Shown here: one piece after another, positions 1-64,000 of the stretch
How positions within the stretch are numbered: the stretch's first letter is position 1
Layout: each line of letters starts with the position of its first letter
Assembly: GCA_001566745.1 (NCBI GenBank)
Contig: KQ964570.1
Location: forward strand, 1 to 64,000
Origin: Conidiobolus coronatus NRRL 28638
Taxonomy: Eukaryota; Entomophthoromycota; Entomophthoromycetes; Entomophthorales; Conidiobolaceae
Reading direction: 5' to 3'
DNA length: 64,000 bases
Made by a program: the position numbers and the translations under genes
Notes under the pieces: model-generated
Databases searched by the model: none
Told to the model about the DNA's origin: nothing
The model's input: only the letters and a program-made list of their open reading frames with translations

Positions 1-14
1 ATTTATAAATTACT

Positions 15-76
15 CCAATTTTACAACCCAATTTTACAACCGAGATTTTACGACCCAATTTTACGACATTTTACGG
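15..76. repeat. Degenerate 13-bp tandem repeat
   Basis: The unit ccaattttacaac occurs twice exactly (15-27, 28-40), then as a 14-base variant (41-54), a variant ending acgac (55-67) and a partial copy (68-76). No ORF spans it. No function can be read from it. The rest of the first 300 bases shows no gene. Confidence 0.8.
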
Positions 77-298
77 TTTGTCTCGTTAGAGCTATGGGAG
101 CGGGAGTTGGGGAAGCTGCTACACCGGCTGCGCGACGGTGGTTCTAGGCTGTGGGTAGAGAATCTACGTTAAAAATAATGTCTAAACGACAAACGGCTCC
201 AAGCCGTCTGCGAGGAGCCTAACTTCTTTAAAGTTGATTGTTTGTTGTAATGTTTAAGTAAGGTTTAATGACGGTAAATATATTGAGTTTAGCTTAAA

Positions 299-520
299 TC
301 AATCATACCTTGGTATTCTGAAGAGCACTTCGTTTGAGGCTGGTAGGTTGTTGACTGTCGCCATTCTTTTGATATAGTAATTTCCTGGAGATTCAAAGAC
401 TTCGTCTCTGTCGCACATTGACGCTAAAATTTCTTCTATTTTTTCGACGTTCATCCAATCAGTTCTGATTGATACAAGAAATGAACTCTTATGTTTTGGT
501 GAGTAATAAAAGGTCAACAT
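299..520 (-). CDS. Hypothetical protein, 73 aa
   Basis: The ORF starts at ATG (518-520) and encodes 73 residues. I do not recognise the sequence and see no signal peptide, membrane segment or Cys cluster. It is the last of a series of minus-strand ORFs that begins with the DNA polymerase at 4211. It could therefore belong to the same inserted element, or be a chance ORF. Confidence 0.35.
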   Translation of the reverse strand: MLTFYYSPKHKSSFLVSIRTDWMNVEKIEEILASMCDRDEVFESPGNYYIKRMATVNNLPASNEVLFRIPRYD

Positions 521-637
521 TTTAATTAGTTTGATGCGGATTTATTTTAATTTATATTGTGGGTGAGTTAAGCTACACAACCAAAGTTGTATTTTGGATT
601 TGGTCCCAAACCGTTAACGCTATTTCAATTAAAATTA

Positions 638-1769
638 TTAGTCTTGTTCAGCAAAACGTTCTGCAATCGAAATACTGTTTATACCCCCAACCTCAGCTGC
701 TAACTCGATCATACAAATTCCCCTCTCCCTTTCCATCATCTCTTCATTAACCTTGACTCCAACTTCCTCCTCAACCCCCTGAACTTTGTTGCTATACACA
801 AACCCTGTTGCCCGCATCTTTTGATGAGGTTTAGCTTCTATGCGATGCTTTAAACAGAATTTTCGAATGTTTGTTAGGAGACATGCTATCTTAAACTTTA
901 CGTCATATACATCATTTCTCTGTATATGTTTAGTATTGTCATCCCTAAAAACTTTGAACCCGCTAGTCAAATCTGCCATATATCTAGCTCCACTGTTATA
1001 AACGTTCTTGAGCTCTCTACTAGCTGTGTTTAAATCGTAATAACCCACCATCTTATTTGAAAGAGCTATATTTTTTTCTACTCCTTTTCTTAATCTAGCA
1101 TCAATTAAAACTTTATCCCCGTCATTAATACATCCGTGTATTTTACTGTTGCTAATAAAAGCTAAATCTTTCTCATCATTGTCACACATAGTCGTTCTCA
1201 TAGCATCAGTGTGTGCAAAAACTATATTATCTTCTACATCCTTACAAACCAACGTCCTATGCCCCTTCTTCGCTGAAGTTCCGCTTGTCACCTTAACTGT
1301 TTTACCGTTATTACCCCCATCTCCCAACTTAAAATTAACTTCATAGCTATATCTGCTATCGTGCAAATAAGTGGTCAAAGTGAAACCTTCAAATCTTCTA
1401 TCACCTTTGGATCCACTTGAAAAAAACTCTTGTTTTATAATCTCCACACAAACTTCCTAAATAACTCTCAAGCTTCTGATAATAGGTTTTCACGTCACCA
1501 GTAAATAGATCATAAAACTTTTTACTAAAAACTCTAAAATTGCCTGAGTGCAAATGCCGTTGCTCACTCCCATCTTCAGCAACCGAAGTACCTTGTGTAC
1601 CTGTAACTAATCCGTACAAAAACAGTAGACCTATGTGAATGTTCTTAAAGCCACCATAATCACCTGGAACAAAAATTTCTGTCAAAAAGAAATAGACAGC
1701 GATATATCCAACTTTCTCTTCCAAAGTTTCAACCACAATAGTCATAGATCCAACGTCACTCAAAACCAC
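638..1769 (-). pseudogene. DDE superfamily (DDE_Tnp_4/Harbinger-like) transposase, frameshifted
   Basis: Two overlapping minus-strand reading frames (1401-1769 and 638-1447) read as one protein of roughly 380 residues. The first contains FLYGLVTGTQGTSVAED, like the helix-turn-helix region of DDE_Tnp_4 proteins. The second carries the RNase-H-like core: a strand with VCKDVEDNIV, then LIDARLRKGV (usually AD+GF) and ASRELKNVYNSGARY at the third acidic position. Upstream of 1447 the second frame soon meets a stop, and neither frame has a convincing ATG covering the whole domain, so a frameshift near 1401-1447 is the simplest reading. The ORF follows the DNA polymerase, in its frame, after a single TGA. 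The family call is by pattern only. I saw no terminal inverted repeats or target duplication. It is likely a non-autonomous remnant, although a programmed frameshift cannot be excluded. Confidence 0.5.
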
Positions 1770-1826
1770 ATCCTCCTCAATTTTAACCTTACTACCCCAA
1801 ACACCTCGCCAACGATCTAAAATAGG

Positions 1827-4211
1827 TCAGTCTTCTCCCCCATAAAACGACACCCATTGCTCTCTTTTAGTGACTGCCTTGGCGATGGTAGATTCAGCCG
1901 AAATTTTTTTGACATTGAAACGTTGTTGCAGCTTGAATGGTTCCTTCAGATCAGTACATATCCTCTTATTTATCGATGATGATAATATGTATACTTGTTC
2001 GATAAGCATGTCCCTATAAACATTTAAGCCGACACAGTTTTCGACATCCATAAAATATTCGACTTTCTGATTCAGCGTGCATTTGCTTAGTGTATCTAAC
2101 AAATCTTTGGGTACAACTTTATCCTTCTTTATGTTAACTCCTTTAAATCTTTGCTTTACGATTTCATCATTATTATAGAAAATATAGCACTTTGGGGCTA
2201 CCAAAATAGCGTTGTGATTCTTACTCTCGATAGTAAACTTCCCAAACTCATCGCCGATTAAATCGTTGACTACTCCTAAATCCTCAGTTTTTATAAACGC
2301 GCTGTCTGTGTCCATTCCATACACAGATACTTTGGAAATCACAGAGTCATACATGAGTGTCCTAGCATAGCTATAAATTAAAGATCCATAAATAACTGGA
2401 CCGTTAGGACATATCTTGATCTTCTCTCCTTCGCTTATCACATAACTATTACCGAAGTGATACCTGATACTATCGTTATCAACAATTTTCTCGAATTTCG
2501 ATATATCATGTTCGCTAGTCAAAACTTTGCTCACGTTCTTACGCTTCCTCTGAGCGACTTTTCCTGAAAGTGAGTTCATCATTAATTTGCAAAACTCCCT
2601 TAGCACAGGGGTGTACCCGGACGACTCGTTTTCTTTTAGTTTATCTTGCTTCTTCTTCTCGCTTTTTAGGTTATAAAAATATTTATCAAATACTCCCCCT
2701 CGGTCACTCTCCCAATAGTAACCCTCCCCGACAGTAACTTTAACCGAATGTCTCTTTAAGCATTCAATATCGACGCTGTTGAGTACACAATTTATCTCGC
2801 CTAAATTGTGATTCCAATCAAGTGTTTCCCCCCTGAATGGTATTATGTGCTTCTTATCTGGTTGCTTACCGATCTTTACGTTATATACACCGATTTTACC
2901 GTTTTGGTATGAGTCCGTTTTGATTGCTTTTCCTACAGGAAATTTGTTAGCTAACATCACATGCGGGTATAAGCTCACAACATCGATAGCTGATAAATTC
3001 TCGTATTCACCTTTGAATACTTGAGCTCTCCCTCCTATAATACTCTTGCGTATAAAATCATCAATAACGTTGTCTTTTTCAATAGGGAGTTCAAAGTTTT
3101 TGTCAAGAGTTTTTAAAAATGATGAGTATGATAAGGATGCCACAGTTGGGAAATTTTCAATATTTGAATTAGTTAATGTTTTTACAGCTTTTCTACTTTT
3201 AAAGAACACTTCGGATAAAGCTACACAATCCCTGTTTACATATTTGCTTATTTCGTTTAAGTTATTATTTATGAAGTTTTGAAGTTGACCTTTGAACCTC
3301 TGTTCTTGCACATAGTTGTGGTCGAACGACAATTTTGGTAACTTACACCCGAAAGATTTGCAAGCCTTATCCAAGGATGTATTGAGCATTCTGCATAAGT
3401 CCCTTACAGTGAAATTTAAGAATCTAAAAGAAAGTATAGAATTACCCGCTATAACAACATCGTATGGGTCTAAATTACTCCTCACAATTTGCTCCATGAG
3501 AAAGAAGTTGTCAAACTTACTATTATTAAAGCCTATCAAACATGTTTTACGAGTCTTGCGACTCATCTTGATTATTCTGCTGACTATGTTTTCTCTCATA
3601 TCCACGGTAGTGTACTGTTCTTTAATGACTCCGTTTTGGTTGCATCTAATAATACTCCAAGCGTATGGCTCAAGAATCGATGTTTCAGGATTATATGTTG
3701 TTTCCAAATCATAAAACATGAAATCTGTTGTCAACTCGGTGTGTTGATGTAAGTACTCAGTGTTTTCTTCTATGTTGTCGTCTAATGTAGATCTATCTAT
3801 AGTATTTTTAATTACATCGAAGTGATTGTTCTGATACACTATTTGTCTAGAACCTGTACCATAAACTCTTTTAGCTGTGAGCTTAGTAGGGTTAGCATTA
3901 TCTATGATAGATGAATCCATAAAAACACTCACGTTGAAACCGAATAGCTTTTCAATATTTGGCACATCTTTTATAGATAGCATTTCATTAGGATGTTTAC
4001 CCATAAGCTTTCTTATGTTTTTGTTTGAGAACCTTAATATTTTAAAGTGTCTAAAGCATTCTATCAGGCAGTCGTTGTTTTCATTTTTAATATTGACTGT
4101 ACTGAAATTAGATAGCTCAAATTCTTGACTAGAATCGCCACCTACTATTACTCTTGTGATTGTCCAGAATTTTGATAGGTTTAGTGTCATTGAGCATGAC
4201 CTCGTTGCCAT
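1827..4211 (-). CDS. Family B DNA polymerase, protein-primed type (DNA_pol_B_2), virus/linear-plasmid-like
   Basis: The product is about 794 residues from ATG at 4209-4211; an upstream TTG would add 14. Proofreading motifs are FYDLETT (ExoI, about residue 168), IGFNNSKFDNF (ExoII, about 229) and YVNRDCVAL (ExoIII, about 326). Polymerase motifs are DVVSLYPHVM (A, about 410), KLMMNSLSGK (B, about 542) and YGMDTDSAF (C, about 634). The DxxSLYP plus DTDS set and the compact length fit protein-primed polymerases of linear plasmids, Polintons, adintoviruses and virophages, not cellular replicative polymerases. The N-terminal 150 residues contain NNDCLIECFRHF, of unclear function. The ORF is uninterrupted, and all catalytic acidic residues are present. 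No capsid, integrase or terminal repeat was seen nearby, so it may be a single captured gene rather than a whole element. Which group it belongs to needs a phylogeny. Confidence 0.93.
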   Translation of the reverse strand: MATRSCSMTLNLSKFWTITRVIVGGDSSQEFELSNFSTVNIKNENNDCLIECFRHFKILRFSNKNIRKLMGKHPNEMLSIKDVPNIEKLFGFNVSVFMDSSIIDNANPTKLTAKRVYGTGSRQIVYQNNHFDVIKNTIDRSTLDDNIEENTEYLHQHTELTTDFMFYDLETTYNPETSILEPYAWSIIRCNQNGVIKEQYTTVDMRENIVSRIIKMSRKTRKTCLIGFNNSKFDNFFLMEQIVRSNLDPYDVVIAGNSILSFRFLNFTVRDLCRMLNTSLDKACKSFGCKLPKLSFDHNYVQEQRFKGQLQNFINNNLNEISKYVNRDCVALSEVFFKSRKAVKTLTNSNIENFPTVASLSYSSFLKTLDKNFELPIEKDNVIDDFIRKSIIGGRAQVFKGEYENLSAIDVVSLYPHVMLANKFPVGKAIKTDSYQNGKIGVYNVKIGKQPDKKHIIPFRGETLDWNHNLGEINCVLNSVDIECLKRHSVKVTVGEGYYWESDRGGVFDKYFYNLKSEKKKQDKLKENESSGYTPVLREFCKLMMNSLSGKVAQRKRKNVSKVLTSEHDISKFEKIVDNDSIRYHFGNSYVISEGEKIKICPNGPVIYGSLIYSYARTLMYDSVISKVSVYGMDTDSAFIKTEDLGVVNDLIGDEFGKFTIESKNHNAILVAPKCYIFYNNDEIVKQRFKGVNIKKDKVVPKDLLDTLSKCTLNQKVEYFMDVENCVGLNVYRDMLIEQVYILSSSINKRICTDLKEPFKLQQRFNVKKISAESTIAKAVTKREQWVSFYGGED

Positions 4212-4212
4212 A

Positions 4213-4557
4213 CTAATTTTTTTCAATTTTGACTTCTTTATACTTTCTAGCAATTGCAGTCAACTCTTCGGAAATATTGCGGGATTGAGCTTCTCCATTA
4301 GAGCGATTACTATGGCCGTTCATATTAGGACCTGAAGTACGACGGCTAATGCTGAATCTTCTATTCCATGAAAAGAGAGGATCTAAAGAAAATGTATCTG
4401 AGTGCAATGGTCTATAAAACAGGCCAGGCTCCAGAGTATTTCGTAGATGCATCAAAGGTAATGTCAAGTAGAGGGTACTGTTTAATATAAGTTCTACATG
4501 GTGATAATTCTTTCTTAAGGAAGAACAAATGCAGTGGCTATCAATAGAGGTACCCAA
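4213..4557 (-). pseudogene. Possible Ty1/copia reverse transcriptase C-terminal scrap
   Basis: The open frame of 114 codons includes PLMHLRNTLEPGLFYRP. This weakly resembles the copia stretch in which a Leu-Arg-Tyr-Leu helix precedes GLFY, just before the RNase H domain. Nothing else in it fits copia, and no upstream reverse transcriptase motifs were found. It overlaps the extreme 5' end of the polymerase ORF in another frame. It may equally be chance. Confidence 0.2.
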
Positions 4558-5007
4558 GTCAAGGGAACTAAGACCAGATTTATATAATCAGTCAAAGATT
4601 CTATACATTTTGTCTCTGTATCAATAACTATTTAAACATTGTATGTAAATAATGTAATTCAGGTTCAAGTAATGTTAATACTCTTTTTAAGCAGAGTTGT
4701 TAAACCATAAGGTATGTTGATTTGTAATTGGAATTTGTGAATATTGTGTTAGTCTGGCTCAACATGATCAGAAATTATAGTTCAGGGACAAAGGGTTTAG
4801 ATATCATTGTACCATAAAGACCATCGTATTCTACCGAATTCTTATAGATAAAAGTACTACTCTGCCTATAACAACTCTTGAAGTACACAATGTTTCTTTT
4901 ATTAGCTTGGGTTTAAAGTCTTCCTGGAGAGCTATCCATGCTCTACGAACCAAATATCCAGAAACTGAGACTGAGTCTCTCGCTCTAAAATTTCCAGTTG
5001 GTTTAAT

Positions 5008-5067
5008 GTAAGTTGCTTAGTCTTTATCATATATTTAATACAATTATTAATAAAACTTATTAATTAG
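5008..5067 (+). other. Probable spliceosomal intron (GTAAGT...TTAG)
   Basis: A 60-base AT-rich stretch begins GTAAGT and ends TAATTAG. It lies directly before the pterin dehydratase-like exon at 5068, at the point where known genes of that family read into the VYN motif. The length and borders suit a fungal intron. The upstream coding piece does not look like the same gene. Confidence 0.5.
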
Positions 5068-5178
5068 GTTTACAACAGAGTTGAAATCACTTTAGCCACC
5101 CATGAATGCGCAGGTTTATCAAAGAGAGATGTTGACTTGGTTAAATTTATTGAAAATGTTTATAACAATAAGCAATAA
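5068..5178 (+). pseudogene. Pterin-4a-carbinolamine dehydratase, terminal exon only
   Basis: The 36 codons ending in TAA contain [20 protein letters not shown] followed by [10 protein letters not shown]. This closely matches the C-terminus of PCD/DCoH, which dehydrates 4a-hydroxytetrahydrobiopterin. The conserved THECAGLS segment is intact. The upstream part of the enzyme, including the first catalytic His residues and the HPEW motif, is missing. The preceding open stretch (about 4845-5007, ending PVGLM) is unrelated as far as I can tell. This is therefore an orphan 3' exon, probably moved with its intron border. Confidence in the family is high; confidence in function is nil. Confidence 0.75.
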
Positions 5179-5198
5179 TCCCGAATCTATAGCTCAAT

Positions 5199-5650
5199 TC
5201 ATTTTTTCTGTAACTCAGGATTTGATTCAGTAATTGAAATTAAGAGTAGTAAAGTATCGCTTCTTAATCTCTCATTTTGTTCTAATAGTAGTTCCGTCAA
5301 AAAGCCTACTGTATTTGGGTTAGATAAAATTCCAAATTGAACCAAGTGAGGAACATGAGAATACAACTTTGATAGACATTCTAAAGCTGCTTTAGTTTTA
5401 CCAGTAATTAGCCAGCAACAGGGTTTACAATAACAGTAGAAAGCCTTTGACCATTCTGTATTATTTTGAAGGCTGTTAAAAAGCTCAATTGCTTGCTCAT
5501 ATTCACCAAGTAACATTTGACCCAACCCTGATCATAAGAAATTAAATAATCTAATTCCTTCAAAGTGTCTGACTTAGAGTTAAGAGGCTTATCTAAGAGT
5601 TCATTAGCTTCTTGATACTCTGGAGTTTGGTAGCTTGGACGATGAGACAA
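5199..5650 (-). pseudogene. IML2/TTC39-like TPR protein fragment, frameshifted
   Basis: Two minus-strand frames overlap at 5408-5525. The upstream one carries YQTPEYQEANELL. The downstream one carries MLLGEYEQAIELF and NNTEWSKAFYCYCKPCCWL. That order and the W-SKAF-Y pattern are typical of the IML2/TTC39 family, which includes yeast Iml2 (inclusion-body clearance). The full protein is several hundred residues longer, so most of it is absent. A frameshift and the missing ends mark it as a remnant. It abuts the pterin dehydratase exon. Confidence 0.5.
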
Positions 5651-5766
5651 AAATGATACAATTCCAGAGTAATAAGCAGTTGAACTAACGCAGCCATTGG
5701 ACCGTGTAATCCTTCATATACTAGGGATTGCTTTAAGAGCAGTATACAAACAAGAACCCGATCGCT

Positions 5767-5818
5767 TGCTCTACCTCTACAGTTTTCTTTACCTCTACAG
5801 CTTTGTAGAGCTCTACAG
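5767..5818. repeat. Cluster of ctctacag direct and inverted repeats
   Basis: The words ctctacag and ctctac recur four times within about 50 bases, together with the inverted form ctgtagag/tgtagag. The arrangement could form small hairpins. It lies in non-coding, decayed sequence with no gene association. Confidence 0.5.
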
Positions 5819-7376
5819 AACTATTCAGCTCAATAGTTTTTCCTGCTGATAAATCACTTATGCAACTGCGTTGCAGGGGCGTGCTCAACAGTTCTGTAGC
5901 CTTTTAACTCTACTGCTCTGTAGCTTTCTCAGACTCCTTTTCGTCCTCCCCTGCCAAGCCTGAGTCGTTCGATGGGCTTTTTGTCATATTCTGGGTATGT
6001 AGCCGTATCTAAAATCAGGGTCGATCCAATTGTCGTACCATTTCTCCTCTTTAATGTCGTTATCTCTTATAAACCTTTTGACGTTAAAAAGAAGGCATGC
6101 CAATCGAAATTGAATGTCATAAAATTCATTGTCTTTGATGTTGGAGAAAATTTTATCCCAAAAACACTAATCCAATATGTTAAATATGAGGTTGATCTAT
6201 TAAAAGTGAAGGATGTTAGATATAAAATGGTGATATTACCGGAACAGCCCCCAAATTTTCTTCTAAATAAGAACAAACCTGCAATATGCAAGGCCCTAAT
6301 TATTTTGACTTGCTTGACATTACACCGTATATAATTGAATAGAGTTTGTACGACTTAGCTTAACCAAAATCAAATTACGAAAGAGAAGATGAGCCTGATG
6401 AAAAAATTTTCGAAGTTGCCGATATCTTAACCTATGCATCTCAATTCCGTGAAGCCGAATAAGAGCCACTTAACCAACAATTATATAATTAGTGGTTGGC
6501 ACAAAGTAGCTCATACGAGGGTTTATAGAAATAGCGTGTCCATGCTACAATTCACACCTGTTTAGTAACAAGTGTTCATACACACCACCGACTAGTATTA
6601 TGTATGTGCCGTGTGAAAATGAGATAGACCTAATCCAAGTCATGCCAACAACACCCCAGCAATAATGCTTCGACTCTTACTCGCAAGTGGTAATAATAAG
6701 AAGATTTAAGGTTTTTATCTCTAAATCGTTGTTATAGTGTAAAGCTAGCAAGAAAAAGGGACTAACACAGGGGAAGTATCTATTAATGTTGCAATAATCA
6801 AACGTGTCACAACAATGTCTTCACCCCTTATCTGAACCACCCAGCGCTACAACCTCTATTCATGTCGTAACTTGCAAGTTACTCTGTTATCTATAGAGTT
6901 TATAATAAACGCAATTGATAAATGCATGCCCTATAACTTCAGAAAGTTAAAGCAGCAAACAGTCGAGCTATGAGAGACTACTGTGGATGGCTTTTAATTT
7001 ACAGTTAGGCTCGCCAATTTGAATATCTAGCCACACACTACACCGCTTTTTCAAACGAATTCTCTAAAGGGTGTCTAGGGATATATTATTATAATGCAGT
7101 AGCCAGTGACGACACTTTTAATACCAAGCCAAAGAGGCCTAGTAAGAGCCTGTCGCAGGGATAGTAGCGCCAATAGTGCTTGAAGGTATTTTTAAGAATT
7201 CCTCTAAGAAATGGAAGGCTACATGCCCTACAGTGCTTCGCTCCGGCTACTATATGTAGAGCTTTTCATACCCATAAGCTTACAATAATTGTGTTAATGG
7301 TCATGGAGTCTACTTTTCATTAGAGTCTGTCTATTATTAAAAAAAGGTGATGATCCCTTGAGCATAGTGAAATCTA
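5819..7376. other. Gene-free stretch
   Basis: No ORF here looks like protein. A short open piece near 6385-6460 reads EPDEKIFEVADILTYASQFREAE before a stop and could be a gene scrap. The longest ORF (5972-6334, plus) has no recognisable content. No RNA gene was recognised. Confidence 0.4.
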
Positions 7377-9334
7377 ACTTGGGTTGCATACATACACTAT
7401 TTCATCTGAATCATATTCAAACGATTGAAATAAGGATTTAGCAAGTGCGTTGACGGAACCCTTGCCCCTTTCATGTGTCTTAGTTGCTGAAATTATATCT
7501 TTGTTATGGCTTAAATCCGGTTTATTCTGTTTGAATAATGCTGATCTGGAAAGCTTTCCTTCATTGATGGCAGTTCAGGCGATGTCGATAATTCAGACGG
7601 CTTGTTACCAGCTAGCACGCTAGAGCTTAAAGAAACTAAATACCAAGTTCAACAGGAATATGATAATTTTAATTTCAACAGTTAAATTATCCGAATTTTG
7701 GAAGAATTGAATACCTGTTCTAGATAACTTCAATAACTCGAACTGAATAACGTCACTGAATGAGGGTGGACAGTTACCAAAAGACTTAATAAGCTTAAAA
7801 TCTTGAATAAAAGTAGTTACCAATTCCTCACTACGATCCCCATAAAAATGGAAGCAATGAGATAGATTCAGATTGTGAGAAAAAACGGCTGCAGAACTGC
7901 AATTAGAGATAAGCTCATTTCAATAGCGGATTTGTTAAACTGCTTTTAACTCCTTAATAGTTTTAGTATTATCTAAAATTAGCAGCTCTTCAGGGTCTTC
8001 ACCCGGATGCAACTCAATATAACACTAATACAGCTATAGCGCTTTGGTTCGGTATTGTGCAATCTTGCTTCAAGGATTAGATTTAAAAATAAATAGCGCA
8101 ATAATGGGCATAAAGGAGGTCCTTCTAGCTTAGTTCTCTTAAGTTTTTGTAAAAAGGTATTCATATATCTTAAATACCTTACATTATAAAGTGTTGGAAG
8201 TGTCTTTGACACTAAAGCATCAACAATTTTAGAGTAACTTGGGGTAGTAATACTAATGTTTTCTTCCTTAGTGAGTTAATTCATCAGTTCTATTAAAATA
8301 TGGCTCTTATCATCTGCTAAAACTGATTTGATATACTTGATAGAGTCCAAATCTAATTGTTTTTTAGGTAAAATCGATGAATTATTAAACAATTTCAATT
8401 ATCCAGCAGTACCGAATCCACTAGTAACACGAACTTGGTTACTCGAGATAAACCATTTTCACCAATCTGCTGGGCAATGCTAACAAGTATTGAGTGAGGT
8501 AGAGGTAAATCAAGGGAAAGGAGACAGCCTCTGAGCATTATCTGCATTTCACCTAAGCTTAGTTGATAATTCTTACTTGCAATCTAAGTAGTTATAGAGA
8601 TCAAAGCAAGCTCTGCTTCTACTAAGGAGGCCTCTATTTAGGTCTGTATTAGGTGCCCATATACACTTCATCCTATTAAGTAGAATCATGCATCTATAAG
8701 TTATAACTTCTCTTATAAGGTTTTACTTTAAGACAAATAAGTGGCAAAGAAGTTCTGCAATATTTCTGTTAAGTAATGGCTGTAAAATCTAATATGCTCT
8801 TATCAAAAGGAGGACACATTTAATCATACTTCCAATAGGAAAATACCGTTTGTAACGCAGCTTGTCTTCCATTTGCTGAGGGAAAACTAATTTCAATTAA
8901 ACCTACTGATCTTCTCGGGAGTATCGCGTGTGCACGAAATTGTTGGTAAAATCCTCCAAGCATCAAAAAATCCTTCAACAAATCAAGAATACTTGCTCTA
9001 TTCTATATGGTTTAATTGTAGCTTACAATTTAACCGTGCAAAGCCGATTGAAACAGGGTACTTGTTCTTGAAGGCTAGAGATCAAAATCAATCAGAAATA
9101 AAGTAAAATGAAGATTCCTTCCCTTTACAATAGCTTGAGTTTCTTCGTCATCATTATCAAATTCTTTCTCATAGAAACCTCCTTTATCGGATTCTTCATC
9201 TTCAGGTTTACTATACTTGGATATCGATGAATTTCTAGAGAACATACCGGGAAAAAACGCAGTAAAATATTGGTGGCATAGAAAGTCCTTTCCTCAGCCT
9301 CCTCTACCACGGCAATATATCTATTCAAGACCAA
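7377..9334 (-). pseudogene. Decayed minus-strand coding remnants, unidentified
   Basis: Several minus-strand stretches read like protein but are cut by stops. About 7377-7600 ends in LFQSFEYDSDEIVYVCNPS. 7620-7823 has CPPSFSDVIQFELLKLS then TGIQFF, which weakly recalls a plant/fungal Tnp2-type transposase. 7979-8212 is basic and Leu-rich. About 9115-9240 is acidic (EDEESDKGG...EKEFDNDDEE). I cannot assign any of them. They may be pieces of one large degraded gene or of several. Confidence 0.3.
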
Positions 9335-9532
9335 GAATTAAGCTTTTCAGAGGATTATAATTTCTATTATAAAGAAAGCGGCGGGTGGTTAGAAGTCTTA
9401 CTTTAAACATAATTTTGACACTTCTTTTTTTCTCAATAATTAATTCTTATATTTATTAAATAATACTATATCTTTCCCATTGCTTTAAATACTAACTCAT
9501 TAGCTAAATTTAAATTGATTGGTTTACAAGCT

Positions 9533-12500
9533 ATGCTTTATCAAGACTTGGAAAGAGGGCAAAGCAATCCCCGCTCTATTCCAACTTCTAATTCTCCCAG
9601 TCCTCCAAACACTGAAGAAAATGGATACGGAATCAGATTAGGTAGCTCGCTCGCAAGATCAAATTACTCAAATAGAAGTGGAGTTCCTTTAGAGCCAGAT
9701 ATGGTCGCTTATTCTTATGAGGCTGAAGACCTTCGCCACCAAACACTCAGCTTAACGCAACAAGATCTCGATATTGATATAGAGATCAAACTGTCAAACC
9801 CCCCCCAGTTAGCTAAAAAGACCAGTCTATTAACACCGGGTGTCAAAGCTCAAACTGCTGGTTCTAAGCATTCTCAAGTAAATTATGGAGCTCTCGATTA
9901 TTATCACAAGGGGGTTCAGCACAGCCCACAAACCGTACCACTTCCATCATTATCTGAAGAAAGTGATATGTTGCTTCCCAAGCCTTCGTCTTATTCCTCT
10001 TCTGCGACTATTCAGATAAACACACTTGAAAATAAGCAAGGTGGCACTTCTCAAACATTTTTCCAAATGTGGTACGATGAAATTAACTTTGACTATGCTA
10101 GTCCTTCATACTGGAAAGACTGCTTTGTTACCGGTGTTTACTCAATTCCCGCAATGATAATTGGTACTATTTTAAATATTTTAGACGCTGTATCCTATGG
10201 TATTATTATCTTTCCAACTCATTTAAAGCCCTTCTCTACATTTGGACCGGATGGTATTAGTATATTCTTGGTTTCAACCGTTATCGCTCAATTAACTTTT
10301 GCTAGTGGTGCTAGTAAATTCGCTTTTGGTAATGGTGGCTTCATGGTAGAAGTAATACCTTTCGTTCATATCCTCTGTCAATTGGTTATTAATGACGTTG
10401 GTGAAGATTCTGAACAATTACTCCCAACTGTAATGGTAGCATTCGCACTAAGTACAATTTTAACCGGTGTTGTATTTTTACTTTTAGGATGGTTTAAATT
10501 GGGATCAATCATGGAGTTTTTTCCCAGGCATATACTTATTGGATGCATTGGCGGGTTGGGCGTATTTTTATTCCAAACAGGGTTTAAGGCCACAACTGAT
10601 ATCAACCCTGAATGGTCATGGGAAAGCGTTGCGTTATACTTTCAACCAGACATTATTCCTCTATGGACATCCTCATTTCTACTCTGCGGTATAGTCATCC
10701 TCACCATCCACTATATCAAGCACCCTCTTATCGTCCCCATGATCTACCTAACCATTCCCGTTGTTTTCTACATCTTTTGCTCTGGAATACTCGGTTTGTC
10801 CCTTGATGACTTAAGAGCTACCGGGTGGGTTTTCAAACTTCCCGATGGTAATAAGCCTTTTTATGACTTTTACTTAAATTTCAACTTCTATAAGACCAGT
10901 TGGAGTACTATTCCTAAACTTCTCCCTACCATCGCGGCTTTGATTTTCTTCGGAATTCTTCACGTTCCCATTAATGTCCCTGCATTGGCTGTCAGTTCCA
11001 ATATGAAAGATGTTGATGTTGATCGTGAATTGGTTGCGCATGGTGTTTCCAACTTAGTAGCTGGTTTCTTTGGATCTGGTCAAAATTACCTTATCTACTC
11101 TAACAGTGTCTTATTCAACAAGAGTGGAGGCACTACAAGAGTTTCTACTATGCTTTTGACCTTCGCAACATTTGGCGCTTTGGTAATTGGCCCTCAAATT
11201 GTTGGATATATACCTGTACCCTTAGTTGGTGTTCTCGTGTTCAACATGGGTTTCGATCTTTTTAAAGAAGCTATTTGGGATCCACTTGGCTCCGTTCCAA
11301 ATATGGAATACCTTACCATTGTAATTATTACTATCGGAATGGGTGTCATTGGATTTATTGAAGGTATTTTCTTTGGTATCATAGTGGCCTTTATCATCTT
11401 TATTGTTGAATACTCCAGAAGGTCACCTGTTCGTTACCATGCTGATGGTACAAAACTCAGATCAATCGTCAGACGGCCCTATCAACATCGTCAATTTTTG
11501 ACCTCAGTCGGAGAGCAAATCCAAACTCTTTCCCTTCAAGGGTACATGTTCTTCGGTACAGTTCACCAATTGGATACCGCTATTAATGCTATATTTAAAA
11601 AGCATCGTACAAAGGAATTATTGGTTAGATTTATTATCCTTGACTTTACCCTAGTTACTGGCTTGGACTTCTCTGCTGCTAATACTTTTAGTAACATAGT
11701 TGCAAAACTCAAGAAAGATTACATTTTCTTGGTTTTATCAGGTTTACAGAAAGATTCTGATATTGGTAAGGCTTTAATTAGAGCTGACGTTTGGCCAATT
11801 GCTAACTCTTACCAAGATGAAATTAAGCAAAGCCCCAACGTAAGGTGCTTTTCCTCTTTGAACGTAGCTCTCGAATGGTGTGAAAACTTTATGCTCGCCC
11901 AAGTTTTACGTAGTAATGAGCCCCGCCCTATAGCTTCTCCAATCCCCCAGTCCAGCTTCTTGGATGTTACCCCCATCTCTCCTCTTGGACAATCTCCTAG
12001 AAGCGAACAAATTATCCAGGTTGCCCAGTCCATTCCTCAACTAACCAGTCAGCCTCAGGGACCTGAAAAAGCTACTATCAAGAATGCTAAGCAGCCCCTT
12101 CCTCTTCTAGTCCAAGCTTTCCAAGATATTATCGAAATTGACTGGGAAGTGCTTTGCACATTCGCCAAATACTTAGAAAGAGTCGAACTCGGTCCCAATG
12201 AACGAGTATGGACTTTTGGAGACGTTGCTGACGATGTATACCTTATTGAGCAAGGTATGCTCAAAGCAGACAACCAAGCCACACTGGACCCGGCTGGGCT
12301 CTGTGACACCGTCCTCCCTGGAACATTTCTTGGCGAGATCACCTTCTTCAATCAGATTCCTAGATTCACAACTGTTACAACGGACTCACTCCAAGTAATT
12401 CTTTGGAAATTAACGAGGACTAAATACCTTGAAATCGTTCAAATAGGCGAAAAGAATCCTCAATCCGAAGAATCACAAATCCCACTCATCCTTTATAAAA

Positions 12501-12565
12501 TGGCACTTGCTTACTCTGTTCAAGATCAGTTAGCAGCTCAAAGTTTGAGATATTTGGGTGAATAA
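9533..12565 (+). CDS. SulP/SLC26-family transporter with STAS and cNMP-binding-like domains (Vsb1/YGR125W-like)
   Basis: The product is 1010 residues; I start at ATG 9533, since the frame's earlier TTG is a poor start. It has a long hydrophilic Ser/Pro-rich N-terminus (about 1-190). A multi-span SulP core follows (about 195-640), with many Gly-rich helices and NVPALAVS and GSGQNYLIYSNS segments. A STAS domain comes next (about 660-790, LILDFTLVTGLDFSAA), then a cyclic-nucleotide-binding-like fold (about 870-985, YLIEQGMLKA...GTFLGEITFF). This order matches fungal vacuolar SulP proteins such as yeast YGR125W/Vsb1, linked to storage of basic amino acids, rather than the plasma-membrane sulfate permeases. 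The ORF is intact and intronless. It is isolated, with decayed sequence on both sides, so retention suggests it is functional. The substrate cannot be read from sequence. Confidence 0.92.
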   Translation: MLYQDLERGQSNPRSIPTSNSPSPPNTEENGYGIRLGSSLARSNYSNRSGVPLEPDMVAYSYEAEDLRHQTLSLTQQDLDIDIEIKLSNPPQLAKKTSLLTPGVKAQTAGSKHSQVNYGALDYYHKGVQHSPQTVPLPSLSEESDMLLPKPSSYSSSATIQINTLENKQGGTSQTFFQMWYDEINFDYASPSYWKDCFVTGVYSIPAMIIGTILNILDAVSYGIIIFPTHLKPFSTFGPDGISIFLVSTVIAQLTFASGASKFAFGNGGFMVEVIPFVHILCQLVINDVGEDSEQLLPTVMVAFALSTILTGVVFLLLGWFKLGSIMEFFPRHILIGCIGGLGVFLFQTGFKATTDINPEWSWESVALYFQPDIIPLWTSSFLLCGIVILTIHYIKHPLIVPMIYLTIPVVFYIFCSGILGLSLDDLRATGWVFKLPDGNKPFYDFYLNFNFYKTSWSTIPKLLPTIAALIFFGILHVPINVPALAVSSNMKDVDVDRELVAHGVSNLVAGFFGSGQNYLIYSNSVLFNKSGGTTRVSTMLLTFATFGALVIGPQIVGYIPVPLVGVLVFNMGFDLFKEAIWDPLGSVPNMEYLTIVIITIGMGVIGFIEGIFFGIIVAFIIFIVEYSRRSPVRYHADGTKLRSIVRRPYQHRQFLTSVGEQIQTLSLQGYMFFGTVHQLDTAINAIFKKHRTKELLVRFIILDFTLVTGLDFSAANTFSNIVAKLKKDYIFLVLSGLQKDSDIGKALIRADVWPIANSYQDEIKQSPNVRCFSSLNVALEWCENFMLAQVLRSNEPRPIASPIPQSSFLDVTPISPLGQSPRSEQIIQVAQSIPQLTSQPQGPEKATIKNAKQPLPLLVQAFQDIIEIDWEVLCTFAKYLERVELGPNERVWTFGDVADDVYLIEQGMLKADNQATLDPAGLCDTVLPGTFLGEITFFNQIPRFTTVTTDSLQVILWKLTRTKYLEIVQIGEKNPQSEESQIPLILYKMALAYSVQDQLAAQSLRYLGE

Positions 12566-12905
12566 TGTCGCTTTTGATCTGCAGCTTCTAAATCTTCCAA
12601 GATAGATAGGGGTCCACCAAGAGTTCTCATGTTTAATAGTCGAGTTTACTTTTTTGATATCCTTTTAGTAATGGGCGGGCAACGCATTCGTTGTTGGGGG
12701 ACTCATTCCACTACCGTTACATTCAAACAGTCCCAGGACAATTTTCAATATTATAATAAATCTTGTGGGGTCCCTGCATGTTGAACCACTTCAGTGGTGA
12801 GTCTACCTACCTGGGATCAATCGACTCCAAGGAGGATTTCGAGGGAACTTGAGTGACAAATACGACTGTTATCCATTAATTGACTCTAAGTTTAGCAGAA
12901 TAATT

Positions 12906-13118
12906 GAAGAGTAGGAACTTTGCTCTCTGCAACATCAGCACTGTTGATAGGGCTTGAGGCAACATATACAGGTGGCTTGGCGGCGTCATCTAAGCGGTAG
13001 ATTCTATACTTAGCAAGTGCAGAGTGTCTCCAAAAAACTGGAAAAGAAGTAGACGAAATATTCCCGACGGAGTCGTCATTCCAGTTGAAGATAACGAAGT
13101 AGACAGCTTCATCAATTG
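12906..13118 (-). pseudogene. Open coding fragment of unrecognised protein
   Basis: About 71 codons without a stop read as compact protein, including AVYFVIFNWNDDSVGN, SFPVFWRHSALAKYRIYRL and KPPVYVASSP. No start codon is available and the frame ends in stops on both sides. The aromatic-rich pattern looks like an extracellular or beta-rich domain. I cannot name the family. The neighbouring 12566-12905 shows no gene except a 51-codon ORF from about 12630 without recognisable content. Confidence 0.4.
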
Positions 13119-13412
13119 ATTGTGTCTCTCTTTACCCGCATGTTATGTTAAACAGCAAGTTCCCGGTTGGCAGAGCTATTAAACACTGGTGATCTTGAAT
13201 GTTTGAAGACTAACGGAGTAAAGTTTAAGGTCAAACGAGGATACTACTGGGAAGAATTGTTTTTTATTTAAATATTTAGAAGGAATCCAAGCACAATCCC
13301 TCGAGTGCGCTCCGCCCGCATTAGTATGGATTAGGTGCGCTATGGGCGCGTTACCCCAGCTCAAGGACAACGGAGGCATTCAAGAGAAGAGTAAGGTATT
13401 TTTCAATAAATT

Positions 13413-13880
13413 CTAATTCAGGAGGATTAGCACTACCGACGTGATACTTATCCTTATAATAATATTTTCATTTGTATCTTCAGTATAATCTTTAGATTCA
13501 AAATGAACAGAAAATGTATAAAATGGATAAGTTCCATCATCATATTCTGTTTCGTCTGCTTCTTGAAACAATATAGAATCTTCAAGTTTGTTTAGTGTAG
13601 ATCTGTGACATACATATGATCCATGTGAATGATTATTATACAATCTTAATATCTTAACCAAATTGTCTTCGAATGATTGTTTATCAATAATAATAATAGG
13701 AGAACCATCTTTTTCATAAATATCCGAAATCTTTAAAGCATCTTCAATAATTTTGTTATCCGGTGCATTTATATAATCTTTTCCTTTAATACATTCATAT
13801 ATGTCCTCTCCAAAGGTGGCTACCCCGAGATCAAAATCATTTGGACATTCTTTATAAGTGAAAAATACTAAGTAGCTCAT
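13413..13880 (-). CDS. Hypothetical protein, 155 aa
   Basis: ATG (13878-13880) opens an intact acidic ORF. It is rich in Asp, Glu, Ile and Tyr, with no signal peptide or clear membrane segment apart from a hydrophobic C-terminal SVVLILLN. The composition resembles that of other orphan ORFs in this window. The region downstream of its start (13881-14233) is AT-rich and non-coding. No family was recognised, but its length and ATG make it a plausible gene. Confidence 0.5.
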   Translation of the reverse strand: MSYLVFFTYKECPNDFDLGVATFGEDIYECIKGKDYINAPDNKIIEDALKISDIYEKDGSPIIIIDKQSFEDNLVKILRLYNNHSHGSYVCHRSTLNKLEDSILFQEADETEYDDGTYPFYTFSVHFESKDYTEDTNENIIIRISITSVVLILLN

Positions 13881-14233
13881 ATCAGTAAATTATCGTTTAA
13901 TATTTAAAATATTTTTTTTAATAGTAATATTAAATTTATTTGCGGAATTACCGACCCGAGACTTTTCTTCTACTAAGCTCTCACATATCCTTAGGAGTTT
14001 TGGGTTCCAATTTGCCTACCTATGCCCCATAACGACTAATTTTTCAAACAAATTCACCAAAATTTTACTCCAAATTCTTTTCCACAATGTTTTGCTAACT
14101 CTTATTTCTATATTTAGTGATTATTGTTCTAAACCGCCGCAGCGAACGAAGTGAGGCCGGTGTCCCTTAGACAGATCATTGACTAAATCTTTTCCGAAAG
14201 ATTCCGAAAGAATTATTTTAACACTATCGACAT

Positions 14234-15169
14234 TCACTTTGAAACATATTTCCTTATATAGTAATTTCCTTTTATGGTAATGTGTTTATAAAAATGATGA
14301 ATTGTTTGGGATTTCTTCAATTTTTTAAAACTTCTTTTATCGAGATGATAATCGGAATATCCGGAGCATATGACACTGTATATATCGTCGTCGAAATCAT
14401 AGTCCTCATTGTCAACCTCGTCATAAGCTAATATCGTAGAGAGCGAATCATCATCGAATCTAGAATTCCTCTTTCTGGAAGAAGATTCTATTTCTTCTAT
14501 TTCAAGTAGAGAAAGATACCCAGCTGTCTGTGAACACTTACCGGAAGTAGCGCCTGATTCTGGTCCTGTAAAGTCGCAGTGAGGTTTGTCACAGTTAGGA
14601 AGTACTTGCTTGAAAGATCTTACATAAGCTGCTAATCCTAGTAATATTTTGTTGGATAAGACACCAGCATTGGTTATTAGAACCAGAGAATTTGTGGTTC
14701 CCGTGAAGTTTACGTGACTCATAAGTCTGGCTTTCTTTTCGCCAGTATTATAATACAAATATTCCGCAATCTCGGCTATAGACAAGCTTTTACTTGAAGG
14801 AAGCTTTTGTCTCAATCTCCTGAGAAAGTCAAGATAAAATTTACCGTCGTTTTTTCACCTGGTGGTATAAGTTCTCCGTGTCGAACCCAAGGATATTCTA
14901 CGAGAAGAAGATTCGTAATTTTCTGCCATTCTTCTCATGTTGTTAGTAGTTTCAGGGTTAGGGATTGCTTTAGGAGGGCTTCCACCACTAACCCATATAA
15001 TAGTGTTGGCCCAAGGGTGACTATTCTCACAACCCGACCATCCGTAGGTTTTCTTGTTAAACTTCATTAGCTCTTCTCTGCTTAAAGGATAATAGGGGGA
15101 CATAATAGTAGCACAACTACCACCGCTGTTAGGCTTAGGTCTAAGATCAGGTCCAGCATTACCATTTTT
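14234..15169 (-). pseudogene. GH18 chitinase / killer-toxin-like chitinase remnant
   Basis: One minus-strand frame is open from 15169 to 14234 except for a TGA at 14855-14857. The downstream part shows GH18 subgroup C (class V, killer-toxin-like) features: SLSIAEIAEY, SHVNFTGTTNSLVLITNAGV, CDFTGPESGATSGKC then YLSLLEIEEI, and ILAYDE. The upstream part has GGSPPKAIPNP, which resembles the C-terminal region of such chitinases, so the fragments appear out of order. The catalytic DxxDxDxE motif is absent and the core barrel is deleted. The remnant is therefore not expected to be active. Related GH18 domains occur in ordinary fungal chitinases and in the chitinase subunit of linear-plasmid killer toxins. 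I cannot tell which is the source. Confidence 0.55.
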
Positions 15170-15684
15170 CTATCGTTCCAATCAAAAAATCCATAGATCT
15201 CTATCACCCCAGGTTACTTCATTGCTAGATTTTATTGCTTTCCCATACTCCATCTTTGTATAGTATTAGCGAAAATTAATAATCCTTTTATTGTACCCTT
15301 AAAATACTCTTTACAAAGGGAGAAGTTCAAAAAAGTACCAAAGAATTTATTTGTCCACGTAAAACCTAGGTAAATAGAAAAAATAATCATAATAATTATT
15401 ATAAATGAAACTGTTTTATTCCATCCTATATTTAATCCTGAAGAATCATTTAATAATTTATTTAATACCCTAAAAATTTATTTGAGGAAAGTATAAGTAA
15501 GGTAAATGCTCCCGAGAAACACTTGTGTAGCATGGCGATTATCCTTTTTAATAAATGCCAATATAAAGACTGTTGCCGACTTCTTTAAAGCGAAGAAATA
15601 ATCTATATATATAAATTAATAAAAAAAATTACTAATAAAAATAACTTAAAATTAAAAATAACTTACTACTAGTCTAATTTAATA
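15170..15684. other. AT-rich intergenic sequence
   Basis: There are no coding features. The last 120 bases before 15685 are strongly AT-rich (poly-A and TA runs) and would serve as a promoter/leader for the ORF that follows. No TATA element can be singled out. Confidence 0.4.
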
Positions 15685-16503
15685 ATGAGTGGCAGAGGTA
15701 TGCAACCAACTTACTATTCTCAATTTACCATTGAAGAAGCGTGTAGTTGGAGTGTTAATAGTGGAATTAAAGATTTTGATAGATGTATGATTGACATATG
15801 TATTAAGTATAGCAAAGTTAAAGAATGTAAGGCTAAATCAGTTAGACCGCCAAATAAAGATAATATTAATATGTCTTTACCTGATTGTAATGATGTATTG
15901 AACACTATTTATTACGAGAAAAAAGATAATGACTATATTGCTATTAATTCTAAAACAAAACAAGTCGTAAAAGAATGTGAAGTTAAACGTAATAAACAAG
16001 ATGAAAAGCCAAAACAAGATATGAGCAAGTTCTGCTTCTTTGATGCTATAGTCCATAAAGACTACGTATGTCCCGATAGCTGGGGTCTAACCACATGTGG
16101 TACATTGACTACGTCTTGCTATTCAGGTCCTGTAGATGAGATGCAGTCACTGAAGCAATTTCCTCAAGCACAATGCTCTGAGCACTTTCTATTCAATAAC
16201 TGTAAAGATGGTAGAACTATTAAAGGTCAAGAGTGTTTCTTTAGACCTAACGGTGAGAGTATTGATCAAAGTTGTAGTAATTATGTATCACCTACCGGAA
16301 CAGTTACGAGTGTGAATACATCTACTACTCATACTGGTTACAGTTCAGAGAGTAATGTATTACCCATCCAGACTTCTGTTGCTACCTCAACCGGTACCCG
16401 TGTAACCAGTTCTAGATCTACTAGTGCTAATAATGCGGCAAACAATAGGATTAACTTTGTGTATATAAATCTATTTATGTTATTCGTTCTGTCAATGATG
16501 TAG
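15685..16503 (+). CDS. Cys-rich protein with Ser/Thr-rich stalk and hydrophobic C-terminus
   Basis: The product is 272 residues from ATG. Residues 1-210 hold about 18 Cys in pairs suggestive of disulfides (for example CSWSVNSGIKDFDRCMIDIC and CPDSWGLTTCGTLTTSC). Residues 210-255 are Ser/Thr-rich, as in heavily O-glycosylated stalks. The last 16 residues (NFVYINLFMLFVLSMM) are hydrophobic, as in GPI-anchor signals. This is the layout of fungal cell-surface proteins, but no N-terminal signal peptide is visible. Either the first exon lies upstream or the protein is tail-anchored. The ORF is intact and the family is not recognised. Confidence 0.6.
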   Translation: MSGRGMQPTYYSQFTIEEACSWSVNSGIKDFDRCMIDICIKYSKVKECKAKSVRPPNKDNINMSLPDCNDVLNTIYYEKKDNDYIAINSKTKQVVKECEVKRNKQDEKPKQDMSKFCFFDAIVHKDYVCPDSWGLTTCGTLTTSCYSGPVDEMQSLKQFPQAQCSEHFLFNNCKDGRTIKGQECFFRPNGESIDQSCSNYVSPTGTVTSVNTSTTHTGYSSESNVLPIQTSVATSTGTRVTSSRSTSANNAANNRINFVYINLFMLFVLSMM

Positions 16504-16961
16504 TGGGTTTATATGCTTCCGGGGTCTCAAATTACTTGAATGAAGGACATCTCTATTTATATATAAAAGAATTCCTAGCTATCCCCTTAAAAGAAAGTGT
16601 CTCCAGCTATCCCTGGCAAATGTTGTCCACAGGTAAAGTTGTTTACAACTAGCCCTAGGACCATCTCAAGCTCTTAAGCCCAAAGGGCTTTGTGCCCCCC
16701 TGGGATAAAAGCTATAGTTTAACAGTTTACTCCTAATAGCCCTCCAGGGCATGGACTCTATAAGTATTGGTGCTCTTTTCTCGATATCGTTGGAGAGGGG
16801 AAGGCGTGATCCTTTTAAAGGGGGGGAGATTTTGAGTCAAGTTCAATCGTTGAGGTTCCAAAAAGACCTTAAATGCTTGTTTCAAGCCAGCAAATAGAAG
16901 AAGATTTATATTAAGGTTCTGTCCAAGAAGAAACTTTGACTATAATAAGCTACGCTACAGT
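16504..16961. other. Intergenic, no features
   Basis: No ORF of note. There is a GC-richer patch around 16660-16700 and a purine-rich stretch (gggggggag) near 16821. I see no RNA gene or repeat. Confidence 0.4.
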
Positions 16962-17597
16962 TCACATATTTCGGTTAAATATGTTTTCAGCAAAGCTTCG
17001 AAAGTAGCTTAGATATTTTAGAATCTTTAACCTCGGCTGAGGCTCTATGATATTAAGATTTACAGCGTAAGCTAACCGGGATGCTTTTTGAGGTCTCTTG
17101 TTTTCTTTCTGCTCTGATAGGCGCTTTATTACTATAGCTTCAGAGATAGGAATGCCATTTTCCAGGGCTTTCATATAGTTTTCATTGAAGGTACAGGGAT
17201 AAAACCTAAAGTTGCTTCTAGTTACTAAAAGTCCTAATACATCTTCAAATTCATTATTATAATTGTATTGCATTGCTGCAATCATACATGCTGCCAGTTG
17301 AATCTCTGAATTCTTTAGTTCATCGTTTCGCTTATTTTCAACAATTGTGTAAACGATTTCAGTTGCTCTCCCCCTTAATAATATTTTGCACTCCCGGTCA
17401 GCTCGAGCTGCTCTTGCAATTTTGCCGACTTTCAGATCCAGTAATCCTGGCTCGCAAACTAGTTTTATACCATCATCAAAACCCCCATCCGTAAGAAATG
17501 TATTAATAAAGTTATCTACATATTTTTCATTTTCTTTGGTAAGTACAGTGCCTAGCCTACTAAGAAACCTTTGCTGACCTGGATAATGAGGAAGAGG
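16962..17597 (-). pseudogene. PD-(D/E)XK-like (CRN-type) nuclease domain fragment
   Basis: The minus frame is open for about 210 codons from a TAA near 17598 to the stop at 16962. The first ATG comes only halfway (17283-17285), so the true start is lost. The sequence includes RATEIVYTIVENKRNDEL, followed by IQLAACMIAAMQYN and VLGLLVTRSNFRFYPC. The order (E-x-K strand, then a Q-x-x-x-x-x-M-x-A helix, then a G-x-x-T-x-x-x-W/F-x-F strand) is that of PD-(D/E)XK-like restriction-nuclease folds in fungal effector-like and transposon-linked families. It is a 5'-truncated remnant, or has an unseen upstream exon. Confidence 0.45.
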
Positions 17598-17916
17598 TTA
17601 CTGACATTATTAAGGCTTTTTTGTTTATTATTTTTTAAATTTTATCCATCAAAGCGCTTTTGGTATATACTAGTTCTTAATCAAACTTTTAAAAGTTCCA
17701 AAAAGTTCCAAATTCAAAGTATGAAATAGTCAAATTTAATTACTTATTATGTATTCTCCTTATCCAAAATAAATTGTTTGAATTCGAGTTGAAAATGGAA
17801 AATGCTTTATTGAATAGAGAACCTGTATACTTGTGACGCTAATTTGCTGTTTTTGCAACAAGAGACATTGAATTAATTAAATACATACTATTCATTATTA
17901 GCATAACCGGAAAAAT

Positions 17917-18385
17917 ATGACAGAGGATAAGAAACCAGAATTCAGCGACAAAGAGTTAAAAGTGCATATTAGACATATCCTCCTTCACGAATTCTTACGA
18001 GGGTCAAAGCCATCGGTAGTGATAAAAGAGGTAAACAAACTTTATGGCGACGAAATAATGAGCCAGCGTACAATTAAAAGATGGTTTGTTAGATTTGGAA
18101 AAGGAGGCTATTCTTTATTGGACAAGCCCAAGTTATGAAAACGAAAGCTTTACAAGGGTAGGTTCACAGAGTTTATAGTTAATAATTACTGTATAAGCAA
18201 CAGAGACTTGGCTGAAGCATTGGACGTTTCTCCTGAAACTATTAGAAAATATAAAGCAAGATCCTATATCTATTGATATATCACCAGTTATCGAGAATAC
18301 TAAAGAGTGCACCCCTCTTCCTTCACTTTCTGAAGAAGATAACACGACCAAATCTAATGATGGGCTTAGTGATAGTTCAGAGTAA
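17917..18385 (+). pseudogene. Mariner-type paired helix-turn-helix protein (HTH_48), interrupted
   Basis: The 73-codon ORF from ATG is an HTH_48 domain as found at the N-terminus of Mos1/mariner transposases: IRHILLHEFLRGSKPSVVIK, then SQRTIKRWFVRFGKGGYSLLDKPK. A TGA at 18136 interrupts it. The same frame then continues with a second helix-turn-helix (NRDLAEALDVSPETIRKYK), as in the bipartite mariner DNA-binding region. A further shift leads to an acidic Ser-rich tail ending near 18385. No DDE/D catalytic domain follows. It is either a broken transposase or a domesticated DNA-binding protein that has since decayed. Confidence 0.6.
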
Positions 18386-18713
18386 ACTTGATGAAAGTTA
18401 TATACAACGAGTCTTCGATAAGACTTTGTGAATAATGTAATAAAACATCTTAAGTATTAATATTACAATTCAATGCTATTGACCAAAATTCTTGGGCGAA
18501 TGAATAAGCGGTAATAAAAAACTAGCTAAAAATAGAACAAAGACATTATAAGAAAGTAGGTAATTCTCTTAGATATATAAAAGTCAAAGGTTACCAACTA
18601 GAAAATATCATTCTAAGAATGCAAATGCTATTCCGTAAAGATACTGGCAATTATCATCTTGCATTCAGCATGTTTAACATGGGTATTAGGATAAACCAAT
18701 TAATAATTTACCA
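18386..18713. other. Intergenic with a short open stretch
   Basis: Plus-strand codons around 18535-18690 (KKVGNSLRYIKVKGYQLEN, then LRMQMLFRKD) stay open and look protein-like. There is no start and no recognisable family. Confidence 0.3.
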
Positions 18714-19253
18714 TTATAATAACAGGTTCAATGATGAAATGACTACCTTGGTTATATATAACCGGTAGTAGAATTCTCTTATTCTCTTTTGTAATGTATC
18801 CAGCTGTTTTATTGTGAAATGAGTACCGAAGACTAATATGTCTTTGTTTGCAATGGTTTGAAGAAATATTTTTCTTGATAGAGTTGCCATATAAGAGTCA
18901 AAGTCATAACTTACAGGTTGAATGTTAGGGTAAGCTATTTGTATAGGATGATGAAATAGATCACCAGTGAAAGCATAATAGAGGAAGGTTGGGAAGATCA
19001 TAGTCCTTTCACCGTCATAGTATATCCTATCGCAAGAGGATGCGTGTTTACTGAGATGTCCCACTACACTGTCCATAGAGTTTGTGAACTTTATTCTCTT
19101 CCTGTCATATAATATGTCGGAACCATCTTCATTGAGTTTGACGCTTCCACTGTTGTAATGTGACCATTTCTCGTTAAAGATCTCTGTTGAAAATTTGTGT
19201 ACATCCATAGTGTTATCTGTACATTTTATCATATTGAGGTTACCGCCGTGCAC
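18714..19253 (-). pseudogene. Fragment with metallo-beta-lactamase-fold C-terminus
   Basis: The ORF has 179 codons and no good ATG at its beginning (it opens at GTG). Its last 70 residues contain TGDLFHHPIQIAYPN and NKDILVFGTHF. This fits the C-terminal part of MBL-fold hydrolases, where an Asp after the strand and the HHP-Q motif close the metal site. The GGNL near its start may be a relic of DHxGGN. The first metal-binding motif HxHxDH is missing. The middle of the ORF does not obviously belong to the family, so the ORF may be chimeric. It continues the frame of 19257-19667 across one TAA. Confidence 0.4.
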
Positions 19254-19256
19254 ATC

Positions 19257-19667
19257 TTATGTTTTATCTAGAATTAATCCACTGAGAGATGATCCATATA
19301 ATATTATGCCGTGTTCTCTCATGTAATTTCCATTTATCTTTCCACTAGTTATATAGTAGCAGTATTCGTCAGGATCCTGAATATCGATAGATAATAAAGA
19401 TCTTTGCAACGGTGGAACTTTTTCATAATTGCAGATATAGAGATTACACGTGTCATTAGCAGAAGGAAAAGAATATTGTATCATTGACTGTGGGAAGTTG
19501 GCAAGCATTCTCAAATCTATGAGACAGAGATCATAACTACCACCCATTTCGCTTTCTACAAGAGAATACATAATATGATTAAATCCTAACTGTACTTCTT
19601 CTGATCTATATTTGGAGAGACTTTTGACTATCTCTAGCAGATCAGAAGAAAAAATGTAGGAGTTCAC
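19257..19667 (-). pseudogene. Unrecognised ORF, in frame with the MBL-like fragment
   Basis: The 136 codons open at GTG and end in TAA at 19257. Two codons later the MBL-like ORF begins in the same frame, so the pair may be one gene split by a nonsense mutation. Just upstream, in another frame (about 19664-19771), lies a small ORF with SKCPECCKE, possibly a metal-binding end of the same degraded gene. No family was recognised. Composition is AT-rich and similar to the plasmid-like genes. Confidence 0.3.
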
Positions 19668-19984
19668 GTTTTTCCTTCAGTTTCTTTGCAGCACTCCGGG
19701 CATTTAGACCACTCTTTAAGAGCTTCTCGTATTCTGCGTAAGAATCTGCTATCAGATTTAGACAGGAACATCTTTCTTGTCTCACAAGGCTTCTATCATA
19801 CATTGTTCCTCTTATGTTTAAGACTTCATATATTTAAACAGATACGCTTATTTAAATTATACTTATATGTGGGACGATCATAAGAAATCGACACTAACAT
19901 TTAAACAAGCATCTGGTGATTTAGAAATTACTGAGGAGAAGGCTCTTCAGATGTACGGGCTATTCAAAGTTGGAAGTGGAGAAG

Positions 19985-20255
19985 TTTCTGCCTAAAGATG
20001 CTGATGTTGTAGAATTGCAAGCTTCGCAAGTAACCTCAGATTTTAACATCCCTGAAAAAGTTTGATGGATAATACACCTGCATTCTAAAGAGTTGCTTGA
20101 ATGGATTCTAACTTCTTCATGTAATCTGTTTAAAACAGCCATCAAAAGCTCATGAGCATCGTGTTCGTGGTATCCTGCCAAGTGTTTAGAAGTAGACCAT
20201 AGTTTGTGTAAAAAGTTAGTGGGAGAGATAGGAGTGAAGTTATCTGAACCCAAGA
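19985..20255 (-). pseudogene. Ubp8/USP22-like deubiquitinase fragment
   Basis: Minus-strand codons read SPTNFLHKLWSTSKHLAGYH, then HDAHELLMAVLNRLHEEV, CRCIIHQTFSGMLKSEVTC and EACNSTTSA. The QDAHE-like box, the F-G-x-L-x-S-x-V-x-C strand and the CxxC of the zinc ribbon are those of USP family members. The wording is closest to Ubp8/USP22 of the SAGA deubiquitinase module. The catalytic Cys and His boxes are absent, leaving only the middle of the domain. The rest of the surrounding ORF (up to 20541) is antisense to the nuclease-like gene and is probably meaningless. Confidence 0.6.
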
Positions 20256-20259
20256 AATT

Positions 20260-20871
20260 GTTGTCAGCATCGAATAAGGATAGTCTGAGTGAAAGTGTTT
20301 CAGATCTGCTGAGAGATATATATTCTTGTTTATACATGAAGCCTAATGAAGAGAGTCGTGTCGATGATATGTGTAAATCGTTGTTTAAACTGGTGGGATT
20401 TAAGAGAATAAAAAATGTAGCCATAAACGGCCCAATAAAGCTCAGGCTCCCAATTGGTTTGCAGGGTCCCAATGAGGCAAGTCCTAACATAGTCATCCAA
20501 TCATGTAATATGAAAACAATGGTTGTGGTACAGGAGGACAAAAGCGCTTCGCACGCTTTGAGTAGCCCACCTGAAGCTCAGTTGGTAGCCGAGTTAATTT
20601 CAGCATACAACAACAACATCAATGTGGGGAGTAAGCATGACACTTGTATGGTATTATAGCCATAGGATCATTCTTTACATTTTACAAGTGTTATAGGACA
20701 CAAGATATCCTAAATAAGTTGAAAAAAAGAGAACGCGCAATGGGGGGAGAAGTCAATTTGGTTATAGAGAAATACAAACTTAGTGAAGTTCCCTTTGCCT
20801 CAAAAATTGGAGATAGTAAGGGTCGACGACATGCTTATCAATGGAAACGAATTCGTTATTTTAATTATTAG
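20260..20871 (+). pseudogene. PD-(D/E)XK-like (CRN-type) nuclease, frameshifted
   Basis: The plus-strand frame (within 20204-20659) contains SVSDLLRDIY, VDDMCKSLFKLVGF, IKLRLPIGLQGPNEASPNIV, MKTMVVVQEDKS and PPEAQLVAELISAYNNN. A one-base shift near 20646 leads into MYGIIAIGSFFTFYK. This series (helical start, A/D-x-x-I-V strand, V-V-Q-E-D-K, P-E-x-Q-L-x-A-E helix, G-x-x-T-F-Y strand) is that of a fungal nuclease-like domain family. Here the D and E-x-K positions are present. The shift and the lost C-terminus mark it as a recent pseudogene. It starts where the antisense Ubp8 fragment ends. Confidence 0.5.
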
Positions 20872-21470
20872 CACAATGACTGAGCTGCTTGGCCCATTGA
20901 GCGTGTACTCTCACGGTAGCTAGCCCTTAATACAACAGGTTAGAATCTATAGTCGGTAGTCCCAGAGAGATTTTAAATAATGCTCCAATCGATCCTGAAA
21001 AAAACACCAGATTTTATTGCTGTACTTCTTTCTTTCCCTCTCAACCCTACCTCTGCTTCCCACATGGCAAAGTATGCTACTTCGCCGTCCCAAGGCTAAT
21101 AGATCAATTGGCTCAAATTTTAAATCAAGGTTATTGAAGTTGGTTATAAAAGGACCAGCAGCTGTTTGAGGAGGAACAAGAAGCGCTGGATTTTGATTAA
21201 AATAACGGGTCAGCAATTCCCTTCGACATTACATTATTATTTAAAAGATTGAGAGGCCATTGAAGCTTTATTTATAAGAGTAGTAATTTAGTAGTAATCT
21301 TTTATGTGCTTTTTTGATCTAGTTATATTGTATTCCGATTCATCTTTAGTATAGCCCCAGGCATTAATATACTCCATAAAATCGCTAAGTGTATACATAT
21401 CCCTGTCATGGTTAGGTAGGAAGTTTTTTTGAATTTTTCAGGCTTTTCAAGAGTGTTATCTTGTAACTCC

Positions 21471-21677
21471 TCAGGAAGATTGCTCTTCCATGTTTGGAGC
21501 ATAGAGTAAAAAGTCACAGATAGTATTTTGACGAAGACGCTTGAAAAAGGTGGCAGGATGTAAAATTGGGCATGCAGGGTGGAAAAAGCGGAAGTACAGC
21601 TGTAAATGGTGTACAGAGAGAGCTTTGCTAATTTGAGGAATAGGAACTGTTTCAACACGAGTCATAACAGGTACCAA
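21471..21677 (-). pseudogene. Fungal-specific transcription factor domain scrap
   Basis: Minus-strand codons read HHLQLYFRFFHPACPILHPA, then TFFKRLRQNTICDFLLYA. This is the first helix pair of the fungal_trans regulatory domain that follows Zn2Cys6 DNA-binding domains. It is cut by stops on both sides, and no zinc cluster is nearby. Confidence 0.6.
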
Positions 21678-22573
21678 GTCTGCAGAGGTCCTACTGGATT
21701 ACGGATTTATAGGAATAAGGAACTAGATTAAGATATCTAATGCTTAGATTTTATTGCTCTGCTTATTTAAGTTATTACTTATGTATGGATCACTGAGAAT
21801 CCTAGAGCTTACAGCGTTCAGTAAGCAAATTTAGCACCTTTAGACTTTGGACGCCTATAGCTTCTATTCCCAGCTCTACCTTGAATCTCTATACTAATCC
21901 TTCGACAGTGGTGTGATGCTAATAAGGAAATGCGTGAAAGAGTTGGAACATTTTGTGTAATGCCCTGTTCTTATGATGAGATACCTAGCTGTATTATTTG
22001 TAGACTTTACAGGTGTTACAATAGCTATTCATGAATTGTCAGCAACAGAATATCTTCTGAATCAATGACCTCTTTGTACCTCTAGATTTACTAAGCAATG
22101 AACCAGTGGTACCAGTGAATACAAAAATTATGTCTTATTCTTTCTGGATGATAAGCTTCAGTAGTTAGAGCGCAGTTGAATAAGAGTATTCTATTATTTC
22201 ATAGTGGGTAAAATCTTTGACAACATTGAAGGTCTGTCCAATATTGGACATAGACTTTGTTATATTACTGTTTGTTGTTAAGTAAGGAATGCGAGTACCA
22301 CTATAAAAACCGTATGGTTGCTTTATTAGTATTAGCATCTTAACTTTGGAGGCTTCAACACAAGATAGCACAGAGACTTCTCCTCCTGTTGAGTATAGTC
22401 CAGCAATTGAGAAGCAAATCCGCATTCTCTTCTCAGCAGTCTTCTCAGGAAATCTGGGCAAAATAGAGGATTAGACGAAGGTGCATTGTTGGTATAAACA
22501 ACAATAAACATCTAAAGAATAGACTATTCTATCTACGTTCAAAAGTTTTGGCAATAAAAGAACATCATTCATG
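21678..22573. other. Gene-poor, decayed stretch
   Basis: A 98-codon minus-strand ORF (22165-22461) has no ATG-supported domain I can name. The rest shows no protein-like frame, RNA gene or repeat. Confidence 0.35.
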
Positions 22574-22944
22574 TATTCCAGCTTCTAGAATATCGTTTCC
22601 ACACCATCTACTATAAGGAGCAAGATCTTCAGAAACGCTTGGGTCTGTTTTCATGATTTGCGGTGGAAATATTCTTCCTGTCGATACATTTCCCTCGTAG
22701 AATGATAATTTTGTTCCGAATACACTCACGCCATGAAGCTTTGGAATTCGACAAGCTTCTCAAAGCTGTCCATATCTTTTTCTCCTTCATCCAAGTTTTC
22801 AAATAAACTGTTTTTGATGTCATGAACACCCAAACCGTCTAATCCATCTTCTGTCAAAGTACCGGTCTTGTCAAAGCACATGATATCAACTTTACCGCAA
22901 AGAAAAGGTATTGTAAAGAATAATAAATTCAGTAATAAAAACAT
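22574..22944 (-). pseudogene. P5-type ATPase phosphorylation-site fragment plus unknown piece
   Basis: 22726-22944 contains [27 protein letters not shown] carries the phosphorylated Asp of P-type ATPases, and the flanking residues fit the P5B (ATP13A2/Ypk9) group. It is preceded by a hydrophobic run that may be the last helix before the P domain. A second open piece (about 22574-22690, GRIFPPQIMKTDPS then SRWCGNDILEAG) follows in another frame and I cannot assign it. All other ATPase domains are missing. Confidence 0.6.
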
Positions 22945-23148
22945 AAAGGCGACGAATCATTTAGGGTACAAAGGTATAAGTAATAGACCTATTAGATCTG
23001 GGCAAGGGACAATTGGCAGAACTAAAAGTTAAAAGAATGCGCAGCAAGCTTCAACTTGTTGAACCTCTTCAATAGATTTTGACATACGTCAAAATTGTTA
23101 TACAAGGAAAGCAGATCAATTCCCCGAAATTGATAACTATGTTACAGC

Positions 23149-23469
23149 ATGGTCTATAATGGGCAATTACGACATTGGTGGGTTGAAATATTGCGAAGAT
23201 CATCTTACTATAGAAACTTCCAAGAGGTTATGTCGTTTTCACGTGAAAAATCTGTCCCGAGACCTTACAAATCATTCCATACTTTAGACGTTTCGCTGGA
23301 TAGTGCGTGTAGAGTCATGGTAAATTCTAATAGTCTCTATGACTGGAAAATTTATTACGATTCAAGTGCATGGGCAGGAATAGAACCAGAAAATGGTTTA
23401 GACTCTATTAACAAAAAGAATAATCCAACTAGGCCGGTAGAATTCAAAATAGTTGACCTTTTCTGTTAA
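23149..23469 (+). CDS. Hypothetical ORF, 106 aa
   Basis: It has an ATG start. The first 35 codons overlap another open frame (NYVTAWSIMGNYDIGGLKY), so the N-terminus may be shifted. The second half (DSACRVMVNSNSLYDWKIYY...AWAGIEPENG) looks protein-like. No family was recognised. Confidence 0.3.
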   Translation: MVYNGQLRHWWVEILRRSSYYRNFQEVMSFSREKSVPRPYKSFHTLDVSLDSACRVMVNSNSLYDWKIYYDSSAWAGIEPENGLDSINKKNNPTRPVEFKIVDLFC

Positions 23470-23531
23470 AGATTTAAAACTCCTTCTGTATACAGGAAGA
23501 ATGAGAGATAATATACTAACAGCTCCAGTCG

Positions 23532-23750
23532 ATGGCTGCTCAAGGCTTGTTACAATGTCCTATAACAAACGAATACAAAGAGGTAGAAAAGATAGTACTT
23601 TTGCCTGTGCGTAATGTATTAGAGAACCAGCGATATATGATAAAAGTAGATCCTCGACTAGTGAGGGGCCTTAAAGGAGATTATTGTATTTCACAACTTA
23701 CTTCAAGCAAATCAAATCGTCATATGAAAATAGACTTGATCTTCTTTTAA
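23532..23750 (+). CDS. Hypothetical ORF, 72 aa
   Basis: A short ORF with an ATG start (MAAQGLLQCPITNEY...) sits 60 bp after the previous one on the same strand. It may be a continuation of the same degraded gene. No domain was recognised. Confidence 0.3.
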   Translation: MAAQGLLQCPITNEYKEVEKIVLLPVRNVLENQRYMIKVDPRLVRGLKGDYCISQLTSSKSNRHMKIDLIFF

Positions 23751-24571
23751 TCTCTGCTCTTACGCTATCTGTAATTGTCAATGACCAGCATGATATAGTG
23801 TCTATGTTCTTTGGATATACACACAAGTATGGCATTCTTAGTGCTTCTCATGCCTAAAGCTACAATACCTAAGTACCTACCTAAGTGGTCGGTTGTTTAC
23901 CTGCTAGACCCGTTAGTTTGAGATGAATGTATGTCCTCTATCAGAAATGATCCCGAAAGTGTGACCAGTAGGGATAGAGTAAATGGGCTGAGTTATAAAT
24001 AAGAATATGTTTACTTCAACTGTTCAGCAGTTTATCGACTCTTCAGGTTTTGTCCGGTGAAAGTCTAATTAAATATAACCATTATAAAAATAAGTTACAA
24101 ATGGGGAGATATAGAACTCGAGCGTTTCAGGGTAATGGACAGACAACATCCCTTAGGTAAAATTGTCAGGATATCCCTCTATAGGCTTACTTAACTTTCT
24201 TTGAAGCATCAAACTGATCTGAAAAGCCATTAAAAATTAGTGCGTCAAGTATGCCAAGGCATTTTAATGATTGGGTGTGTATATCATACAATCCAGTTAA
24301 TGGAACATATGCTTATTATTTATGTGGCCATATATCTGATTACATACACCTTCTAATCTTTAATTGAATCCGCTATTTAAATTCCAATAAACTCAGCTCT
24401 ATAACTTAGATATAAAGGCACTTCAAATCCACCTTTAGGTTCATAATTCAATTTTTCTTTAATTTCGCTAAATGTTAGCATCCTTAGGCGATATTCACAA
24501 TATCTTTAATGGCACAAGATATAGTATTTGACGTTTTGTTAGATATAGTAAATTTTAATGTCTCATTCTTA
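23751..24571. other. Intergenic, no supported gene
   Basis: The only feature seen is a 39-codon plus-strand ORF at about 24253 (MPRHFNDWVCISYNP...) with no recognisable content. Confidence 0.35.
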
Positions 24572-26251
24572 TTATGGTTCAAATTCTCAATTCAGCCCAA
24601 TTTAATTGATTAGGTTTACCCAACCCCGCACTTTCCGCAAGTTTTCCGCAAGAAATACTGTATTTAGCAAGAGTAATTATGAGCACACCAGCAGGATTGA
24701 CTTTTGAACAACTAATAAGGTGCAGTCCAAAGCTAAAATCCACAATTTCCTCACTAGTAAGAAACAATATGCGCCCATTGCACAAGGAATTAGAAGAAAG
24801 TGTAATGAAAAAGGTGAACTACCGTTAATCGCTACTGAAACGGTTACAATAATGCCTAAAGAGAGGAATGTGATAAAAACAGGTATCAGCATCAATTGCT
24901 CAGAAGGATTCAAGCTAGAATTAAAAAATGTTAACACCATTAACAGTCAAATGGGTTTAATTATTCTAGAAACTACGTTATCTGGAGAGTCAGAAGAGGA
25001 AATATTAATTTGGATATTTAATTCATCCAATTCTCCTAAAATGATAGTAGATGGCGATTTATTGGCTAATATAGTATGTAATAGAGTCATATTACCTAAG
25101 ATTGGAATACAAGGTTCTGAAAACCTACCACCTGATTTTAAAAGAAAAAATAATAAGATGGACAAGTTGGAGTTGGATACCGGTATACGAGAACAAGTTA
25201 CCGATACTTGCCCAATACTAGTAATTAAACTAGATGATGTAAGTTTAGCAGCATTTTTGGATGGTGGTTGTAGCAAAAACATCATTGACTACTCATTAGT
25301 CCAAAGCTTAGGCTGGAGTGACAGGATCACAGAAAATAATACACGATTTGGCGTTGTAGGAGGAACAACTTCTAATGCAATTGGTATTATTCCCAACATG
25401 AAGATAAANNNNNNNNNNNNNNNNNNNNNNNNNNNNNNNNNNNNNNNNNNNNNNNNNNNNNNNNNNNNNNNNNNNNNNNNNNNNNNNNNNNNNNNNNNNN
25501 NNNNNNNNNNNNNNNNNNNNNNNNNNNNNNNNNNNNNNNNNNNNNNNNNNNNNNNNNNNNNNNNNNNNNNNNNNNNNNNNNNNNNNNNNNNNNNNNNNNN
25601 NNNNNNNNNNNNNNNNNNNNNNNNNNNNNNNNNNNNNNNNNNNNNNNNNNNNNNNNNNNNNNNNNNNNNNNNNNNNNNNNNNNNNNNNNNNNNNNNNNNN
25701 NNNNNNNNNNNNNNNNNNNNNNNNNNNNNNNNNNNNNNNNNNNNNNNNNNNNNNNNNNNNNNNNNNNNNNNNNNNNNNNNNNNNNNNNNNNNNNNNNNNN
25801 NNNNNNNNNNNNNNNCACGGGTGCAGTTGAAATTATTCAAGAAAATGAGTTGGATTCTGATGAAACCAAAACTTTAAACGTAGACAAAAACCTAAAAATA
25901 CAGAATGTTGAAGAATTACTTGAGAATCTCCCAGGAATTGTATGTAAAAGTTTTAAAGACTTAAGAGGAACTTTAACTACCAAGCATAAAATAATCTTAA
26001 AAGATAAAAATGCTAAACCTATTAAACATAAAGTATCCAGGGTTCCTATAGCATTAAACAACTGGTTGAAAGAGGAATTAGAAAACTTGGAAAGAAGTGG
26101 GATAATTAGTAAAACAGACTCACCTTGGTCCTTTAGAGTAGTACTAGTTCCTAAACCAAATGGTAAAACAAGAATGTGTATTGATTTTAGAGATCTAAAT
26201 GAGCTAACTATTTACAATACTCAGCCCCAGAAACCCAGGTGCTTGGGATAA
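24572..26251 (+). mobile_element. Ty3/gypsy-type retroelement: dUTPase-like, retropepsin and reverse transcriptase pieces
   Basis: The first frame (about 24572-24830) has LTFEQLIRCSPKLKSTIS. After a frameshift near 24720-24830 the main ORF reads ERNVIKTGISINCSEGFKLE, IWIFNSSNSPKMIVDGDLLA and NIVCNRV, which follow dUTPase motifs. A retropepsin core follows (VSLAAFLDGGCSKNIIDYSL, with DGG for the usual DTG/DSG). After the N gap comes the start of the reverse transcriptase: LENLERSGIISKTDSPW, VVLVPKPNGKTRMCIDFRDL and NELT. It ends at 26251 before the catalytic YxDD. No long terminal repeats were found. The element is truncated and frameshifted. Confidence 0.8.
25409..25815. other. Assembly gap, 407 N
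   Basis: An unbroken run of N lies inside the retroelement, between the protease and reverse transcriptase segments. Any ORF crossing it is not evidence of coding continuity. Confidence 1.
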
Positions 26252-26346
26252 TGTAATGAATGGAAGAATTAAATTCCCTCATAACGTTGACGCAATAGCC
26301 AGAAGTTTATTTTATAAATGTTTATACCCTCAACCAAAGAGAAGAA

Positions 26347-26622
26347 TTACAAAGTCGAGCAGGCTCTGACCGCGAATCTAAAGAAACACCCTCGGAATTT
26401 TGAACAGCTGTTCCTAGTATTGGAGGGTATTAGGTCAACTATTCCAATCTTTTCGGCTAGTGGTCTTGTTATCAAGTTTTTCCCACTACCGCCATCGATG
26501 TAGCAATTGATTTCTTCATCTTCTATACTAATGATGAATTTTGGGCAACAATTACACAGCATGCGCAGTGTTTCCACCATTTTCAATGTTTGGGTGCTTT
26601 GTTTATAAGTGGTGATCCTCAT
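26347..26622 (-). mobile_element. Second retropepsin fragment, opposite strand
   Basis: The minus-strand ORF contains INCYIDGGSGKNLITRPLAE, then KIGI. It is a retropepsin active-site region again with DGG. It runs opposite to the element at 24572-26251, so it comes from a different insertion. The related DGG-S/C-x-K-N-I/L wording suggests the same family. No other domain is attached. Confidence 0.6.
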
Positions 26623-26685
26623 TATCAGCGTGCTGGTCGTTATTCATTAGGTACGTTGAACTTTCTTGTCTGAGATTCATTTTTC

Positions 26686-26973
26686 TTATAATTCTAGGTA
26701 ATTAAACACTAAGCCTCTGCCCCTTGAGTGTAAAATATACCGACTACACTCTATATAAATAAAGTTAAATATTAGCTTTCTTTGCTTCAACTTTGTAGTT
26801 TCGGGCAAACTCAGCTGGCGTTGTAACCACTTCCAATAAACTCTGATGGTTTGATTATCCAATAAGAAGATTACAAATAATAAGAAGATTACAAATAGGA
26901 TAGTTGCCATCCATGGAACACCACAGTCACGGTTATGAATACAGTAAGGGGCCTGAACTTTGAAATCGTACAT
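26686..26973 (-). pseudogene. Unrecognised ORF with duplicated membrane segment
   Basis: The 95-codon ORF has a hydrophobic segment FVIFLLFVIFLL created by the 18-bp tandem duplication at 26861-26896. A basic stretch follows (KWLQRQLSLPETTKLKQRK). It lies directly behind the PEX11-like fragment on the same strand. The family is not recognised. Confidence 0.3.
26861..26896. repeat. Perfect 18-bp tandem duplication
   Basis: The unit aataagaagattacaaat is present twice in direct succession (26861-26878, 26879-26896). It keeps the reading frame and doubles six hydrophobic residues of the minus-strand ORF. This is typical of replication slippage. Confidence 0.95.
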
Positions 26974-26999
26974 GATATCATTCCAGCCTTCCCCCGTTG

Positions 27000-27405
27000 A
27001 TATTCCAAAGTGATACTTGAATAATTAGTGCAAATGTAATAATTACTAAAAATATTGGATTCAAGATGTTTGAAAAGTAGTTTTGTTTACATCTTCCCAT
27101 TATTATGGATATCTCATTTAAACTAGATATGCACACACAAGTTACCAATAGCCATAGGCTAATTCTTCGCCATCTTTCACTCATATTCAGATAACCCAAC
27201 AATTTCATAGTTAATAACGGTTTAGATACCGCTAATACAAACCAAAGCCAAGCTCCATCTACAACTCTCATTGCATCAGAGATTGAAACTTTACAACCGT
27301 ATGATAATGGGCCAAGTGAAGTAAATAGTGAATTTGTCAAATACTCCAAGATGTCCACTAAGTTGAGAATGGATATGAGAAATTCCAATCGTCTTTGATG
27401 AAATG
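27000..27405 (-). pseudogene. PEX11-like peroxisomal membrane protein fragment
   Basis: From about residue 66 of the 26978-27601 ORF the sequence changes to a helical membrane protein: VDILEYLTNSLFTSLGPLSY, then DAMRVVDGAWLWFVLAVSKP and RRISLWLLVTCVCISSLNEI. The spacing of amphipathic and membrane helices, the W-F helix and the later R-R-x-x-L-x-L helix recall peroxin-11 family proteins, which shape peroxisomes for division. No ATG belongs to it. It is fused in frame behind retrotransposon integrase codons, so this is a chimera made by insertion or deletion. Confidence 0.35.
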
Positions 27406-27720
27406 TGGGGATGTCAGAAGTTAAGTTAGGGTTGGAAATGAAATTAGCACCAGAACCACTAAAAGCTTTGAATGGTGTCATTTTAGTAGTTGAATGTCTG
27501 GCGTTGTTGTAAACAAACTCAGCAATTGGTAACAAATTAACCCTGTTATCTTGTTGGTATCCACAATACTTCATAAGGTACAATTCCGCAATTTGATTCA
27601 TTCATTCACATTGTCTATAAGCTGTAGTCAAATTTAACTTAATTTGCAAATTATTTGTGAACCGATTCCAATATTGAGAAGTGAAAAGTTTATCCCTGTC
27701 TGAACAATACTTGATTGCAA
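27406..27720 (-). mobile_element. Ty3/gypsy integrase core fragment
   Basis: Minus-strand codons read CSDRDKLFTSQYWNRFTNNL, then KLNLTTAYRQ. After a stop at the place of the usual TDGQTER motif they continue MNQIAELYLMKYCGYQQDN, LLPIAEFVYNNARHSTTKMT and PF. SDRD holds the second catalytic Asp and NQ the following conserved site. The YNNA-HSST-TPF block is diagnostic of gypsy integrases. The zinc-binding start and the first Asp region were not seen. It probably belongs to the same insertion as the retropepsin at 26347. Confidence 0.8.
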
Positions 27721-28395
27721 AGCAAACCTAAGAATTTAAGGATTTTGAGCGAAATGGTTGATATAGAACGTACAGGGCAATTAGTTGACCAATAAGTCAT
27801 ACTTTGGCTTGGGGCACGCAAACTTCCAATTATTTGGGCAGCATCAAAGTTGCTAATGAGTCTAATGAGGTAATTTGAGACGGGTTTACCAACGGGGTTG
27901 AAGGTTAATCGCCTACCTAATAAGAATGTGTTTAAATATCTTGTTACTTGCTACACGTCTAATCATCTTGAGAAGGAGAAACGTGTAACGTCTCCATCCC
28001 TGAATCTTGCAAGGTGTTCGGTATTGATGTTAACGACTTGCAGACAAATAATCATGCGTTATTATCTTAAACCAACCTTAGTATAATTTAAACATTTTAT
28101 TAATATTGTAAATGTTTTACTAGTTTAATAAAATAGAATTATATTATTTGACTTGTATTCAATTTTGCCTATTATGAACTAAGCTTTACAACTATTAAGG
28201 ACACACTTGAGAGACTAGCCCGGACGACAAAAGGCACCATGCCCCTGCACAGTGCCCAACTTTTAAGGTTGTATTTTTTAGTTGTTTTTGTTTTTTTGCT
28301 GGGGGTAATTATAATAAGATAAATAATATATAAGTAATAAAATAGGTGGGTAAAACATTCAGACTTATCACATGTATCATATTTTTTGTCACCAG
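27721..28395. other. Intergenic, no supported gene
   Basis: Mostly AT-rich sequence. A short GC-rich patch at about 28217-28258 has no hairpin I could confirm. The plus-strand ORF at 27898-28086 has no recognisable content. Confidence 0.35.
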
Positions 28396-28753
28396 TTAAA
28401 TGAATTGCGCTACAAATTGCTCTACTATTAATCCTTGCTCATTAAGCACAAATCTTTCGAGTAGTGTCACACTCCCACCTTTCTTTAAAGGCATGATAGT
28501 ATTGAAATCACAAACACCTGTGTGGCCTGAAACTAATTGTACATTCGCCTCATTCAACTTATATTCCTCATAATATTCCCTTAACTTCATTTTGATAATC
28601 TTCGATACCTTTAAATTCAAAGTATCCAGCTACTGAATGTTTCTTATAAATTACATCGGGGGTGCATATCTTACTAAAATCAAAGGTTAAATAATAATTT
28701 TTAGACATAAATTCTTGAAAAACCTCGATAACTTTTAATTGTGAAGGAGCCAT
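28396..28753 (-). pseudogene. SnoaL/NTF2-like fold protein, frameshifted
   Basis: The first frame starts at ATG 28751-28753 (MAPSQLKVIEVFQEFMSKNY...YFEFKGIEDY). A second frame overlapping from 28620 ends with GGSVTLLERFVLNEQGLIVE, then QFVAQF. The order of N-terminal helices, a short mid region, and a final pair of strands with L-x-E-x-F-V-x-N-E-x-G-x-I-V is typical of NTF2-like/SnoaL proteins. The two overlap by 53 bases in different frames, so one indel separates them. It could be a sequencing error or a young pseudogene. Confidence 0.4.
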
Positions 28754-28985
28754 ATTAACAATTTATGATCTGTTAACGCTAAGACAAGCTTACTCATTAG
28801 GTACGGATGGAAATCATATAAACAATTAACTACAGCTAGTAATTATTGATCTTGTACTGTATAATTCCGTTCCACTGTTAAGTGTTTCTTTGAATAGAAT
28901 CCTATAGGATTAATTTTCGCGTATTCATTAATAATTTCAAAAAATTGAAGCTTTGTTGACTTTGTAAATTTTACTGTTTTTAAAA

Positions 28986-29369
28986 ATGGGTGTATCGCAA
29001 TCAAGTCAGAGAAAGCGGTGGATGAAAGAGAAGCTCGAACACTATTTTAAGAGTTTATATGATGGGGAGGTATTCGTTATCATAGCTTCTGTGGAACAGA
29101 TGAAACGCATATATGGTAACAATATTGACCCGGAGACTAGGGGTGAAACATATGCCTTTTATATGTGTATGGATGGCCCCTATATTAATTTCGGCACAGG
29201 ATGTCGACTCATTGACCGATGCACGTACCCGATCGATGAAATCGAGTATGTTATTATAGCATGCAAGCCAGGGGCTGCATTAAAGGTTGGTGATAATTGT
29301 TCATTTCTCGGTAAATATAGCGATTATGCAATGACTCGTTTTGGCGAAATACAAATTTTCGTTATATAG
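28986..29369 (+). CDS. Hypothetical 127-aa protein with possible N-myristoylation site
   Basis: An intact ORF from ATG. It begins MGVSQSSQRKR, which fits the MGxxxS plus basic pattern for N-myristoylation. The body (FKSLYDGEVFVIIASVEQMK...DNCSFLGKYSDYAMTRFGE) resembles no family I know. A partly similar LEHYxKSLxD string occurs at 20950-21000 (minus). It lies back to back with the LRAT-like ORF, 9 bp apart at their 3' ends. Its GC content is slightly above the surroundings. Confidence 0.5.
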   Translation: MGVSQSSQRKRWMKEKLEHYFKSLYDGEVFVIIASVEQMKRIYGNNIDPETRGETYAFYMCMDGPYINFGTGCRLIDRCTYPIDEIEYVIIACKPGAALKVGDNCSFLGKYSDYAMTRFGEIQIFVI

Positions 29370-29378
29370 TTTTAAACC

Positions 29379-29705
29379 TTATGGCAACGGGAGTCTTTCT
29401 TTAAGTATTTTCATAAAATCACTAGCAAAATTTTGGCAGTTTTTTCCAACTATAAAGTAAGTAGTGCCACGTTTATATTTTACATTTGTTAAAGCTTCAT
29501 CTTTAGTCAACGTAGTGTCAAAAGTTGTCCTAACTTCTCCGGCGATTCCTCGAAGATAACGGATATTATTAATAGTATCATAAGGCTTCATAAATAACTC
29601 GGTAACAATAGCTTTTTCTGTACGAAAGTCATCACTGGGTATGAAGAATATGGCGTGATGTCCGACATCGGTTTTTGCTTCGCTCACTGATGCCACATAA
29701 ACCAT
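29379..29705 (-). CDS. Small LRAT/NlpC-P60-like (permuted papain fold) candidate
   Basis: The 108-residue ORF has DVGHHAIFFIP near its start and YFIVGKNCQNFASDFMK near its end. A His on an early strand and an N-C-x-x-F motif on a later helix is the arrangement of circularly permuted NlpC/P60-like proteins such as LRAT and PPPDE, whose Cys is nucleophilic. The rest is too short and divergent to confirm. No signal peptide is seen. It converges with the 28986-29369 ORF. Alternative: an unrelated orphan. Confidence 0.4.
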   Translation of the reverse strand: MVYVASVSEAKTDVGHHAIFFIPSDDFRTEKAIVTELFMKPYDTINNIRYLRGIAGEVRTTFDTTLTKDEALTNVKYKRGTTYFIVGKNCQNFASDFMKILKERLPLP

Positions 29706-29945
29706 CCAATCTACAGATGCGACTATAGATAAAAGGAAAGCTGTTTATATATTTACAAATAAATTCCCTTATTAGGAAACCTGTTTAATTCTTTACAGCT
29801 AAAATCGCCCTATTAGTGAATATCTACTGGAACCCTGTTACCGTCCCTTACCATCACTTGCCGCCCTCTTTATCTTGCAGCTGTTCTTCCCTTTTTAGGT
29901 AATTAGTTTTAAAAACCTCTCAATTTCTTGTCTTCAGCAAATAAA

Positions 29946-30089
29946 ATGGAAATCAGAGTAGGTTATCCTTCCTTTATTTCTCTGAATGACATTCGGGAAG
30001 AAGACAAGCCTTATCGATACTATGGTGGAATTTGTCTTTGGACAGAGGATACTAGTGAAATATTTCAATATCTATTAAATGAATATTAA
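29946..30089 (+). CDS. Small ORF, 47 aa
   Basis: ATG to TAA. It is acidic and aromatic-rich (YRYYGGICLWTEDTSEIFQY). It lies 26 bp upstream of the TIM-barrel gene on the same strand. It could be a short peptide gene or a scrap. No family was recognised. Confidence 0.3.
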   Translation: MEIRVGYPSFISLNDIREEDKPYRYYGGICLWTEDTSEIFQYLLNEY

Positions 30090-30115
30090 TTTAAAAATAA
30101 GCCAAATTTATAACT

Positions 30116-31015
30116 ATGAAATTATTCTATCTTAATTTTTTATTCGTGTTCGGGTTGGAAGAATTTATCTATTCATCGTCTAGCGAATTACAAGACATAC
30201 AAAATATCTTATTGAGACCTGAAATAAAGGGTGTTCAACTGGTCTACAATTGGAAAAGTTTAGAGAAAGACAAAGATGTGTATGACTTTTCTCAGATTAA
30301 GGAAGATTTGAAGTATCTCAATGGAGTAGATAGAAAATTATTTATCCAGGTGCAAGATAGATTCTTTTCATTGCAAGCGAGGAATGTTCCTAGATATTTA
30401 TTAGAAGAGCCTGTCTACAAAGGGGGATTAGCAAAGCAGAGTGATGCTGACAGCGAAGGCGGATGGGTGGCCAAACAGTGGAACAAGCATGTGAGAGTAA
30501 GATACCAAAAGTTGTTGAAGAATCTAGCTGAAGAGTTCGATGGTAAGATATATGGGATAAATCTACCTGAGACATCTGTAGAGGTTGATGATAATGTCAA
30601 AGATTTCAACTGTGATGCTTATTTCAATGCTGAAATGGATAATTTAGGTTATACTAGAGGGGTATTCAAACACTCACACGTTGTGCAGTACGTTAATTTC
30701 TGGCCTTGTGGGTGGGAAAACGAAAATAACTACATGAATAACACCTTTGTTTTTGCAGAAAGAAATAACATCGGGTTAGGAGGGCCAGACACCATACCAT
30801 TCAGAGAAGCACATATGAAAAATTCATACCCATTCTTCCACCAAAGCAAGGGTAAAGTATTTCCGATAGCGATGGCTGTACAAGAACCTGACCTGAAGTA
30901 CAACAACACTAAGCAGGAATTCTATGATTTCGCTAAGTGCTACCTTAATGCAAGTATATTGTTCTGGACTAAGTGTATATTTGACTCAAGCTACCCTGAC
31001 TGCATTAGAATTTAA
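30116..31015 (+). CDS. Secreted TIM-barrel glycoside hydrolase-like protein of bacterial type
   Basis: The product is 299 residues from ATG. A hydrophobic start (LFYLNFLFVFGL) could be a signal peptide. The body has VQLVYNWKSLEKDKDVYDFS near the start, IYGINLPETSVEV at the mid-barrel acidic strand, HVVQYVNFWPCGWEN, GLGGPDTIPFR, MKNSYPFFHQ and AMAVQEPDL. This series is known to me from uncharacterised bacterial secreted proteins built like glycoside hydrolases; the Glu residues in NLPE and QEP would be the catalytic candidates. The match appears bacterial rather than fungal, so horizontal transfer is likely. The ORF is intact, but its C-terminus is slightly short of the strand-rich ending I expect. 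The substrate is unknown. Confidence 0.6.
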   Translation: MKLFYLNFLFVFGLEEFIYSSSSELQDIQNILLRPEIKGVQLVYNWKSLEKDKDVYDFSQIKEDLKYLNGVDRKLFIQVQDRFFSLQARNVPRYLLEEPVYKGGLAKQSDADSEGGWVAKQWNKHVRVRYQKLLKNLAEEFDGKIYGINLPETSVEVDDNVKDFNCDAYFNAEMDNLGYTRGVFKHSHVVQYVNFWPCGWENENNYMNNTFVFAERNNIGLGGPDTIPFREAHMKNSYPFFHQSKGKVFPIAMAVQEPDLKYNNTKQEFYDFAKCYLNASILFWTKCIFDSSYPDCIRI

Positions 31016-31043
31016 TTATATAATACAATCAAAGTATTTTAAC

Positions 31044-31595
31044 ATGGATCAAAATTTATTACAAGAACCTTGGCCAATTAGCATGACAACCGTATTGCTA
31101 CGCGCGAACCATACTGTTGCTCGAGAACAAGAATATTATGGTCCGTACAACACTATTCTTACACACGTCTTCCGCTGGGGAGATGGCTACATGGTAAGCC
31201 CTCAAACTCATCCAAACCACCCGGACTCAATTGATTATCTTATCGAATATATCGTTATGGATCAACAGGGTCGTGTTGTAGGTGCGATTGAAATAAAACG
31301 TGAGTTTGGGTCTCAAGATGACTCTTTTAGAAGAAATGCCCACATACAAATTATTGTTCGATTCAGAAGCATGGAAAATATAATTATGGTACCTACATTT
31401 GTCATTATCAGCGCAATTGGTCGGGTTTGCCGTGTTTATCAGTATACTCGCGAAGGTCGCATATTCAATCCACCACCTAACGCAACCATTAACATGGGTG
31501 AATGGGGCATTGACATCTCAACACTAAACGGGCGTCTGCGCTTGAACAATGCTTTTAATGTCATCAAACAAAACGCTCAAACACTCAACGATTGA
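31044..31595 (+). CDS. PD-(D/E)XK-like nuclease candidate, 183 aa
   Basis: I start at ATG 31044, 28 bp after the previous stop, rather than at the upstream in-frame ATG inside that gene. The core reads PDSIDYLIEYIVMDQQGRVV, then GAIEIKREFG, with a later IQIIVRF and FVIISAIGRVCRVYQYTREG, and PPP. D...E-I-K followed by a Q helix and an S-x-x-G-x-x-x-x-x-Y strand fits the fungal PD-(D/E)XK-like nuclease group seen three more times in this window. This copy is uninterrupted. The role could be effector, transposon-linked or host defence. Confidence 0.45.
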   Translation: MDQNLLQEPWPISMTTVLLRANHTVAREQEYYGPYNTILTHVFRWGDGYMVSPQTHPNHPDSIDYLIEYIVMDQQGRVVGAIEIKREFGSQDDSFRRNAHIQIIVRFRSMENIIMVPTFVIISAIGRVCRVYQYTREGRIFNPPPNATINMGEWGIDISTLNGRLRLNNAFNVIKQNAQTLND

Positions 31596-32245
31596 TTCTG
31601 CAGATGTAGTAGTGGGTGTTTGAAGAGGTTTCCAGTTGAAGGGGATTTACAGTATTTTTGTTAGTTAATTCTTTGCATGAAATAAGTTGCACACTAACTT
31701 AGATGCTGTTGATTGCGTCACCTAAACTTTGTAAGGGTTGGTAATTTGAATTTTACTCTTTTTTAATTAATTGATAAAGGAACAATTTTGAGTGTCTTAT
31801 ACTAGGGTGGCCTTTGGCTTAGTTTTACTTACTTCCAGGGGCCTTAAGCGAATGAAGGATAATTGGGTGGATTCAAGCAATCCGACTAATCTCGGGGAAC
31901 TCAAGGTATTTTTAGTTTATAGAGTCCAGCGGACAATCCCTTTAGCCCATTAAAGCAGCAAATTTCAGCTTACAGGGAGCATGTACAGCCACAAAGTATG
32001 CGTTGGAGTTTATCTGGCATCGTTGCCTTATTAATTATGCTACTTAAAAGGAAATTACACCATAGAGTACTTCGTACAACCATTGCTAGCATTTTCAAGT
32101 TCTAATTATATATCTTCTTAGCTCTTTGGTTATTGTAGAATCTCATGGTCATTCATCAATACACTCAAAAGAAAAAAGGCCGCCTTAATTCCATTGCCTC
32201 CGTTTTAACGTTAAGAGTAAGCACCAGAAGATTTTATTTTAAAAT
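31596..32245. other. Intergenic, no supported gene
   Basis: AT-rich, with no ORF over 60 codons and no recognised RNA or repeat. Confidence 0.4.
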
Positions 32246-32557
32246 CTAGAGCACAGTGCTTCTTGAAAAGATAAGGTTGAATTTTGACCGCGAGAGAGGA
32301 TTCCCATAGTATTCTTTGTTGTTTTTGGGTTGACGAATGTCTATAGACATCTTTTTGTTGAATGCCCACCCTAGTTTACATTCCATCAACACTTCTACCA
32401 TTTCAATCAAAACATTTGCACCTGCTTTTGATGTAGGATTATTAGCTGGTACCACATGAACACCACCATAGATGTTATCAGGATCATCTTTAGGAATAAT
32501 CTTAACACCCTTGACCTTGACATCTGCAAGTTTCAATTCAGGAGACTTTTGGCCCAA
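32246..32557 (-). pseudogene. Unrecognised coding fragment, 103 codons
   Basis: The frame reads DVKVKGVKIIPKDDPDNIYG, then GVHVVPANNPTSKAGANVLI, which looks strongly protein-like. No ATG precedes it. Upstream, broken by stops, the minus strand continues with an equally protein-like piece (VNAVEFISKYTGLV, near 32600-32640). It appears to be the remains of a larger enzyme that I cannot name. Confidence 0.35.
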
Positions 32558-32968
32558 GCAACCGAAGCATCGCCCTAAATATCATGACAGGCTCATCACA
32601 CTAGACCAGTATACTTACTTATAAACTCAACAGCATTGACAGTGGACTCAGTAATTGGCTCAACTTTTAAACACAATTGAGGCATCTACAGTAGGTTATA
32701 TATATAAAAACAGATCTAATTGATTAAATAAGTAATCTAAATTACCAGAATAGCAATTGACTGCTAATGGCAACATTAACACCATCAACTGATCATTTTA
32801 TAATTTAGGAATTGGCTTATGCTTGGAAAGGTATGAAAAGTACTGCTATTAGAGAAGGTATTGTAGCCTCACTACAACTTAGACTATATAACTGTATGCG
32901 TCTTGTATTTTTTGTAGTATAACTACTCTGACTTTTGTGCTATTTTCGTATGGTACTCAAGTCCCGCT

Positions 32969-33228
32969 GAAACTAAATTGAAACAACTCGATGGCATTAG
33001 CAGACCCACTGATAGCATTTAAAATGCTAATGCTTTACAGATGGTTGTATTCCTTCAATGGACTATTAGAATGCTTGGCGGCGCCCAAGCTCAAATGTGT
33101 TCAGTTGGCCAGCTCGTCTACTACGGTAATGAAATCCCTGAAGAAGTCCCAGAAACTAAGCCCTAGCTCATGGTCTCCTCATGGTGTTATTGAATTCAAG
33201 AACATTGAACTCTGTTCATCTTGGTGAC
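32969..33228 (+). pseudogene. ABCC (MRP-type) transporter fragment, frameshifted
   Basis: Plus-strand codons read NALQMVVFLQWTIRMLGGAQ, then AQMCSVGQLVYYGNEIPEEV, then P. After a frameshift near 33165 comes WSPHGVIEFKNIELCS. In ABCC transporters the last helix of membrane domain 2 is followed by a Q/N-M-x-S-V-E-R linker, an E-x-P-x-x-x-P loop and the W-P-x-x-G-x-I-E-F start of nucleotide-binding domain 2. The order here is the same. All Walker motifs are missing. Confidence 0.6.
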
Positions 33229-33739
33229 AAGATTAAAAATAAATTCAGTGAAATGACGGTATTAGCCCAAACCTTAAAACAGGTAGCGGAATTGACACGC
33301 ACATGACTTAAACGTGTCTAAGATAATAACGATTTTCTGTAAATAACTTCCCTACAATTTGGTTGTATTGTGATTTCGCTATTGTTGAGGGCCTGTACTG
33401 CGAACCATTCCACGGCTGTTTTTTTTCGCGTACTAGCGCCTCTAATACTAACGTTTTTTAGAATTTCAGGTAATTTAGCTACTTTTATAACTTCTTTGTC
33501 GATGCCTTCTTGCGCTTTCAATAGAGTTAGACATTGGATTGAAAACGGATTCTCCACCAATCCCTCCAAATAAATTTCCAGTTCAAAGAGCTAGGTCCAT
33601 CATGGATAATTGAACTTGCTATATTGGCAAGGAAGTAGCAAATTCTCCGCACAAATAAACCCATCACTCGAGCTTTTTTTCAAAGATTTAGAATTTTTAT
33701 TAAGAGGGTAAAATTGACCTGTTAACAGTTATGGGTTAT
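33229..33739. other. Decayed sequence, possible LINE 3' part
   Basis: The minus-strand ORF at 33318-33569 (EGLVENPFSIQCLTLLKAQE...) lies downstream of the LINE reverse transcriptase scrap on the same strand and could be its C-terminal extension. No motif decides this. Confidence 0.25.
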
Positions 33740-33925
33740 TCACAGTATCTTGAAATTCTGCTTCTTCTTTAACCTAATAAACACTTGTATATCATTTGAT
33801 AATATCTCTTTAATCGGCGATAAGCCCAGGCCTCCGTCTTCGATTCGTCTTTGGTGAATATCCTATCTAATTTTGGGTCCTTTTCACCTTTGAAAGCTCT
33901 TTTGTTCAGCTTATTTACTTTGTTA
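33740..33925 (-). mobile_element. Non-LTR (LINE) reverse transcriptase fragment
   Basis: Minus-strand codons read PRGFLNKVNKLNKRAFKGEK, then DPKL. After a frame change they read RRIEDGGLGLSPIKEILSND, then IQVFIRL. The F-L-x-K-x-N-K...K-x-P-K segment followed by GGLGL is the thumb end of LINE reverse transcriptases. The catalytic domain is absent. Confidence 0.55.
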
Positions 33926-34424
33926 AGGAAGCCTCTTGGAAAACAGAGTATGGGGGCAAAATAGAGGTATTAATAATAGAAACGTATTGATTGCCAACAC
34001 CTTTCTTCTTATTGACAAATTGCAACCTTGTAACTATATATGTCATTCAGAATCTTTGTGCTTTATTCTAAGGACATTAGATAGGTCCTTTCTATTTCGG
34101 AATATCACAAACTCATGTTTCACAGGTTGGATTTCAATCTGTATAACACCACCCATAAATCCAATTCGATCTTTTTTAGTAAACATAGTGACTCTTGCGC
34201 ACCATTCTCTGTTATTTAAACCCATCTCTGAAATCTGATTATTTAGAACTTCTAATTCACATAACAGTTCTTGTTACTTTATATAAGTCTGGCCTAGAGT
34301 CAAGCACAGCTCTAACATACTCTGTTTCTTTCTAACCTCCTGTTTAAATTTAAGCGATTGTAGTATGTTAGCCTGGACCGTGAGCATTGTAAAATGGAAG
34401 TACATAAACCTTAAGCTTCACAAA
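33926..34424. other. No supported gene
   Basis: A 60-codon minus-strand ORF (34043-34225, GLNNREWCARVTMFTKKDRI...) looks protein-like but is not recognisable. Otherwise no features. Confidence 0.3.
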
Positions 34425-34987
34425 CTACACTGTAGATTGTTCAGTATTGGCCTCCACAAGTTTTGAAATATATTCTGTTTCCAATTTGACAAAATTCTTG
34501 TTTGTTGCAAGGTAAAAGCTATTCAAAGATTCGACAAAAACTTCAATTGGATCTAGCAATTTATTAAATTCACCCGTATACCCACCTGGCCTAAAATACG
34601 GGTAATACGCAGAAATCTTAAATTCTCTGATTGTCATATCGTGTATATTGTTCCCAACTCAATCTGACACTTTGCATACTCTTCAACACTCATTGCATCG
34701 CTAGAATAAGACATACACAAAACGCGTTTGTTTTTTGCATTCATTATATCACTGTATACGCGTCGTATTGTCTGGAGATCACAATCCTTATCAAGTGTTA
34801 CTTTGTAATTAGCTTGCAGTATAGCTTTACCCAGTCTTCTGGCGTATTTGGGGACCATTGGAAAGCTCATATTTTTACTTTGAAAAGCTTCCTCATTAAG
34901 TAATTCCCATGCTAAAGAAAAATATATATGGTTAGCGACGCCTAATGCGCTGGTCTGCTTTATTCCTTTCAACAAACATTGTAGCAA
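34425..34987 (-). pseudogene. Unrecognised gene split into two overlapping frames
   Basis: The upstream frame (34634-34987) reads AWELLNEEAFQSKNMSFPMV...CMSYSSDAMSVEEYAKCQIE and stops at 34634. The second frame starts at an ATG overlapping that stop (TCA/CAT at 34634-34637) and runs to 34425 (YYPYFRPGGYTGEFNKLLDP...). It is either an ATGA overlap or, in a eukaryote, more likely a frameshift in one gene of about 185 codons. The first frame has no ATG until well inside. It lies head to head with the Zn2Cys6 gene. The family is unknown. Confidence 0.35.
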
Positions 34988-35080
34988 CTTTTATCCAAAT
35001 TCGCTTTGCTGAAGCGAGCCCTGCAAAATTATTTACTTCGACTCTGGATATTATTATAATTAATTTTTTTTACTATTTCT

Positions 35081-36976
35081 ATGACTATGTTATCTACTTC
35101 ATTTCAGCTATTAAGCACCACATCCCAAGACTCTAACTTTTCAAACTTTATTAGTGGTGGTAGTAATTTACCTCAATCGTACTCTGGTAATAGTGAAATG
35201 GAACAAGCCGAAAGCCCTTCAAGTTGTTATATTTGTAGGAATAGGAAAGTTAGGTGTGGGAGACAGCTACCCGAATGTGGTTGGTGTACAGATAACGGAG
35301 TATCTTGTATTTACCCAGAAACGAGCCATAAAAGACATAACGCTAAGAAGAATCTTAAATACCAACAAAGAGGTAGACAGGGCGAGGTGCGCGTCTTATT
35401 AGCTGCAAAAAATGATAACTATAAACAGAACGTTATCAAGTACAGGGTAAAAGCAAAACCCAACCACTCTAGACTTATTAAATATTTGGACCCTGTAAAA
35501 AATTTCCCCCTCATTAATAGGATCATTCCGGCTGTCCCTTATAATAGCTTTGAGTGGGCTAGTTTTATACAACCTATCATTTCAGCCTCCGGCCACCTAA
35601 ACCTTATGCACTACCAAAAGGGGCAATTTGAATCCAATTTAACCAAAGTACTCGCAAGTCAACTTATAACCGAAAGACCTGAACTATTAAAGGATATTGA
35701 GCCCTTTATAAAGGGTTTAAATGCTGGCAATTTTGATGGTCTCGATAAAGAATACCTTTCCATGTCCGCTAACTGGTTTAACGTGCTTTTCGATCAAACT
35801 TTTAAAGCTAGAACTATTCACTATTACTTTAAATATTTCCACCCAATGGTAACCTATTTAATAAAATCACATATACAAAATACTTTTCATCAACTTCCTG
35901 AAGTATTAAAAAGTGTAATAATTTGCGTTGGATACCAATATAGTCCAGATCAAGATGAAGGAATTTTTAAATATACCGAACAGATAGCAAAACTCCAATT
36001 AGAAAAAAATTTTTATAGTACTAATATTCATAATTGCCAAGCCTTATTCATTTATAGTTATTCATTATTCTATAGAGGTCAAGCCCCAAAAAGTTTAAAC
36101 TATTTTCATCAAGGTTGTAGAATGGCCCTTGAATTAGGCATTCAAAAGAATATTCCTAACTTGAATAAGCCCGAGGAGCAGGTGAGGAAAACGATGGCTA
36201 GTATGATGCTCTTTCAGGATCGCCACTTCTCCCTTGCCCTGAACATCGAGCCCTACTTCAGTACCGAATTTAATACTTCTACCTATTATGAACTTGATTA
36301 CACCCACCAAGTATCCTCTGGTTTTTATCTAATGTCGACTGAAGAGCAGCTATTCTCAATAGCTGAGGCCAAATCTCTCTGCCTGGTGCGAAAGGTTTAT
36401 GACTTGTATTGGGTTAGAGTTTTAAGTGAATTTGTTCAATTAAGAACACAAGTACAAGTGTACAGGCTATCAAAAAACCAAATTAAAGATAAGTTAAATT
36501 TTTTAGAAGAAAAGCTAGATAAATATTTAATCCTAAGCCTTCAAGAATTTCTAAACCTGGATAAAGAATACAATAGTCCCAGGTGTAGAGAATTAATTAG
36601 GGAGTATGTATCAATATTCACACTGCTATATCATAAGATTATTATTTTACTTTCATCCCACCGAGTATGGAGCGATATTAAGGACCCGATCCCAAATCAC
36701 GTGATTAGAGCGCATATTTCGGCCCAAGCAATTTTAAAAATAAGTACTCAAAAAGTTAAGCATTTTGAAAATTTACACTATCATTACCTATCCGTAATAG
36801 GTTTCTTTTATCTTCACCTACTAGTAAAATTAGGCCCTCACCACGATTGGAATTTTCCACAACAACTGCAAAGAATCTATATGATATTTAAAAGATGTCC
36901 GACCGATTACTTTAACAAAACTTTTGAGGTTATTAGAGTTATTTGTAATAAGTTTCAAATTCATTTTAATACATAG
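35081..36976 (+). CDS. Zn2Cys6 fungal transcription factor
   Basis: The product is 631 residues from ATG 35081. The zinc cluster has Cys at 49, 52, 59, 66, 69 and 76 (CYICRNRKVRCGRQLPECGW then C), spaced C-x2-C-x6-C-x6-C-x2-C-x6-C. A basic linker follows (HKRHNAKKNLKYQQRGRQ). The middle (about 255-420) has the helical fungal_trans-like domain: FHPMVTYLIKSHIQNTFHQL, YSYSLFYRGQAPKSLNYFHQ, GCRMALELGI. No intron is evident. It is predicted to be a nuclear sequence-specific regulator; targets cannot be read. A minus-strand gene converges 22 bp downstream. The ORF is intact. A conserved unrelated scrap of the same domain type lies at 21471-21677. Confidence 0.95.
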   Translation: MTMLSTSFQLLSTTSQDSNFSNFISGGSNLPQSYSGNSEMEQAESPSSCYICRNRKVRCGRQLPECGWCTDNGVSCIYPETSHKRHNAKKNLKYQQRGRQGEVRVLLAAKNDNYKQNVIKYRVKAKPNHSRLIKYLDPVKNFPLINRIIPAVPYNSFEWASFIQPIISASGHLNLMHYQKGQFESNLTKVLASQLITERPELLKDIEPFIKGLNAGNFDGLDKEYLSMSANWFNVLFDQTFKARTIHYYFKYFHPMVTYLIKSHIQNTFHQLPEVLKSVIICVGYQYSPDQDEGIFKYTEQIAKLQLEKNFYSTNIHNCQALFIYSYSLFYRGQAPKSLNYFHQGCRMALELGIQKNIPNLNKPEEQVRKTMASMMLFQDRHFSLALNIEPYFSTEFNTSTYYELDYTHQVSSGFYLMSTEEQLFSIAEAKSLCLVRKVYDLYWVRVLSEFVQLRTQVQVYRLSKNQIKDKLNFLEEKLDKYLILSLQEFLNLDKEYNSPRCRELIREYVSIFTLLYHKIIILLSSHRVWSDIKDPIPNHVIRAHISAQAILKISTQKVKHFENLHYHYLSVIGFFYLHLLVKLGPHHDWNFPQQLQRIYMIFKRCPTDYFNKTFEVIRVICNKFQIHFNT

Positions 36977-36998
36977 AAGTGTTTTATTAAAAAAAAAA

Positions 36999-37616
36999 TT
37001 AATTTAAAACGTCAGATTGCTTGAGGGCTGGGGGGGTTTCAAACCCGTAAACTATTAAGTCGTCTTTTGATAGCTCAGTTTCCTTTTCAGAAATAATGGG
37101 AATAATATAGCTGGTAGACACCATTGGTAGCCAGAAGGAGTTTCCGGTAATGTCTTCAAGCAAGTAGTTTACCCTTCCCGTCCCTGAAGCGTTTTTGAGC
37201 ACAACTTGAGCAACTGGAAAATAATCGAATTTATCATTTGACGGATTACTAGGGATGATGCAATTGTTTTTGAATAATTTAATTTGGTAATTTTGTTTAG
37301 AAACATTGCGGAACAACATCGTTCTCTCTTTTATGTTGCATAGTTGAACCCCCTGTAGTTTAATTAGGGTTGCAGACAGGCTTGTAGGCCTTTGCCACCC
37401 CAGTTCTTTATTTTTTTTCTTGAAATTATTCATGATATTATTATACTCTGCTATTAACAGCTTTTGGTTTTTCAACTTAGAGCCGTCGACCCAGATACTT
37501 AAATCTAGTTTGTGTGCATATAACTGAAATTTCAACTCATCTTTAAAATATTGATAGCTAACAATGCTTAATTCACCGTTGTCCAATTGCTCATTCAGGC
37601 CCTTCACATCTTCCAT
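36999..37616 (-). CDS. Conserved-looking hypothetical protein, 205 aa
   Basis: Intact ORF from ATG (37614-37616), hydrophilic at both ends. It has a charged N-terminal half (NNIMNNFKKKNKELGWQRPT) and a strand-rich C-terminal half (FDYFPVAQVVLKNASGTGRV, then NYLLEDITGN). No signal or membrane segment is visible. It converges on the Zn2Cys6 gene with a 22-bp gap. Codon use and spacing resemble the neighbouring real genes, so I believe it is expressed. I cannot name a family. Confidence 0.6.
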   Translation of the reverse strand: MEDVKGLNEQLDNGELSIVSYQYFKDELKFQLYAHKLDLSIWVDGSKLKNQKLLIAEYNNIMNNFKKKNKELGWQRPTSLSATLIKLQGVQLCNIKERTMLFRNVSKQNYQIKLFKNNCIIPSNPSNDKFDYFPVAQVVLKNASGTGRVNYLLEDITGNSFWLPMVSTSYIIPIISEKETELSKDDLIVYGFETPPALKQSDVLN

Positions 37617-38093
37617 ATTATATATATTATAACGTGATTATAATATAATATATACTACCTATATAATTAATATATTCATTTTATATTGACTCGAATAGCT
37701 AAAACTTATATATTAAGCGATTTAAAAAATATTTCCAAGTATAAATTAGCGGAATATCCGGTGTTTCTGCAATTCGCGTGTTATGTAGTTTAAATCTAAC
37801 AACCTTTGATCGTCTTAACGGTGTCATATATAACAATGTTTCCTTTGGAATTGGTAAGTAAGTGATATGTGGGATAAGAAATTAAAAAAAAGTATCACCT
37901 AACAACAAAGTAATGAAATTTATTACGAATTTCCCGAGGGAATTTCCCGAGGTTTGTCAAGAGTATACTTTTCGTGGTGAAAGGTGCCTTTGGGGACATT
38001 TTTAAGGTAGATCCTTTGCAGCTTCCAAGTCATAGCCCTAGATAGTTGAATTTGAAGCTTTTAACTTAGTTTACTTATTAAAATCAACTTATA
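37617..38093. other. Intergenic, with a 13-bp tandem duplication
   Basis: The word gaatttcccgagg is present twice in succession at about 37928-37953. Otherwise the sequence is AT-rich, with no gene. Confidence 0.6.
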
Positions 38094-39332
38094 TTAAATC
38101 TTAACCCTTTCGAACTCCCACATCATTCTTAGCTGGTCAATGTTATCATCACCATCAACTTCTAGCTTGAAGATTTCCTCATCAGTAGCTAAGGTGTGCC
38201 AGAAAGGTGGCCTATCTTGGAGTTTATCATATACTATCACACAGGGATATTTACCTTTCCAACCAAGCTCATTTATATCGTCAGAAATACTAGTCAAAAG
38301 GAGGCGCACTCTTTGCTCTTCCTTACTGTTTACCGGCTTCCAATCAGAAATATATTTAATGCGATACTGCTGGCTTTGCCCTGTTGCTGGGTGTGGGATG
38401 TTAGCAACTAATGACGAGTTATATAAAAGCGGCGAGTTTGAGTTAACCAAGTGGTATGGGAAGGGTCCAGCCGCTTGACTTTCTTTTACAAAAGATTTGC
38501 TTTGTTCCGTATGACAAATTCTATCATGTGTGCACCCCGAGGTACCCCCCTTCGTTGGCTTGTCTGACAGTTTACCAACACTTAAAAATGATACAACATT
38601 GTTTATATTGACTAAGGCCCTTTTGTTTGACGAAAGTAAAATGATTGGGAGATTCTTTGTTTCTGCTGAAGTAGTGCTGGGCTGATCTTGTGTACTTTGT
38701 ACAGATTTGGGATCCGACTCATACTCACCCCCCGGGCATGGAGGCTGCTTTTGTGAGGGTTTATCACTCAAATCTACAGACTTATCTACAGATTTATCAA
38801 TTAAATCTACAATCCAGTGATATGTTTGAACACCTGTGGCTCCGTATATACTATCAGGGGTAGCTAAAGCCGTCTCGTTTTTTAAAACGGTATTCAAGAA
38901 CTGATCAACAGGATCCAAACTATCCGCTGAAGTTTTAAATTTCTTTTGGTTAGACCCGTCTTGTACAACTTCACTTTCAAGCGGTTCGTTTTTGAGAGAC
39001 TGTAGATATAGCAAAGTAGGCTGGAACTCTAAGAGACCCAATGAAGAAATTCCACTTGTTAGACACTGTGTTAAATATGCCCCAAACCCCTCCCACTCCT
39101 GACTTAGTAAAAATAGCAAAGTTTTAAGACTATGTTTGGGTTCGTCTCCGGATTCTTTTAGGGGGTAGACTAACTCTTCTAAGTCGCACTTAGTGCCCTC
39201 AAATTCCAAGTGGGTAGCATTAGAAATAGAATCGGTTTCTTGATCATCTCGGAGTAGTTTGTAAGGAAGAGCTGAAGCCCCGCCATGAGATTTTAAACTT
39301 AAAATCTGTTTTAAGATATTGATTTCTTTCAT
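38094..39332 (-). CDS. Divergent Cdc73/parafibromin-like protein (tentative)
   Basis: I start at ATG 39330-39332 (412 residues), since the frame's upstream part lacks an ATG. The N-terminus (NILKQILSL...LEELVYPLKES...HSLKTLLFLLSQ...LLEFQPTLLYLQSLK) follows the pattern of the Cdc73 N-terminal domain, where a short start is followed by a helical segment and a leucine-rich end. The middle is low-complexity and charged. The C-terminal part begins LPIILLSSNKRALVNINNVV, then SFL, like the first strand and helix of the Ras-like Cdc73 domain (PIILIP...). The very C-terminus (PPFWHTLATDEEIFKLEVDG) does not match well. If correct it would be the Paf1-complex subunit acting in transcription elongation. 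Alternative: an unrelated orphan. Confidence 0.35.
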   Translation of the reverse strand: MKEINILKQILSLKSHGGASALPYKLLRDDQETDSISNATHLEFEGTKCDLEELVYPLKESGDEPKHSLKTLLFLLSQEWEGFGAYLTQCLTSGISSLGLLEFQPTLLYLQSLKNEPLESEVVQDGSNQKKFKTSADSLDPVDQFLNTVLKNETALATPDSIYGATGVQTYHWIVDLIDKSVDKSVDLSDKPSQKQPPCPGGEYESDPKSVQSTQDQPSTTSAETKNLPIILLSSNKRALVNINNVVSFLSVGKLSDKPTKGGTSGCTHDRICHTEQSKSFVKESQAAGPFPYHLVNSNSPLLYNSSLVANIPHPATGQSQQYRIKYISDWKPVNSKEEQRVRLLLTSISDDINELGWKGKYPCVIVYDKLQDRPPFWHTLATDEEIFKLEVDGDDNIDQLRMMWEFERVKI

Positions 39333-39639
39333 ATTATATTTAATATTTATTTTTAAAAATAATTCAATTTGTGGTTCTGCCCAGCCAGATCCCAACGATA
39401 AGCAACAAATTGTTGTATTAATTCTTCATTTTGGGGTCAAACAGCAACTAGCTCTCTGTCGCTCCAGGATAATGTTATAGTTGCTTCTCTGAAGCGTGTT
39501 GGGGGCTTGAACTAGAATTTTGATTAAAAGAAGAATTAGTTAAGCGAATACTTGCACCCTTGTTTCCAACACAAAATATGTCATTCCCCAAGCCTACAGG
39601 AAGAACTGAAACCATATAAAGGGTTCAGCCATGCTAATA

Positions 39640-39992
39640 GGTTATAACAGCTCTCGGTTTGGAACCAGGAGACAAAACAATTGTTCGGGGCGACTTATCC
39701 AGAGATAGCCAAGAAAGTTCTGTAGCTAACTGGGTATATCCAATAATTGTTTGGCTACCTGGTAATTTTGCCATTATCGTATGAGCAAAAGAATATTATA
39801 ATTGCGTTCCTTTAGATCCTTCCCCAACTACCGTGATTTCTTTTAAAGCAAGCTTAAATTTGGATATAGCTCCTACTGTCAAGCATGAATATGTTTTGAC
39901 TGAGGCATCTGATTATGAAATGTTCGATAATGTGGTAATAATGGGAAAGAACATTCGGTTTATTACGGGAGTAAAAGCTTTGGGTAAATAAG
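39640..39992 (+). pseudogene. Unrecognised coding fragment with one internal stop
   Basis: The plus strand reads VITALGLEPGDKTIVRGDLS, SVANWVYPIIVWLPGNFAII, then a TGA. It continues in frame with PSPTTVISFKASLNLDIAPT and SDYEMFDNVVIMGKNIRFIT. More than 110 codons are interrupted only once, so this was recently a gene. No ATG is available. The family is unknown. Confidence 0.4.
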
Positions 39993-40200
39993 TAAAACTT
40001 TGGAATTTGAAATAAAGTCTACCAATTAAAACGCTCCGCCCTCAACCTGTACATTGGGATAAAAGAAGGGCTAGCAATGCAGCGTACATATATAAATAAA
40101 TTCGGTCGCAAGTGTGGTGATTTGTAGAGTCTTCCTTTATTCAAGTATAATAATATTTATGTGTTTTCTGACGCAAGTAGATTAGTTAGGCCAACATATT

Positions 40201-40362
40201 ATGAAAACATTGACTACTGATGAGGTTTTACTATACAATGATGATGGTGACGTATTATGCGGCAGAGGCGCTGGATACTTGTTTAGCGACTTTTACCCGT
40301 CTGACTTTATTGGATCAGCCTGCCCATTTGCTAAGAAACATGAACTTAAATGTACTAAATGA
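40201..40362 (+). CDS. Small ORF, 53 aa
   Basis: ATG to TGA (MKTLTTDEVLLYNDDGDVLC...GSACPFAKKHELKCTK). It has four Cys and no signal. Its status is uncertain; it may be part of a degraded gene. Confidence 0.3.
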   Translation: MKTLTTDEVLLYNDDGDVLCGRGAGYLFSDFYPSDFIGSACPFAKKHELKCTK

Positions 40363-40654
40363 CAGGGGAAGGTGCGCGCAGACGTAGAGACTACTTGCCA
40401 CTATCTAACACCCCAGAGCACCTAGAGAGAGAAATATATTATCAAGAATAACCCAGTGTTTCCACTATATAACAACGACGTTAATGTATATTCTGTTTAC
40501 TCATCAAAAGTTTTGAAACCTTTTCACCAATTTGTTTAACTTCAAATCCTAAAACACCCGGAGGACATGATCCTCCCACAAACAAAGACAATAGAAGATC
40601 AACCATCACCTATGCTGAGATCATGAAAAACTTAGCAAAGTGGTATAATCAAAG

Positions 40655-41399
40655 CGAAAGGTTAAACGGGTCAAACCAAAAGGCCCAACCGAAGAAATAG
40701 TCAAAGTTCCTTCCGGCAATGAGTGGTCGCAATCTACTCTCTTAGATTTGGGTTTACGTATAGTCGATGACCATGAATTTAAAAATTTCTTTGGTATACC
40801 GGAGCCAAATAAATTGCCACACCAGGCTGTTGTAAATACATTATCTAGTCTAGATGGCTGCGAATTAGCTAATATATCTAATCCTAATATACTGTTAAAA
40901 ATGCAAAAGATAGACTCTATAAAAACGCTTACTGATGAGCGAAGAATTATCCGTAACATGGCTGTAAAATTCATGCGTCAAAGGGAAGAATCAGCCGTTG
41001 ATGGCTTTGCTAAAGAAATGCTTAGAGTTGCTGGAATTGGGGAGGCTGATAATCTTATTTGCTATGGCCCTGCTACTCTTACCATGTCTGTGGTGGGCAT
41101 ATTCTAATAATCAAGATATAAGAACCTCCAAAGGTTTACATCGAGAGCCTCAATTGATATATGCAATAAGATTATTGGATACTCATTTTACAAATTATAT
41201 TTACCCTATTTTTTTTGACAACATGAGCACGGGCTACAAGCATGCCGGCAACGGGATGGGCTACAGCATGAGACCGTACCAAATTCATTCAAACCCAACT
41301 TCGATTTATCTTGCTACCAACCTAATAAATTTCAATGTTATTTATATGTGTCTTGAAGCATTAATAATACTTGTCGAGAAAGCAGCTGATAATTATTAA
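40655..41399 (+). pseudogene. PD-(D/E)XK-like (CRN-type) nuclease relative, frameshifted
   Basis: The first frame, open from about 40655 to 41107, has LGLRIVDDHEFKNFFGIPEP...FMRQREESAVDGFAKEMLRV. The second frame (about 41040-41399) has TSKGLHREPQLIYAIRLLDT, then HFTNYIYPIF. The D-x-F-A-x-E-x-L-x-x-x-G helix and the later E-P-Q-L-I helix match the layout of the 20260-20871 remnant. The frame changes near 41060-41105 and the E-x-K strand has been lost or disguised. No ATG covers the whole. This is the weakest of the four nuclease-like loci. Confidence 0.3.
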
Positions 41400-42338
41400 A
41401 CATTCTATTAATCGTTTGAACACTGAGTCAGAAAACAACCCTGTCCTTTGATGTAACTACAAACAGAGTTCAATATCTAGTAGTAGTCGCCAGGTATTTG
41501 AAGATCTTATTGAATAAACAGTCAGGTAAGCAAAAGAGATCTTTGTCACCTTACGACTTAGCTCAAATTCGGGTAGTCCTGTGGATTCGTAATAGTAAGG
41601 TTAATTGGGTGAGACAATCTCAACTTGCCCTCTTGGTATTAAGCAAGCCTTATTGGTTGCCTGCTTAGTAGTTTACTACTATCTTACTCCTTTCGCATCC
41701 AGCTTCTGTCCAAAGTTGCCAATTTATTACATGGTCTATATAAATGCTGTAACTATACGGTATGCAAAGTAAAATGCTGCTACTTGGTAATGATTGCTTA
41801 CCGGTGAAGAAATGATTCCTATTCTCTATAGTTGACAGCACCAGTTATATAGCAATGTGCATTGCCCAGTTCCCGACGATATCCATTGAAATAAATTTGC
41901 TAACAAAAATGTTTGGGTCGGTTAAAGCTTAGCAAATTAGATCCAAGATATCGCCCTATCACTTCACAACAAGAACAAAAGTCAGTTAAGATGATAGTTG
42001 GCTGTGGAATTGCTTTTATCAATAATAGGGTTAATGTTTTGATTTAAACTTAGAAAAACAAAAAACAACATGAATTTTAGGTAAATAATTTTACTTATTT
42101 GCTTGAACATCTTGTATTTTTGGGTTAAGCAAATTGTTTTCCGCACTCTTTGGTATTCCTTTAAAAGTATAAATATTGAAGATGCCCTCTGTTCACTTTT
42201 CTCCTTCTATCTATGGAATCGTGGTGAATTTGGGTTTGAGCCATCTAATCGATTTTGACATTAAATTAAAATAGGGAATAAAATTTAGATCTATTTTCCT
42301 CTCTGTAAAATTAATAAAATAACATACTTTAATAACAT
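41400..42338. other. Intergenic upstream of the CSC1-like gene
   Basis: No gene. The last 150 bases before 42339 are AT-rich and would contain the promoter. I see no clear element. Confidence 0.4.
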
Positions 42339-44879
42339 ATGTCGGATTCGGAGAACTCGCCAAGCACTATAGTTGATCTTGCTATATCATTCGGAATCAA
42401 CTTTGGGGTCGGCATATGTGTAATTGCTACTTTTGCCTGTTTAAGACCTTATTTTAAAAATGTATACTTTCCTAAAACTTATATGGTTGAAGACGAAAAG
42501 AAAGCACCTGCTATAAAACCGGGTTTACTAGGTTGGGTTTCAAATGTTTTCAATTTTCAAGATGAAGAGCTTTTAAGAGTGGGAGGGCTGGATAACTATA
42601 TGTTCCTTAGATTTCTTCGCAACTTCTTTTACCTCTTTTTGGGTTTTACAATTGTTACTATGATTGTGTTAGTTCCCATAAATGTCACCGGAGGGGGGGG
42701 CTTCGATGGCTTAAACCTCCTCAGTTCAAGTAACATATCTCCAGAAAATAGGGATCGCTTTTGGGCTCACTTAATATTCACATTTTTCTTTGTGGGTGCC
42801 ACCATCTATATATGTTTTTTCTCTATGCAAGATTTCGTTAAGCTTAGACATGAATTTCTTACCAACCCACGATATTCAAAAACATTGCACGCTAGAACTC
42901 TTTTCGTTGGTTCAATCCCCGAAAAATTGATTAACGAGGACTCTCTTCATAAACTTTTTAACTCTTACCCCGGCGGAGTAAAGCAAATTACTATCAACAA
43001 ATATTCCAAATCGTTGGATGAAATGGTAAAGAAGAGAGACGTCATCCATAAAAGACTTGAACTAGCTGAAACCAAATACATAACTGCATGTGTGAAAGCA
43101 AATCAGAAAGTTACCAGACCCACTCATTTTACCGGGTTTTTAGGAAGATTTGGTGATAGAGTTGACTCTATTGATTATTATCACAAAGAGTTGTCGATTT
43201 TAAATGCCTCAATTCAAAATACTAGACAAAAGGATGATTCATTCCCAATGTTGAAATCCGCTTTTATAATTTTTAACAAGCAAGTTGCTGCACACATGGC
43301 AGCTCAAACCATCGTAAGCCACAGGTACTTAAAGATGGATCCACGTCATATTGGTGTAAGACCAAAAGACATGTTATGGCAAAACCTCAATTTACAACCA
43401 TTGGAGTTGATGGCACGAACTGCTTTGGGAGAAGCACTATGCATTGCCTTGGCTATATTTTGGTCCATCCCTGTTCTCTTTGTATCTGGTTTATCTCAAC
43501 TTTCTAACCTCCAAAAAATATCCGGGTTACAATGGATTGGTGATCTTAACACGAAATTCCAAAGTTTTGTGCAATCATTTCTCCCTGCTCTTTTAATTTC
43601 TTTACTTAATATGTTTGTTCCTATTATATTCACACAAATATCTTCATATCAAGGCCTACCGAGAAAAACAGACGTAACAATATCTGTAATGAAAAAATAT
43701 TTTTGGTTTTTAATTATCACGTTACTTTTCGGATCCACTATATTTGGTACCATTGCTCAAGTTCAGAAGGTTTGGAATGATATACTTGAAGACCCAAAAG
43801 CTATTTTTATTGTCTTAAGCACCGCTATTCCAAAGAACTCTAACTTCTTCATTAGCTACGTGCTATTAAAAGCTTTAAACGCTGCCGCACAAGAGATATT
43901 GGCTATAGTCGACTTACTTAAACGCCAGATGCTAACACTGGTTTTTGTTTCTTCTCCAAGAACTCGTTTACAGCTGCTGGATATGAAAGAAATGAACTGG
44001 GGGCAATTGTGGCCAGAAAATACATTAATATTTAGCATTGGTGCAGTATATTGTACAATTGCCCCTATATCTAATATTTTTATAACTTTGTATTTTGCTA
44101 TATTCTATTTTGTATACAAATACCAGGTAATGTACGTATATGATAATGCGACCAATGAAACTGGTGGCCTATATTTTGTTCAATCTATTCACCAAGTATT
44201 TACCGGTCTCTACTTTTTGTGTATTATGACTGTGGGGATAATGATTGCGACAACGAAAGTCTCTTTAATAATTATTGGGCTAATATTACTAGTGATTACA
44301 GTCACTGCGCACTGCATGTTGATACATATTTATAAAAACCACATCAAATTTCTACCAGTTGATCTTGGTTTAAAGGTTGATGAAATTGATGACAATAATC
44401 CGCCACTTTTAAGAGATGAAGAAAATGTTATCGAATTAATCCAACCTCAATCCCACCCTAGTCAACTAAGTATTGATCCAATGCCAACCCCTTTGCAAGC
44501 AACGAATCCTGATTTTTCTTCTTCATTAAGCTCTCACGGTCTAATTCCACCAGCTCAAAAAATATTACAATCACCTGGAAAAGGATCAAAGAAAGACTTG
44601 AAGAGGTACTTTTCACATCCTAGTTTCTCCTCACCCCAGCCTGTAGTGTGGATTCCCTCAGATAGCCTTGGTATACATGAAGAAGAGGCTGCTAATTTGA
44701 AAAAGAAGCCAAATATATCTTCACCATTCCCTTTCACGGACCTCGAAGTAGTAAGCCACTCTGCTACAGTAATCGCACCCAAAGCCCGCTTACAACTAAG
44801 AGAATACACGTATCCCGAACAAGATGTAGACTCAGTTAGTATTTTAGATATTGTATATACACAGTGCGATACTTCTTGA
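42339..44879 (+). CDS. CSC1/OSCA/TMEM63-family cation channel (Rsn1/Phm7 type)
   Basis: The product is 846 residues from ATG. It opens with one membrane helix (about 10-32) and two more (about 92-116 and 145-168). A cytosolic domain follows (about 180-350) with LHARTLFVGSIPEKLINEDS, an RRM-like fold typical of the PHM7_cyt region. Then comes the multi-helix RSN1_7TM core (about 355-680; ARTALGEALCIALAIFWSIP, VSSPRTRLQLLDMKEMNWGQ, YLFAIFYF-type helices). The C-tail (about 690-846) is hydrophilic and Ser/Pro-rich. Family members are calcium-permeable channels gated by osmotic or mechanical stress; fungal paralogues act at the plasma membrane or endomembranes. The ORF is intact and intronless, and ends in TGA. 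Confidence 0.93.
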   Translation: MSDSENSPSTIVDLAISFGINFGVGICVIATFACLRPYFKNVYFPKTYMVEDEKKAPAIKPGLLGWVSNVFNFQDEELLRVGGLDNYMFLRFLRNFFYLFLGFTIVTMIVLVPINVTGGGGFDGLNLLSSSNISPENRDRFWAHLIFTFFFVGATIYICFFSMQDFVKLRHEFLTNPRYSKTLHARTLFVGSIPEKLINEDSLHKLFNSYPGGVKQITINKYSKSLDEMVKKRDVIHKRLELAETKYITACVKANQKVTRPTHFTGFLGRFGDRVDSIDYYHKELSILNASIQNTRQKDDSFPMLKSAFIIFNKQVAAHMAAQTIVSHRYLKMDPRHIGVRPKDMLWQNLNLQPLELMARTALGEALCIALAIFWSIPVLFVSGLSQLSNLQKISGLQWIGDLNTKFQSFVQSFLPALLISLLNMFVPIIFTQISSYQGLPRKTDVTISVMKKYFWFLIITLLFGSTIFGTIAQVQKVWNDILEDPKAIFIVLSTAIPKNSNFFISYVLLKALNAAAQEILAIVDLLKRQMLTLVFVSSPRTRLQLLDMKEMNWGQLWPENTLIFSIGAVYCTIAPISNIFITLYFAIFYFVYKYQVMYVYDNATNETGGLYFVQSIHQVFTGLYFLCIMTVGIMIATTKVSLIIIGLILLVITVTAHCMLIHIYKNHIKFLPVDLGLKVDEIDDNNPPLLRDEENVIELIQPQSHPSQLSIDPMPTPLQATNPDFSSSLSSHGLIPPAQKILQSPGKGSKKDLKRYFSHPSFSSPQPVVWIPSDSLGIHEEEAANLKKKPNISSPFPFTDLEVVSHSATVIAPKARLQLREYTYPEQDVDSVSILDIVYTQCDTS

Positions 44880-44939
44880 ACGCAAATTTGAAATATAACA
44901 ACGGTATGGCCGATGTTGAGTATTTTGTATCAGTTAGAG

Positions 44940-45911
44940 GTGCTTCTGTCTTTACAACGGCTGCTTCCACATTCGAAGTAACTCTCATACTTTTCTTTGA
45001 TCCGGATGTCGTAGGAATCTTGGTTGGCTGAAGTATAGTTACCCATTAAAGCTTTCTGTTTGGGGGCTAGTTTATCATAACACCCAGCTATAAGATTATC
45101 AAGTACAATAATAGTCTTCATTACCCACTCTACGGTCCCACCAAAGTCAAACATCTTGTAGAATACTGTTCTGGTTTCCTGAGCATCGCCTACATGAAAC
45201 ACCCGCTGATCGTTGTTGTATTAAAGAATTAAAGTAGCCAGAAGCTTGAGTTTTTTATTTTACATAGTAAAATATATGCAAGTATTAAACTTATTGGGCT
45301 TGCCAGTGGCTGCTAATTATCTCATACAGGTTTGCGTACTTCGAGGGAAAACACTTCACTACGAAAAGAATTTAGGCACTGTAAGAAAAGACCACGTTCA
45401 TCGAGCTTATCGAGAGAATATCCAGTTTCTGGGTATTTCAACAGGGTCACCTCACTACATTTAGGTAAACCATCGAACAATTCTTTAAAGTACTCTTCAC
45501 TAGGCCGAATACAACAGAAATATGCCTTTTCAGCCACGATTTTAATACCAAGAATCTTATGAGGATATATTTCGTTGAAGTCCCACGATGTTTTTCTTCT
45601 TAAAGAATACAAACCAATTCTCGACCCCGGCGACCTTCTCTATCTGCCTTTGTTGCAAATTCATTATTGTTATCATTCAACCGTAAATTACACGGGCGAA
45701 GGTTTAAATACATACCGTCATCAAGGTCTGCACAATTGCATATATGCATTGCAAGATCATATTCATAGTCTTCGCAGTTTGAATCTGTTGAATCAGGATG
45801 ATTGTTGATTAACACTCTGAATCTTAACTCTAAGTGCATTATGTTCTTCTTCCCTAAAAGCAGAAACACTGTTACTAAAATCATCACTAGAATTTAGTTT
45901 TCGTTTCATAT
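44940..45911 (-). pseudogene. Unrecognised Cys-containing gene: frameshifts and a possible intron
   Basis: The minus strand holds three linked open pieces. 45600-45887 includes NCEDYEYDLAMHICNCADLD. 45322-45612 includes AYFCCIRPSEEYFKELFDGL. 44930-45205 includes CYDKLAPKQKALMGNYTSAN. The last two can be joined by a 122-bp intron (45206-45327) with GT and AG borders and matching phase. The first two overlap in different frames around 45600-45612, with no good intron. An ATG at 45909-45911 opens yet another frame. It may be a Cys-rich fungal gene in early decay or with assembly errors. The family is unknown. Confidence 0.35.
45206..45327 (-). other. Candidate intron, GTATGA...TCAG
   Basis: Read on the minus strand, GTATGA follows the codon for Pro (RKP) and the interval ends in ATCAG before CGG GTG. 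Both flanks are in phase 0, and the interval contains stops. Transcript evidence would be needed to confirm it. Confidence 0.3.
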
Positions 45912-47401
45912 TGGAATGTCATATATATATGCACAATCAATTAATTTTTTTATTAATACCCCGTTAAACTATATAACAAGCTCCCGAGAAAGACCGATCT
46001 AAAGAAGGATTAACCCTAAAACTTCTCTACTTATTATTTACAAGATCTTCTCCGCTCAAAAATCTCTTAATAAGACCAACTCTGCTAACGAAAGATCCGG
46101 GTTGATAATTATTTGTTACAAGAGGAATAACGACTATAACGAATTTATCATCAATTTCTTACACCCACAAGAGCGGTTGTTTACTTCATGACTTTGTGTA
46201 GAAGTATTTGGTGGGGTTTCAGGTAAACTAGCTTTGTCTTATATATTAACATTAGGATAATAATTTGAACTTGTTGAGGGACTAGTGGGCCTTGGATTAG
46301 AGTATTCCCTTAGGAACTGGGAAGTCCAAATATTTAGACAGTGGATATTCTGGTATTACCTATTGATGCGCTTGGCTGGGTAAATTCGTTAGATCTATAA
46401 ATTTGAGCCCTGACTATTATTCCTACTTTTAAATGGCTAATTTAAGCCAAATTTAATTTACTCACCTTATTTTTCTTACTTCCATTTAGTTTTAACGGTT
46501 TAAAGTAATTTTTATTAATACCAAAACAAGTAACTATTTAATTTGTATTTTTAATGAGATGCTTTGAAATAGAAAACAGAGCGATATAATAGTTATTACT
46601 CTTGGCTATTCAAGGAAGATGCTCCATTCAAAGCCTCTAGTATATATAAAATATTTTTGTATAATAATATAACTATAGTTATTAGATACTACTATTAATT
46701 AAAAATATTTTAACTAAAGCCATCTCTAATTGTCTATATATTTCTAATACTTTTGATTAATTTTTATTTAAATAATGACCCCATCCAACCACTTCTACAG
46801 AGCTTCAACAATCACCAACTCAAATGGAGTCTATTGAAAACATTGAATCACAAAACACAAATCAATTTTACCCTTAATGGCCTTATTTTCACTGACTCTA
46901 TTCAAATCTAGATTGTTTACTATGCAAGGTTTTGAGGTGTATGTTGATAATCTTAATGTGATCTGTGCACGAGAATTTCTAGAATAAAAAATCTCTTATC
47001 TTTTGAATTGTTTTACTATCTTTGTTGAATGTGTATCGAGGATGGTACAATCTCATATTTCCATCTGTATCCTGTTCTAATAATTCTCTTGAGTATTCAC
47101 TTGAAATTACCTCCATAGAAAATAGCTTAGTAATCTCTGATTTCAATTTGTTATGCCCATAATTGTAAAGCCTATAATTATTTGTGTTACCTTTTCATAG
47201 CATGCTTAAATGGGATATGTGTCAGGCATTCCAAAAGATTCAACAGGAACTTCAAGCATATTTTTATAACCCAAATATTGATTCTTTGTTAGAGAAGTTA
47301 GTTATTAGATCAATTAAATTGAGCAAAACAATGGTGTTACAAATTAGGTAGAAATTTTATTAATTGGTAATTTTATGAAAAGGTTACCATTAATGTTTAA
47401 A
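45912..47401. other. AT-rich, gene-poor stretch with two scraps
   Basis: A minus-strand frame, open for about 64 codons (46984-47175), reads LKSEITKLFSMEVISSEYSR, then LYHPRYTFNKDSKTIQKIRD. A plus-strand ORF at 47202-47351 (MLKWDMCQAFQKIQQELQAY...) also exists. Neither is recognisable. The rest is non-coding and very AT-rich. Confidence 0.35.
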
Positions 47402-47874
47402 CTAGTTAGGCAATACTAAAACTTGTACAGAGGGATAATCAACAGTCTCAATTGCATCGACTCCAGCTAGATATTCGACCTCAGTAACTAATATAGCCAC
47501 CTCAGTTAAAGAGTCTTTAGGTATTGTTACAGTAATTTTTTGATATGGCACACCTTGGCCATGAGTAGCAGGTTTGAAGGGACCATTATAGATCATTACA
47601 ACTGAAGAACAACCAGCATTATTTTTTATACTACAAAACGGTGGACTGGATAAACCCCCACCACACTTTTTCATGTAAATATATGCTTTTGTAGCTGTTT
47701 TTGATTGTAAGGTACGTGGTTCAGAGCATTGTACAACAAACCGCTACAACCCTCGTCTGATAACCAAGAAAAATTAGCGAACTCAAACAATAACGCACCT
47801 AGTTCGCCCAATGATAATAATAACAATTGAATTAAGCCCGCTTTAATTATTATTTTTTTTAAAGGGGTTGCCAA
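47402..47874 (-). pseudogene. Secreted fungal protein with LPMO-like beta-sandwich ending, frameshifted
   Basis: An ATG at 47872-47874 opens a frame with a good signal peptide (KKIIIKAGLIQLLLLSLGEL), then FANFSWLSDEGCSGLLYNAL. Near 47720 the sense moves to another frame (SKTATKAYIYMKKCGGGLSS, CSSVVMIYNGPFKPATHGQG, QKITVTIPKDSLTEVAILVT). The alternation of a Cys pair and V-T-I-P-x-x-L-x-x-x-A-x-L-x-V-x-E strands recalls fungal cell-wall-active or LPMO-like secreted proteins. A short intron or an indel could explain the shift. The exact family is unknown. Confidence 0.4.
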
Positions 47875-47884
47875 TATCCACTAG

Positions 47885-48149
47885 CTAGATCGCTAAGTGA
47901 ATTCCATTCATACACTTTGTTTGGTTCCAATTGTAACTTGAAATAATTTGAAGCTCTTGCCCCGTGAGAGGTGTATACAGTATAAGCTGTATTAAAAGTG
48001 CAGCACAGTCTCTTGGGGTTTTAAAGGATTTACCTCTTGTAAAGAGTGTTGGATCGTAGTTGTCTTCCGCTGAAAGTATAGAAAAGTTCAATGATCCATA
48101 TTTTCCCTTATCTTCTTCTGGATAAGTCAGGCCTTCTTCTACTTTTATT
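47885..48149 (-). pseudogene. Unrecognised coding fragment
   Basis: The frame is open from about 48149 (EEGLTYPEEDKGKYG) to 47885 (CAALLIQLILYTPLTGQELQ). It ends 11 bp upstream of the signal-peptide ATG of the previous gene. It could be an upstream part of the same gene or a separate scrap. No family was recognised. Confidence 0.3.
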
Positions 48150-48277
48150 TTTCACACTTTGCGTTTGGTATATTTAGCATAGCCCAAGATTTCATATAAC
48201 CCGATTCATTTCAGCAGTAAACCGAAGCTCTACCAAAGAAGCAGGAAAAACATATCGTTGCAATTGATTTTGGTGCT

Positions 48278-49522
48278 TTAGCTAAATGTACCCTGCTTGG
48301 CTGCCATAAACGGAGACTTTTTATAGACATGCCAGTTGAAATTCTTATAGTGTTTTTTAAAATTCTTCAAGTCAGATTCAAATTTGCCATTTTTAATAGA
48401 TTCCCTTATTTGTGATAAGAATCTAATATAGTTGTGTAAATTGTGACAGGTTAGTAGAACTGTTGATAGCATTTCGCTTGTATTTAACAGGTGAACTATA
48501 TATGCTTTTGAGAATTTGGATTTGCAAGTGTAACACTGACATTTTTCATTGATAGTCTCAACATCTTCTGAAAAATCGGTTTCCTCAGGATTTAGGCTAA
48601 CTATAGGCTGTAAAAAAGTTCCGTGTGGCTGGAATTCTAAATTTAAAGCATTGCCGTAATTGGCAACCTGAGTAGCATAGGATGAGTCGAAAACGTCTAC
48701 CCCACGAACTATGCCTTCTAACAACTCTTCTGGGGTGTTCATTTCAAAACAGAAATTCGGCTTGTCGCGGTATTCAGGTGTTAAAGACTCTAAACTTTGT
48801 GAAATCTGCTCTCCTTTCTGAGACGGGGTTCCATGGAGCGATGAAATTAAATAGCCTTTAATGTGTTTTTGATGCTCTTTTAACATTTCACTAGCTCTTT
48901 TACGCTCTGCGTAGTATATTGAGCCACCTAGTACACCAAGCAAATTGCTGCCTTTAAGGTCTGATTCTAGCAATTCGTTTAACCAATTGATATTTCTTCT
49001 AACTGACTTGTTAGCTCTCTTTTCTGAAGGTATCTTCGTAGTGGAGCATAAAAGATCATGTAAAGGTATTACTATGTCGGGCTTCCAATTATTAATGATT
49101 TCATTGTACTCATCAGCGCCTACTCTAAGTTTTCCCTGGTGTGCAGATAGGGAAACACCAGTGTTGTTAGTATTTAAATCTTCGTCCGCATTTTTAATTA
49201 ATTTGTTATCATTTAAATCGACTAACAATAAAGGGCTTTTAGAGTTAATAGCTTCACCTAATCCAGATTTTAAAGTTTCTTTGTAGTATTTTTTATCAAA
49301 ATAATCTTCTAAGTGGATTAAAACGCCAAGGTTAGGTTCCTTAGCTCTAGTAAGCAAGTTGTCCTCCAGCTTTTTAATAAGATGAGGCACTAAACCACCG
49401 TTCTTAGTGTATAAAATACAGTTTGGCGTATTTATTTTTTCATTTTTTGACAGCAGCTCTCCCAAGCGGAATTTAAAACTACTCTCTTTAATTAAATTAT
49501 ATTTAAATTGAATAGTTGCCAT
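48278..49522 (-). CDS. Queuine tRNA-ribosyltransferase accessory subunit 2 (QTRT2-like)
   Basis: The product is 414 residues from ATG, the usual QTRT2 length. Family signatures are the Gly-rich barrel strand LLGVLGGSIYYAERKRASEM, GVDVFDSSYATQVANYGNAL near residue 275, and the zinc site CQCYTCKSKFSKAYIVHLLN, then LLTCHNLHNYIRF (three Cys plus His). QTRT2 pairs with the catalytic subunit QTRT1 to insert queuine at G34 of tRNAs with GUN anticodons, often at the mitochondrial surface. The first of a run of minus-strand genes up to 54212, it is separated from the TPR gene by 79 bp. It is intact and intronless. Queuine must be salvaged, so this implies an external or symbiont source. Confidence 0.9.
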   Translation of the reverse strand: MATIQFKYNLIKESSFKFRLGELLSKNEKINTPNCILYTKNGGLVPHLIKKLEDNLLTRAKEPNLGVLIHLEDYFDKKYYKETLKSGLGEAINSKSPLLLVDLNDNKLIKNADEDLNTNNTGVSLSAHQGKLRVGADEYNEIINNWKPDIVIPLHDLLCSTTKIPSEKRANKSVRRNINWLNELLESDLKGSNLLGVLGGSIYYAERKRASEMLKEHQKHIKGYLISSLHGTPSQKGEQISQSLESLTPEYRDKPNFCFEMNTPEELLEGIVRGVDVFDSSYATQVANYGNALNLEFQPHGTFLQPIVSLNPEETDFSEDVETINEKCQCYTCKSKFSKAYIVHLLNTSEMLSTVLLTCHNLHNYIRFLSQIRESIKNGKFESDLKNFKKHYKNFNWHVYKKSPFMAAKQGTFS

Positions 49523-49601
49523 TGTTATTTAACAGCTTTGGAAGAGAATGAACAGGAGAATTTATTTTTACTATTTTATTCTAATTTAAATTAGAATTTT
49601 T

Positions 49602-50090
49602 TTAATTTTTAGCGTCTTTTGATGTTGAGAGTAAGCAATCGGATGTTAATCTTTTACATAAAATATAGCTCATTGTTAAATTGCCTCTATGATGCCATAA
49701 AACAGCTAAGTTATTTATTACAGGCAAGCTGTTTTTCTTAATTTTTAGACAATGTGAATAGTAGCTCTCTGATTCTATGAATTGGTTTGAATTTTGGTGG
49801 ATGAGTGCTAGGTGGAAATATAGATAGAGTTTTAACTCATTTAATTTGGCCTTGCTCTCCCTTTTAGGGCGTATCTTATTTACCAGTTCAATTAATTTGG
49901 AGTAGTATTGAACTAAGTATTGGTCAGCGGGGTTTCGCTTAAGCTGCTCATTCTGAATTAACTGCTGCACTATTAAGTACATTTGTAAATCTTTATTCTC
50001 CTCAAATAAGTGTTCCAATTCAACGCATCTGGGCGGGTTCACGTCACACTGAGTTGTTAAGAATTTCCCTGTTAATTTTTCGATATTCAT
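49602..50090 (-). CDS. Small TPR-like helical protein, 162 aa
   Basis: Intact ORF from ATG. It is almost all helical, with LKLYLYFHLALIHQNSNQFI, ESESYYSHCLKIKKNSLPVI and NNLAVLWHHRGNLTMSYILC forming tetratricopeptide-like helix pairs in the second half (W/L-G-Y-A-type positions partly kept). It probably acts as an adaptor. It lies between QTRT2 and the plasmid-type helicase, all on the minus strand. I cannot assign a specific family member. Confidence 0.6.
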   Translation of the reverse strand: MNIEKLTGKFLTTQCDVNPPRCVELEHLFEENKDLQMYLIVQQLIQNEQLKRNPADQYLVQYYSKLIELVNKIRPKRESKAKLNELKLYLYFHLALIHQNSNQFIESESYYSHCLKIKKNSLPVINNLAVLWHHRGNLTMSYILCKRLTSDCLLSTSKDAKN

Positions 50091-50203
50091 TTTTATTAAT
50101 ATAGTTAATAATTTTTTTCAATTTCATGATATATAATATTTTAAAGAATACACTTTCTGAACCAAATGGGTTTTACAAATATGCCTCCTTCCCGCCCTAT
50201 AAA

Positions 50204-52069
50204 TTAATGGTGGTATATCACTTTTCCTTGAGATATTAGCGTCTCAACACATTGTCCCATTACAATAATTCTCTTATTGTTTATTTCAATATTTAAGTAT
50301 TTAGCTAAAGGTTTTATTTCAGACCACAGCATCGTATTAATATCTTTACCTCTGGTACGTTTTCTCAAATCTTTTTTGTCATGGCTTATACATACATACC
50401 TTTTTTTTCTATCCGTGTGACTTATCAATACATAATGGCCCGGGTTTAAATTCCTGAGTCTTGACTTGAAATGTTCTCTTATTCGGGCTTCATCTTCTTG
50501 GTACCAATCCCAAATGTTATCTTCTCTATACCTAGTTCTACCAACACACTTATAGCTTCCAGAAGATACGTTGTAGTTGTTGTTACTCTCTACAGAATAG
50601 TATAATACATGTGCGACCGGGCTGTGTGAAGGGGCGTAGAACAGTCCTCGGTTGAGTCGACCACTAATATTTACGACTATTGACTCATAGACGCCCGGGT
50701 TATCTATTTGTTCTATGTAGGCTATTCTATCTCTAAGCTCCATATCTATAAGTTTGGATTCATCTATTAGAGTGTTATCTTTTATGCGGCGTTGAGAAAA
50801 CGGCATAGGCATACTATTGAGGTTACACTCTATAGTACCAACGTTCTTGTAGATAGAGTAGTCTTTTATCTGCCCATTGATATCTATATAGTTGTACTCG
50901 TCTACTTGTACTTCTTTGTATTTGCGTTTGGATATATTCAGTTTAATTTCATCTATGCTATCTTTTATCATGTATATGAAAATTTCAATTGTACAACCAG
51001 GGATATGTGAATCTATTCGTATTGCCCTACCAATGACTTGATCAAGCAAGCTATAGTTCCAATGCAAAGTGAGTATATGTACCTGCTTGACATTTTTCAG
51101 CGATATCGACTCACTTATAATCTTACTACCTATAAGTACATTGTAAACAGAGCCATCGATATTTGCAGGGTCATTGAACTCCTCAACCACTGACTCGCAG
51201 TGAGATATTTCTCCAGTACATACAGCTATCTTGATGCCGGGCATTACAGCCTCTAGTATTTTTACAACGCTTTGTATGCCGTTTTCCTTTATATATTCGC
51301 AATATATATAAGCTGGGTACTGGATGTTTTTAAGCATTGTGTATATTTTTATCGCATATGTTTGCAACATATTCATATTTACCTCTGACAAATTCATAGT
51401 TGACAACTTGGATCTGAGTGTTTTTGATACAAGGGTTTCATATACCTTTTCACACCTTATGCTAGTATCTGGAACGCTTAAATAATCTCTTTTCTGTTCT
51501 GCACTCATGTCCAGCGGCACGACAGGATATTTATAGCCAAGATCTTCTCCTCTGTAAATAACCTTTACATTGTACTCATTATTTGTATATTTGAGGATGT
51601 TTTTTTGGGGTAATAGTTCCATAATATCATAGAACTCTTCTACCTTATCTATGTATTTAGTAGCCGTTAAAAATAAGACAACTCCCTTATGGATCTTTAT
51701 TTTATTATATAGTTTATTTATCTTTCTAACGTGATGTACCTCGTCATAGATAAATATATATTTGTAATCTGGATCGAGTTTAAGACTATCTACTTTGAAA
51801 ATAGTTGTATACTTCATCTTCAACTTCTTGTTGTACCTTCTGTTATACGCATCTACTTGCTTTTTAAAGTTAGCATTTGTTATATCATTTTTACCCACGA
51901 TGATTGGAAATTCATAGTAGCCATATAGATTGCTGCTGAGAAACGACTCGCAAATAGATATAGCAGTAAAACTTTTACCAGCTCCAGTACTGAATAATAA
52001 CAACGCTGACCTGTTGTTACTATCCGGGCTAATAAAATTTTTTGCAAATTCCTGATGGTGTAGTAGCAT
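50204..52069 (-). CDS. Superfamily 2 helicase/ATPase, D6/NPH-I-like, as in linear plasmids and large DNA viruses
   Basis: The product is 621 residues from ATG. Motif I is STGAGKS (residues 27-33), motif II IYDEVHH (107-113), motif III LTAT (134-137) and motif VI QVIGRAIRID (344-353). QxIGRxIR is the form seen in poxvirus D6/NPH-I relatives, asfarvirus D1133L and the ORF4 helicase of yeast cytoplasmic linear plasmids. In those systems the enzyme works with a dedicated RNA polymerase in transcription. The C-terminal 220 residues are unique in my reading. All motifs are intact and there is no stop. It is inserted between the TPR gene (114 bp away) and the RING gene (81 bp away), both fungal. Base composition is close to the neighbours. 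Either it was captured and kept, or it is a recent insertion. Confidence 0.9.
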   Translation of the reverse strand: MLLHHQEFAKNFISPDSNNRSALLLFSTGAGKSFTAISICESFLSSNLYGYYEFPIIVGKNDITNANFKKQVDAYNRRYNKKLKMKYTTIFKVDSLKLDPDYKYIFIYDEVHHVRKINKLYNKIKIHKGVVLFLTATKYIDKVEEFYDIMELLPQKNILKYTNNEYNVKVIYRGEDLGYKYPVVPLDMSAEQKRDYLSVPDTSIRCEKVYETLVSKTLRSKLSTMNLSEVNMNMLQTYAIKIYTMLKNIQYPAYIYCEYIKENGIQSVVKILEAVMPGIKIAVCTGEISHCESVVEEFNDPANIDGSVYNVLIGSKIISESISLKNVKQVHILTLHWNYSLLDQVIGRAIRIDSHIPGCTIEIFIYMIKDSIDEIKLNISKRKYKEVQVDEYNYIDINGQIKDYSIYKNVGTIECNLNSMPMPFSQRRIKDNTLIDESKLIDMELRDRIAYIEQIDNPGVYESIVVNISGRLNRGLFYAPSHSPVAHVLYYSVESNNNYNVSSGSYKCVGRTRYREDNIWDWYQEDEARIREHFKSRLRNLNPGHYVLISHTDRKKRYVCISHDKKDLRKRTRGKDINTMLWSEIKPLAKYLNIEINNKRIIVMGQCVETLISQGKVIYHH

Positions 52070-52149
52070 AATGTTATATTTACCGGGGTAAAACTACTAT
52101 ACTTTGTAATGGTGAAGTATTTTTCAATTATACCGTCAATAATAGATTT

Positions 52150-52944
52150 TTATTCGTAACATTGACTATATTTTATTAAAAGATCAAACTTAAACTTACC
52201 ATATCCAGATATAATAAAACAAGCTAATTCATAAATAAATTGCGCCGTGTATTGCTTTAGCCAATTATTTAAGCAACCCTTCAAAGCTAAATAGCTAAAA
52301 TTGTTAAATATTATATCCATTATTGTTTCCTGAATTACTACGTCAAGCTCTAACCGGTTTTCTTGGATGGTTGTTAAATAAAAATCAGCTTTAAGTAAGT
52401 AGAATATGCCGCAAATTTCTCTAAGTATCCACTCTTTTAAGCTTGATGAACTTACCGGTACTATTAGTTGTTTTAAGCTTGGAATAGTCTCTACAAGTTC
52501 TAAATACTCATCTTTTCCAGTGTTTGGGTTGAACTGAGGGAGCCAAATATCAAGCTTTGAAAGCAAATTTTCAGTCAAAAGGGGGACCCAGTGAAACTGG
52601 TAGATGTTGGATCTGTCCACCCATGATTTAGTTGATAATTGATTAAAATGCTGCAAATATGACCTCGAAGAAATAACAATTTCGGGTCGTACGCTAAGCA
52701 ACTGGACCATGCCGCACTTTTTAAGTAAGCCAGTTTGAATATTAAAATCATAAACTAAATGCAACGGGGTGCACTTGCAAAGTGGGCAGCATAACTCACC
52801 TGTCTTCGACTGGATCTGGAACCACCCGCGAATACAAATGAAGCAATACGAATGATAGCAGGGTGCTAAGTAAGACTTATTTACAAAATTATTCAGACAA
52901 ACACTACATCTAGCTATGCCTCCAAGGAGATGGCTTTCAACCAT
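52150..52944 (-). CDS. RING-finger protein, Topors-like E3 ligase
   Basis: The product is 264 residues from ATG. A C3HC4 RING sits at the N-terminus: ARCSVCLNNFVNKSYLAPCY, HSYCFICIRGWF, CCPLCK. The spacing and the trailing LHLVYDF resemble Topors/ICP0-type RINGs. The following helical region (about 80-264) includes WLPQFNPNTGKDEYLELVET and LKEWILREICGIFYLLKADF, which match the helical extension found after the RING in fungal Topors-like proteins. It is predicted to act as a ubiquitin (possibly SUMO) ligase in the nucleus. Neighbours are the helicase (81 bp downstream) and the Kaptin-like gene (68 bp upstream), co-directional. Confidence 0.8.
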   Translation of the reverse strand: MVESHLLGGIARCSVCLNNFVNKSYLAPCYHSYCFICIRGWFQIQSKTGELCCPLCKCTPLHLVYDFNIQTGLLKKCGMVQLLSVRPEIVISSRSYLQHFNQLSTKSWVDRSNIYQFHWVPLLTENLLSKLDIWLPQFNPNTGKDEYLELVETIPSLKQLIVPVSSSSLKEWILREICGIFYLLKADFYLTTIQENRLELDVVIQETIMDIIFNNFSYLALKGCLNNWLKQYTAQFIYELACFIISGYGKFKFDLLIKYSQCYE

Positions 52945-53012
52945 TATCGTTTATTTTTGTTTTATTTAAATTAAAAAACAATTAATTGAAAGCAATATTA
53001 TTTTAACATGCT

Positions 53013-54212
53013 TCAAGCTAGATCCCGTTTAAACTTCTGCAACTTCAGTTGAACTGAAGACCTCAAACTCTTTATTATTTGTAGGTCATTAAAACCTACG
53101 ATGATTAACTCAAAAAGCCCATCTTTGTCGATATCCCTTTTTATTATTTGGTAGCCCTGAGTTAGTAATGGTTGACTGTAAGTTAGTAGCAACCCTAATT
53201 GATTATTTGGCAATAATACCAAATCAAACATTAACATTTGTTTTGAATAAGTAGTTATCAATAATTGGTAATTTCCGCATAATTCCAAATCTACAACAAT
53301 AGTTGCTAAAATTGGGTCATAATTTGACACTTTAGGAATTTGTAGGTATTGGGGGTTTGTTATAGTGTAATCCTTGAAGTATATTATTTGACCTAAAGCA
53401 TTGGCTATTAATATTCCTCCCAAACCTTCGAATTCGTTCAAGTTTTGGACGCTTGTTATTGGAGAGGTGAGTGCCCATTGAAAGGTTTTTGTAAGGTGTT
53501 CATCCTTAAGGTTTATAATGGTAGTTACTACACCATCCTCTGTACCCACTATCCACCCCGTATTCCCTTGAGCATCGGAGTAGTTCATAATTGATAACAA
53601 TTTATTGGGTAATAAATTCCAAAATATATCTATCGGGGCAGTTTCCTCAGTATTAAATTCTGACCATTCATTTGTTTTGTGATCTTTAAATAGAATTAAA
53701 TTTTGACCTTTTGAAAAACTTAATAACAACCAATTAAAATTCTTTTGAGAGTTGAATCGCTTATCAAATAGAATTTTTAAAGGTGCCCTATCCAAGGGTA
53801 TTGAGTGAGTAATTTTAATATTTTCCTGCTCCTTTATTAAGTTAAGTTGACCAAATTGGAGATTAAAACAATTTTCCATGTTGTTAAAAGTAGTGAGTAT
53901 CAAATAAATTAAATCGTCATCATTTTTTTCTGAATAATAAATTAGATTAATAATTTCTAGCTGGTTATTTAACCTAAACTTCTTTACTTGCCAGGATTGA
54001 CTTTTTGAGTCATACTTGGGGTAAAAGACCCCCTTTGATAGTGTTAGTATTGCGGGTAAACTAGAGTTTTGTTCTTGCCCAAAACTTAATGTGGGAGTCG
54101 CCAATATGCTACCTCTTCCAATATCTGAAAGCTGTTCAAAGTGGCAGACTTCAAACGGAACACTGTCGGGTTGACTTGAGATGGCAGTCTGAAATTTTTT
54201 GGGTTGGGTCAT
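53013..54212 (-). CDS. Kaptin/ITFG2-like beta-propeller protein (KICSTOR component)
   Basis: The product is 399 residues from ATG. Repeated strands with hydrophobic ends indicate a propeller. TIVVDLELCGNYQLLITTYS, KQMLMFDL and DIDKDGLFELIIVGFNDLQI near the C-terminus are FG-GAP-like blades with Asp-rich loops, as in KPTN and ITFG2. Kaptin is the better fit because of the Q-x-L-L-x-x-T-Y...M-x-x-F-D/Y order. In animals these belong to KICSTOR, which holds GATOR1 on lysosomes and restrains TORC1 under starvation; budding yeast lacks it. The ORF is intact. It is divergent from COG8, with 151 bp between the starts, a probable shared promoter. Confidence 0.65.
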   Translation of the reverse strand: MTQPKKFQTAISSQPDSVPFEVCHFEQLSDIGRGSILATPTLSFGQEQNSSLPAILTLSKGVFYPKYDSKSQSWQVKKFRLNNQLEIINLIYYSEKNDDDLIYLILTTFNNMENCFNLQFGQLNLIKEQENIKITHSIPLDRAPLKILFDKRFNSQKNFNWLLLSFSKGQNLILFKDHKTNEWSEFNTEETAPIDIFWNLLPNKLLSIMNYSDAQGNTGWIVGTEDGVVTTIINLKDEHLTKTFQWALTSPITSVQNLNEFEGLGGILIANALGQIIYFKDYTITNPQYLQIPKVSNYDPILATIVVDLELCGNYQLLITTYSKQMLMFDLVLLPNNQLGLLLTYSQPLLTQGYQIIKRDIDKDGLFELIIVGFNDLQIIKSLRSSVQLKLQKFKRDLA

Positions 54213-54363
54213 AGTATATTTTATTATTTCATAATATGTTTTAACATTTAAAAATATTATTTAAAATTTTTAAAAAGACAAAATTGTATGAAAACTTTGA
54301 TGTTGTCGATTAAATGACTTAATATTAAATTAAATATGATTTTTATTTAAATATATAATAATT
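54213..54363. promoter_or_regulatory. Short divergent promoter region
   Basis: The 151 AT-rich bases between the divergently read Kaptin-like and COG8 genes must hold both promoters. I cannot point to defined elements. Confidence 0.4.
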
Positions 54364-55924
54364 ATGAAAATAAATATTCAAAGTAGCTTAAATTCTGCAA
54401 GTGGAGGAGATTTTATCCCTGTGATAAAATCTGATGGGCGCCCGGCGGCTGATTTTGACTCAACTTTGGAGCCCACTTTACCCGACAGTTCTCAAGCCGG
54501 GTGTAATAATAATCAGGGTATTTTTTCCAAGCAAGTTTATTATAGATATTTGACACAACTTCGCTATGAGCAGCTGACTCGAGAACCTAAAAGACTCGAA
54601 AGTAAGCTGATTACCCTTCAGAGAACAGTGGATGACGTTTATCGAACACAGATAGACCTGGTTAATCGACTCGGGGGGCAGTTGAAAGGGTATAAAAGCA
54701 ATGACCATGTTAATCTAACAGAATTGCTAAGCAGTAAAATTAGTTCCAAGTTGGCTACCACTAGTAGTGCTTTATCAGATAAAGGGGAATGTCTTCATTT
54801 TGGAAGAATAATTTTACCACGTTCAAACCTTTACCAAACCCTGCTGTCAAATCACTATAAGCTTCAGCCCATATTGAACAGTCCAGACTTTTTAGCTCAG
54901 CTAACTCGCCATAAGCGTTGGATGGATGCTATAAAGCTTGCTCGTTATTTAATTGATCAACTGCCTCATTTTTTCAAATTAAAACACTCTAAATTTGTCG
55001 ACCATCTTAAAGAATTGGGGCAAAATGGACTAAACTTAATTGCTAAGGGCCTGTTTACCGATTTGAACTTTGCCATCGAGAGTTACCTAAGTCAAAAAAC
55101 AAGTCAAGCAGGCGATGGTTTGAAAAAAGTGAAAAGTTTACTTCAACATATGATAGGGTTAAAATCATTCGAGCTCATAGTGACTGAGCAGCTTATCAGT
55201 GTCGTAATTATTGGAAAGTGTCAAAACGATCAGAGATTAATTGCATCAAACGATAATTACTTGAACTTACACTTAAAACTCACCCAGCTATTTTCTGAGG
55301 TCATTAAAAGTACGTTATTTGGAATGATATATCAAGGTGCCATCGCAGCCCTCAACGGCAAGTTACCGGATATTAATTTGGAAAATCTCAATAAACTCAA
55401 ACAGCTGAGCTCAATTCGGCAACTGTACAAACTCAACCACCCGCTCCTTTTAAAACATAAAACCTTGGCTAGAACCTTTGCTAACACAAAAGGTACTTAA
55501 CCTTGCTCATTCTTTAATTATCGCAAAAGTCGAAAACTTCCGATCATCTGAGTTGTATCTACAACAAATAAACACTGCTAGAACCAATAAATTGACACAA
55601 ATAGCAGACCAGCCCACGAACACAAAACCCATAAAGCTTATTCCTTCCCTTAAACACTTCCACAACGAGGTTATAGTAATCTGGAACGAGCTACGCTTTC
55701 TAGCTTTTTTAAGAATTCAGCATAGGCTCACAGAGCTAGTAGAGGTGGAATTTAGCGCTCTAACAGACTGGGTGCAAGATCTTAAACTGGATCCTAGCTC
55801 TGAGCCTTTTAAATATTTAAACCTCAACACCGGCCAACAAGATGCCTTTTGCCAATTTATAGAAGCTTTTTTCGTCCCTTATCATTTAACATGCTTAAAA
55901 AATGGCATTTTTGGCGGGCTATAA
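54364..55924 (+). CDS. Conserved oligomeric Golgi complex subunit 8 (COG8/Dor1), one frameshift
   Basis: The first frame (54364-55500, ATG start) has YYRYLTQLRYEQLTREPKRL, ESKLITLQRTVDDVYRTQID, then ILNSPDFLAQLTRHKRWMDA and IKLARYLIDQL. This is the Dor1 pattern of an N-terminal helical segment followed by a distal-site helix. The second frame (to 55924) carries on with EPLLTQKVLNLAHSLIIAKV, FHNEVIVIWNELRFLA and the end of the domain. The change of frame lies at about 55450-55475 in A- and C-rich sequence. With the frames together the length (about 520 codons) suits COG8, a vesicle-tethering subunit at the Golgi. A sequencing indel is more likely than true loss, since the rest is clean. A short intron is not evident. 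Confidence 0.7.
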
Positions 55925-56460
55925 ATAAAGTATCTCTCTCTCCTCCACCAGAGGCAACAACAGCTTCGGAATCGAAAACAAAATGATCAAGAAACTCTAC
56001 TATCTTGCCAGTCTCCTTGTGCTTCTCATTTACCATGGTTGCTGGCCGGTAGTAGGCAATTTTGTCGGGCTTGTCTGTCGGCAGTAGCCATCTAAAACCC
56101 ATGGGTTCCCACAAGTATTTTACAGCTAAAGGCTTAATCCAGCCAATATTCCACGATATCAGTAAATTGTATAGGTACTCCGTTTCCTTAGGATACCCGG
56201 TGTGCACAAACACCTTATCACCCTTGGCCAGCACCCTAAATTTGGGATTCTAAGATGATAAGTCAGTAATGTCTTACATCCAATAAATCAAATCAAAGTC
56301 TAGTTCAGGCAACTCAATTCTTAGTGGTTTCGAATAATTTGGCGCTCTATTAAGTTCAACTATTGTGTCATCTCTGGCTAGCTCCAGCCCCTACCATTCC
56401 AGAGGGATAGTCTAAAAGAGTCATAGATGCTACCGCTCACCAATCAGGGGGTTCAAAAGT
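55925..56460 (-). pseudogene. Unrecognised coding remnant overlapping the COG8 3' end
   Basis: The minus strand reads VFVHTGYPKETEYLYNLLIS, WNIGWIKPLAVKYLWEPMGF and YRPATMVNEKHKETGKIVEF (ORF 55857-56234). Further upstream, after stops, it reads RDDTIVELNRAPNYSKPLRI, then ELPELDFDLIYW. The pieces are clearly protein-like and run in the same direction with stops between them, so they are a pseudogene. The last part of the ORF is antisense to COG8 and not meaningful. The family is not recognised. Confidence 0.4.
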
Positions 56461-57020
56461 GTTCAAGCTTCATATACATTAATATTATTCTCAACATCGC
56501 CTTTAATTTCTCAAGCTTCTTTTGCTCCGTTAACTAATCCTTTAACTTGGTTGATTCCTAATTTTATAGCAATCTGTTTAGCTGCTATTTCACCAGCTTG
56601 TTTGCCAACAATTTTATCAGCTTGCCTCATTGCTGTACTACTTGTATAAGCTTGTTAGTCCTTTTAGTTTTAACAGTTTCAATTCTTCATAAATTTGCGG
56701 GTGTTTTTCTAAGAATTTTTAAAGAAAAATAATTGCAATATCCAGAAAAGAGTCTACAATTGCAATTAAAGTTTGGTGAGAGTTTGTAGTTTCGATTGTT
56801 TTTCCAAAAAATTTCTTGCACTAATTCTATTTTTTGATGTTTTCATTAGAGGTATAAGCATTTAGACCATCATATTGGTATTTTTTAAAGCTAAAATTGA
56901 AATGTAAGATATATAATAAGACTATTTAAACAAAAATAGTAAAATTGAACAAAACTCGTAATAATAGCCGCAGTTATTTATCAAACACCAATAGCACTGT
57001 TGAATCACAAGCAAAACCAC
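56461..57020. other. Intergenic with a short minus-strand scrap
   Basis: At 56505-56655 (minus) the codons read TAMRQADKIVGKQAGEIAAK, then QIAIKLGINQVKGLVNGAKE. This is an Ala/Lys-rich piece of an unknown protein, without a start. The remainder is AT-rich and includes the upstream region of the ABC-F gene. Confidence 0.35.
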
Positions 57021-58604
57021 ATGGACACTCCAGGAATTGACGTTACAAATTTGACTATAAGCTTTGCACAAAAGTGTCTATTTGATGATTTGGATTTTTC
57101 GTTGGTCATGGGAGATAAAGTGACAATTGTTGGCGAGAATGGGTGCGGTAAAACCACTTTCTTACGACTTTTGAGCGGAGTAGAATATTCTTACTCGGGA
57201 ACAATAGACGTCGAGGGAAGAGTCGGTTTTCTACCACAACACTTTGAAGATATTACTCGCGGTGAAGAATCAGCAATAGTGACGTTGTTACGATCCCTAA
57301 AAGATACCGAAATGAATAATTTTCTAGAACAACCTTACCGACCACTGTCATCGGAATGGTACCACGAGTTAAACTCGTTGGGTGGTCATGAAATATTTCG
57401 ACAAGCAAACCTATTAGGATTAGGTGGCGACTTGCTCGAAAAACCTTTTACTCAATTGAGTGGCGGCGAGAAAACAAAAACTATGCTGTGCGCGCTTAGT
57501 ATTGCAGAAACTGATATCATTTTATTGGACGAACCCACGAATCATTTGGACACACAAGGAATAGTATGGTTGGAGAACTTTTTGAAGGAATACACCGGGG
57601 GTATAATTATGGTTACACACGATCGTAGTTTGATTAATGCTGTTTCAAATCGTATTTCAGAACTCACCCCAAAAAAGTTTGTACATTTTCGTGGAGGGTA
57701 CGACAACTATTTGGAACAAGAAGAAAAGAAACGTAAAAAATTGCTTTTGGAACGTCACCAACAAGAAAAAGAGATGAAAGTTTTGAAACAAAAATCGATC
57801 CAACTCAAATCCAAAATGAAAGACAAAAAGATTCGGGATAGTTGGGATAGAGACAAACTGAGTCACAATAACCAGGAACATCGTGTACAAATGGGAAATA
57901 CAAAAGCGTACAACCAACTCACAAGGAAGCAAGAGCACCTTAGTGATGCCATGGTAGAAGTAATACCAGAAAGAGCGAAAATTTTGTTCGAGTTTGAAGA
58001 CACTAGTGTATCATCTCTTTGCGTGGAAGTATCTGATATCGCTAAAGCGTATTCGAAACTACTGTTTAGTCATCTATCATTTACATTGGTGAGTGGCGAT
58101 AGACTTATAATACAAGGACCTAACGGTACAGGAAAAAGCACACTGTTGAAAATTATTATGGATAGTACACTAGCAGATGATGGTGATGTACATGTTGAAA
58201 GTAGCGCAGTTGTAGGATATTTAGATCAAGAACAAGAAAGCTTGCCTCTAGACAAAACAGCCATAGAGTTTTTAATGGAAGATCCAAAGATTAGATGTAC
58301 CAAGAAAAAAGCTATAGCTAGTTTAGTCAACTTGGGGATCTATAGTTGGCATGATCTTACAAACCCGATGAAAGACCTCAGTATTGGGTGTAGGCGAAAG
58401 GTACAGCTTTGTCAGATCATTATGAGAAGGAGTACCATTATTCTATTGGATGAACCCTCAAATCATATCGATTTTCCAAGCTTGGAGGTTATTGAGGAGG
58501 CTCTTACAAGCTTTCCTGGTATAATAATTGCAGCTACACACGATAGGCGCTTTACTGAAAAAGTGGGAACCAAAACACTTAATATCGGTGATTATAAAAA
58601 TTAA
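57021..58604 (+). CDS. ABC-F family ATPase of bacterial type
   Basis: The product is 527 residues from ATG 57021 (an upstream TTG is ignored). It has two ABC domains and no membrane segments. NBD1 has GENGCGKTTFLRLLSG, LSGGEKTKTMLCALSI, DIILLDEPTNHLDTQG and HDRSLINA. NBD2 has GPNGTGKSTLLKIIMD, the signature-like DLSIGCRRKVQLCQI (LSxGxxRK instead of LSGGE) and IILLDEPSNHIDFPS. The charged linker (about 225-320, KKRKKLLLERHQQEKEMKVL) is the ribosome-contacting region. The length and layout match bacterial ABC-F proteins (Uup/EttA and resistance types), not the eukaryotic ABCF1-3 or eEF3, which carry long N-terminal extensions. Transfer from a bacterium is likely. It could act on mitochondrial or cytosolic ribosomes. 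It is intact and intronless. Its base content is slightly GC-richer than the surroundings. Confidence 0.85.
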   Translation: MDTPGIDVTNLTISFAQKCLFDDLDFSLVMGDKVTIVGENGCGKTTFLRLLSGVEYSYSGTIDVEGRVGFLPQHFEDITRGEESAIVTLLRSLKDTEMNNFLEQPYRPLSSEWYHELNSLGGHEIFRQANLLGLGGDLLEKPFTQLSGGEKTKTMLCALSIAETDIILLDEPTNHLDTQGIVWLENFLKEYTGGIIMVTHDRSLINAVSNRISELTPKKFVHFRGGYDNYLEQEEKKRKKLLLERHQQEKEMKVLKQKSIQLKSKMKDKKIRDSWDRDKLSHNNQEHRVQMGNTKAYNQLTRKQEHLSDAMVEVIPERAKILFEFEDTSVSSLCVEVSDIAKAYSKLLFSHLSFTLVSGDRLIIQGPNGTGKSTLLKIIMDSTLADDGDVHVESSAVVGYLDQEQESLPLDKTAIEFLMEDPKIRCTKKKAIASLVNLGIYSWHDLTNPMKDLSIGCRRKVQLCQIIMRRSTIILLDEPSNHIDFPSLEVIEEALTSFPGIIIAATHDRRFTEKVGTKTLNIGDYKN

Positions 58605-59399
58605 AACCCAGCTATCATCGTCTTTTCGCGTGGATCAACAGCGATAAATTTAAACCAAATTACTATAGCAATGACCATTATTTGGTACGATTCTTCTTGG
58701 AATCTTCACACAGGGCTGGCTTCGCTACCACATGTTTCAATTAAGGATGAAAGTTATATGGTAGCTGGGAGAATTGAACACTAGACATTAAAGGCTCATC
58801 TAAGGTAGCCTTGAAAAAGACTTAAAATTCATGGAGGGTTTACTTACTAAGCAAGATAAAATATTAAAGTATTTATCTGATAATTTCCGGGAAATCAAAA
58901 AATACAGCTTCTTTTTAAATAAGTCTACCCTTTCCACTCAACAGTTCACGGTAATGATAAAAGAGTAAAATTGGAACCAGAGAAAGTGACCTTTTAATGA
59001 CTTGTTTAAGTATTTTTTATTTAGTTACGTCAACAATGATGACCACGAACCTACCAATTCTATCTCCTCCCATGAATTTGTTGAAAAGTTAAAAAAGTTT
59101 TGGTTAGCCTAGGCATAGCCCAGGGCGTGTAGCCTCGGCATAGCCCAGAATTGAATACATCCCATCAGTACCAAACTTTTCTTTTATAAGGTCCCAAGCA
59201 TCGTGAGCGATTAATCAAATTTACTTACAATTCTTCTGTACACACCATCGTAGTTAATTGGAGTTATATCATAACGTATATTTGAAAGATTTTCAACCTA
59301 AAGGTTCGCAAACACCATGATACTCAATACAATTGATGAGATAGATCTGCTAAGTGGATATGTCAATATTAGTCTTAAGGTGGGTATAAACGACCCTCG
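58605..59399. other. Intergenic, with a near-duplicated 20-base word
   Basis: The phrase agcctaggcatagcccag is followed by agcctcggcatagcccag (about 59105-59147), an imperfect direct duplication. A 38-codon ORF begins at ATG 58672 (MTIIWYDSSWNLHTGLASLP...) without recognisable content. No other gene. Confidence 0.45.
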
Positions 59400-59719
59400 T
59401 CATAGAGTAATAACAGAATATTTATAACAGCCATACCAGCTAATAACACTTATTGGGAGCACTAGTAAGTTCAATAGATACATGTTGAGAAGTCTGAATA
59501 GTAGTTGTAGAAGAGGCAACTGTAGTAGTAGTAATTGGTCTAACATATATTTCCTTTTCTGTATATTCAGGGCATCCAACTTCAGTCTTACAATAACATC
59601 TCTTAACACAGATATTCGTGTTTATATTACACCAAGCCATATCAAGATCTCTTTGGATTTGAAGGTCAACCATTACATCTCTACAATCATCTCTTTCATA
59701 CTTAATATAAAAACGTAAT
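59400..59719 (-). CDS. Small Cys-rich protein with Thr-rich tail
   Basis: The frame is open from about 59719, with ATGs inside (59671-59673). The product has CNINTNICVKRCYCKTEVGC followed by a Thr/Ser-rich stretch (PITTTTVASSTTTIQTSQHV). In a second overlapping frame the end is hydrophobic, as in GPI signals (LLVLPISVISWYG). The layout echoes the 15685-16503 protein: paired Cys, then a Ser/Thr stalk, then a hydrophobic end. No signal peptide is seen. The frame change suggests a 3' intron or decay. Confidence 0.35.
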
Positions 59720-60404
59720 GTAACGAATTGATTTAAATAGCTGAGAATAATTAATTTTTAGTGTTATTATTTTTTAATTAATATATATCAAATCAATATT
59801 CAACCCATGGTTGTAGTTTCTGTCAACCTTTTACGTTTTTAACCTTTGCGTCATCTTATTACTGAATTTATCGAATAGACCCTTACCATTTCATTTTTTT
59901 TACCCGCATAATTCATACAGCACAGGAATTCGCATACTTTGCTTTACTGGCAATTTGTTGTCCAATTGTGTACAAACTATCAAAATAAGGTGTAAAAAAT
60001 TCATTGTATTCGGGCTTTTGATGTGTTTTTTATTTTGATGAGAACTAGGTAATAAAATAGACATTTCCCTTCCATGCAAAAGATAACTACTTTCAACTTC
60101 CAACTTCCCCACTAGCTAAGGGGGAATCTGCGTTTGAGCCTTAATATCTTTCTCAGAAGAAGAACTAAATTGAAGTGACTTAGCTCTCCCTTTCCAACAA
60201 AAGCCATAGAAATTTCTAATAACAACTTAACTTAGATTGTTTGGTGTTAATATCATCTTGGTAAACCTTGAGAACTTTAATTGCAATATATCCATATATC
60301 GCCAGAGATAACAGTTATACAAAGGAAGCCTAAGTATTAATCATGTAATTAAGATATTAAGCAATTTAAACTCTATTAAGATTAATTAAGAAATCCGCGT
60401 ATTC
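59720..60404. other. AT-rich intergenic, no gene
   Basis: No protein-like frame, RNA gene or repeat was noticed. The minus ORF at 59900-60112 has no recognisable content. Confidence 0.4.
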
Positions 60405-60815
60405 TTAAGAATGTTCTTCATTGCTATATAATTCTGTGTAGAATTTCTTGATATTCTCAGCTATCTCGGTTTGATCTTTAATAGAAAACCATTTATCTAA
60501 TTCTAAGTCTAAGATATTGTTGGGGGTTTGCTGGCTATGTCTGATCCTTCTTCTTTCACTATGTATTTTTTCGCATTCGTATTTTATGTGGCCTAGCTCT
60601 TTGCACATAAAACATCTTACTGGTGCGTTCTTAGGGTTTACATAAGTAATCATATTCCCAAAATCAATCTCTCTAGGGATAATGATGACTGAAACTCTGT
60701 TTAGCGGCTACAGGTTCTCCAAAGTGTTCGTACTCACTAACTATGAATTCAGTGAATTGCATTCCTGTCATGTTGATCTTGATATAATTTGCTCTTAAGA
60801 CAATAAACACTTGCC
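60405..60815 (-). mobile_element. LINE remnant: ORF1 RRM/zinc-knuckle joined to ORF2 linker
   Basis: Upstream minus-strand codons (about 60660-60815) read YIKINMTGMQFTEFIVSEYE, then HFGEPVAAKQSF, consistent with the single-strand-binding RRM-like part of LINE ORF1. After stops the 60405-60653 ORF has NPKNAPVRCFMCKELGHIKY, then EC, a CCHC zinc knuckle. It runs on directly into EIAENIKKFYTELYSNEE, the linker that precedes reverse transcriptase in LINE ORF2. Joining ORF1 to ORF2 in this way implies an internal deletion. It ends before any polymerase motif. Confidence 0.6.
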
Positions 60816-61047
60816 ACGACACACAGGAGCATTAACTGTAATACAAGCCGATCCAGGAAAAGATGTTTGATTGTGGAGGGCTCTATGGTTTAACACTACT
60901 GATTCTATACTTTAGCTTTTGCATTTGTTTAAACAGATTTAGTCTAGTTCTTCAGTACTAATAAAAAATTTTTACTTTCAAGGTTTAAAGCTATTTTTAA
61001 CACATCAGTAAAATTTGAGATAGTAGCTGGCGGAGATGATTTCTTTA
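60816..61047. other. 3' flank of the RNA polymerase gene
   Basis: No gene. The sequence is AT-rich downstream of the RNA polymerase stop codon. No terminator-like structure was recognised. Confidence 0.4.
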
Positions 61048-64000
61048 TTACTCTAGGAACTTTACAAGTTTTCTCAGGGCATAGCCGGTTTCTTGTATCC
61101 TAAGCACTTTGCTAATGACTTGGTCTCTGCCACTCATACATTGCAAAAAGAATTCGTCATCTGTTGTACCAGCTATATAGCTACTGGCAATGTTTATCAA
61201 AAGCTTGTCGTTCAAATATAAAGCACCGATAGTTTGGCTCATCTGTTTTACATTTACTGCAGAACCCTTTATTCTATGTTTTACAATAATATGTTCTTCA
61301 TCCTCGCATTCCCTTAGACCAAATGTAAGGCCAATCTTAAATGTCAGATCATGCAAAGAACAGTTGAGTATAGCAGCAACTCTTTCATCCAGAATCGCTC
61401 CAAGTAGTTCCGGGCACACCTTGGATGGCAACATCGCTTCATACTTACCTGTCGTAATCCTAAATACATTCATCTCATCCCCGTCAAAATCCGCATTATA
61501 TGCTTTGCACAACTTTGGGTTCATAGATATAGTTAGAAGATTGCTTGTTTTCATCTTTACAGCCATTACAGATGTTTTAGATAATGTCGGGTGTCTTATA
61601 AATAGGCAGATGTTGTGATTAAAGTTGTCCAAGAACGATTGTGGCACTTGTATTGTGTCTACGTCTAGGTTTGGATTTGGTATAATGACAGATCTTCCGC
61701 AGTAGCTCGAATTTTTACCCATCAGTATATTTCTTATAAAACCTTCTTTAGCATTTATCTTTGTTCTAAGCTTTTTGAGTATATCCTCAAATAATTGCTC
61801 GTCGTACTTAGTTATGAGTTTGTTGTACAGGCCAGAGAGATCACCTAACCCGTAAGAAGTGTAGAACATATCCGAGGCTCTTATGTAATTCGGCGGTACT
61901 ACTATGTATTTGCAAAAATAGGGGAATTCTTTGCTAAATTCAGGATGAAAATAAGACTTGTGTATAATACCGCAATGGCCCCTACAAGTAGATGCGGGGC
62001 AAATGGAACACTTAATGTTGTTGGAAGAGCCCATACAACTATCAAAAGCAGTAGCAATTCTAAACTTGTTCACATCGAACATTTTCTCAATAGTCTCATC
62101 ATCTAAAACGCTTACACAAGCTTTGCCACCTTTGAATTCCAGATTGATGTGTAAAGCATACAGCAGATACTGGAATGACCTGAAGCTCTCTGGAACTGCG
62201 CGCAGATCCCTCTGATCGCTATCTAGGCCAAATTTTTCTTGTATAATTTCCCACGCATTGTGGGCTACAAGGCAGTCTTTGTCTAGCTCTCCTAGCCTGA
62301 ATGCCCCGTCGATAGCTTTACCTTTTACAGACTGACCACTGACTCTGTTGAACTTTTTAGTCTCTCCAAGACTATAGCTCTTTTCAATAACTTGATGTCT
62401 TAATAAATGGTAGTATATTGGGCCGCAGAATATCTTGTTCTCAAGGGCATTATCGCCATAATAAAAGGTATTATAGCCGCCTTTAAACATGTTACGCTCG
62501 CTGTACGGGACAACTTCACCAGAAGCAATGTCTAGTCTGTATATTATATCTTTTTCTTTACCCATAGTCATCTCTAAAAGTTGTCCCACGGTCATTCTAC
62601 TAGGTATCGCATGGGGGTTAATAATAATATCAGGATAAACTTTTTGGCCGTCAACCATTGTATAGAACAGATTCTCGGGATCTACTATTTTGCTTATAAC
62701 ACCCTTTTGTCCATGTCTACTTGTAAGTTTGTCACCAACCATCAGCTGCTGTGTTCTTTTTGTATGAATCTTGAAAATTCTATGTTCTATATCGTTACCG
62801 AGAATTTCAACTTTACAAACATTTATATCCCAATCAAAACTGTTTTTTAGATATCTGAGGCCGCCCTCCCAATATGTGGCTATATATTCTTTAGACCTCA
62901 CGATGCCTCTTCTGATGCCATCGTTATCGATGGGTATTACAAACTTTCCAATGCTTTCTTTGAAAACGATAACATCGTATCTAACATTCTCGAACATCCA
63001 TGTGCTGTTTTTATTTATAACTATGGCATCTTCCATGTTGTAGCCGAGATAACTGGCTATGGCACAGTTCACCATAAGGCCATTTATGGGTAGCTGCTCA
63101 CCAAGCGGTGTATTAACATGGGCTTTGCTACCATACTTTAAATACTTTGCATTGTGTTTGGGCGCAGCAAGCTCCATAGCCTGTTTACCCATATTAGCTT
63201 GAAACATTGATCTGGTGGCTTGATTGTGGTTCTTCAACGGGTTGGTCGTAGCACTAAACCCGAAGATGCTTTCGCCCGCTATCAACCTACCTGTCCCAAT
63301 CTCCAATCTGACGTCAAGGGCAAAATGTTTTGTGATTCCAATCTTAGTGCTTTCGGGTGTCTCTACACAGCAGTATACCCCTTTGTGGGATTGGTGGAGC
63401 ATTCTCATGTCGACTGCATATGCATCCTTTCTGGATGGTATACTAACCTTTGTCAGGCAAGACATTGTGTCCTTCAAAGACTTCCTACCAACTGTTTCGC
63501 AAACTCCGTGGTAATCATGTTTGTCTATGGGCCATTTACCAGAAACCATTTTGGATAGCAGAGTATCATAAACCTTTTTCCCCTTTACCAGGTTGCATAT
63601 GGAATATATCAATTCACCGGCTGTATATATTCTTTTGTACTTTAGATCGTTTCTCTCAGCTTCTTCACCAAGCAGCACATCCAGCATTTCGGTGGTGATA
63701 TCATTATTGACTATATCGTTATTGTCAACCGTAGCCAAATCGTTGGATAACAAAAACCTGTCATCGTCTACCTTGATATGCTTATCATCCAGGTACAGTA
63801 GATTGTCGTCGAGGTGTAATATACCGTAGTCTGTCTTGACCACACGTTTTAGCATATATTTCGTCGCACGCTTCACCTCGGGTTTCACCTCGGGTTCCTC
63901 GTCATCTGTCTCCATTTCCATTTTAAAAGGCTCAGGTGGCCAACCCGTTTTAAAAGGCTCTTTTCCCAACTCAAACTTTTTAACCTCTTTCCTCAACACA
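61048..64000 (-). CDS. RPB2-RPB1 fusion RNA polymerase subunit, linear-plasmid type, 5' end outside the window
   Basis: About 984 codons are open to the right edge, so the true N-terminus may be missing. The first half is the second-largest subunit: GVYCCVETPESTKIGITKHF, NCAIASYLGYNMEDAIVINK, GDKLTSRHGQKGVISKI (near 62710) and FRLGELDKDCLVAH. It continues without a break into the largest subunit: zinc clamp IKCSICPASTCRGHCGIIH (near 61990) and metal site NADFDGDEMN (near 61480), whose three Asp are intact though the usual Gln is Glu. It stops after QETGYALRKLVKFLE, where the trigger-loop region begins. A single beta/beta-prime polypeptide ending there matches ORF6 of yeast cytoplasmic linear plasmids, where a separate small subunit (ORF7) provides the rest. 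ORF7 is not in the window. All visible motifs are uninterrupted. Confidence 0.9.
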   Translation of the reverse strand, partial: VLRKEVKKFELGKEPFKTGWPPEPFKMEMETDDEEPEVKPEVKRATKYMLKRVVKTDYGILHLDDNLLYLDDKHIKVDDDRFLLSNDLATVDNNDIVNNDITTEMLDVLLGEEAERNDLKYKRIYTAGELIYSICNLVKGKKVYDTLLSKMVSGKWPIDKHDYHGVCETVGRKSLKDTMSCLTKVSIPSRKDAYAVDMRMLHQSHKGVYCCVETPESTKIGITKHFALDVRLEIGTGRLIAGESIFGFSATTNPLKNHNQATRSMFQANMGKQAMELAAPKHNAKYLKYGSKAHVNTPLGEQLPINGLMVNCAIASYLGYNMEDAIVINKNSTWMFENVRYDVIVFKESIGKFVIPIDNDGIRRGIVRSKEYIATYWEGGLRYLKNSFDWDINVCKVEILGNDIEHRIFKIHTKRTQQLMVGDKLTSRHGQKGVISKIVDPENLFYTMVDGQKVYPDIIINPHAIPSRMTVGQLLEMTMGKEKDIIYRLDIASGEVVPYSERNMFKGGYNTFYYGDNALENKIFCGPIYYHLLRHQVIEKSYSLGETKKFNRVSGQSVKGKAIDGAFRLGELDKDCLVAHNAWEIIQEKFGLDSDQRDLRAVPESFRSFQYLLYALHINLEFKGGKACVSVLDDETIEKMFDVNKFRIATAFDSCMGSSNNIKCSICPASTCRGHCGIIHKSYFHPEFSKEFPYFCKYIVVPPNYIRASDMFYTSYGLGDLSGLYNKLITKYDEQLFEDILKKLRTKINAKEGFIRNILMGKNSSYCGRSVIIPNPNLDVDTIQVPQSFLDNFNHNICLFIRHPTLSKTSVMAVKMKTSNLLTISMNPKLCKAYNADFDGDEMNVFRITTGKYEAMLPSKVCPELLGAILDERVAAILNCSLHDLTFKIGLTFGLRECEDEEHIIVKHRIKGSAVNVKQMSQTIGALYLNDKLLINIASSYIAGTTDDEFFLQCMSGRDQVISKVLRIQETGYALRKLVKFLE

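Follow-up and report, generated by a model that had tools for sequence, protein, structure and literature searches.

Genes of the cytoplasmic linear plasmid type in a fungal chromosome: a fused RPB2-RPB1 RNA polymerase, an NPH-I/D6-type helicase and an N-truncated DNA polymerase probably captured from plasmids

Three genes of the kind carried by yeast cytoplasmic linear plasmids (VLEs) lie on the minus strand of one fungal contig, each free of stop codons, and they were probably acquired by NUPAV-type capture of VLE-like plasmid genes, at a hot spot or repeatedly, in a fungus that is probably outside Saccharomycotina and whose composition they nearly share. The window (i.e., the whole stretch of 64,000 nucleotides that was analysed) contains an RNA polymerase, a helicase and a family B DNA polymerase (PolB), whose positions are given in Table 1; the best copies of all three occur on this single 78.5-kb contig (C118) of a 17.5-Mb assembly. 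Chance resemblance is excluded because of the E-values and because a protein collection contains copies of two of the genes that are nearly but not fully identical to those of the window. Cytoplasmic linear plasmids with a poxvirus-like transcription system are stated in PMC10328495 to be known only from Saccharomycetales, and no report of a VLE-type RNA polymerase outside the budding yeasts was listed by searches of an open-access literature collection. If a fungus that probably falls outside the budding yeasts has an RNA polymerase of VLE layout, this would widen the host range of VLEs, and would bear on the relation of such elements to poxviruses.

Table 1. Positions of the plasmid-type genes, scraps and helicase neighbours in the window
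Feature	Position	Strand	Remarks
Small ORF, 73 aa	299..520	-	putative member of the plasmid stretch, from its position and strand
Probable second plasmid gene, downstream of PolB	638..1769	-	ORFs 1401-1769 and 638-1447; no Pfam family
Protein-primed-type family B DNA polymerase (PolB), N-truncated	1827..4211	-	PF03175
Weak scrap resembling the 638-1447 ORF	6005..6163	-	34% over 53 aa
DNA polymerase scrap, same family as PolB	13082..13319	+	two frames
TGT, host gene on one side of the helicase	48278-49522	-	Pfam
Host gene (ORF with weak TPR matches), same side as TGT	49602-50090	-	
NPH-I/D6-type superfamily 2 helicase, 621 aa	50204..52069	-	unbroken; Helicase_C and ResIII (Pfam)
RING protein, opposite side of the helicase	52150-52944	-	Pfam
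ORF without Pfam family, beyond the RING protein	53013-54212	-	
RPB2-RPB1 fusion RNA polymerase large subunit	61048..64000 in window	-	unbroken

An earlier note on this DNA had claimed an RPB2-RPB1 fusion RNA polymerase, and Pfam domains of both subunits confirmed it; however, the gene extends beyond the window, reaching contig position 64290 (ATG, 1080 aa) or 64305 (TTG, 1085 aa). Rpb2 domains 3 and 6 and Rpb1 domain 2 scored above the curated Pfam cut-offs, matches to Rpb2 domain 7 and Rpb1 domain 5 fell below them, and the Rpb2 domains precede the Rpb1 domains within the single ORF. The beta part aligns to yeast RPB2 in three blocks, and the beta-prime part retains the NADFDGD motif and the bridge/trigger helix, has the trigger-loop helix as its C-terminal end and, on a by-eye reading of the alignment, has kept a zinc-binding-like Cys/His motif where the RPB1 part begins. 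When aligned to a partial host Pol I ORF, the protein lacks approximately 224 residues between the active site and the bridge helix, and approximately 129 residues of the clamp region. With the region names of PMC6211774 placed on the protein through the alignment, the RPB1 part has neither the rim helices nor most of the clamp, and it ends before region a16. PMC6211774 (2018) describes this fusion and truncation as unique to VLEs and unknown in other RNA polymerases. A VLE-type layout is supported, and the putative kinship with VLEs rests on this architecture.

No second unbroken copy of the RNA polymerase gene is present in the assembly. The protein collection holds a 99%-identical cluster representative, in a cluster of four members (the window's own copy possibly among them) whose longest contig, at 91,259 bp, is longer than C118 and is therefore not the same contig; it is also too long for a VLE. 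No close relative outside this cluster was seen among the best 120 of 846 matches. Derivation from a host RPB2/RPB1 duplicate was rejected, the protein being fused, on a branch of length 3.6 and far from both host RPB2 loci; its place in the beta-part tree is a long branch that was flagged as unreliable. A giant-virus origin of this gene was likewise rejected: an IMG/VR scan returned 16 loci, in which RPB1 and RPB2 were unfused where seen, and the separate RPB1 and RPB2 genes that mark nucleocytoviruses are not what the window holds, its gene being fused and truncated. The beta-prime part scored slightly higher against some viral RPB1s (71 bits) than against host Pol I (61 bits), a difference too small to serve as evidence, and in the beta-prime tree long branches come together. 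A Yip1-domain gene lies 84 bp upstream of the RNA polymerase, and an ABC-protein gene 2.4 kb downstream.

The D6/NPH-I-like helicase that had been proposed stands as an unbroken gene. At an E-value threshold of 0.01, its only two PDB matches were chains of NPH-I (E 8.3e-8) and VETFS (E 4.3e-7), in line with the NPH-I/D6-like helicase of VLEs. Used as a query against the assembly, the protein matched itself only, with no second unbroken copy; the protein collection again contains a 99%-identical cluster representative, in a cluster of four that possibly includes the window's own copy. The helicase sits within a compact row of five minus-strand ORFs, at 113 and 80 bp from its neighbours, and the spacers of the surrounding genes are similar (68 and 79 bp).

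PolB was confirmed as a stop-free family B polymerase (ORF 1827-4253 on the minus strand; PF03175, E 1.7e-40), but it is not intact as had been claimed. Homology to its relatives begins at window position 4193, opposite residue 237 of P0122, and 47 of the 50 other matches have at least about 98 residues upstream of this point (33/33 of those aligned, with 99-409 residues, and 14/17 of the others by BLAST), the remaining three being short predictions of 506-696 aa. The absent N-terminal region is taken to be the terminal protein (TP); the TP-vOTU-EXO-PALM fusion of VLE polymerases would then be incomplete here. The vOTU-like, exonuclease and polymerase regions appear to be retained: the invariant polymerase residues are kept, as are an invariant Cys and His that precede the exonuclease, and conserved columns are violated in 1/60 and 2/97 cases, within the range of the relatives. 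The terminal branch is 0.066 versus 0.098 and 0.097 in the closest relatives. These are P0122 (8455-bp contig) and P0123 (3373-bp contig), at 79% identity each. Most members of the family come from short contigs and from Coemansia; Coemansia sequences, at 34-37% identity, fall with PolB in a group of 21 (SH-aLRT 100, quick tree). The PolB cluster in the protein collection has one member, and a PLSDB search returned only three distant Bacillus plasmids.

The three genes had also been described as lying outside any visible element, and for PolB this is wrong. PolB adjoins same-direction ORFs, of which the probable second plasmid gene is read in two overlapping ORFs and so is apparently interrupted, either through a shift of frame or through an error in sequencing. 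The scrap at 13082-13319 was matched by 21 of 48 PolB relatives used as queries (best score, 42 bits). The one at 6005-6163 reached E 0.001 in a small search set and E 0.014 in a whole-genome search, and its likeness to the 638-1447 ORF may be due to chance. The contig ends at this stretch, which has neighbouring genes on a single side; a search of positions 1-6500 revealed no convincing terminal inverted repeats, and the contig end may cut the element.

The base composition of the three genes is near that of the host, at 60-65% A+T, unlike the >75% A+T of yeast VLEs. Codon usage z-scores were -6.5 for the RNA polymerase, -2.9 for PolB and -3.0 for the helicase, and ranged from -3.6 to 2.2 in 12 host genes; the codon usage of the RNA polymerase is still foreign. 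Codon usage differs among the three genes, which counts against their coming from one element. According to PMC4431711 and PMC8472843, captured copies in yeast are silenced by extreme A+T. Host-like composition and long open frames make expression, retention or anti-plasmid use of the captured genes directly testable.

The VLE promoter box (UCS; ATNTGA) is absent from the 80 nt upstream of all three genes; within 150 nt it occurs before one of three, 114 nt before PolB, which is the chance level (0.24 expected per 150 nt). A poxvirus-early-like promoter motif was exact 19 nt before the PolB ATG and had one mismatch before the helicase; it was dropped as evidence because it is matched just as exactly at a host gene of the RNase HII family. 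A 16-base string is common to the PolB upstream spacer and the helicase downstream spacer, possibly by chance. PF01331 gave no match to a capping enzyme in the whole assembly, the host's own enzyme being likewise unmatched. The flagellar marker PF04712 also had no match anywhere, and is therefore uninformative about the host.

Broken copies of the same kinds of genes were found on contig C138, and scraps on C131. C138 carries a broken PolB at 54.1-55.1 kb with pieces on both strands, near 58.5 kb a weak scrap of a helicase Walker-A region (best E 2e-5), and a C-terminal piece of RPB1 at 43.8-44.2 kb that is frame-broken and unlike host Pol I; no intact copy of the latter was found. This piece is a candidate for the small subunit (ORF7-type) partner of the RNA polymerase. 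The DNA polymerase, RPB1-C and helicase scraps fall within about 15 kb.

Minus-strand location of all three genes and fungal genes in between, as previously described, are borne out; at least seven of the intervening ORFs belong to Pfam families above cut-off (SulP, UCH, Zn2Cys6, CSC1, TGT, RING and ABC). The helicase and RNA polymerase loci are chromosomal, with fungal genes around both, and together with the broken copies on other contigs this upholds the earlier proposal of nuclear capture. The view of the genes as a VLE-type core set is also sustained by the fusion and truncation of the RNA polymerase, the NPH-I/VETFS matches of the helicase, and the PolB family on short contigs and in Coemansia. 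The description of all three as intact is correct for the unbroken RNA polymerase and helicase, but not for the N-truncated PolB. Of the repeated capture that had been suggested, three random independent events fit poorly with all best copies being on one contig, which is better accounted for by a hot spot or by a broken-up insertion. Altogether, these data suggest that such plasmids exist beyond the budding yeasts and become stranded in host DNA.

For capture at a favoured region, the following course may be proposed. In the free plasmid, judging from yeast VLEs, replication would be initiated on a protein primer by a TP-vOTU-EXO-PALM DNA polymerase, and cytoplasmic transcription would be carried out by the fused RPB2-RPB1 protein, a small RPB1-C subunit, the NPH-I/D6 helicase and a capping enzyme. 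Pieces of plasmid DNA would have been joined into the chromosome, most likely during break repair, and into one favoured region, not at random. The PolB piece looks young, with conserved residues kept and a terminal branch shorter than those of P0122 and P0123; it should be unable by itself to start protein-primed replication, because its N-terminal priming region is lost and the neighbouring gene is frame-broken. The RNA polymerase and helicase presumably arrived as near-single-gene pieces, unbroken and of a composition that does not forbid nuclear expression, and as nuclear genes they are most probably either idle or in slow decay. Any expressed products would be without the small subunit and the primer domain, and interference with, or help to, a resident plasmid is the most that they could provide.

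Integration of a single VLE-like genome, later broken up across 62 kb by host DNA insertion and rearrangement, is rather unlikely. It would account for the three best copies sharing one contig and one strand, and for the clustering of the C138 scraps; however, at least seven Pfam-family genes lie between the three, the helicase is embedded in its compact row, no convincing terminal repeats were seen, and codon usage is unequal among the genes. It is possible, but quite unlikely, that the captured RNA polymerase and helicase have been domesticated, selection maintaining them as functional host genes, for example as counterfeit parts poisoning a related plasmid (a large subunit that lacks its partner, a polymerase that lacks its primer domain). 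Both ORFs are unbroken with catalytic motifs, both clusters have four members (the window's own possibly included) versus one for PolB, the helicase spacers resemble those of surrounding genes, and the A+T content escapes the expression barrier described for yeast in PMC4431711; moreover, PMC6166632 reports that expression in S. cerevisiae of a captured virus gene from Debaryomyces cures a related virus through negative complementation. However, the 11 and 4 aa differences between the near-identical copies are too few for a selection test, RNA polymerase codon usage remains foreign, and the candidate small subunit was found solely as a broken piece. A more specific version, in which the fused RNA polymerase, the helicase and the primer-less PolB are nuclear counterfeits that jam both replication and transcription of their parent plasmid, a VLE-type element of fungi outside Saccharomycotina, and confer inherited immunity by negative complementation, is decidedly doubtful.

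That plasmid contigs were wrongly attached to a chromosome during assembly is very unlikely: the PolB stretch occupies the extreme end of its contig, and the two-strand arrangement of the C138 pieces resembles that of amplification chimeras, but the helicase and the RNA polymerase are flanked by other genes at the distances given above, and the RNA polymerase cluster includes a different, longer contig. An endogenous giant virus or Polinton/adintovirus is extremely unlikely, for although nucleocytoviruses also have NPH-I/D6 helicases and RPB genes and Polintons a protein-primed PolB (PMC11071308), none of 15 RPB1-motif ORFs on 16 viral contigs matched the RPB2 profile, the only RPB2 there (L029) is a separate ORF, none of the 26 window ORFs of at least 150 aa belongs to a capsid, packaging ATPase or integrase family (E 0.01), and IMG/VR yielded no relative with single PolB and helicase proteins as queries and two distant loci (22%) with a PolB alignment.

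Compared with known systems, endogenous fungal nucleocytoviruses likewise have an NPH-I/D6 helicase and RPB-type genes, but in the viral contigs examined RPB1 and RPB2 are separate and longer, and no giant-virus hallmark gene was found in the window. The PolBs of Coemansia and short contigs belong to the same group as the window copy, which has lost the N-terminal region that most of them possess. NUPAV-type captures are similar in placing plasmid genes in nuclear chromosomes, with several decay stages within one genome; PMC4431711 describes immunity genes as the largest VLE-derived captured group, in varied stages of decay and of high A+T, whereas here two long unbroken transcription-machinery genes have host-like base composition. 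Unlike yeast VLEs, the window genes are chromosomal and less A+T-rich, with no UCS box near their starts, a PolB without its N-terminal region, an RNA polymerase that keeps a zinc-binding-like motif, and a host that is probably not a member of Saccharomycotina. Like yeast VLEs of the pGKL2 type, they comprise a fused RNA polymerase ending at the trigger-loop helix, an NPH-I/D6-type helicase and a PolB of the protein-primed family, in which relatives of the window copy have a region N-terminal to vOTU-EXO-PALM. Sizes are also similar, with 1011 aa for the P0122 PolB, 621 for the window helicase and 1080 for the window RNA polymerase, compared with 998, 586 and 987, respectively, in the VLE gene table of PMC8472843.

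The fungal contig C118 (78,551 bp, in an assembly of 17.5 Mb and 186 contigs), whose opening 64,000 bases make up the window, carries three genes of the type found on yeast cytoplasmic linear plasmids or virus-like elements (VLEs), and broken relatives lie elsewhere. These three virus-like ORFs, a family B DNA polymerase (PolB), a superfamily 2 helicase and an RNA polymerase (RNAP), had been claimed on the minus strand in an earlier note and were found there free of stops. The note also called them intact, which holds for the unbroken helicase and RNAP, but not for PolB, which is without its N-terminal region. Fungal genes do lie between the three, as had been proposed; seven Pfam-identified genes, counted at matches exceeding curated cut-offs, are interspersed (a sulfate permease with STAS and cNMP domains, a UCH-domain ORF, a Zn2Cys6/Fungal_trans regulator, a CSC1-type channel, TGT, a RING protein and an ABC protein). 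Two strong chitin synthase loci in the assembly (E 5.7e-263 and 6.3e-219) and the PDB ranking of the host's Pol I large-subunit ORF (7aoc_A, 1111 bits; 4c2m_A, 970; 7vba_A, 761; which we take to be S. pombe, S. cerevisiae and human, respectively) are coarse evidence, and indicate that the host is a fungus, probably outside Saccharomycotina. A 39-residue chitin synthase scrap is present at C118:71714-71830, and GC drops to 0.193 over 1 kb at 25001-26000, overlapping a plus-strand 385-aa ORF (24720-25877).

Virus-like genes, neighbouring ORFs and scraps on C118 and on contig C138
Feature	Position	Strand	Remark
PolB	C118:1827-4253	-	stop-free
Helicase	C118:50204-52069	-	stop-free
RNAP	C118:61048-64290	-	extends beyond the window to an ATG start
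ORF	C118:1401-1769	-	downstream of PolB; overlaps the next in a different frame
ORF	C118:638-1447	-	downstream of PolB
73-aa ORF	C118:299-520	-	downstream of PolB
Weak scrap	C118:6005-6163		near PolB
PolB scrap	C118:13082-13319		same contig as PolB
PolB	C138:54.1-55.1 kb		broken, partly inverted
Helicase-like Walker-A scrap	C138, near 58.5 kb		weak, best E 2e-5
Rpb1 domain 5 piece	C138:44030-44200		score under cut-off

The RNAP gene is a single ORF of 1080 aa, in which Rpb2 domains 3, 6 and 7 are followed by Rpb1 domain 2 and the beginning (40 positions) of Rpb1 domain 5; the Rpb2_7 and Rpb1_5 matches fall under their Pfam cut-offs. The beta part aligns to yeast RPB2 as three blocks, with long stretches absent. 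In alignment with RPB1s of the host and of viruses, the beta-prime part retains the active site (NADFDGD) together with the bridge/trigger helices, where it stops; counted against a partial host Pol I ORF, the clamp lacks about 129 residues, and about 224 more are absent between active site and bridge helix. The gene is single-copy in the assembly, the remaining matches (contigs C80, C93 and C96) being host RNAP genes, with Pol I on C80. Only two cellular RPB2-type loci in the assembly were matched by the divergent RNAP query, in a search from which introns can hide genes, and the assembly may be incomplete. In the protein collection, the RNAP cluster has four members (representative 99% identical, longest contig 91,259 bp). 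Among the best 120 of 846 matches, the remaining 119 reach at most 177 bits and contain just Rpb2 domains. In a quick tree built from the beta part, RNAP joined the proteins P0004 and P0034 on a branch 3.6 long, a placement discounted under a long-branch attraction warning. An ORF between RNAP and the ABC-protein gene (window 60405-60653; weak zinc-knuckle match, E 0.0036) and another at about 4022-5883 of L010 resemble, by eye, relics of LINE retrotransposons.

At E 0.01 the helicase matched only NPH-I (E 8.3e-8) and VETFS (E 4.3e-7) among PDB sequences, and as a query in the assembly it matched only itself. Its protein cluster counts four members; the representative, on a 5070-bp contig, is 99% identical to it. 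Spacers of 80 bp and 113 bp separate it from the RING gene and a TPR ORF; nearby spacers measure 68 and 79 bp. A 16-base minus-strand string is common to the spacer after the helicase (50109-50124) and that before PolB (4214-4229), with no further occurrence on the contig.

The protein cluster of PolB has a single member. Its closest relatives (79%) are P0122 (1011 aa, 8455-bp contig) and P0123 (1000 aa, 3373-bp contig), followed by P0124-P0131 (43-46%, contigs of 2.6-12.3 kb) and Coemansia proteins (34-37%); in a quick tree, PolB fell into a group of 21 (SH-aLRT 100) with the sampled members of these sets (every one except P0131 and P0165) and some others. Homology of the window PolB to its relatives begins at 4193. 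Of the 50 other matches, 33 were aligned, each with 99-409 residues upstream of that point, and 14 of the 17 unaligned ones have about 98 or more there. The other three, P0131, P0163 and P0170 (506-696 aa), begin later, and residues 1-236 of P0122 had no match in the assembly. Polinton and cytoplasmic plasmid polymerases are described with the order TP-vOTU-EXO-PALM (TP, terminal protein) and an invariant vOTU Cys and His (PMC11071308). One Cys and one His are likewise invariant between N-terminal region and exonuclease in the window PolB and its relatives; this putative pair is taken as the one described for vOTU. We infer the missing N-terminal part to be the TP. Among conserved columns, 1 of 60 strictly and 2 of 97 nearly conserved ones are altered, similar to relatives, and PolB ends in a shorter branch (0.066) than either P0122 or P0123; by these measures the remainder of PolB is not decayed.

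The two overlapping ORFs downstream of PolB look like one broken gene. A frame-broken PolB copy lies on contig C131, and contig C185 has a weak PF03175 match under the cut-off; beyond these and the loci on C118 and C138, no further PolB loci were found in the assembly. In L007, a piece of C138, broken PolB pieces lie on opposite strands within 1 kb (4151-5063), a pattern also seen in rearranged inserts and amplification chimeras. A 270-310 aa protein family, by eye presumably PD-(D/E)XK-nuclease-like, recurs near captured plasmid genes at C118:73407-74258 (L006:3407-4258) and at L007:2987-3919 and 5758-6585. The Rpb1 domain 5 piece came from a search of the assembly, and its similarity carries on in the next reading frame, down to 43.8 kb. 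Searched apart, the two pieces matched archaeal A'' (E 5.5e-6) and Pol III (E 6.5e-5) weakly, with per-residue strength far under that of the host's own Pol I, and the 77-aa piece had no second match anywhere in the assembly. C138 43.8-44.2 kb is a candidate for a broken ORF7-type gene; it might, at a stretch, be an exon of a divergent host Pol II or III instead. A PF01331 search of the whole assembly found no capping enzyme, although introns can hide genes from such searches.

Under random placement, the chance of the second and third of the three best copies falling on the first's contig is about (78.5 kb / 17.5 Mb)^2, near 2e-5, and somewhat higher counting broken PolB copies. Three random captures are therefore less likely than a favoured region or an insertion that was later broken up. 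Since the PolB stretch is at the contig end, a subtelomeric location is possible; no telomere repeat was seen there by eye.

We infer that the genes were captured from a VLE-like linear plasmid. Capture would have occurred during break repair, as reported for mitochondrial inserts alongside plasmid-type sequences in nuclear chromosomes (NUPAVs; PMC5499181). A nuclear PolB could perhaps elongate a primer, but protein-primed initiation should fail, and a nuclear RNAP would need its small subunit to work. If expressed at all, the nuclear proteins might jam the parent plasmid. A captured Debaryomyces totivirus gene is reported to rid S. cerevisiae of a related virus when expressed there (PMC6166632).

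Codon usage of RNAP (z -6.5) is outside the range of 12 host genes on the contig (-3.6 to 2.2), and that of PolB (-2.9) and the helicase (-3.0) is within it. Yeast VLEs are given as more than 75% A+T, with captured genes reportedly cleaved at internal poly(A) sites (PMC4431711, PMC8472843), whereas PolB, helicase and RNAP here have 64%, 65% and 60%. The RNAP layout matches that of pGKL2 ORF6, described as a beta/beta-prime fusion unknown in any other RNA polymerase, without the rim helices and with most of the clamp missing, the rest of the C-terminus residing in the small ORF7 protein (PMC6211774). NUPAVs are known: of 20 Saccharomycotina genomes, 40% reportedly carry plasmid or RNA-virus traces (PMC5499181). 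VLE-type plasmids were stated to be known from Saccharomycetales only (PMC10328495). What is new here is that the fused, unbroken RNAP comes from a fungus probably outside Saccharomycetales.
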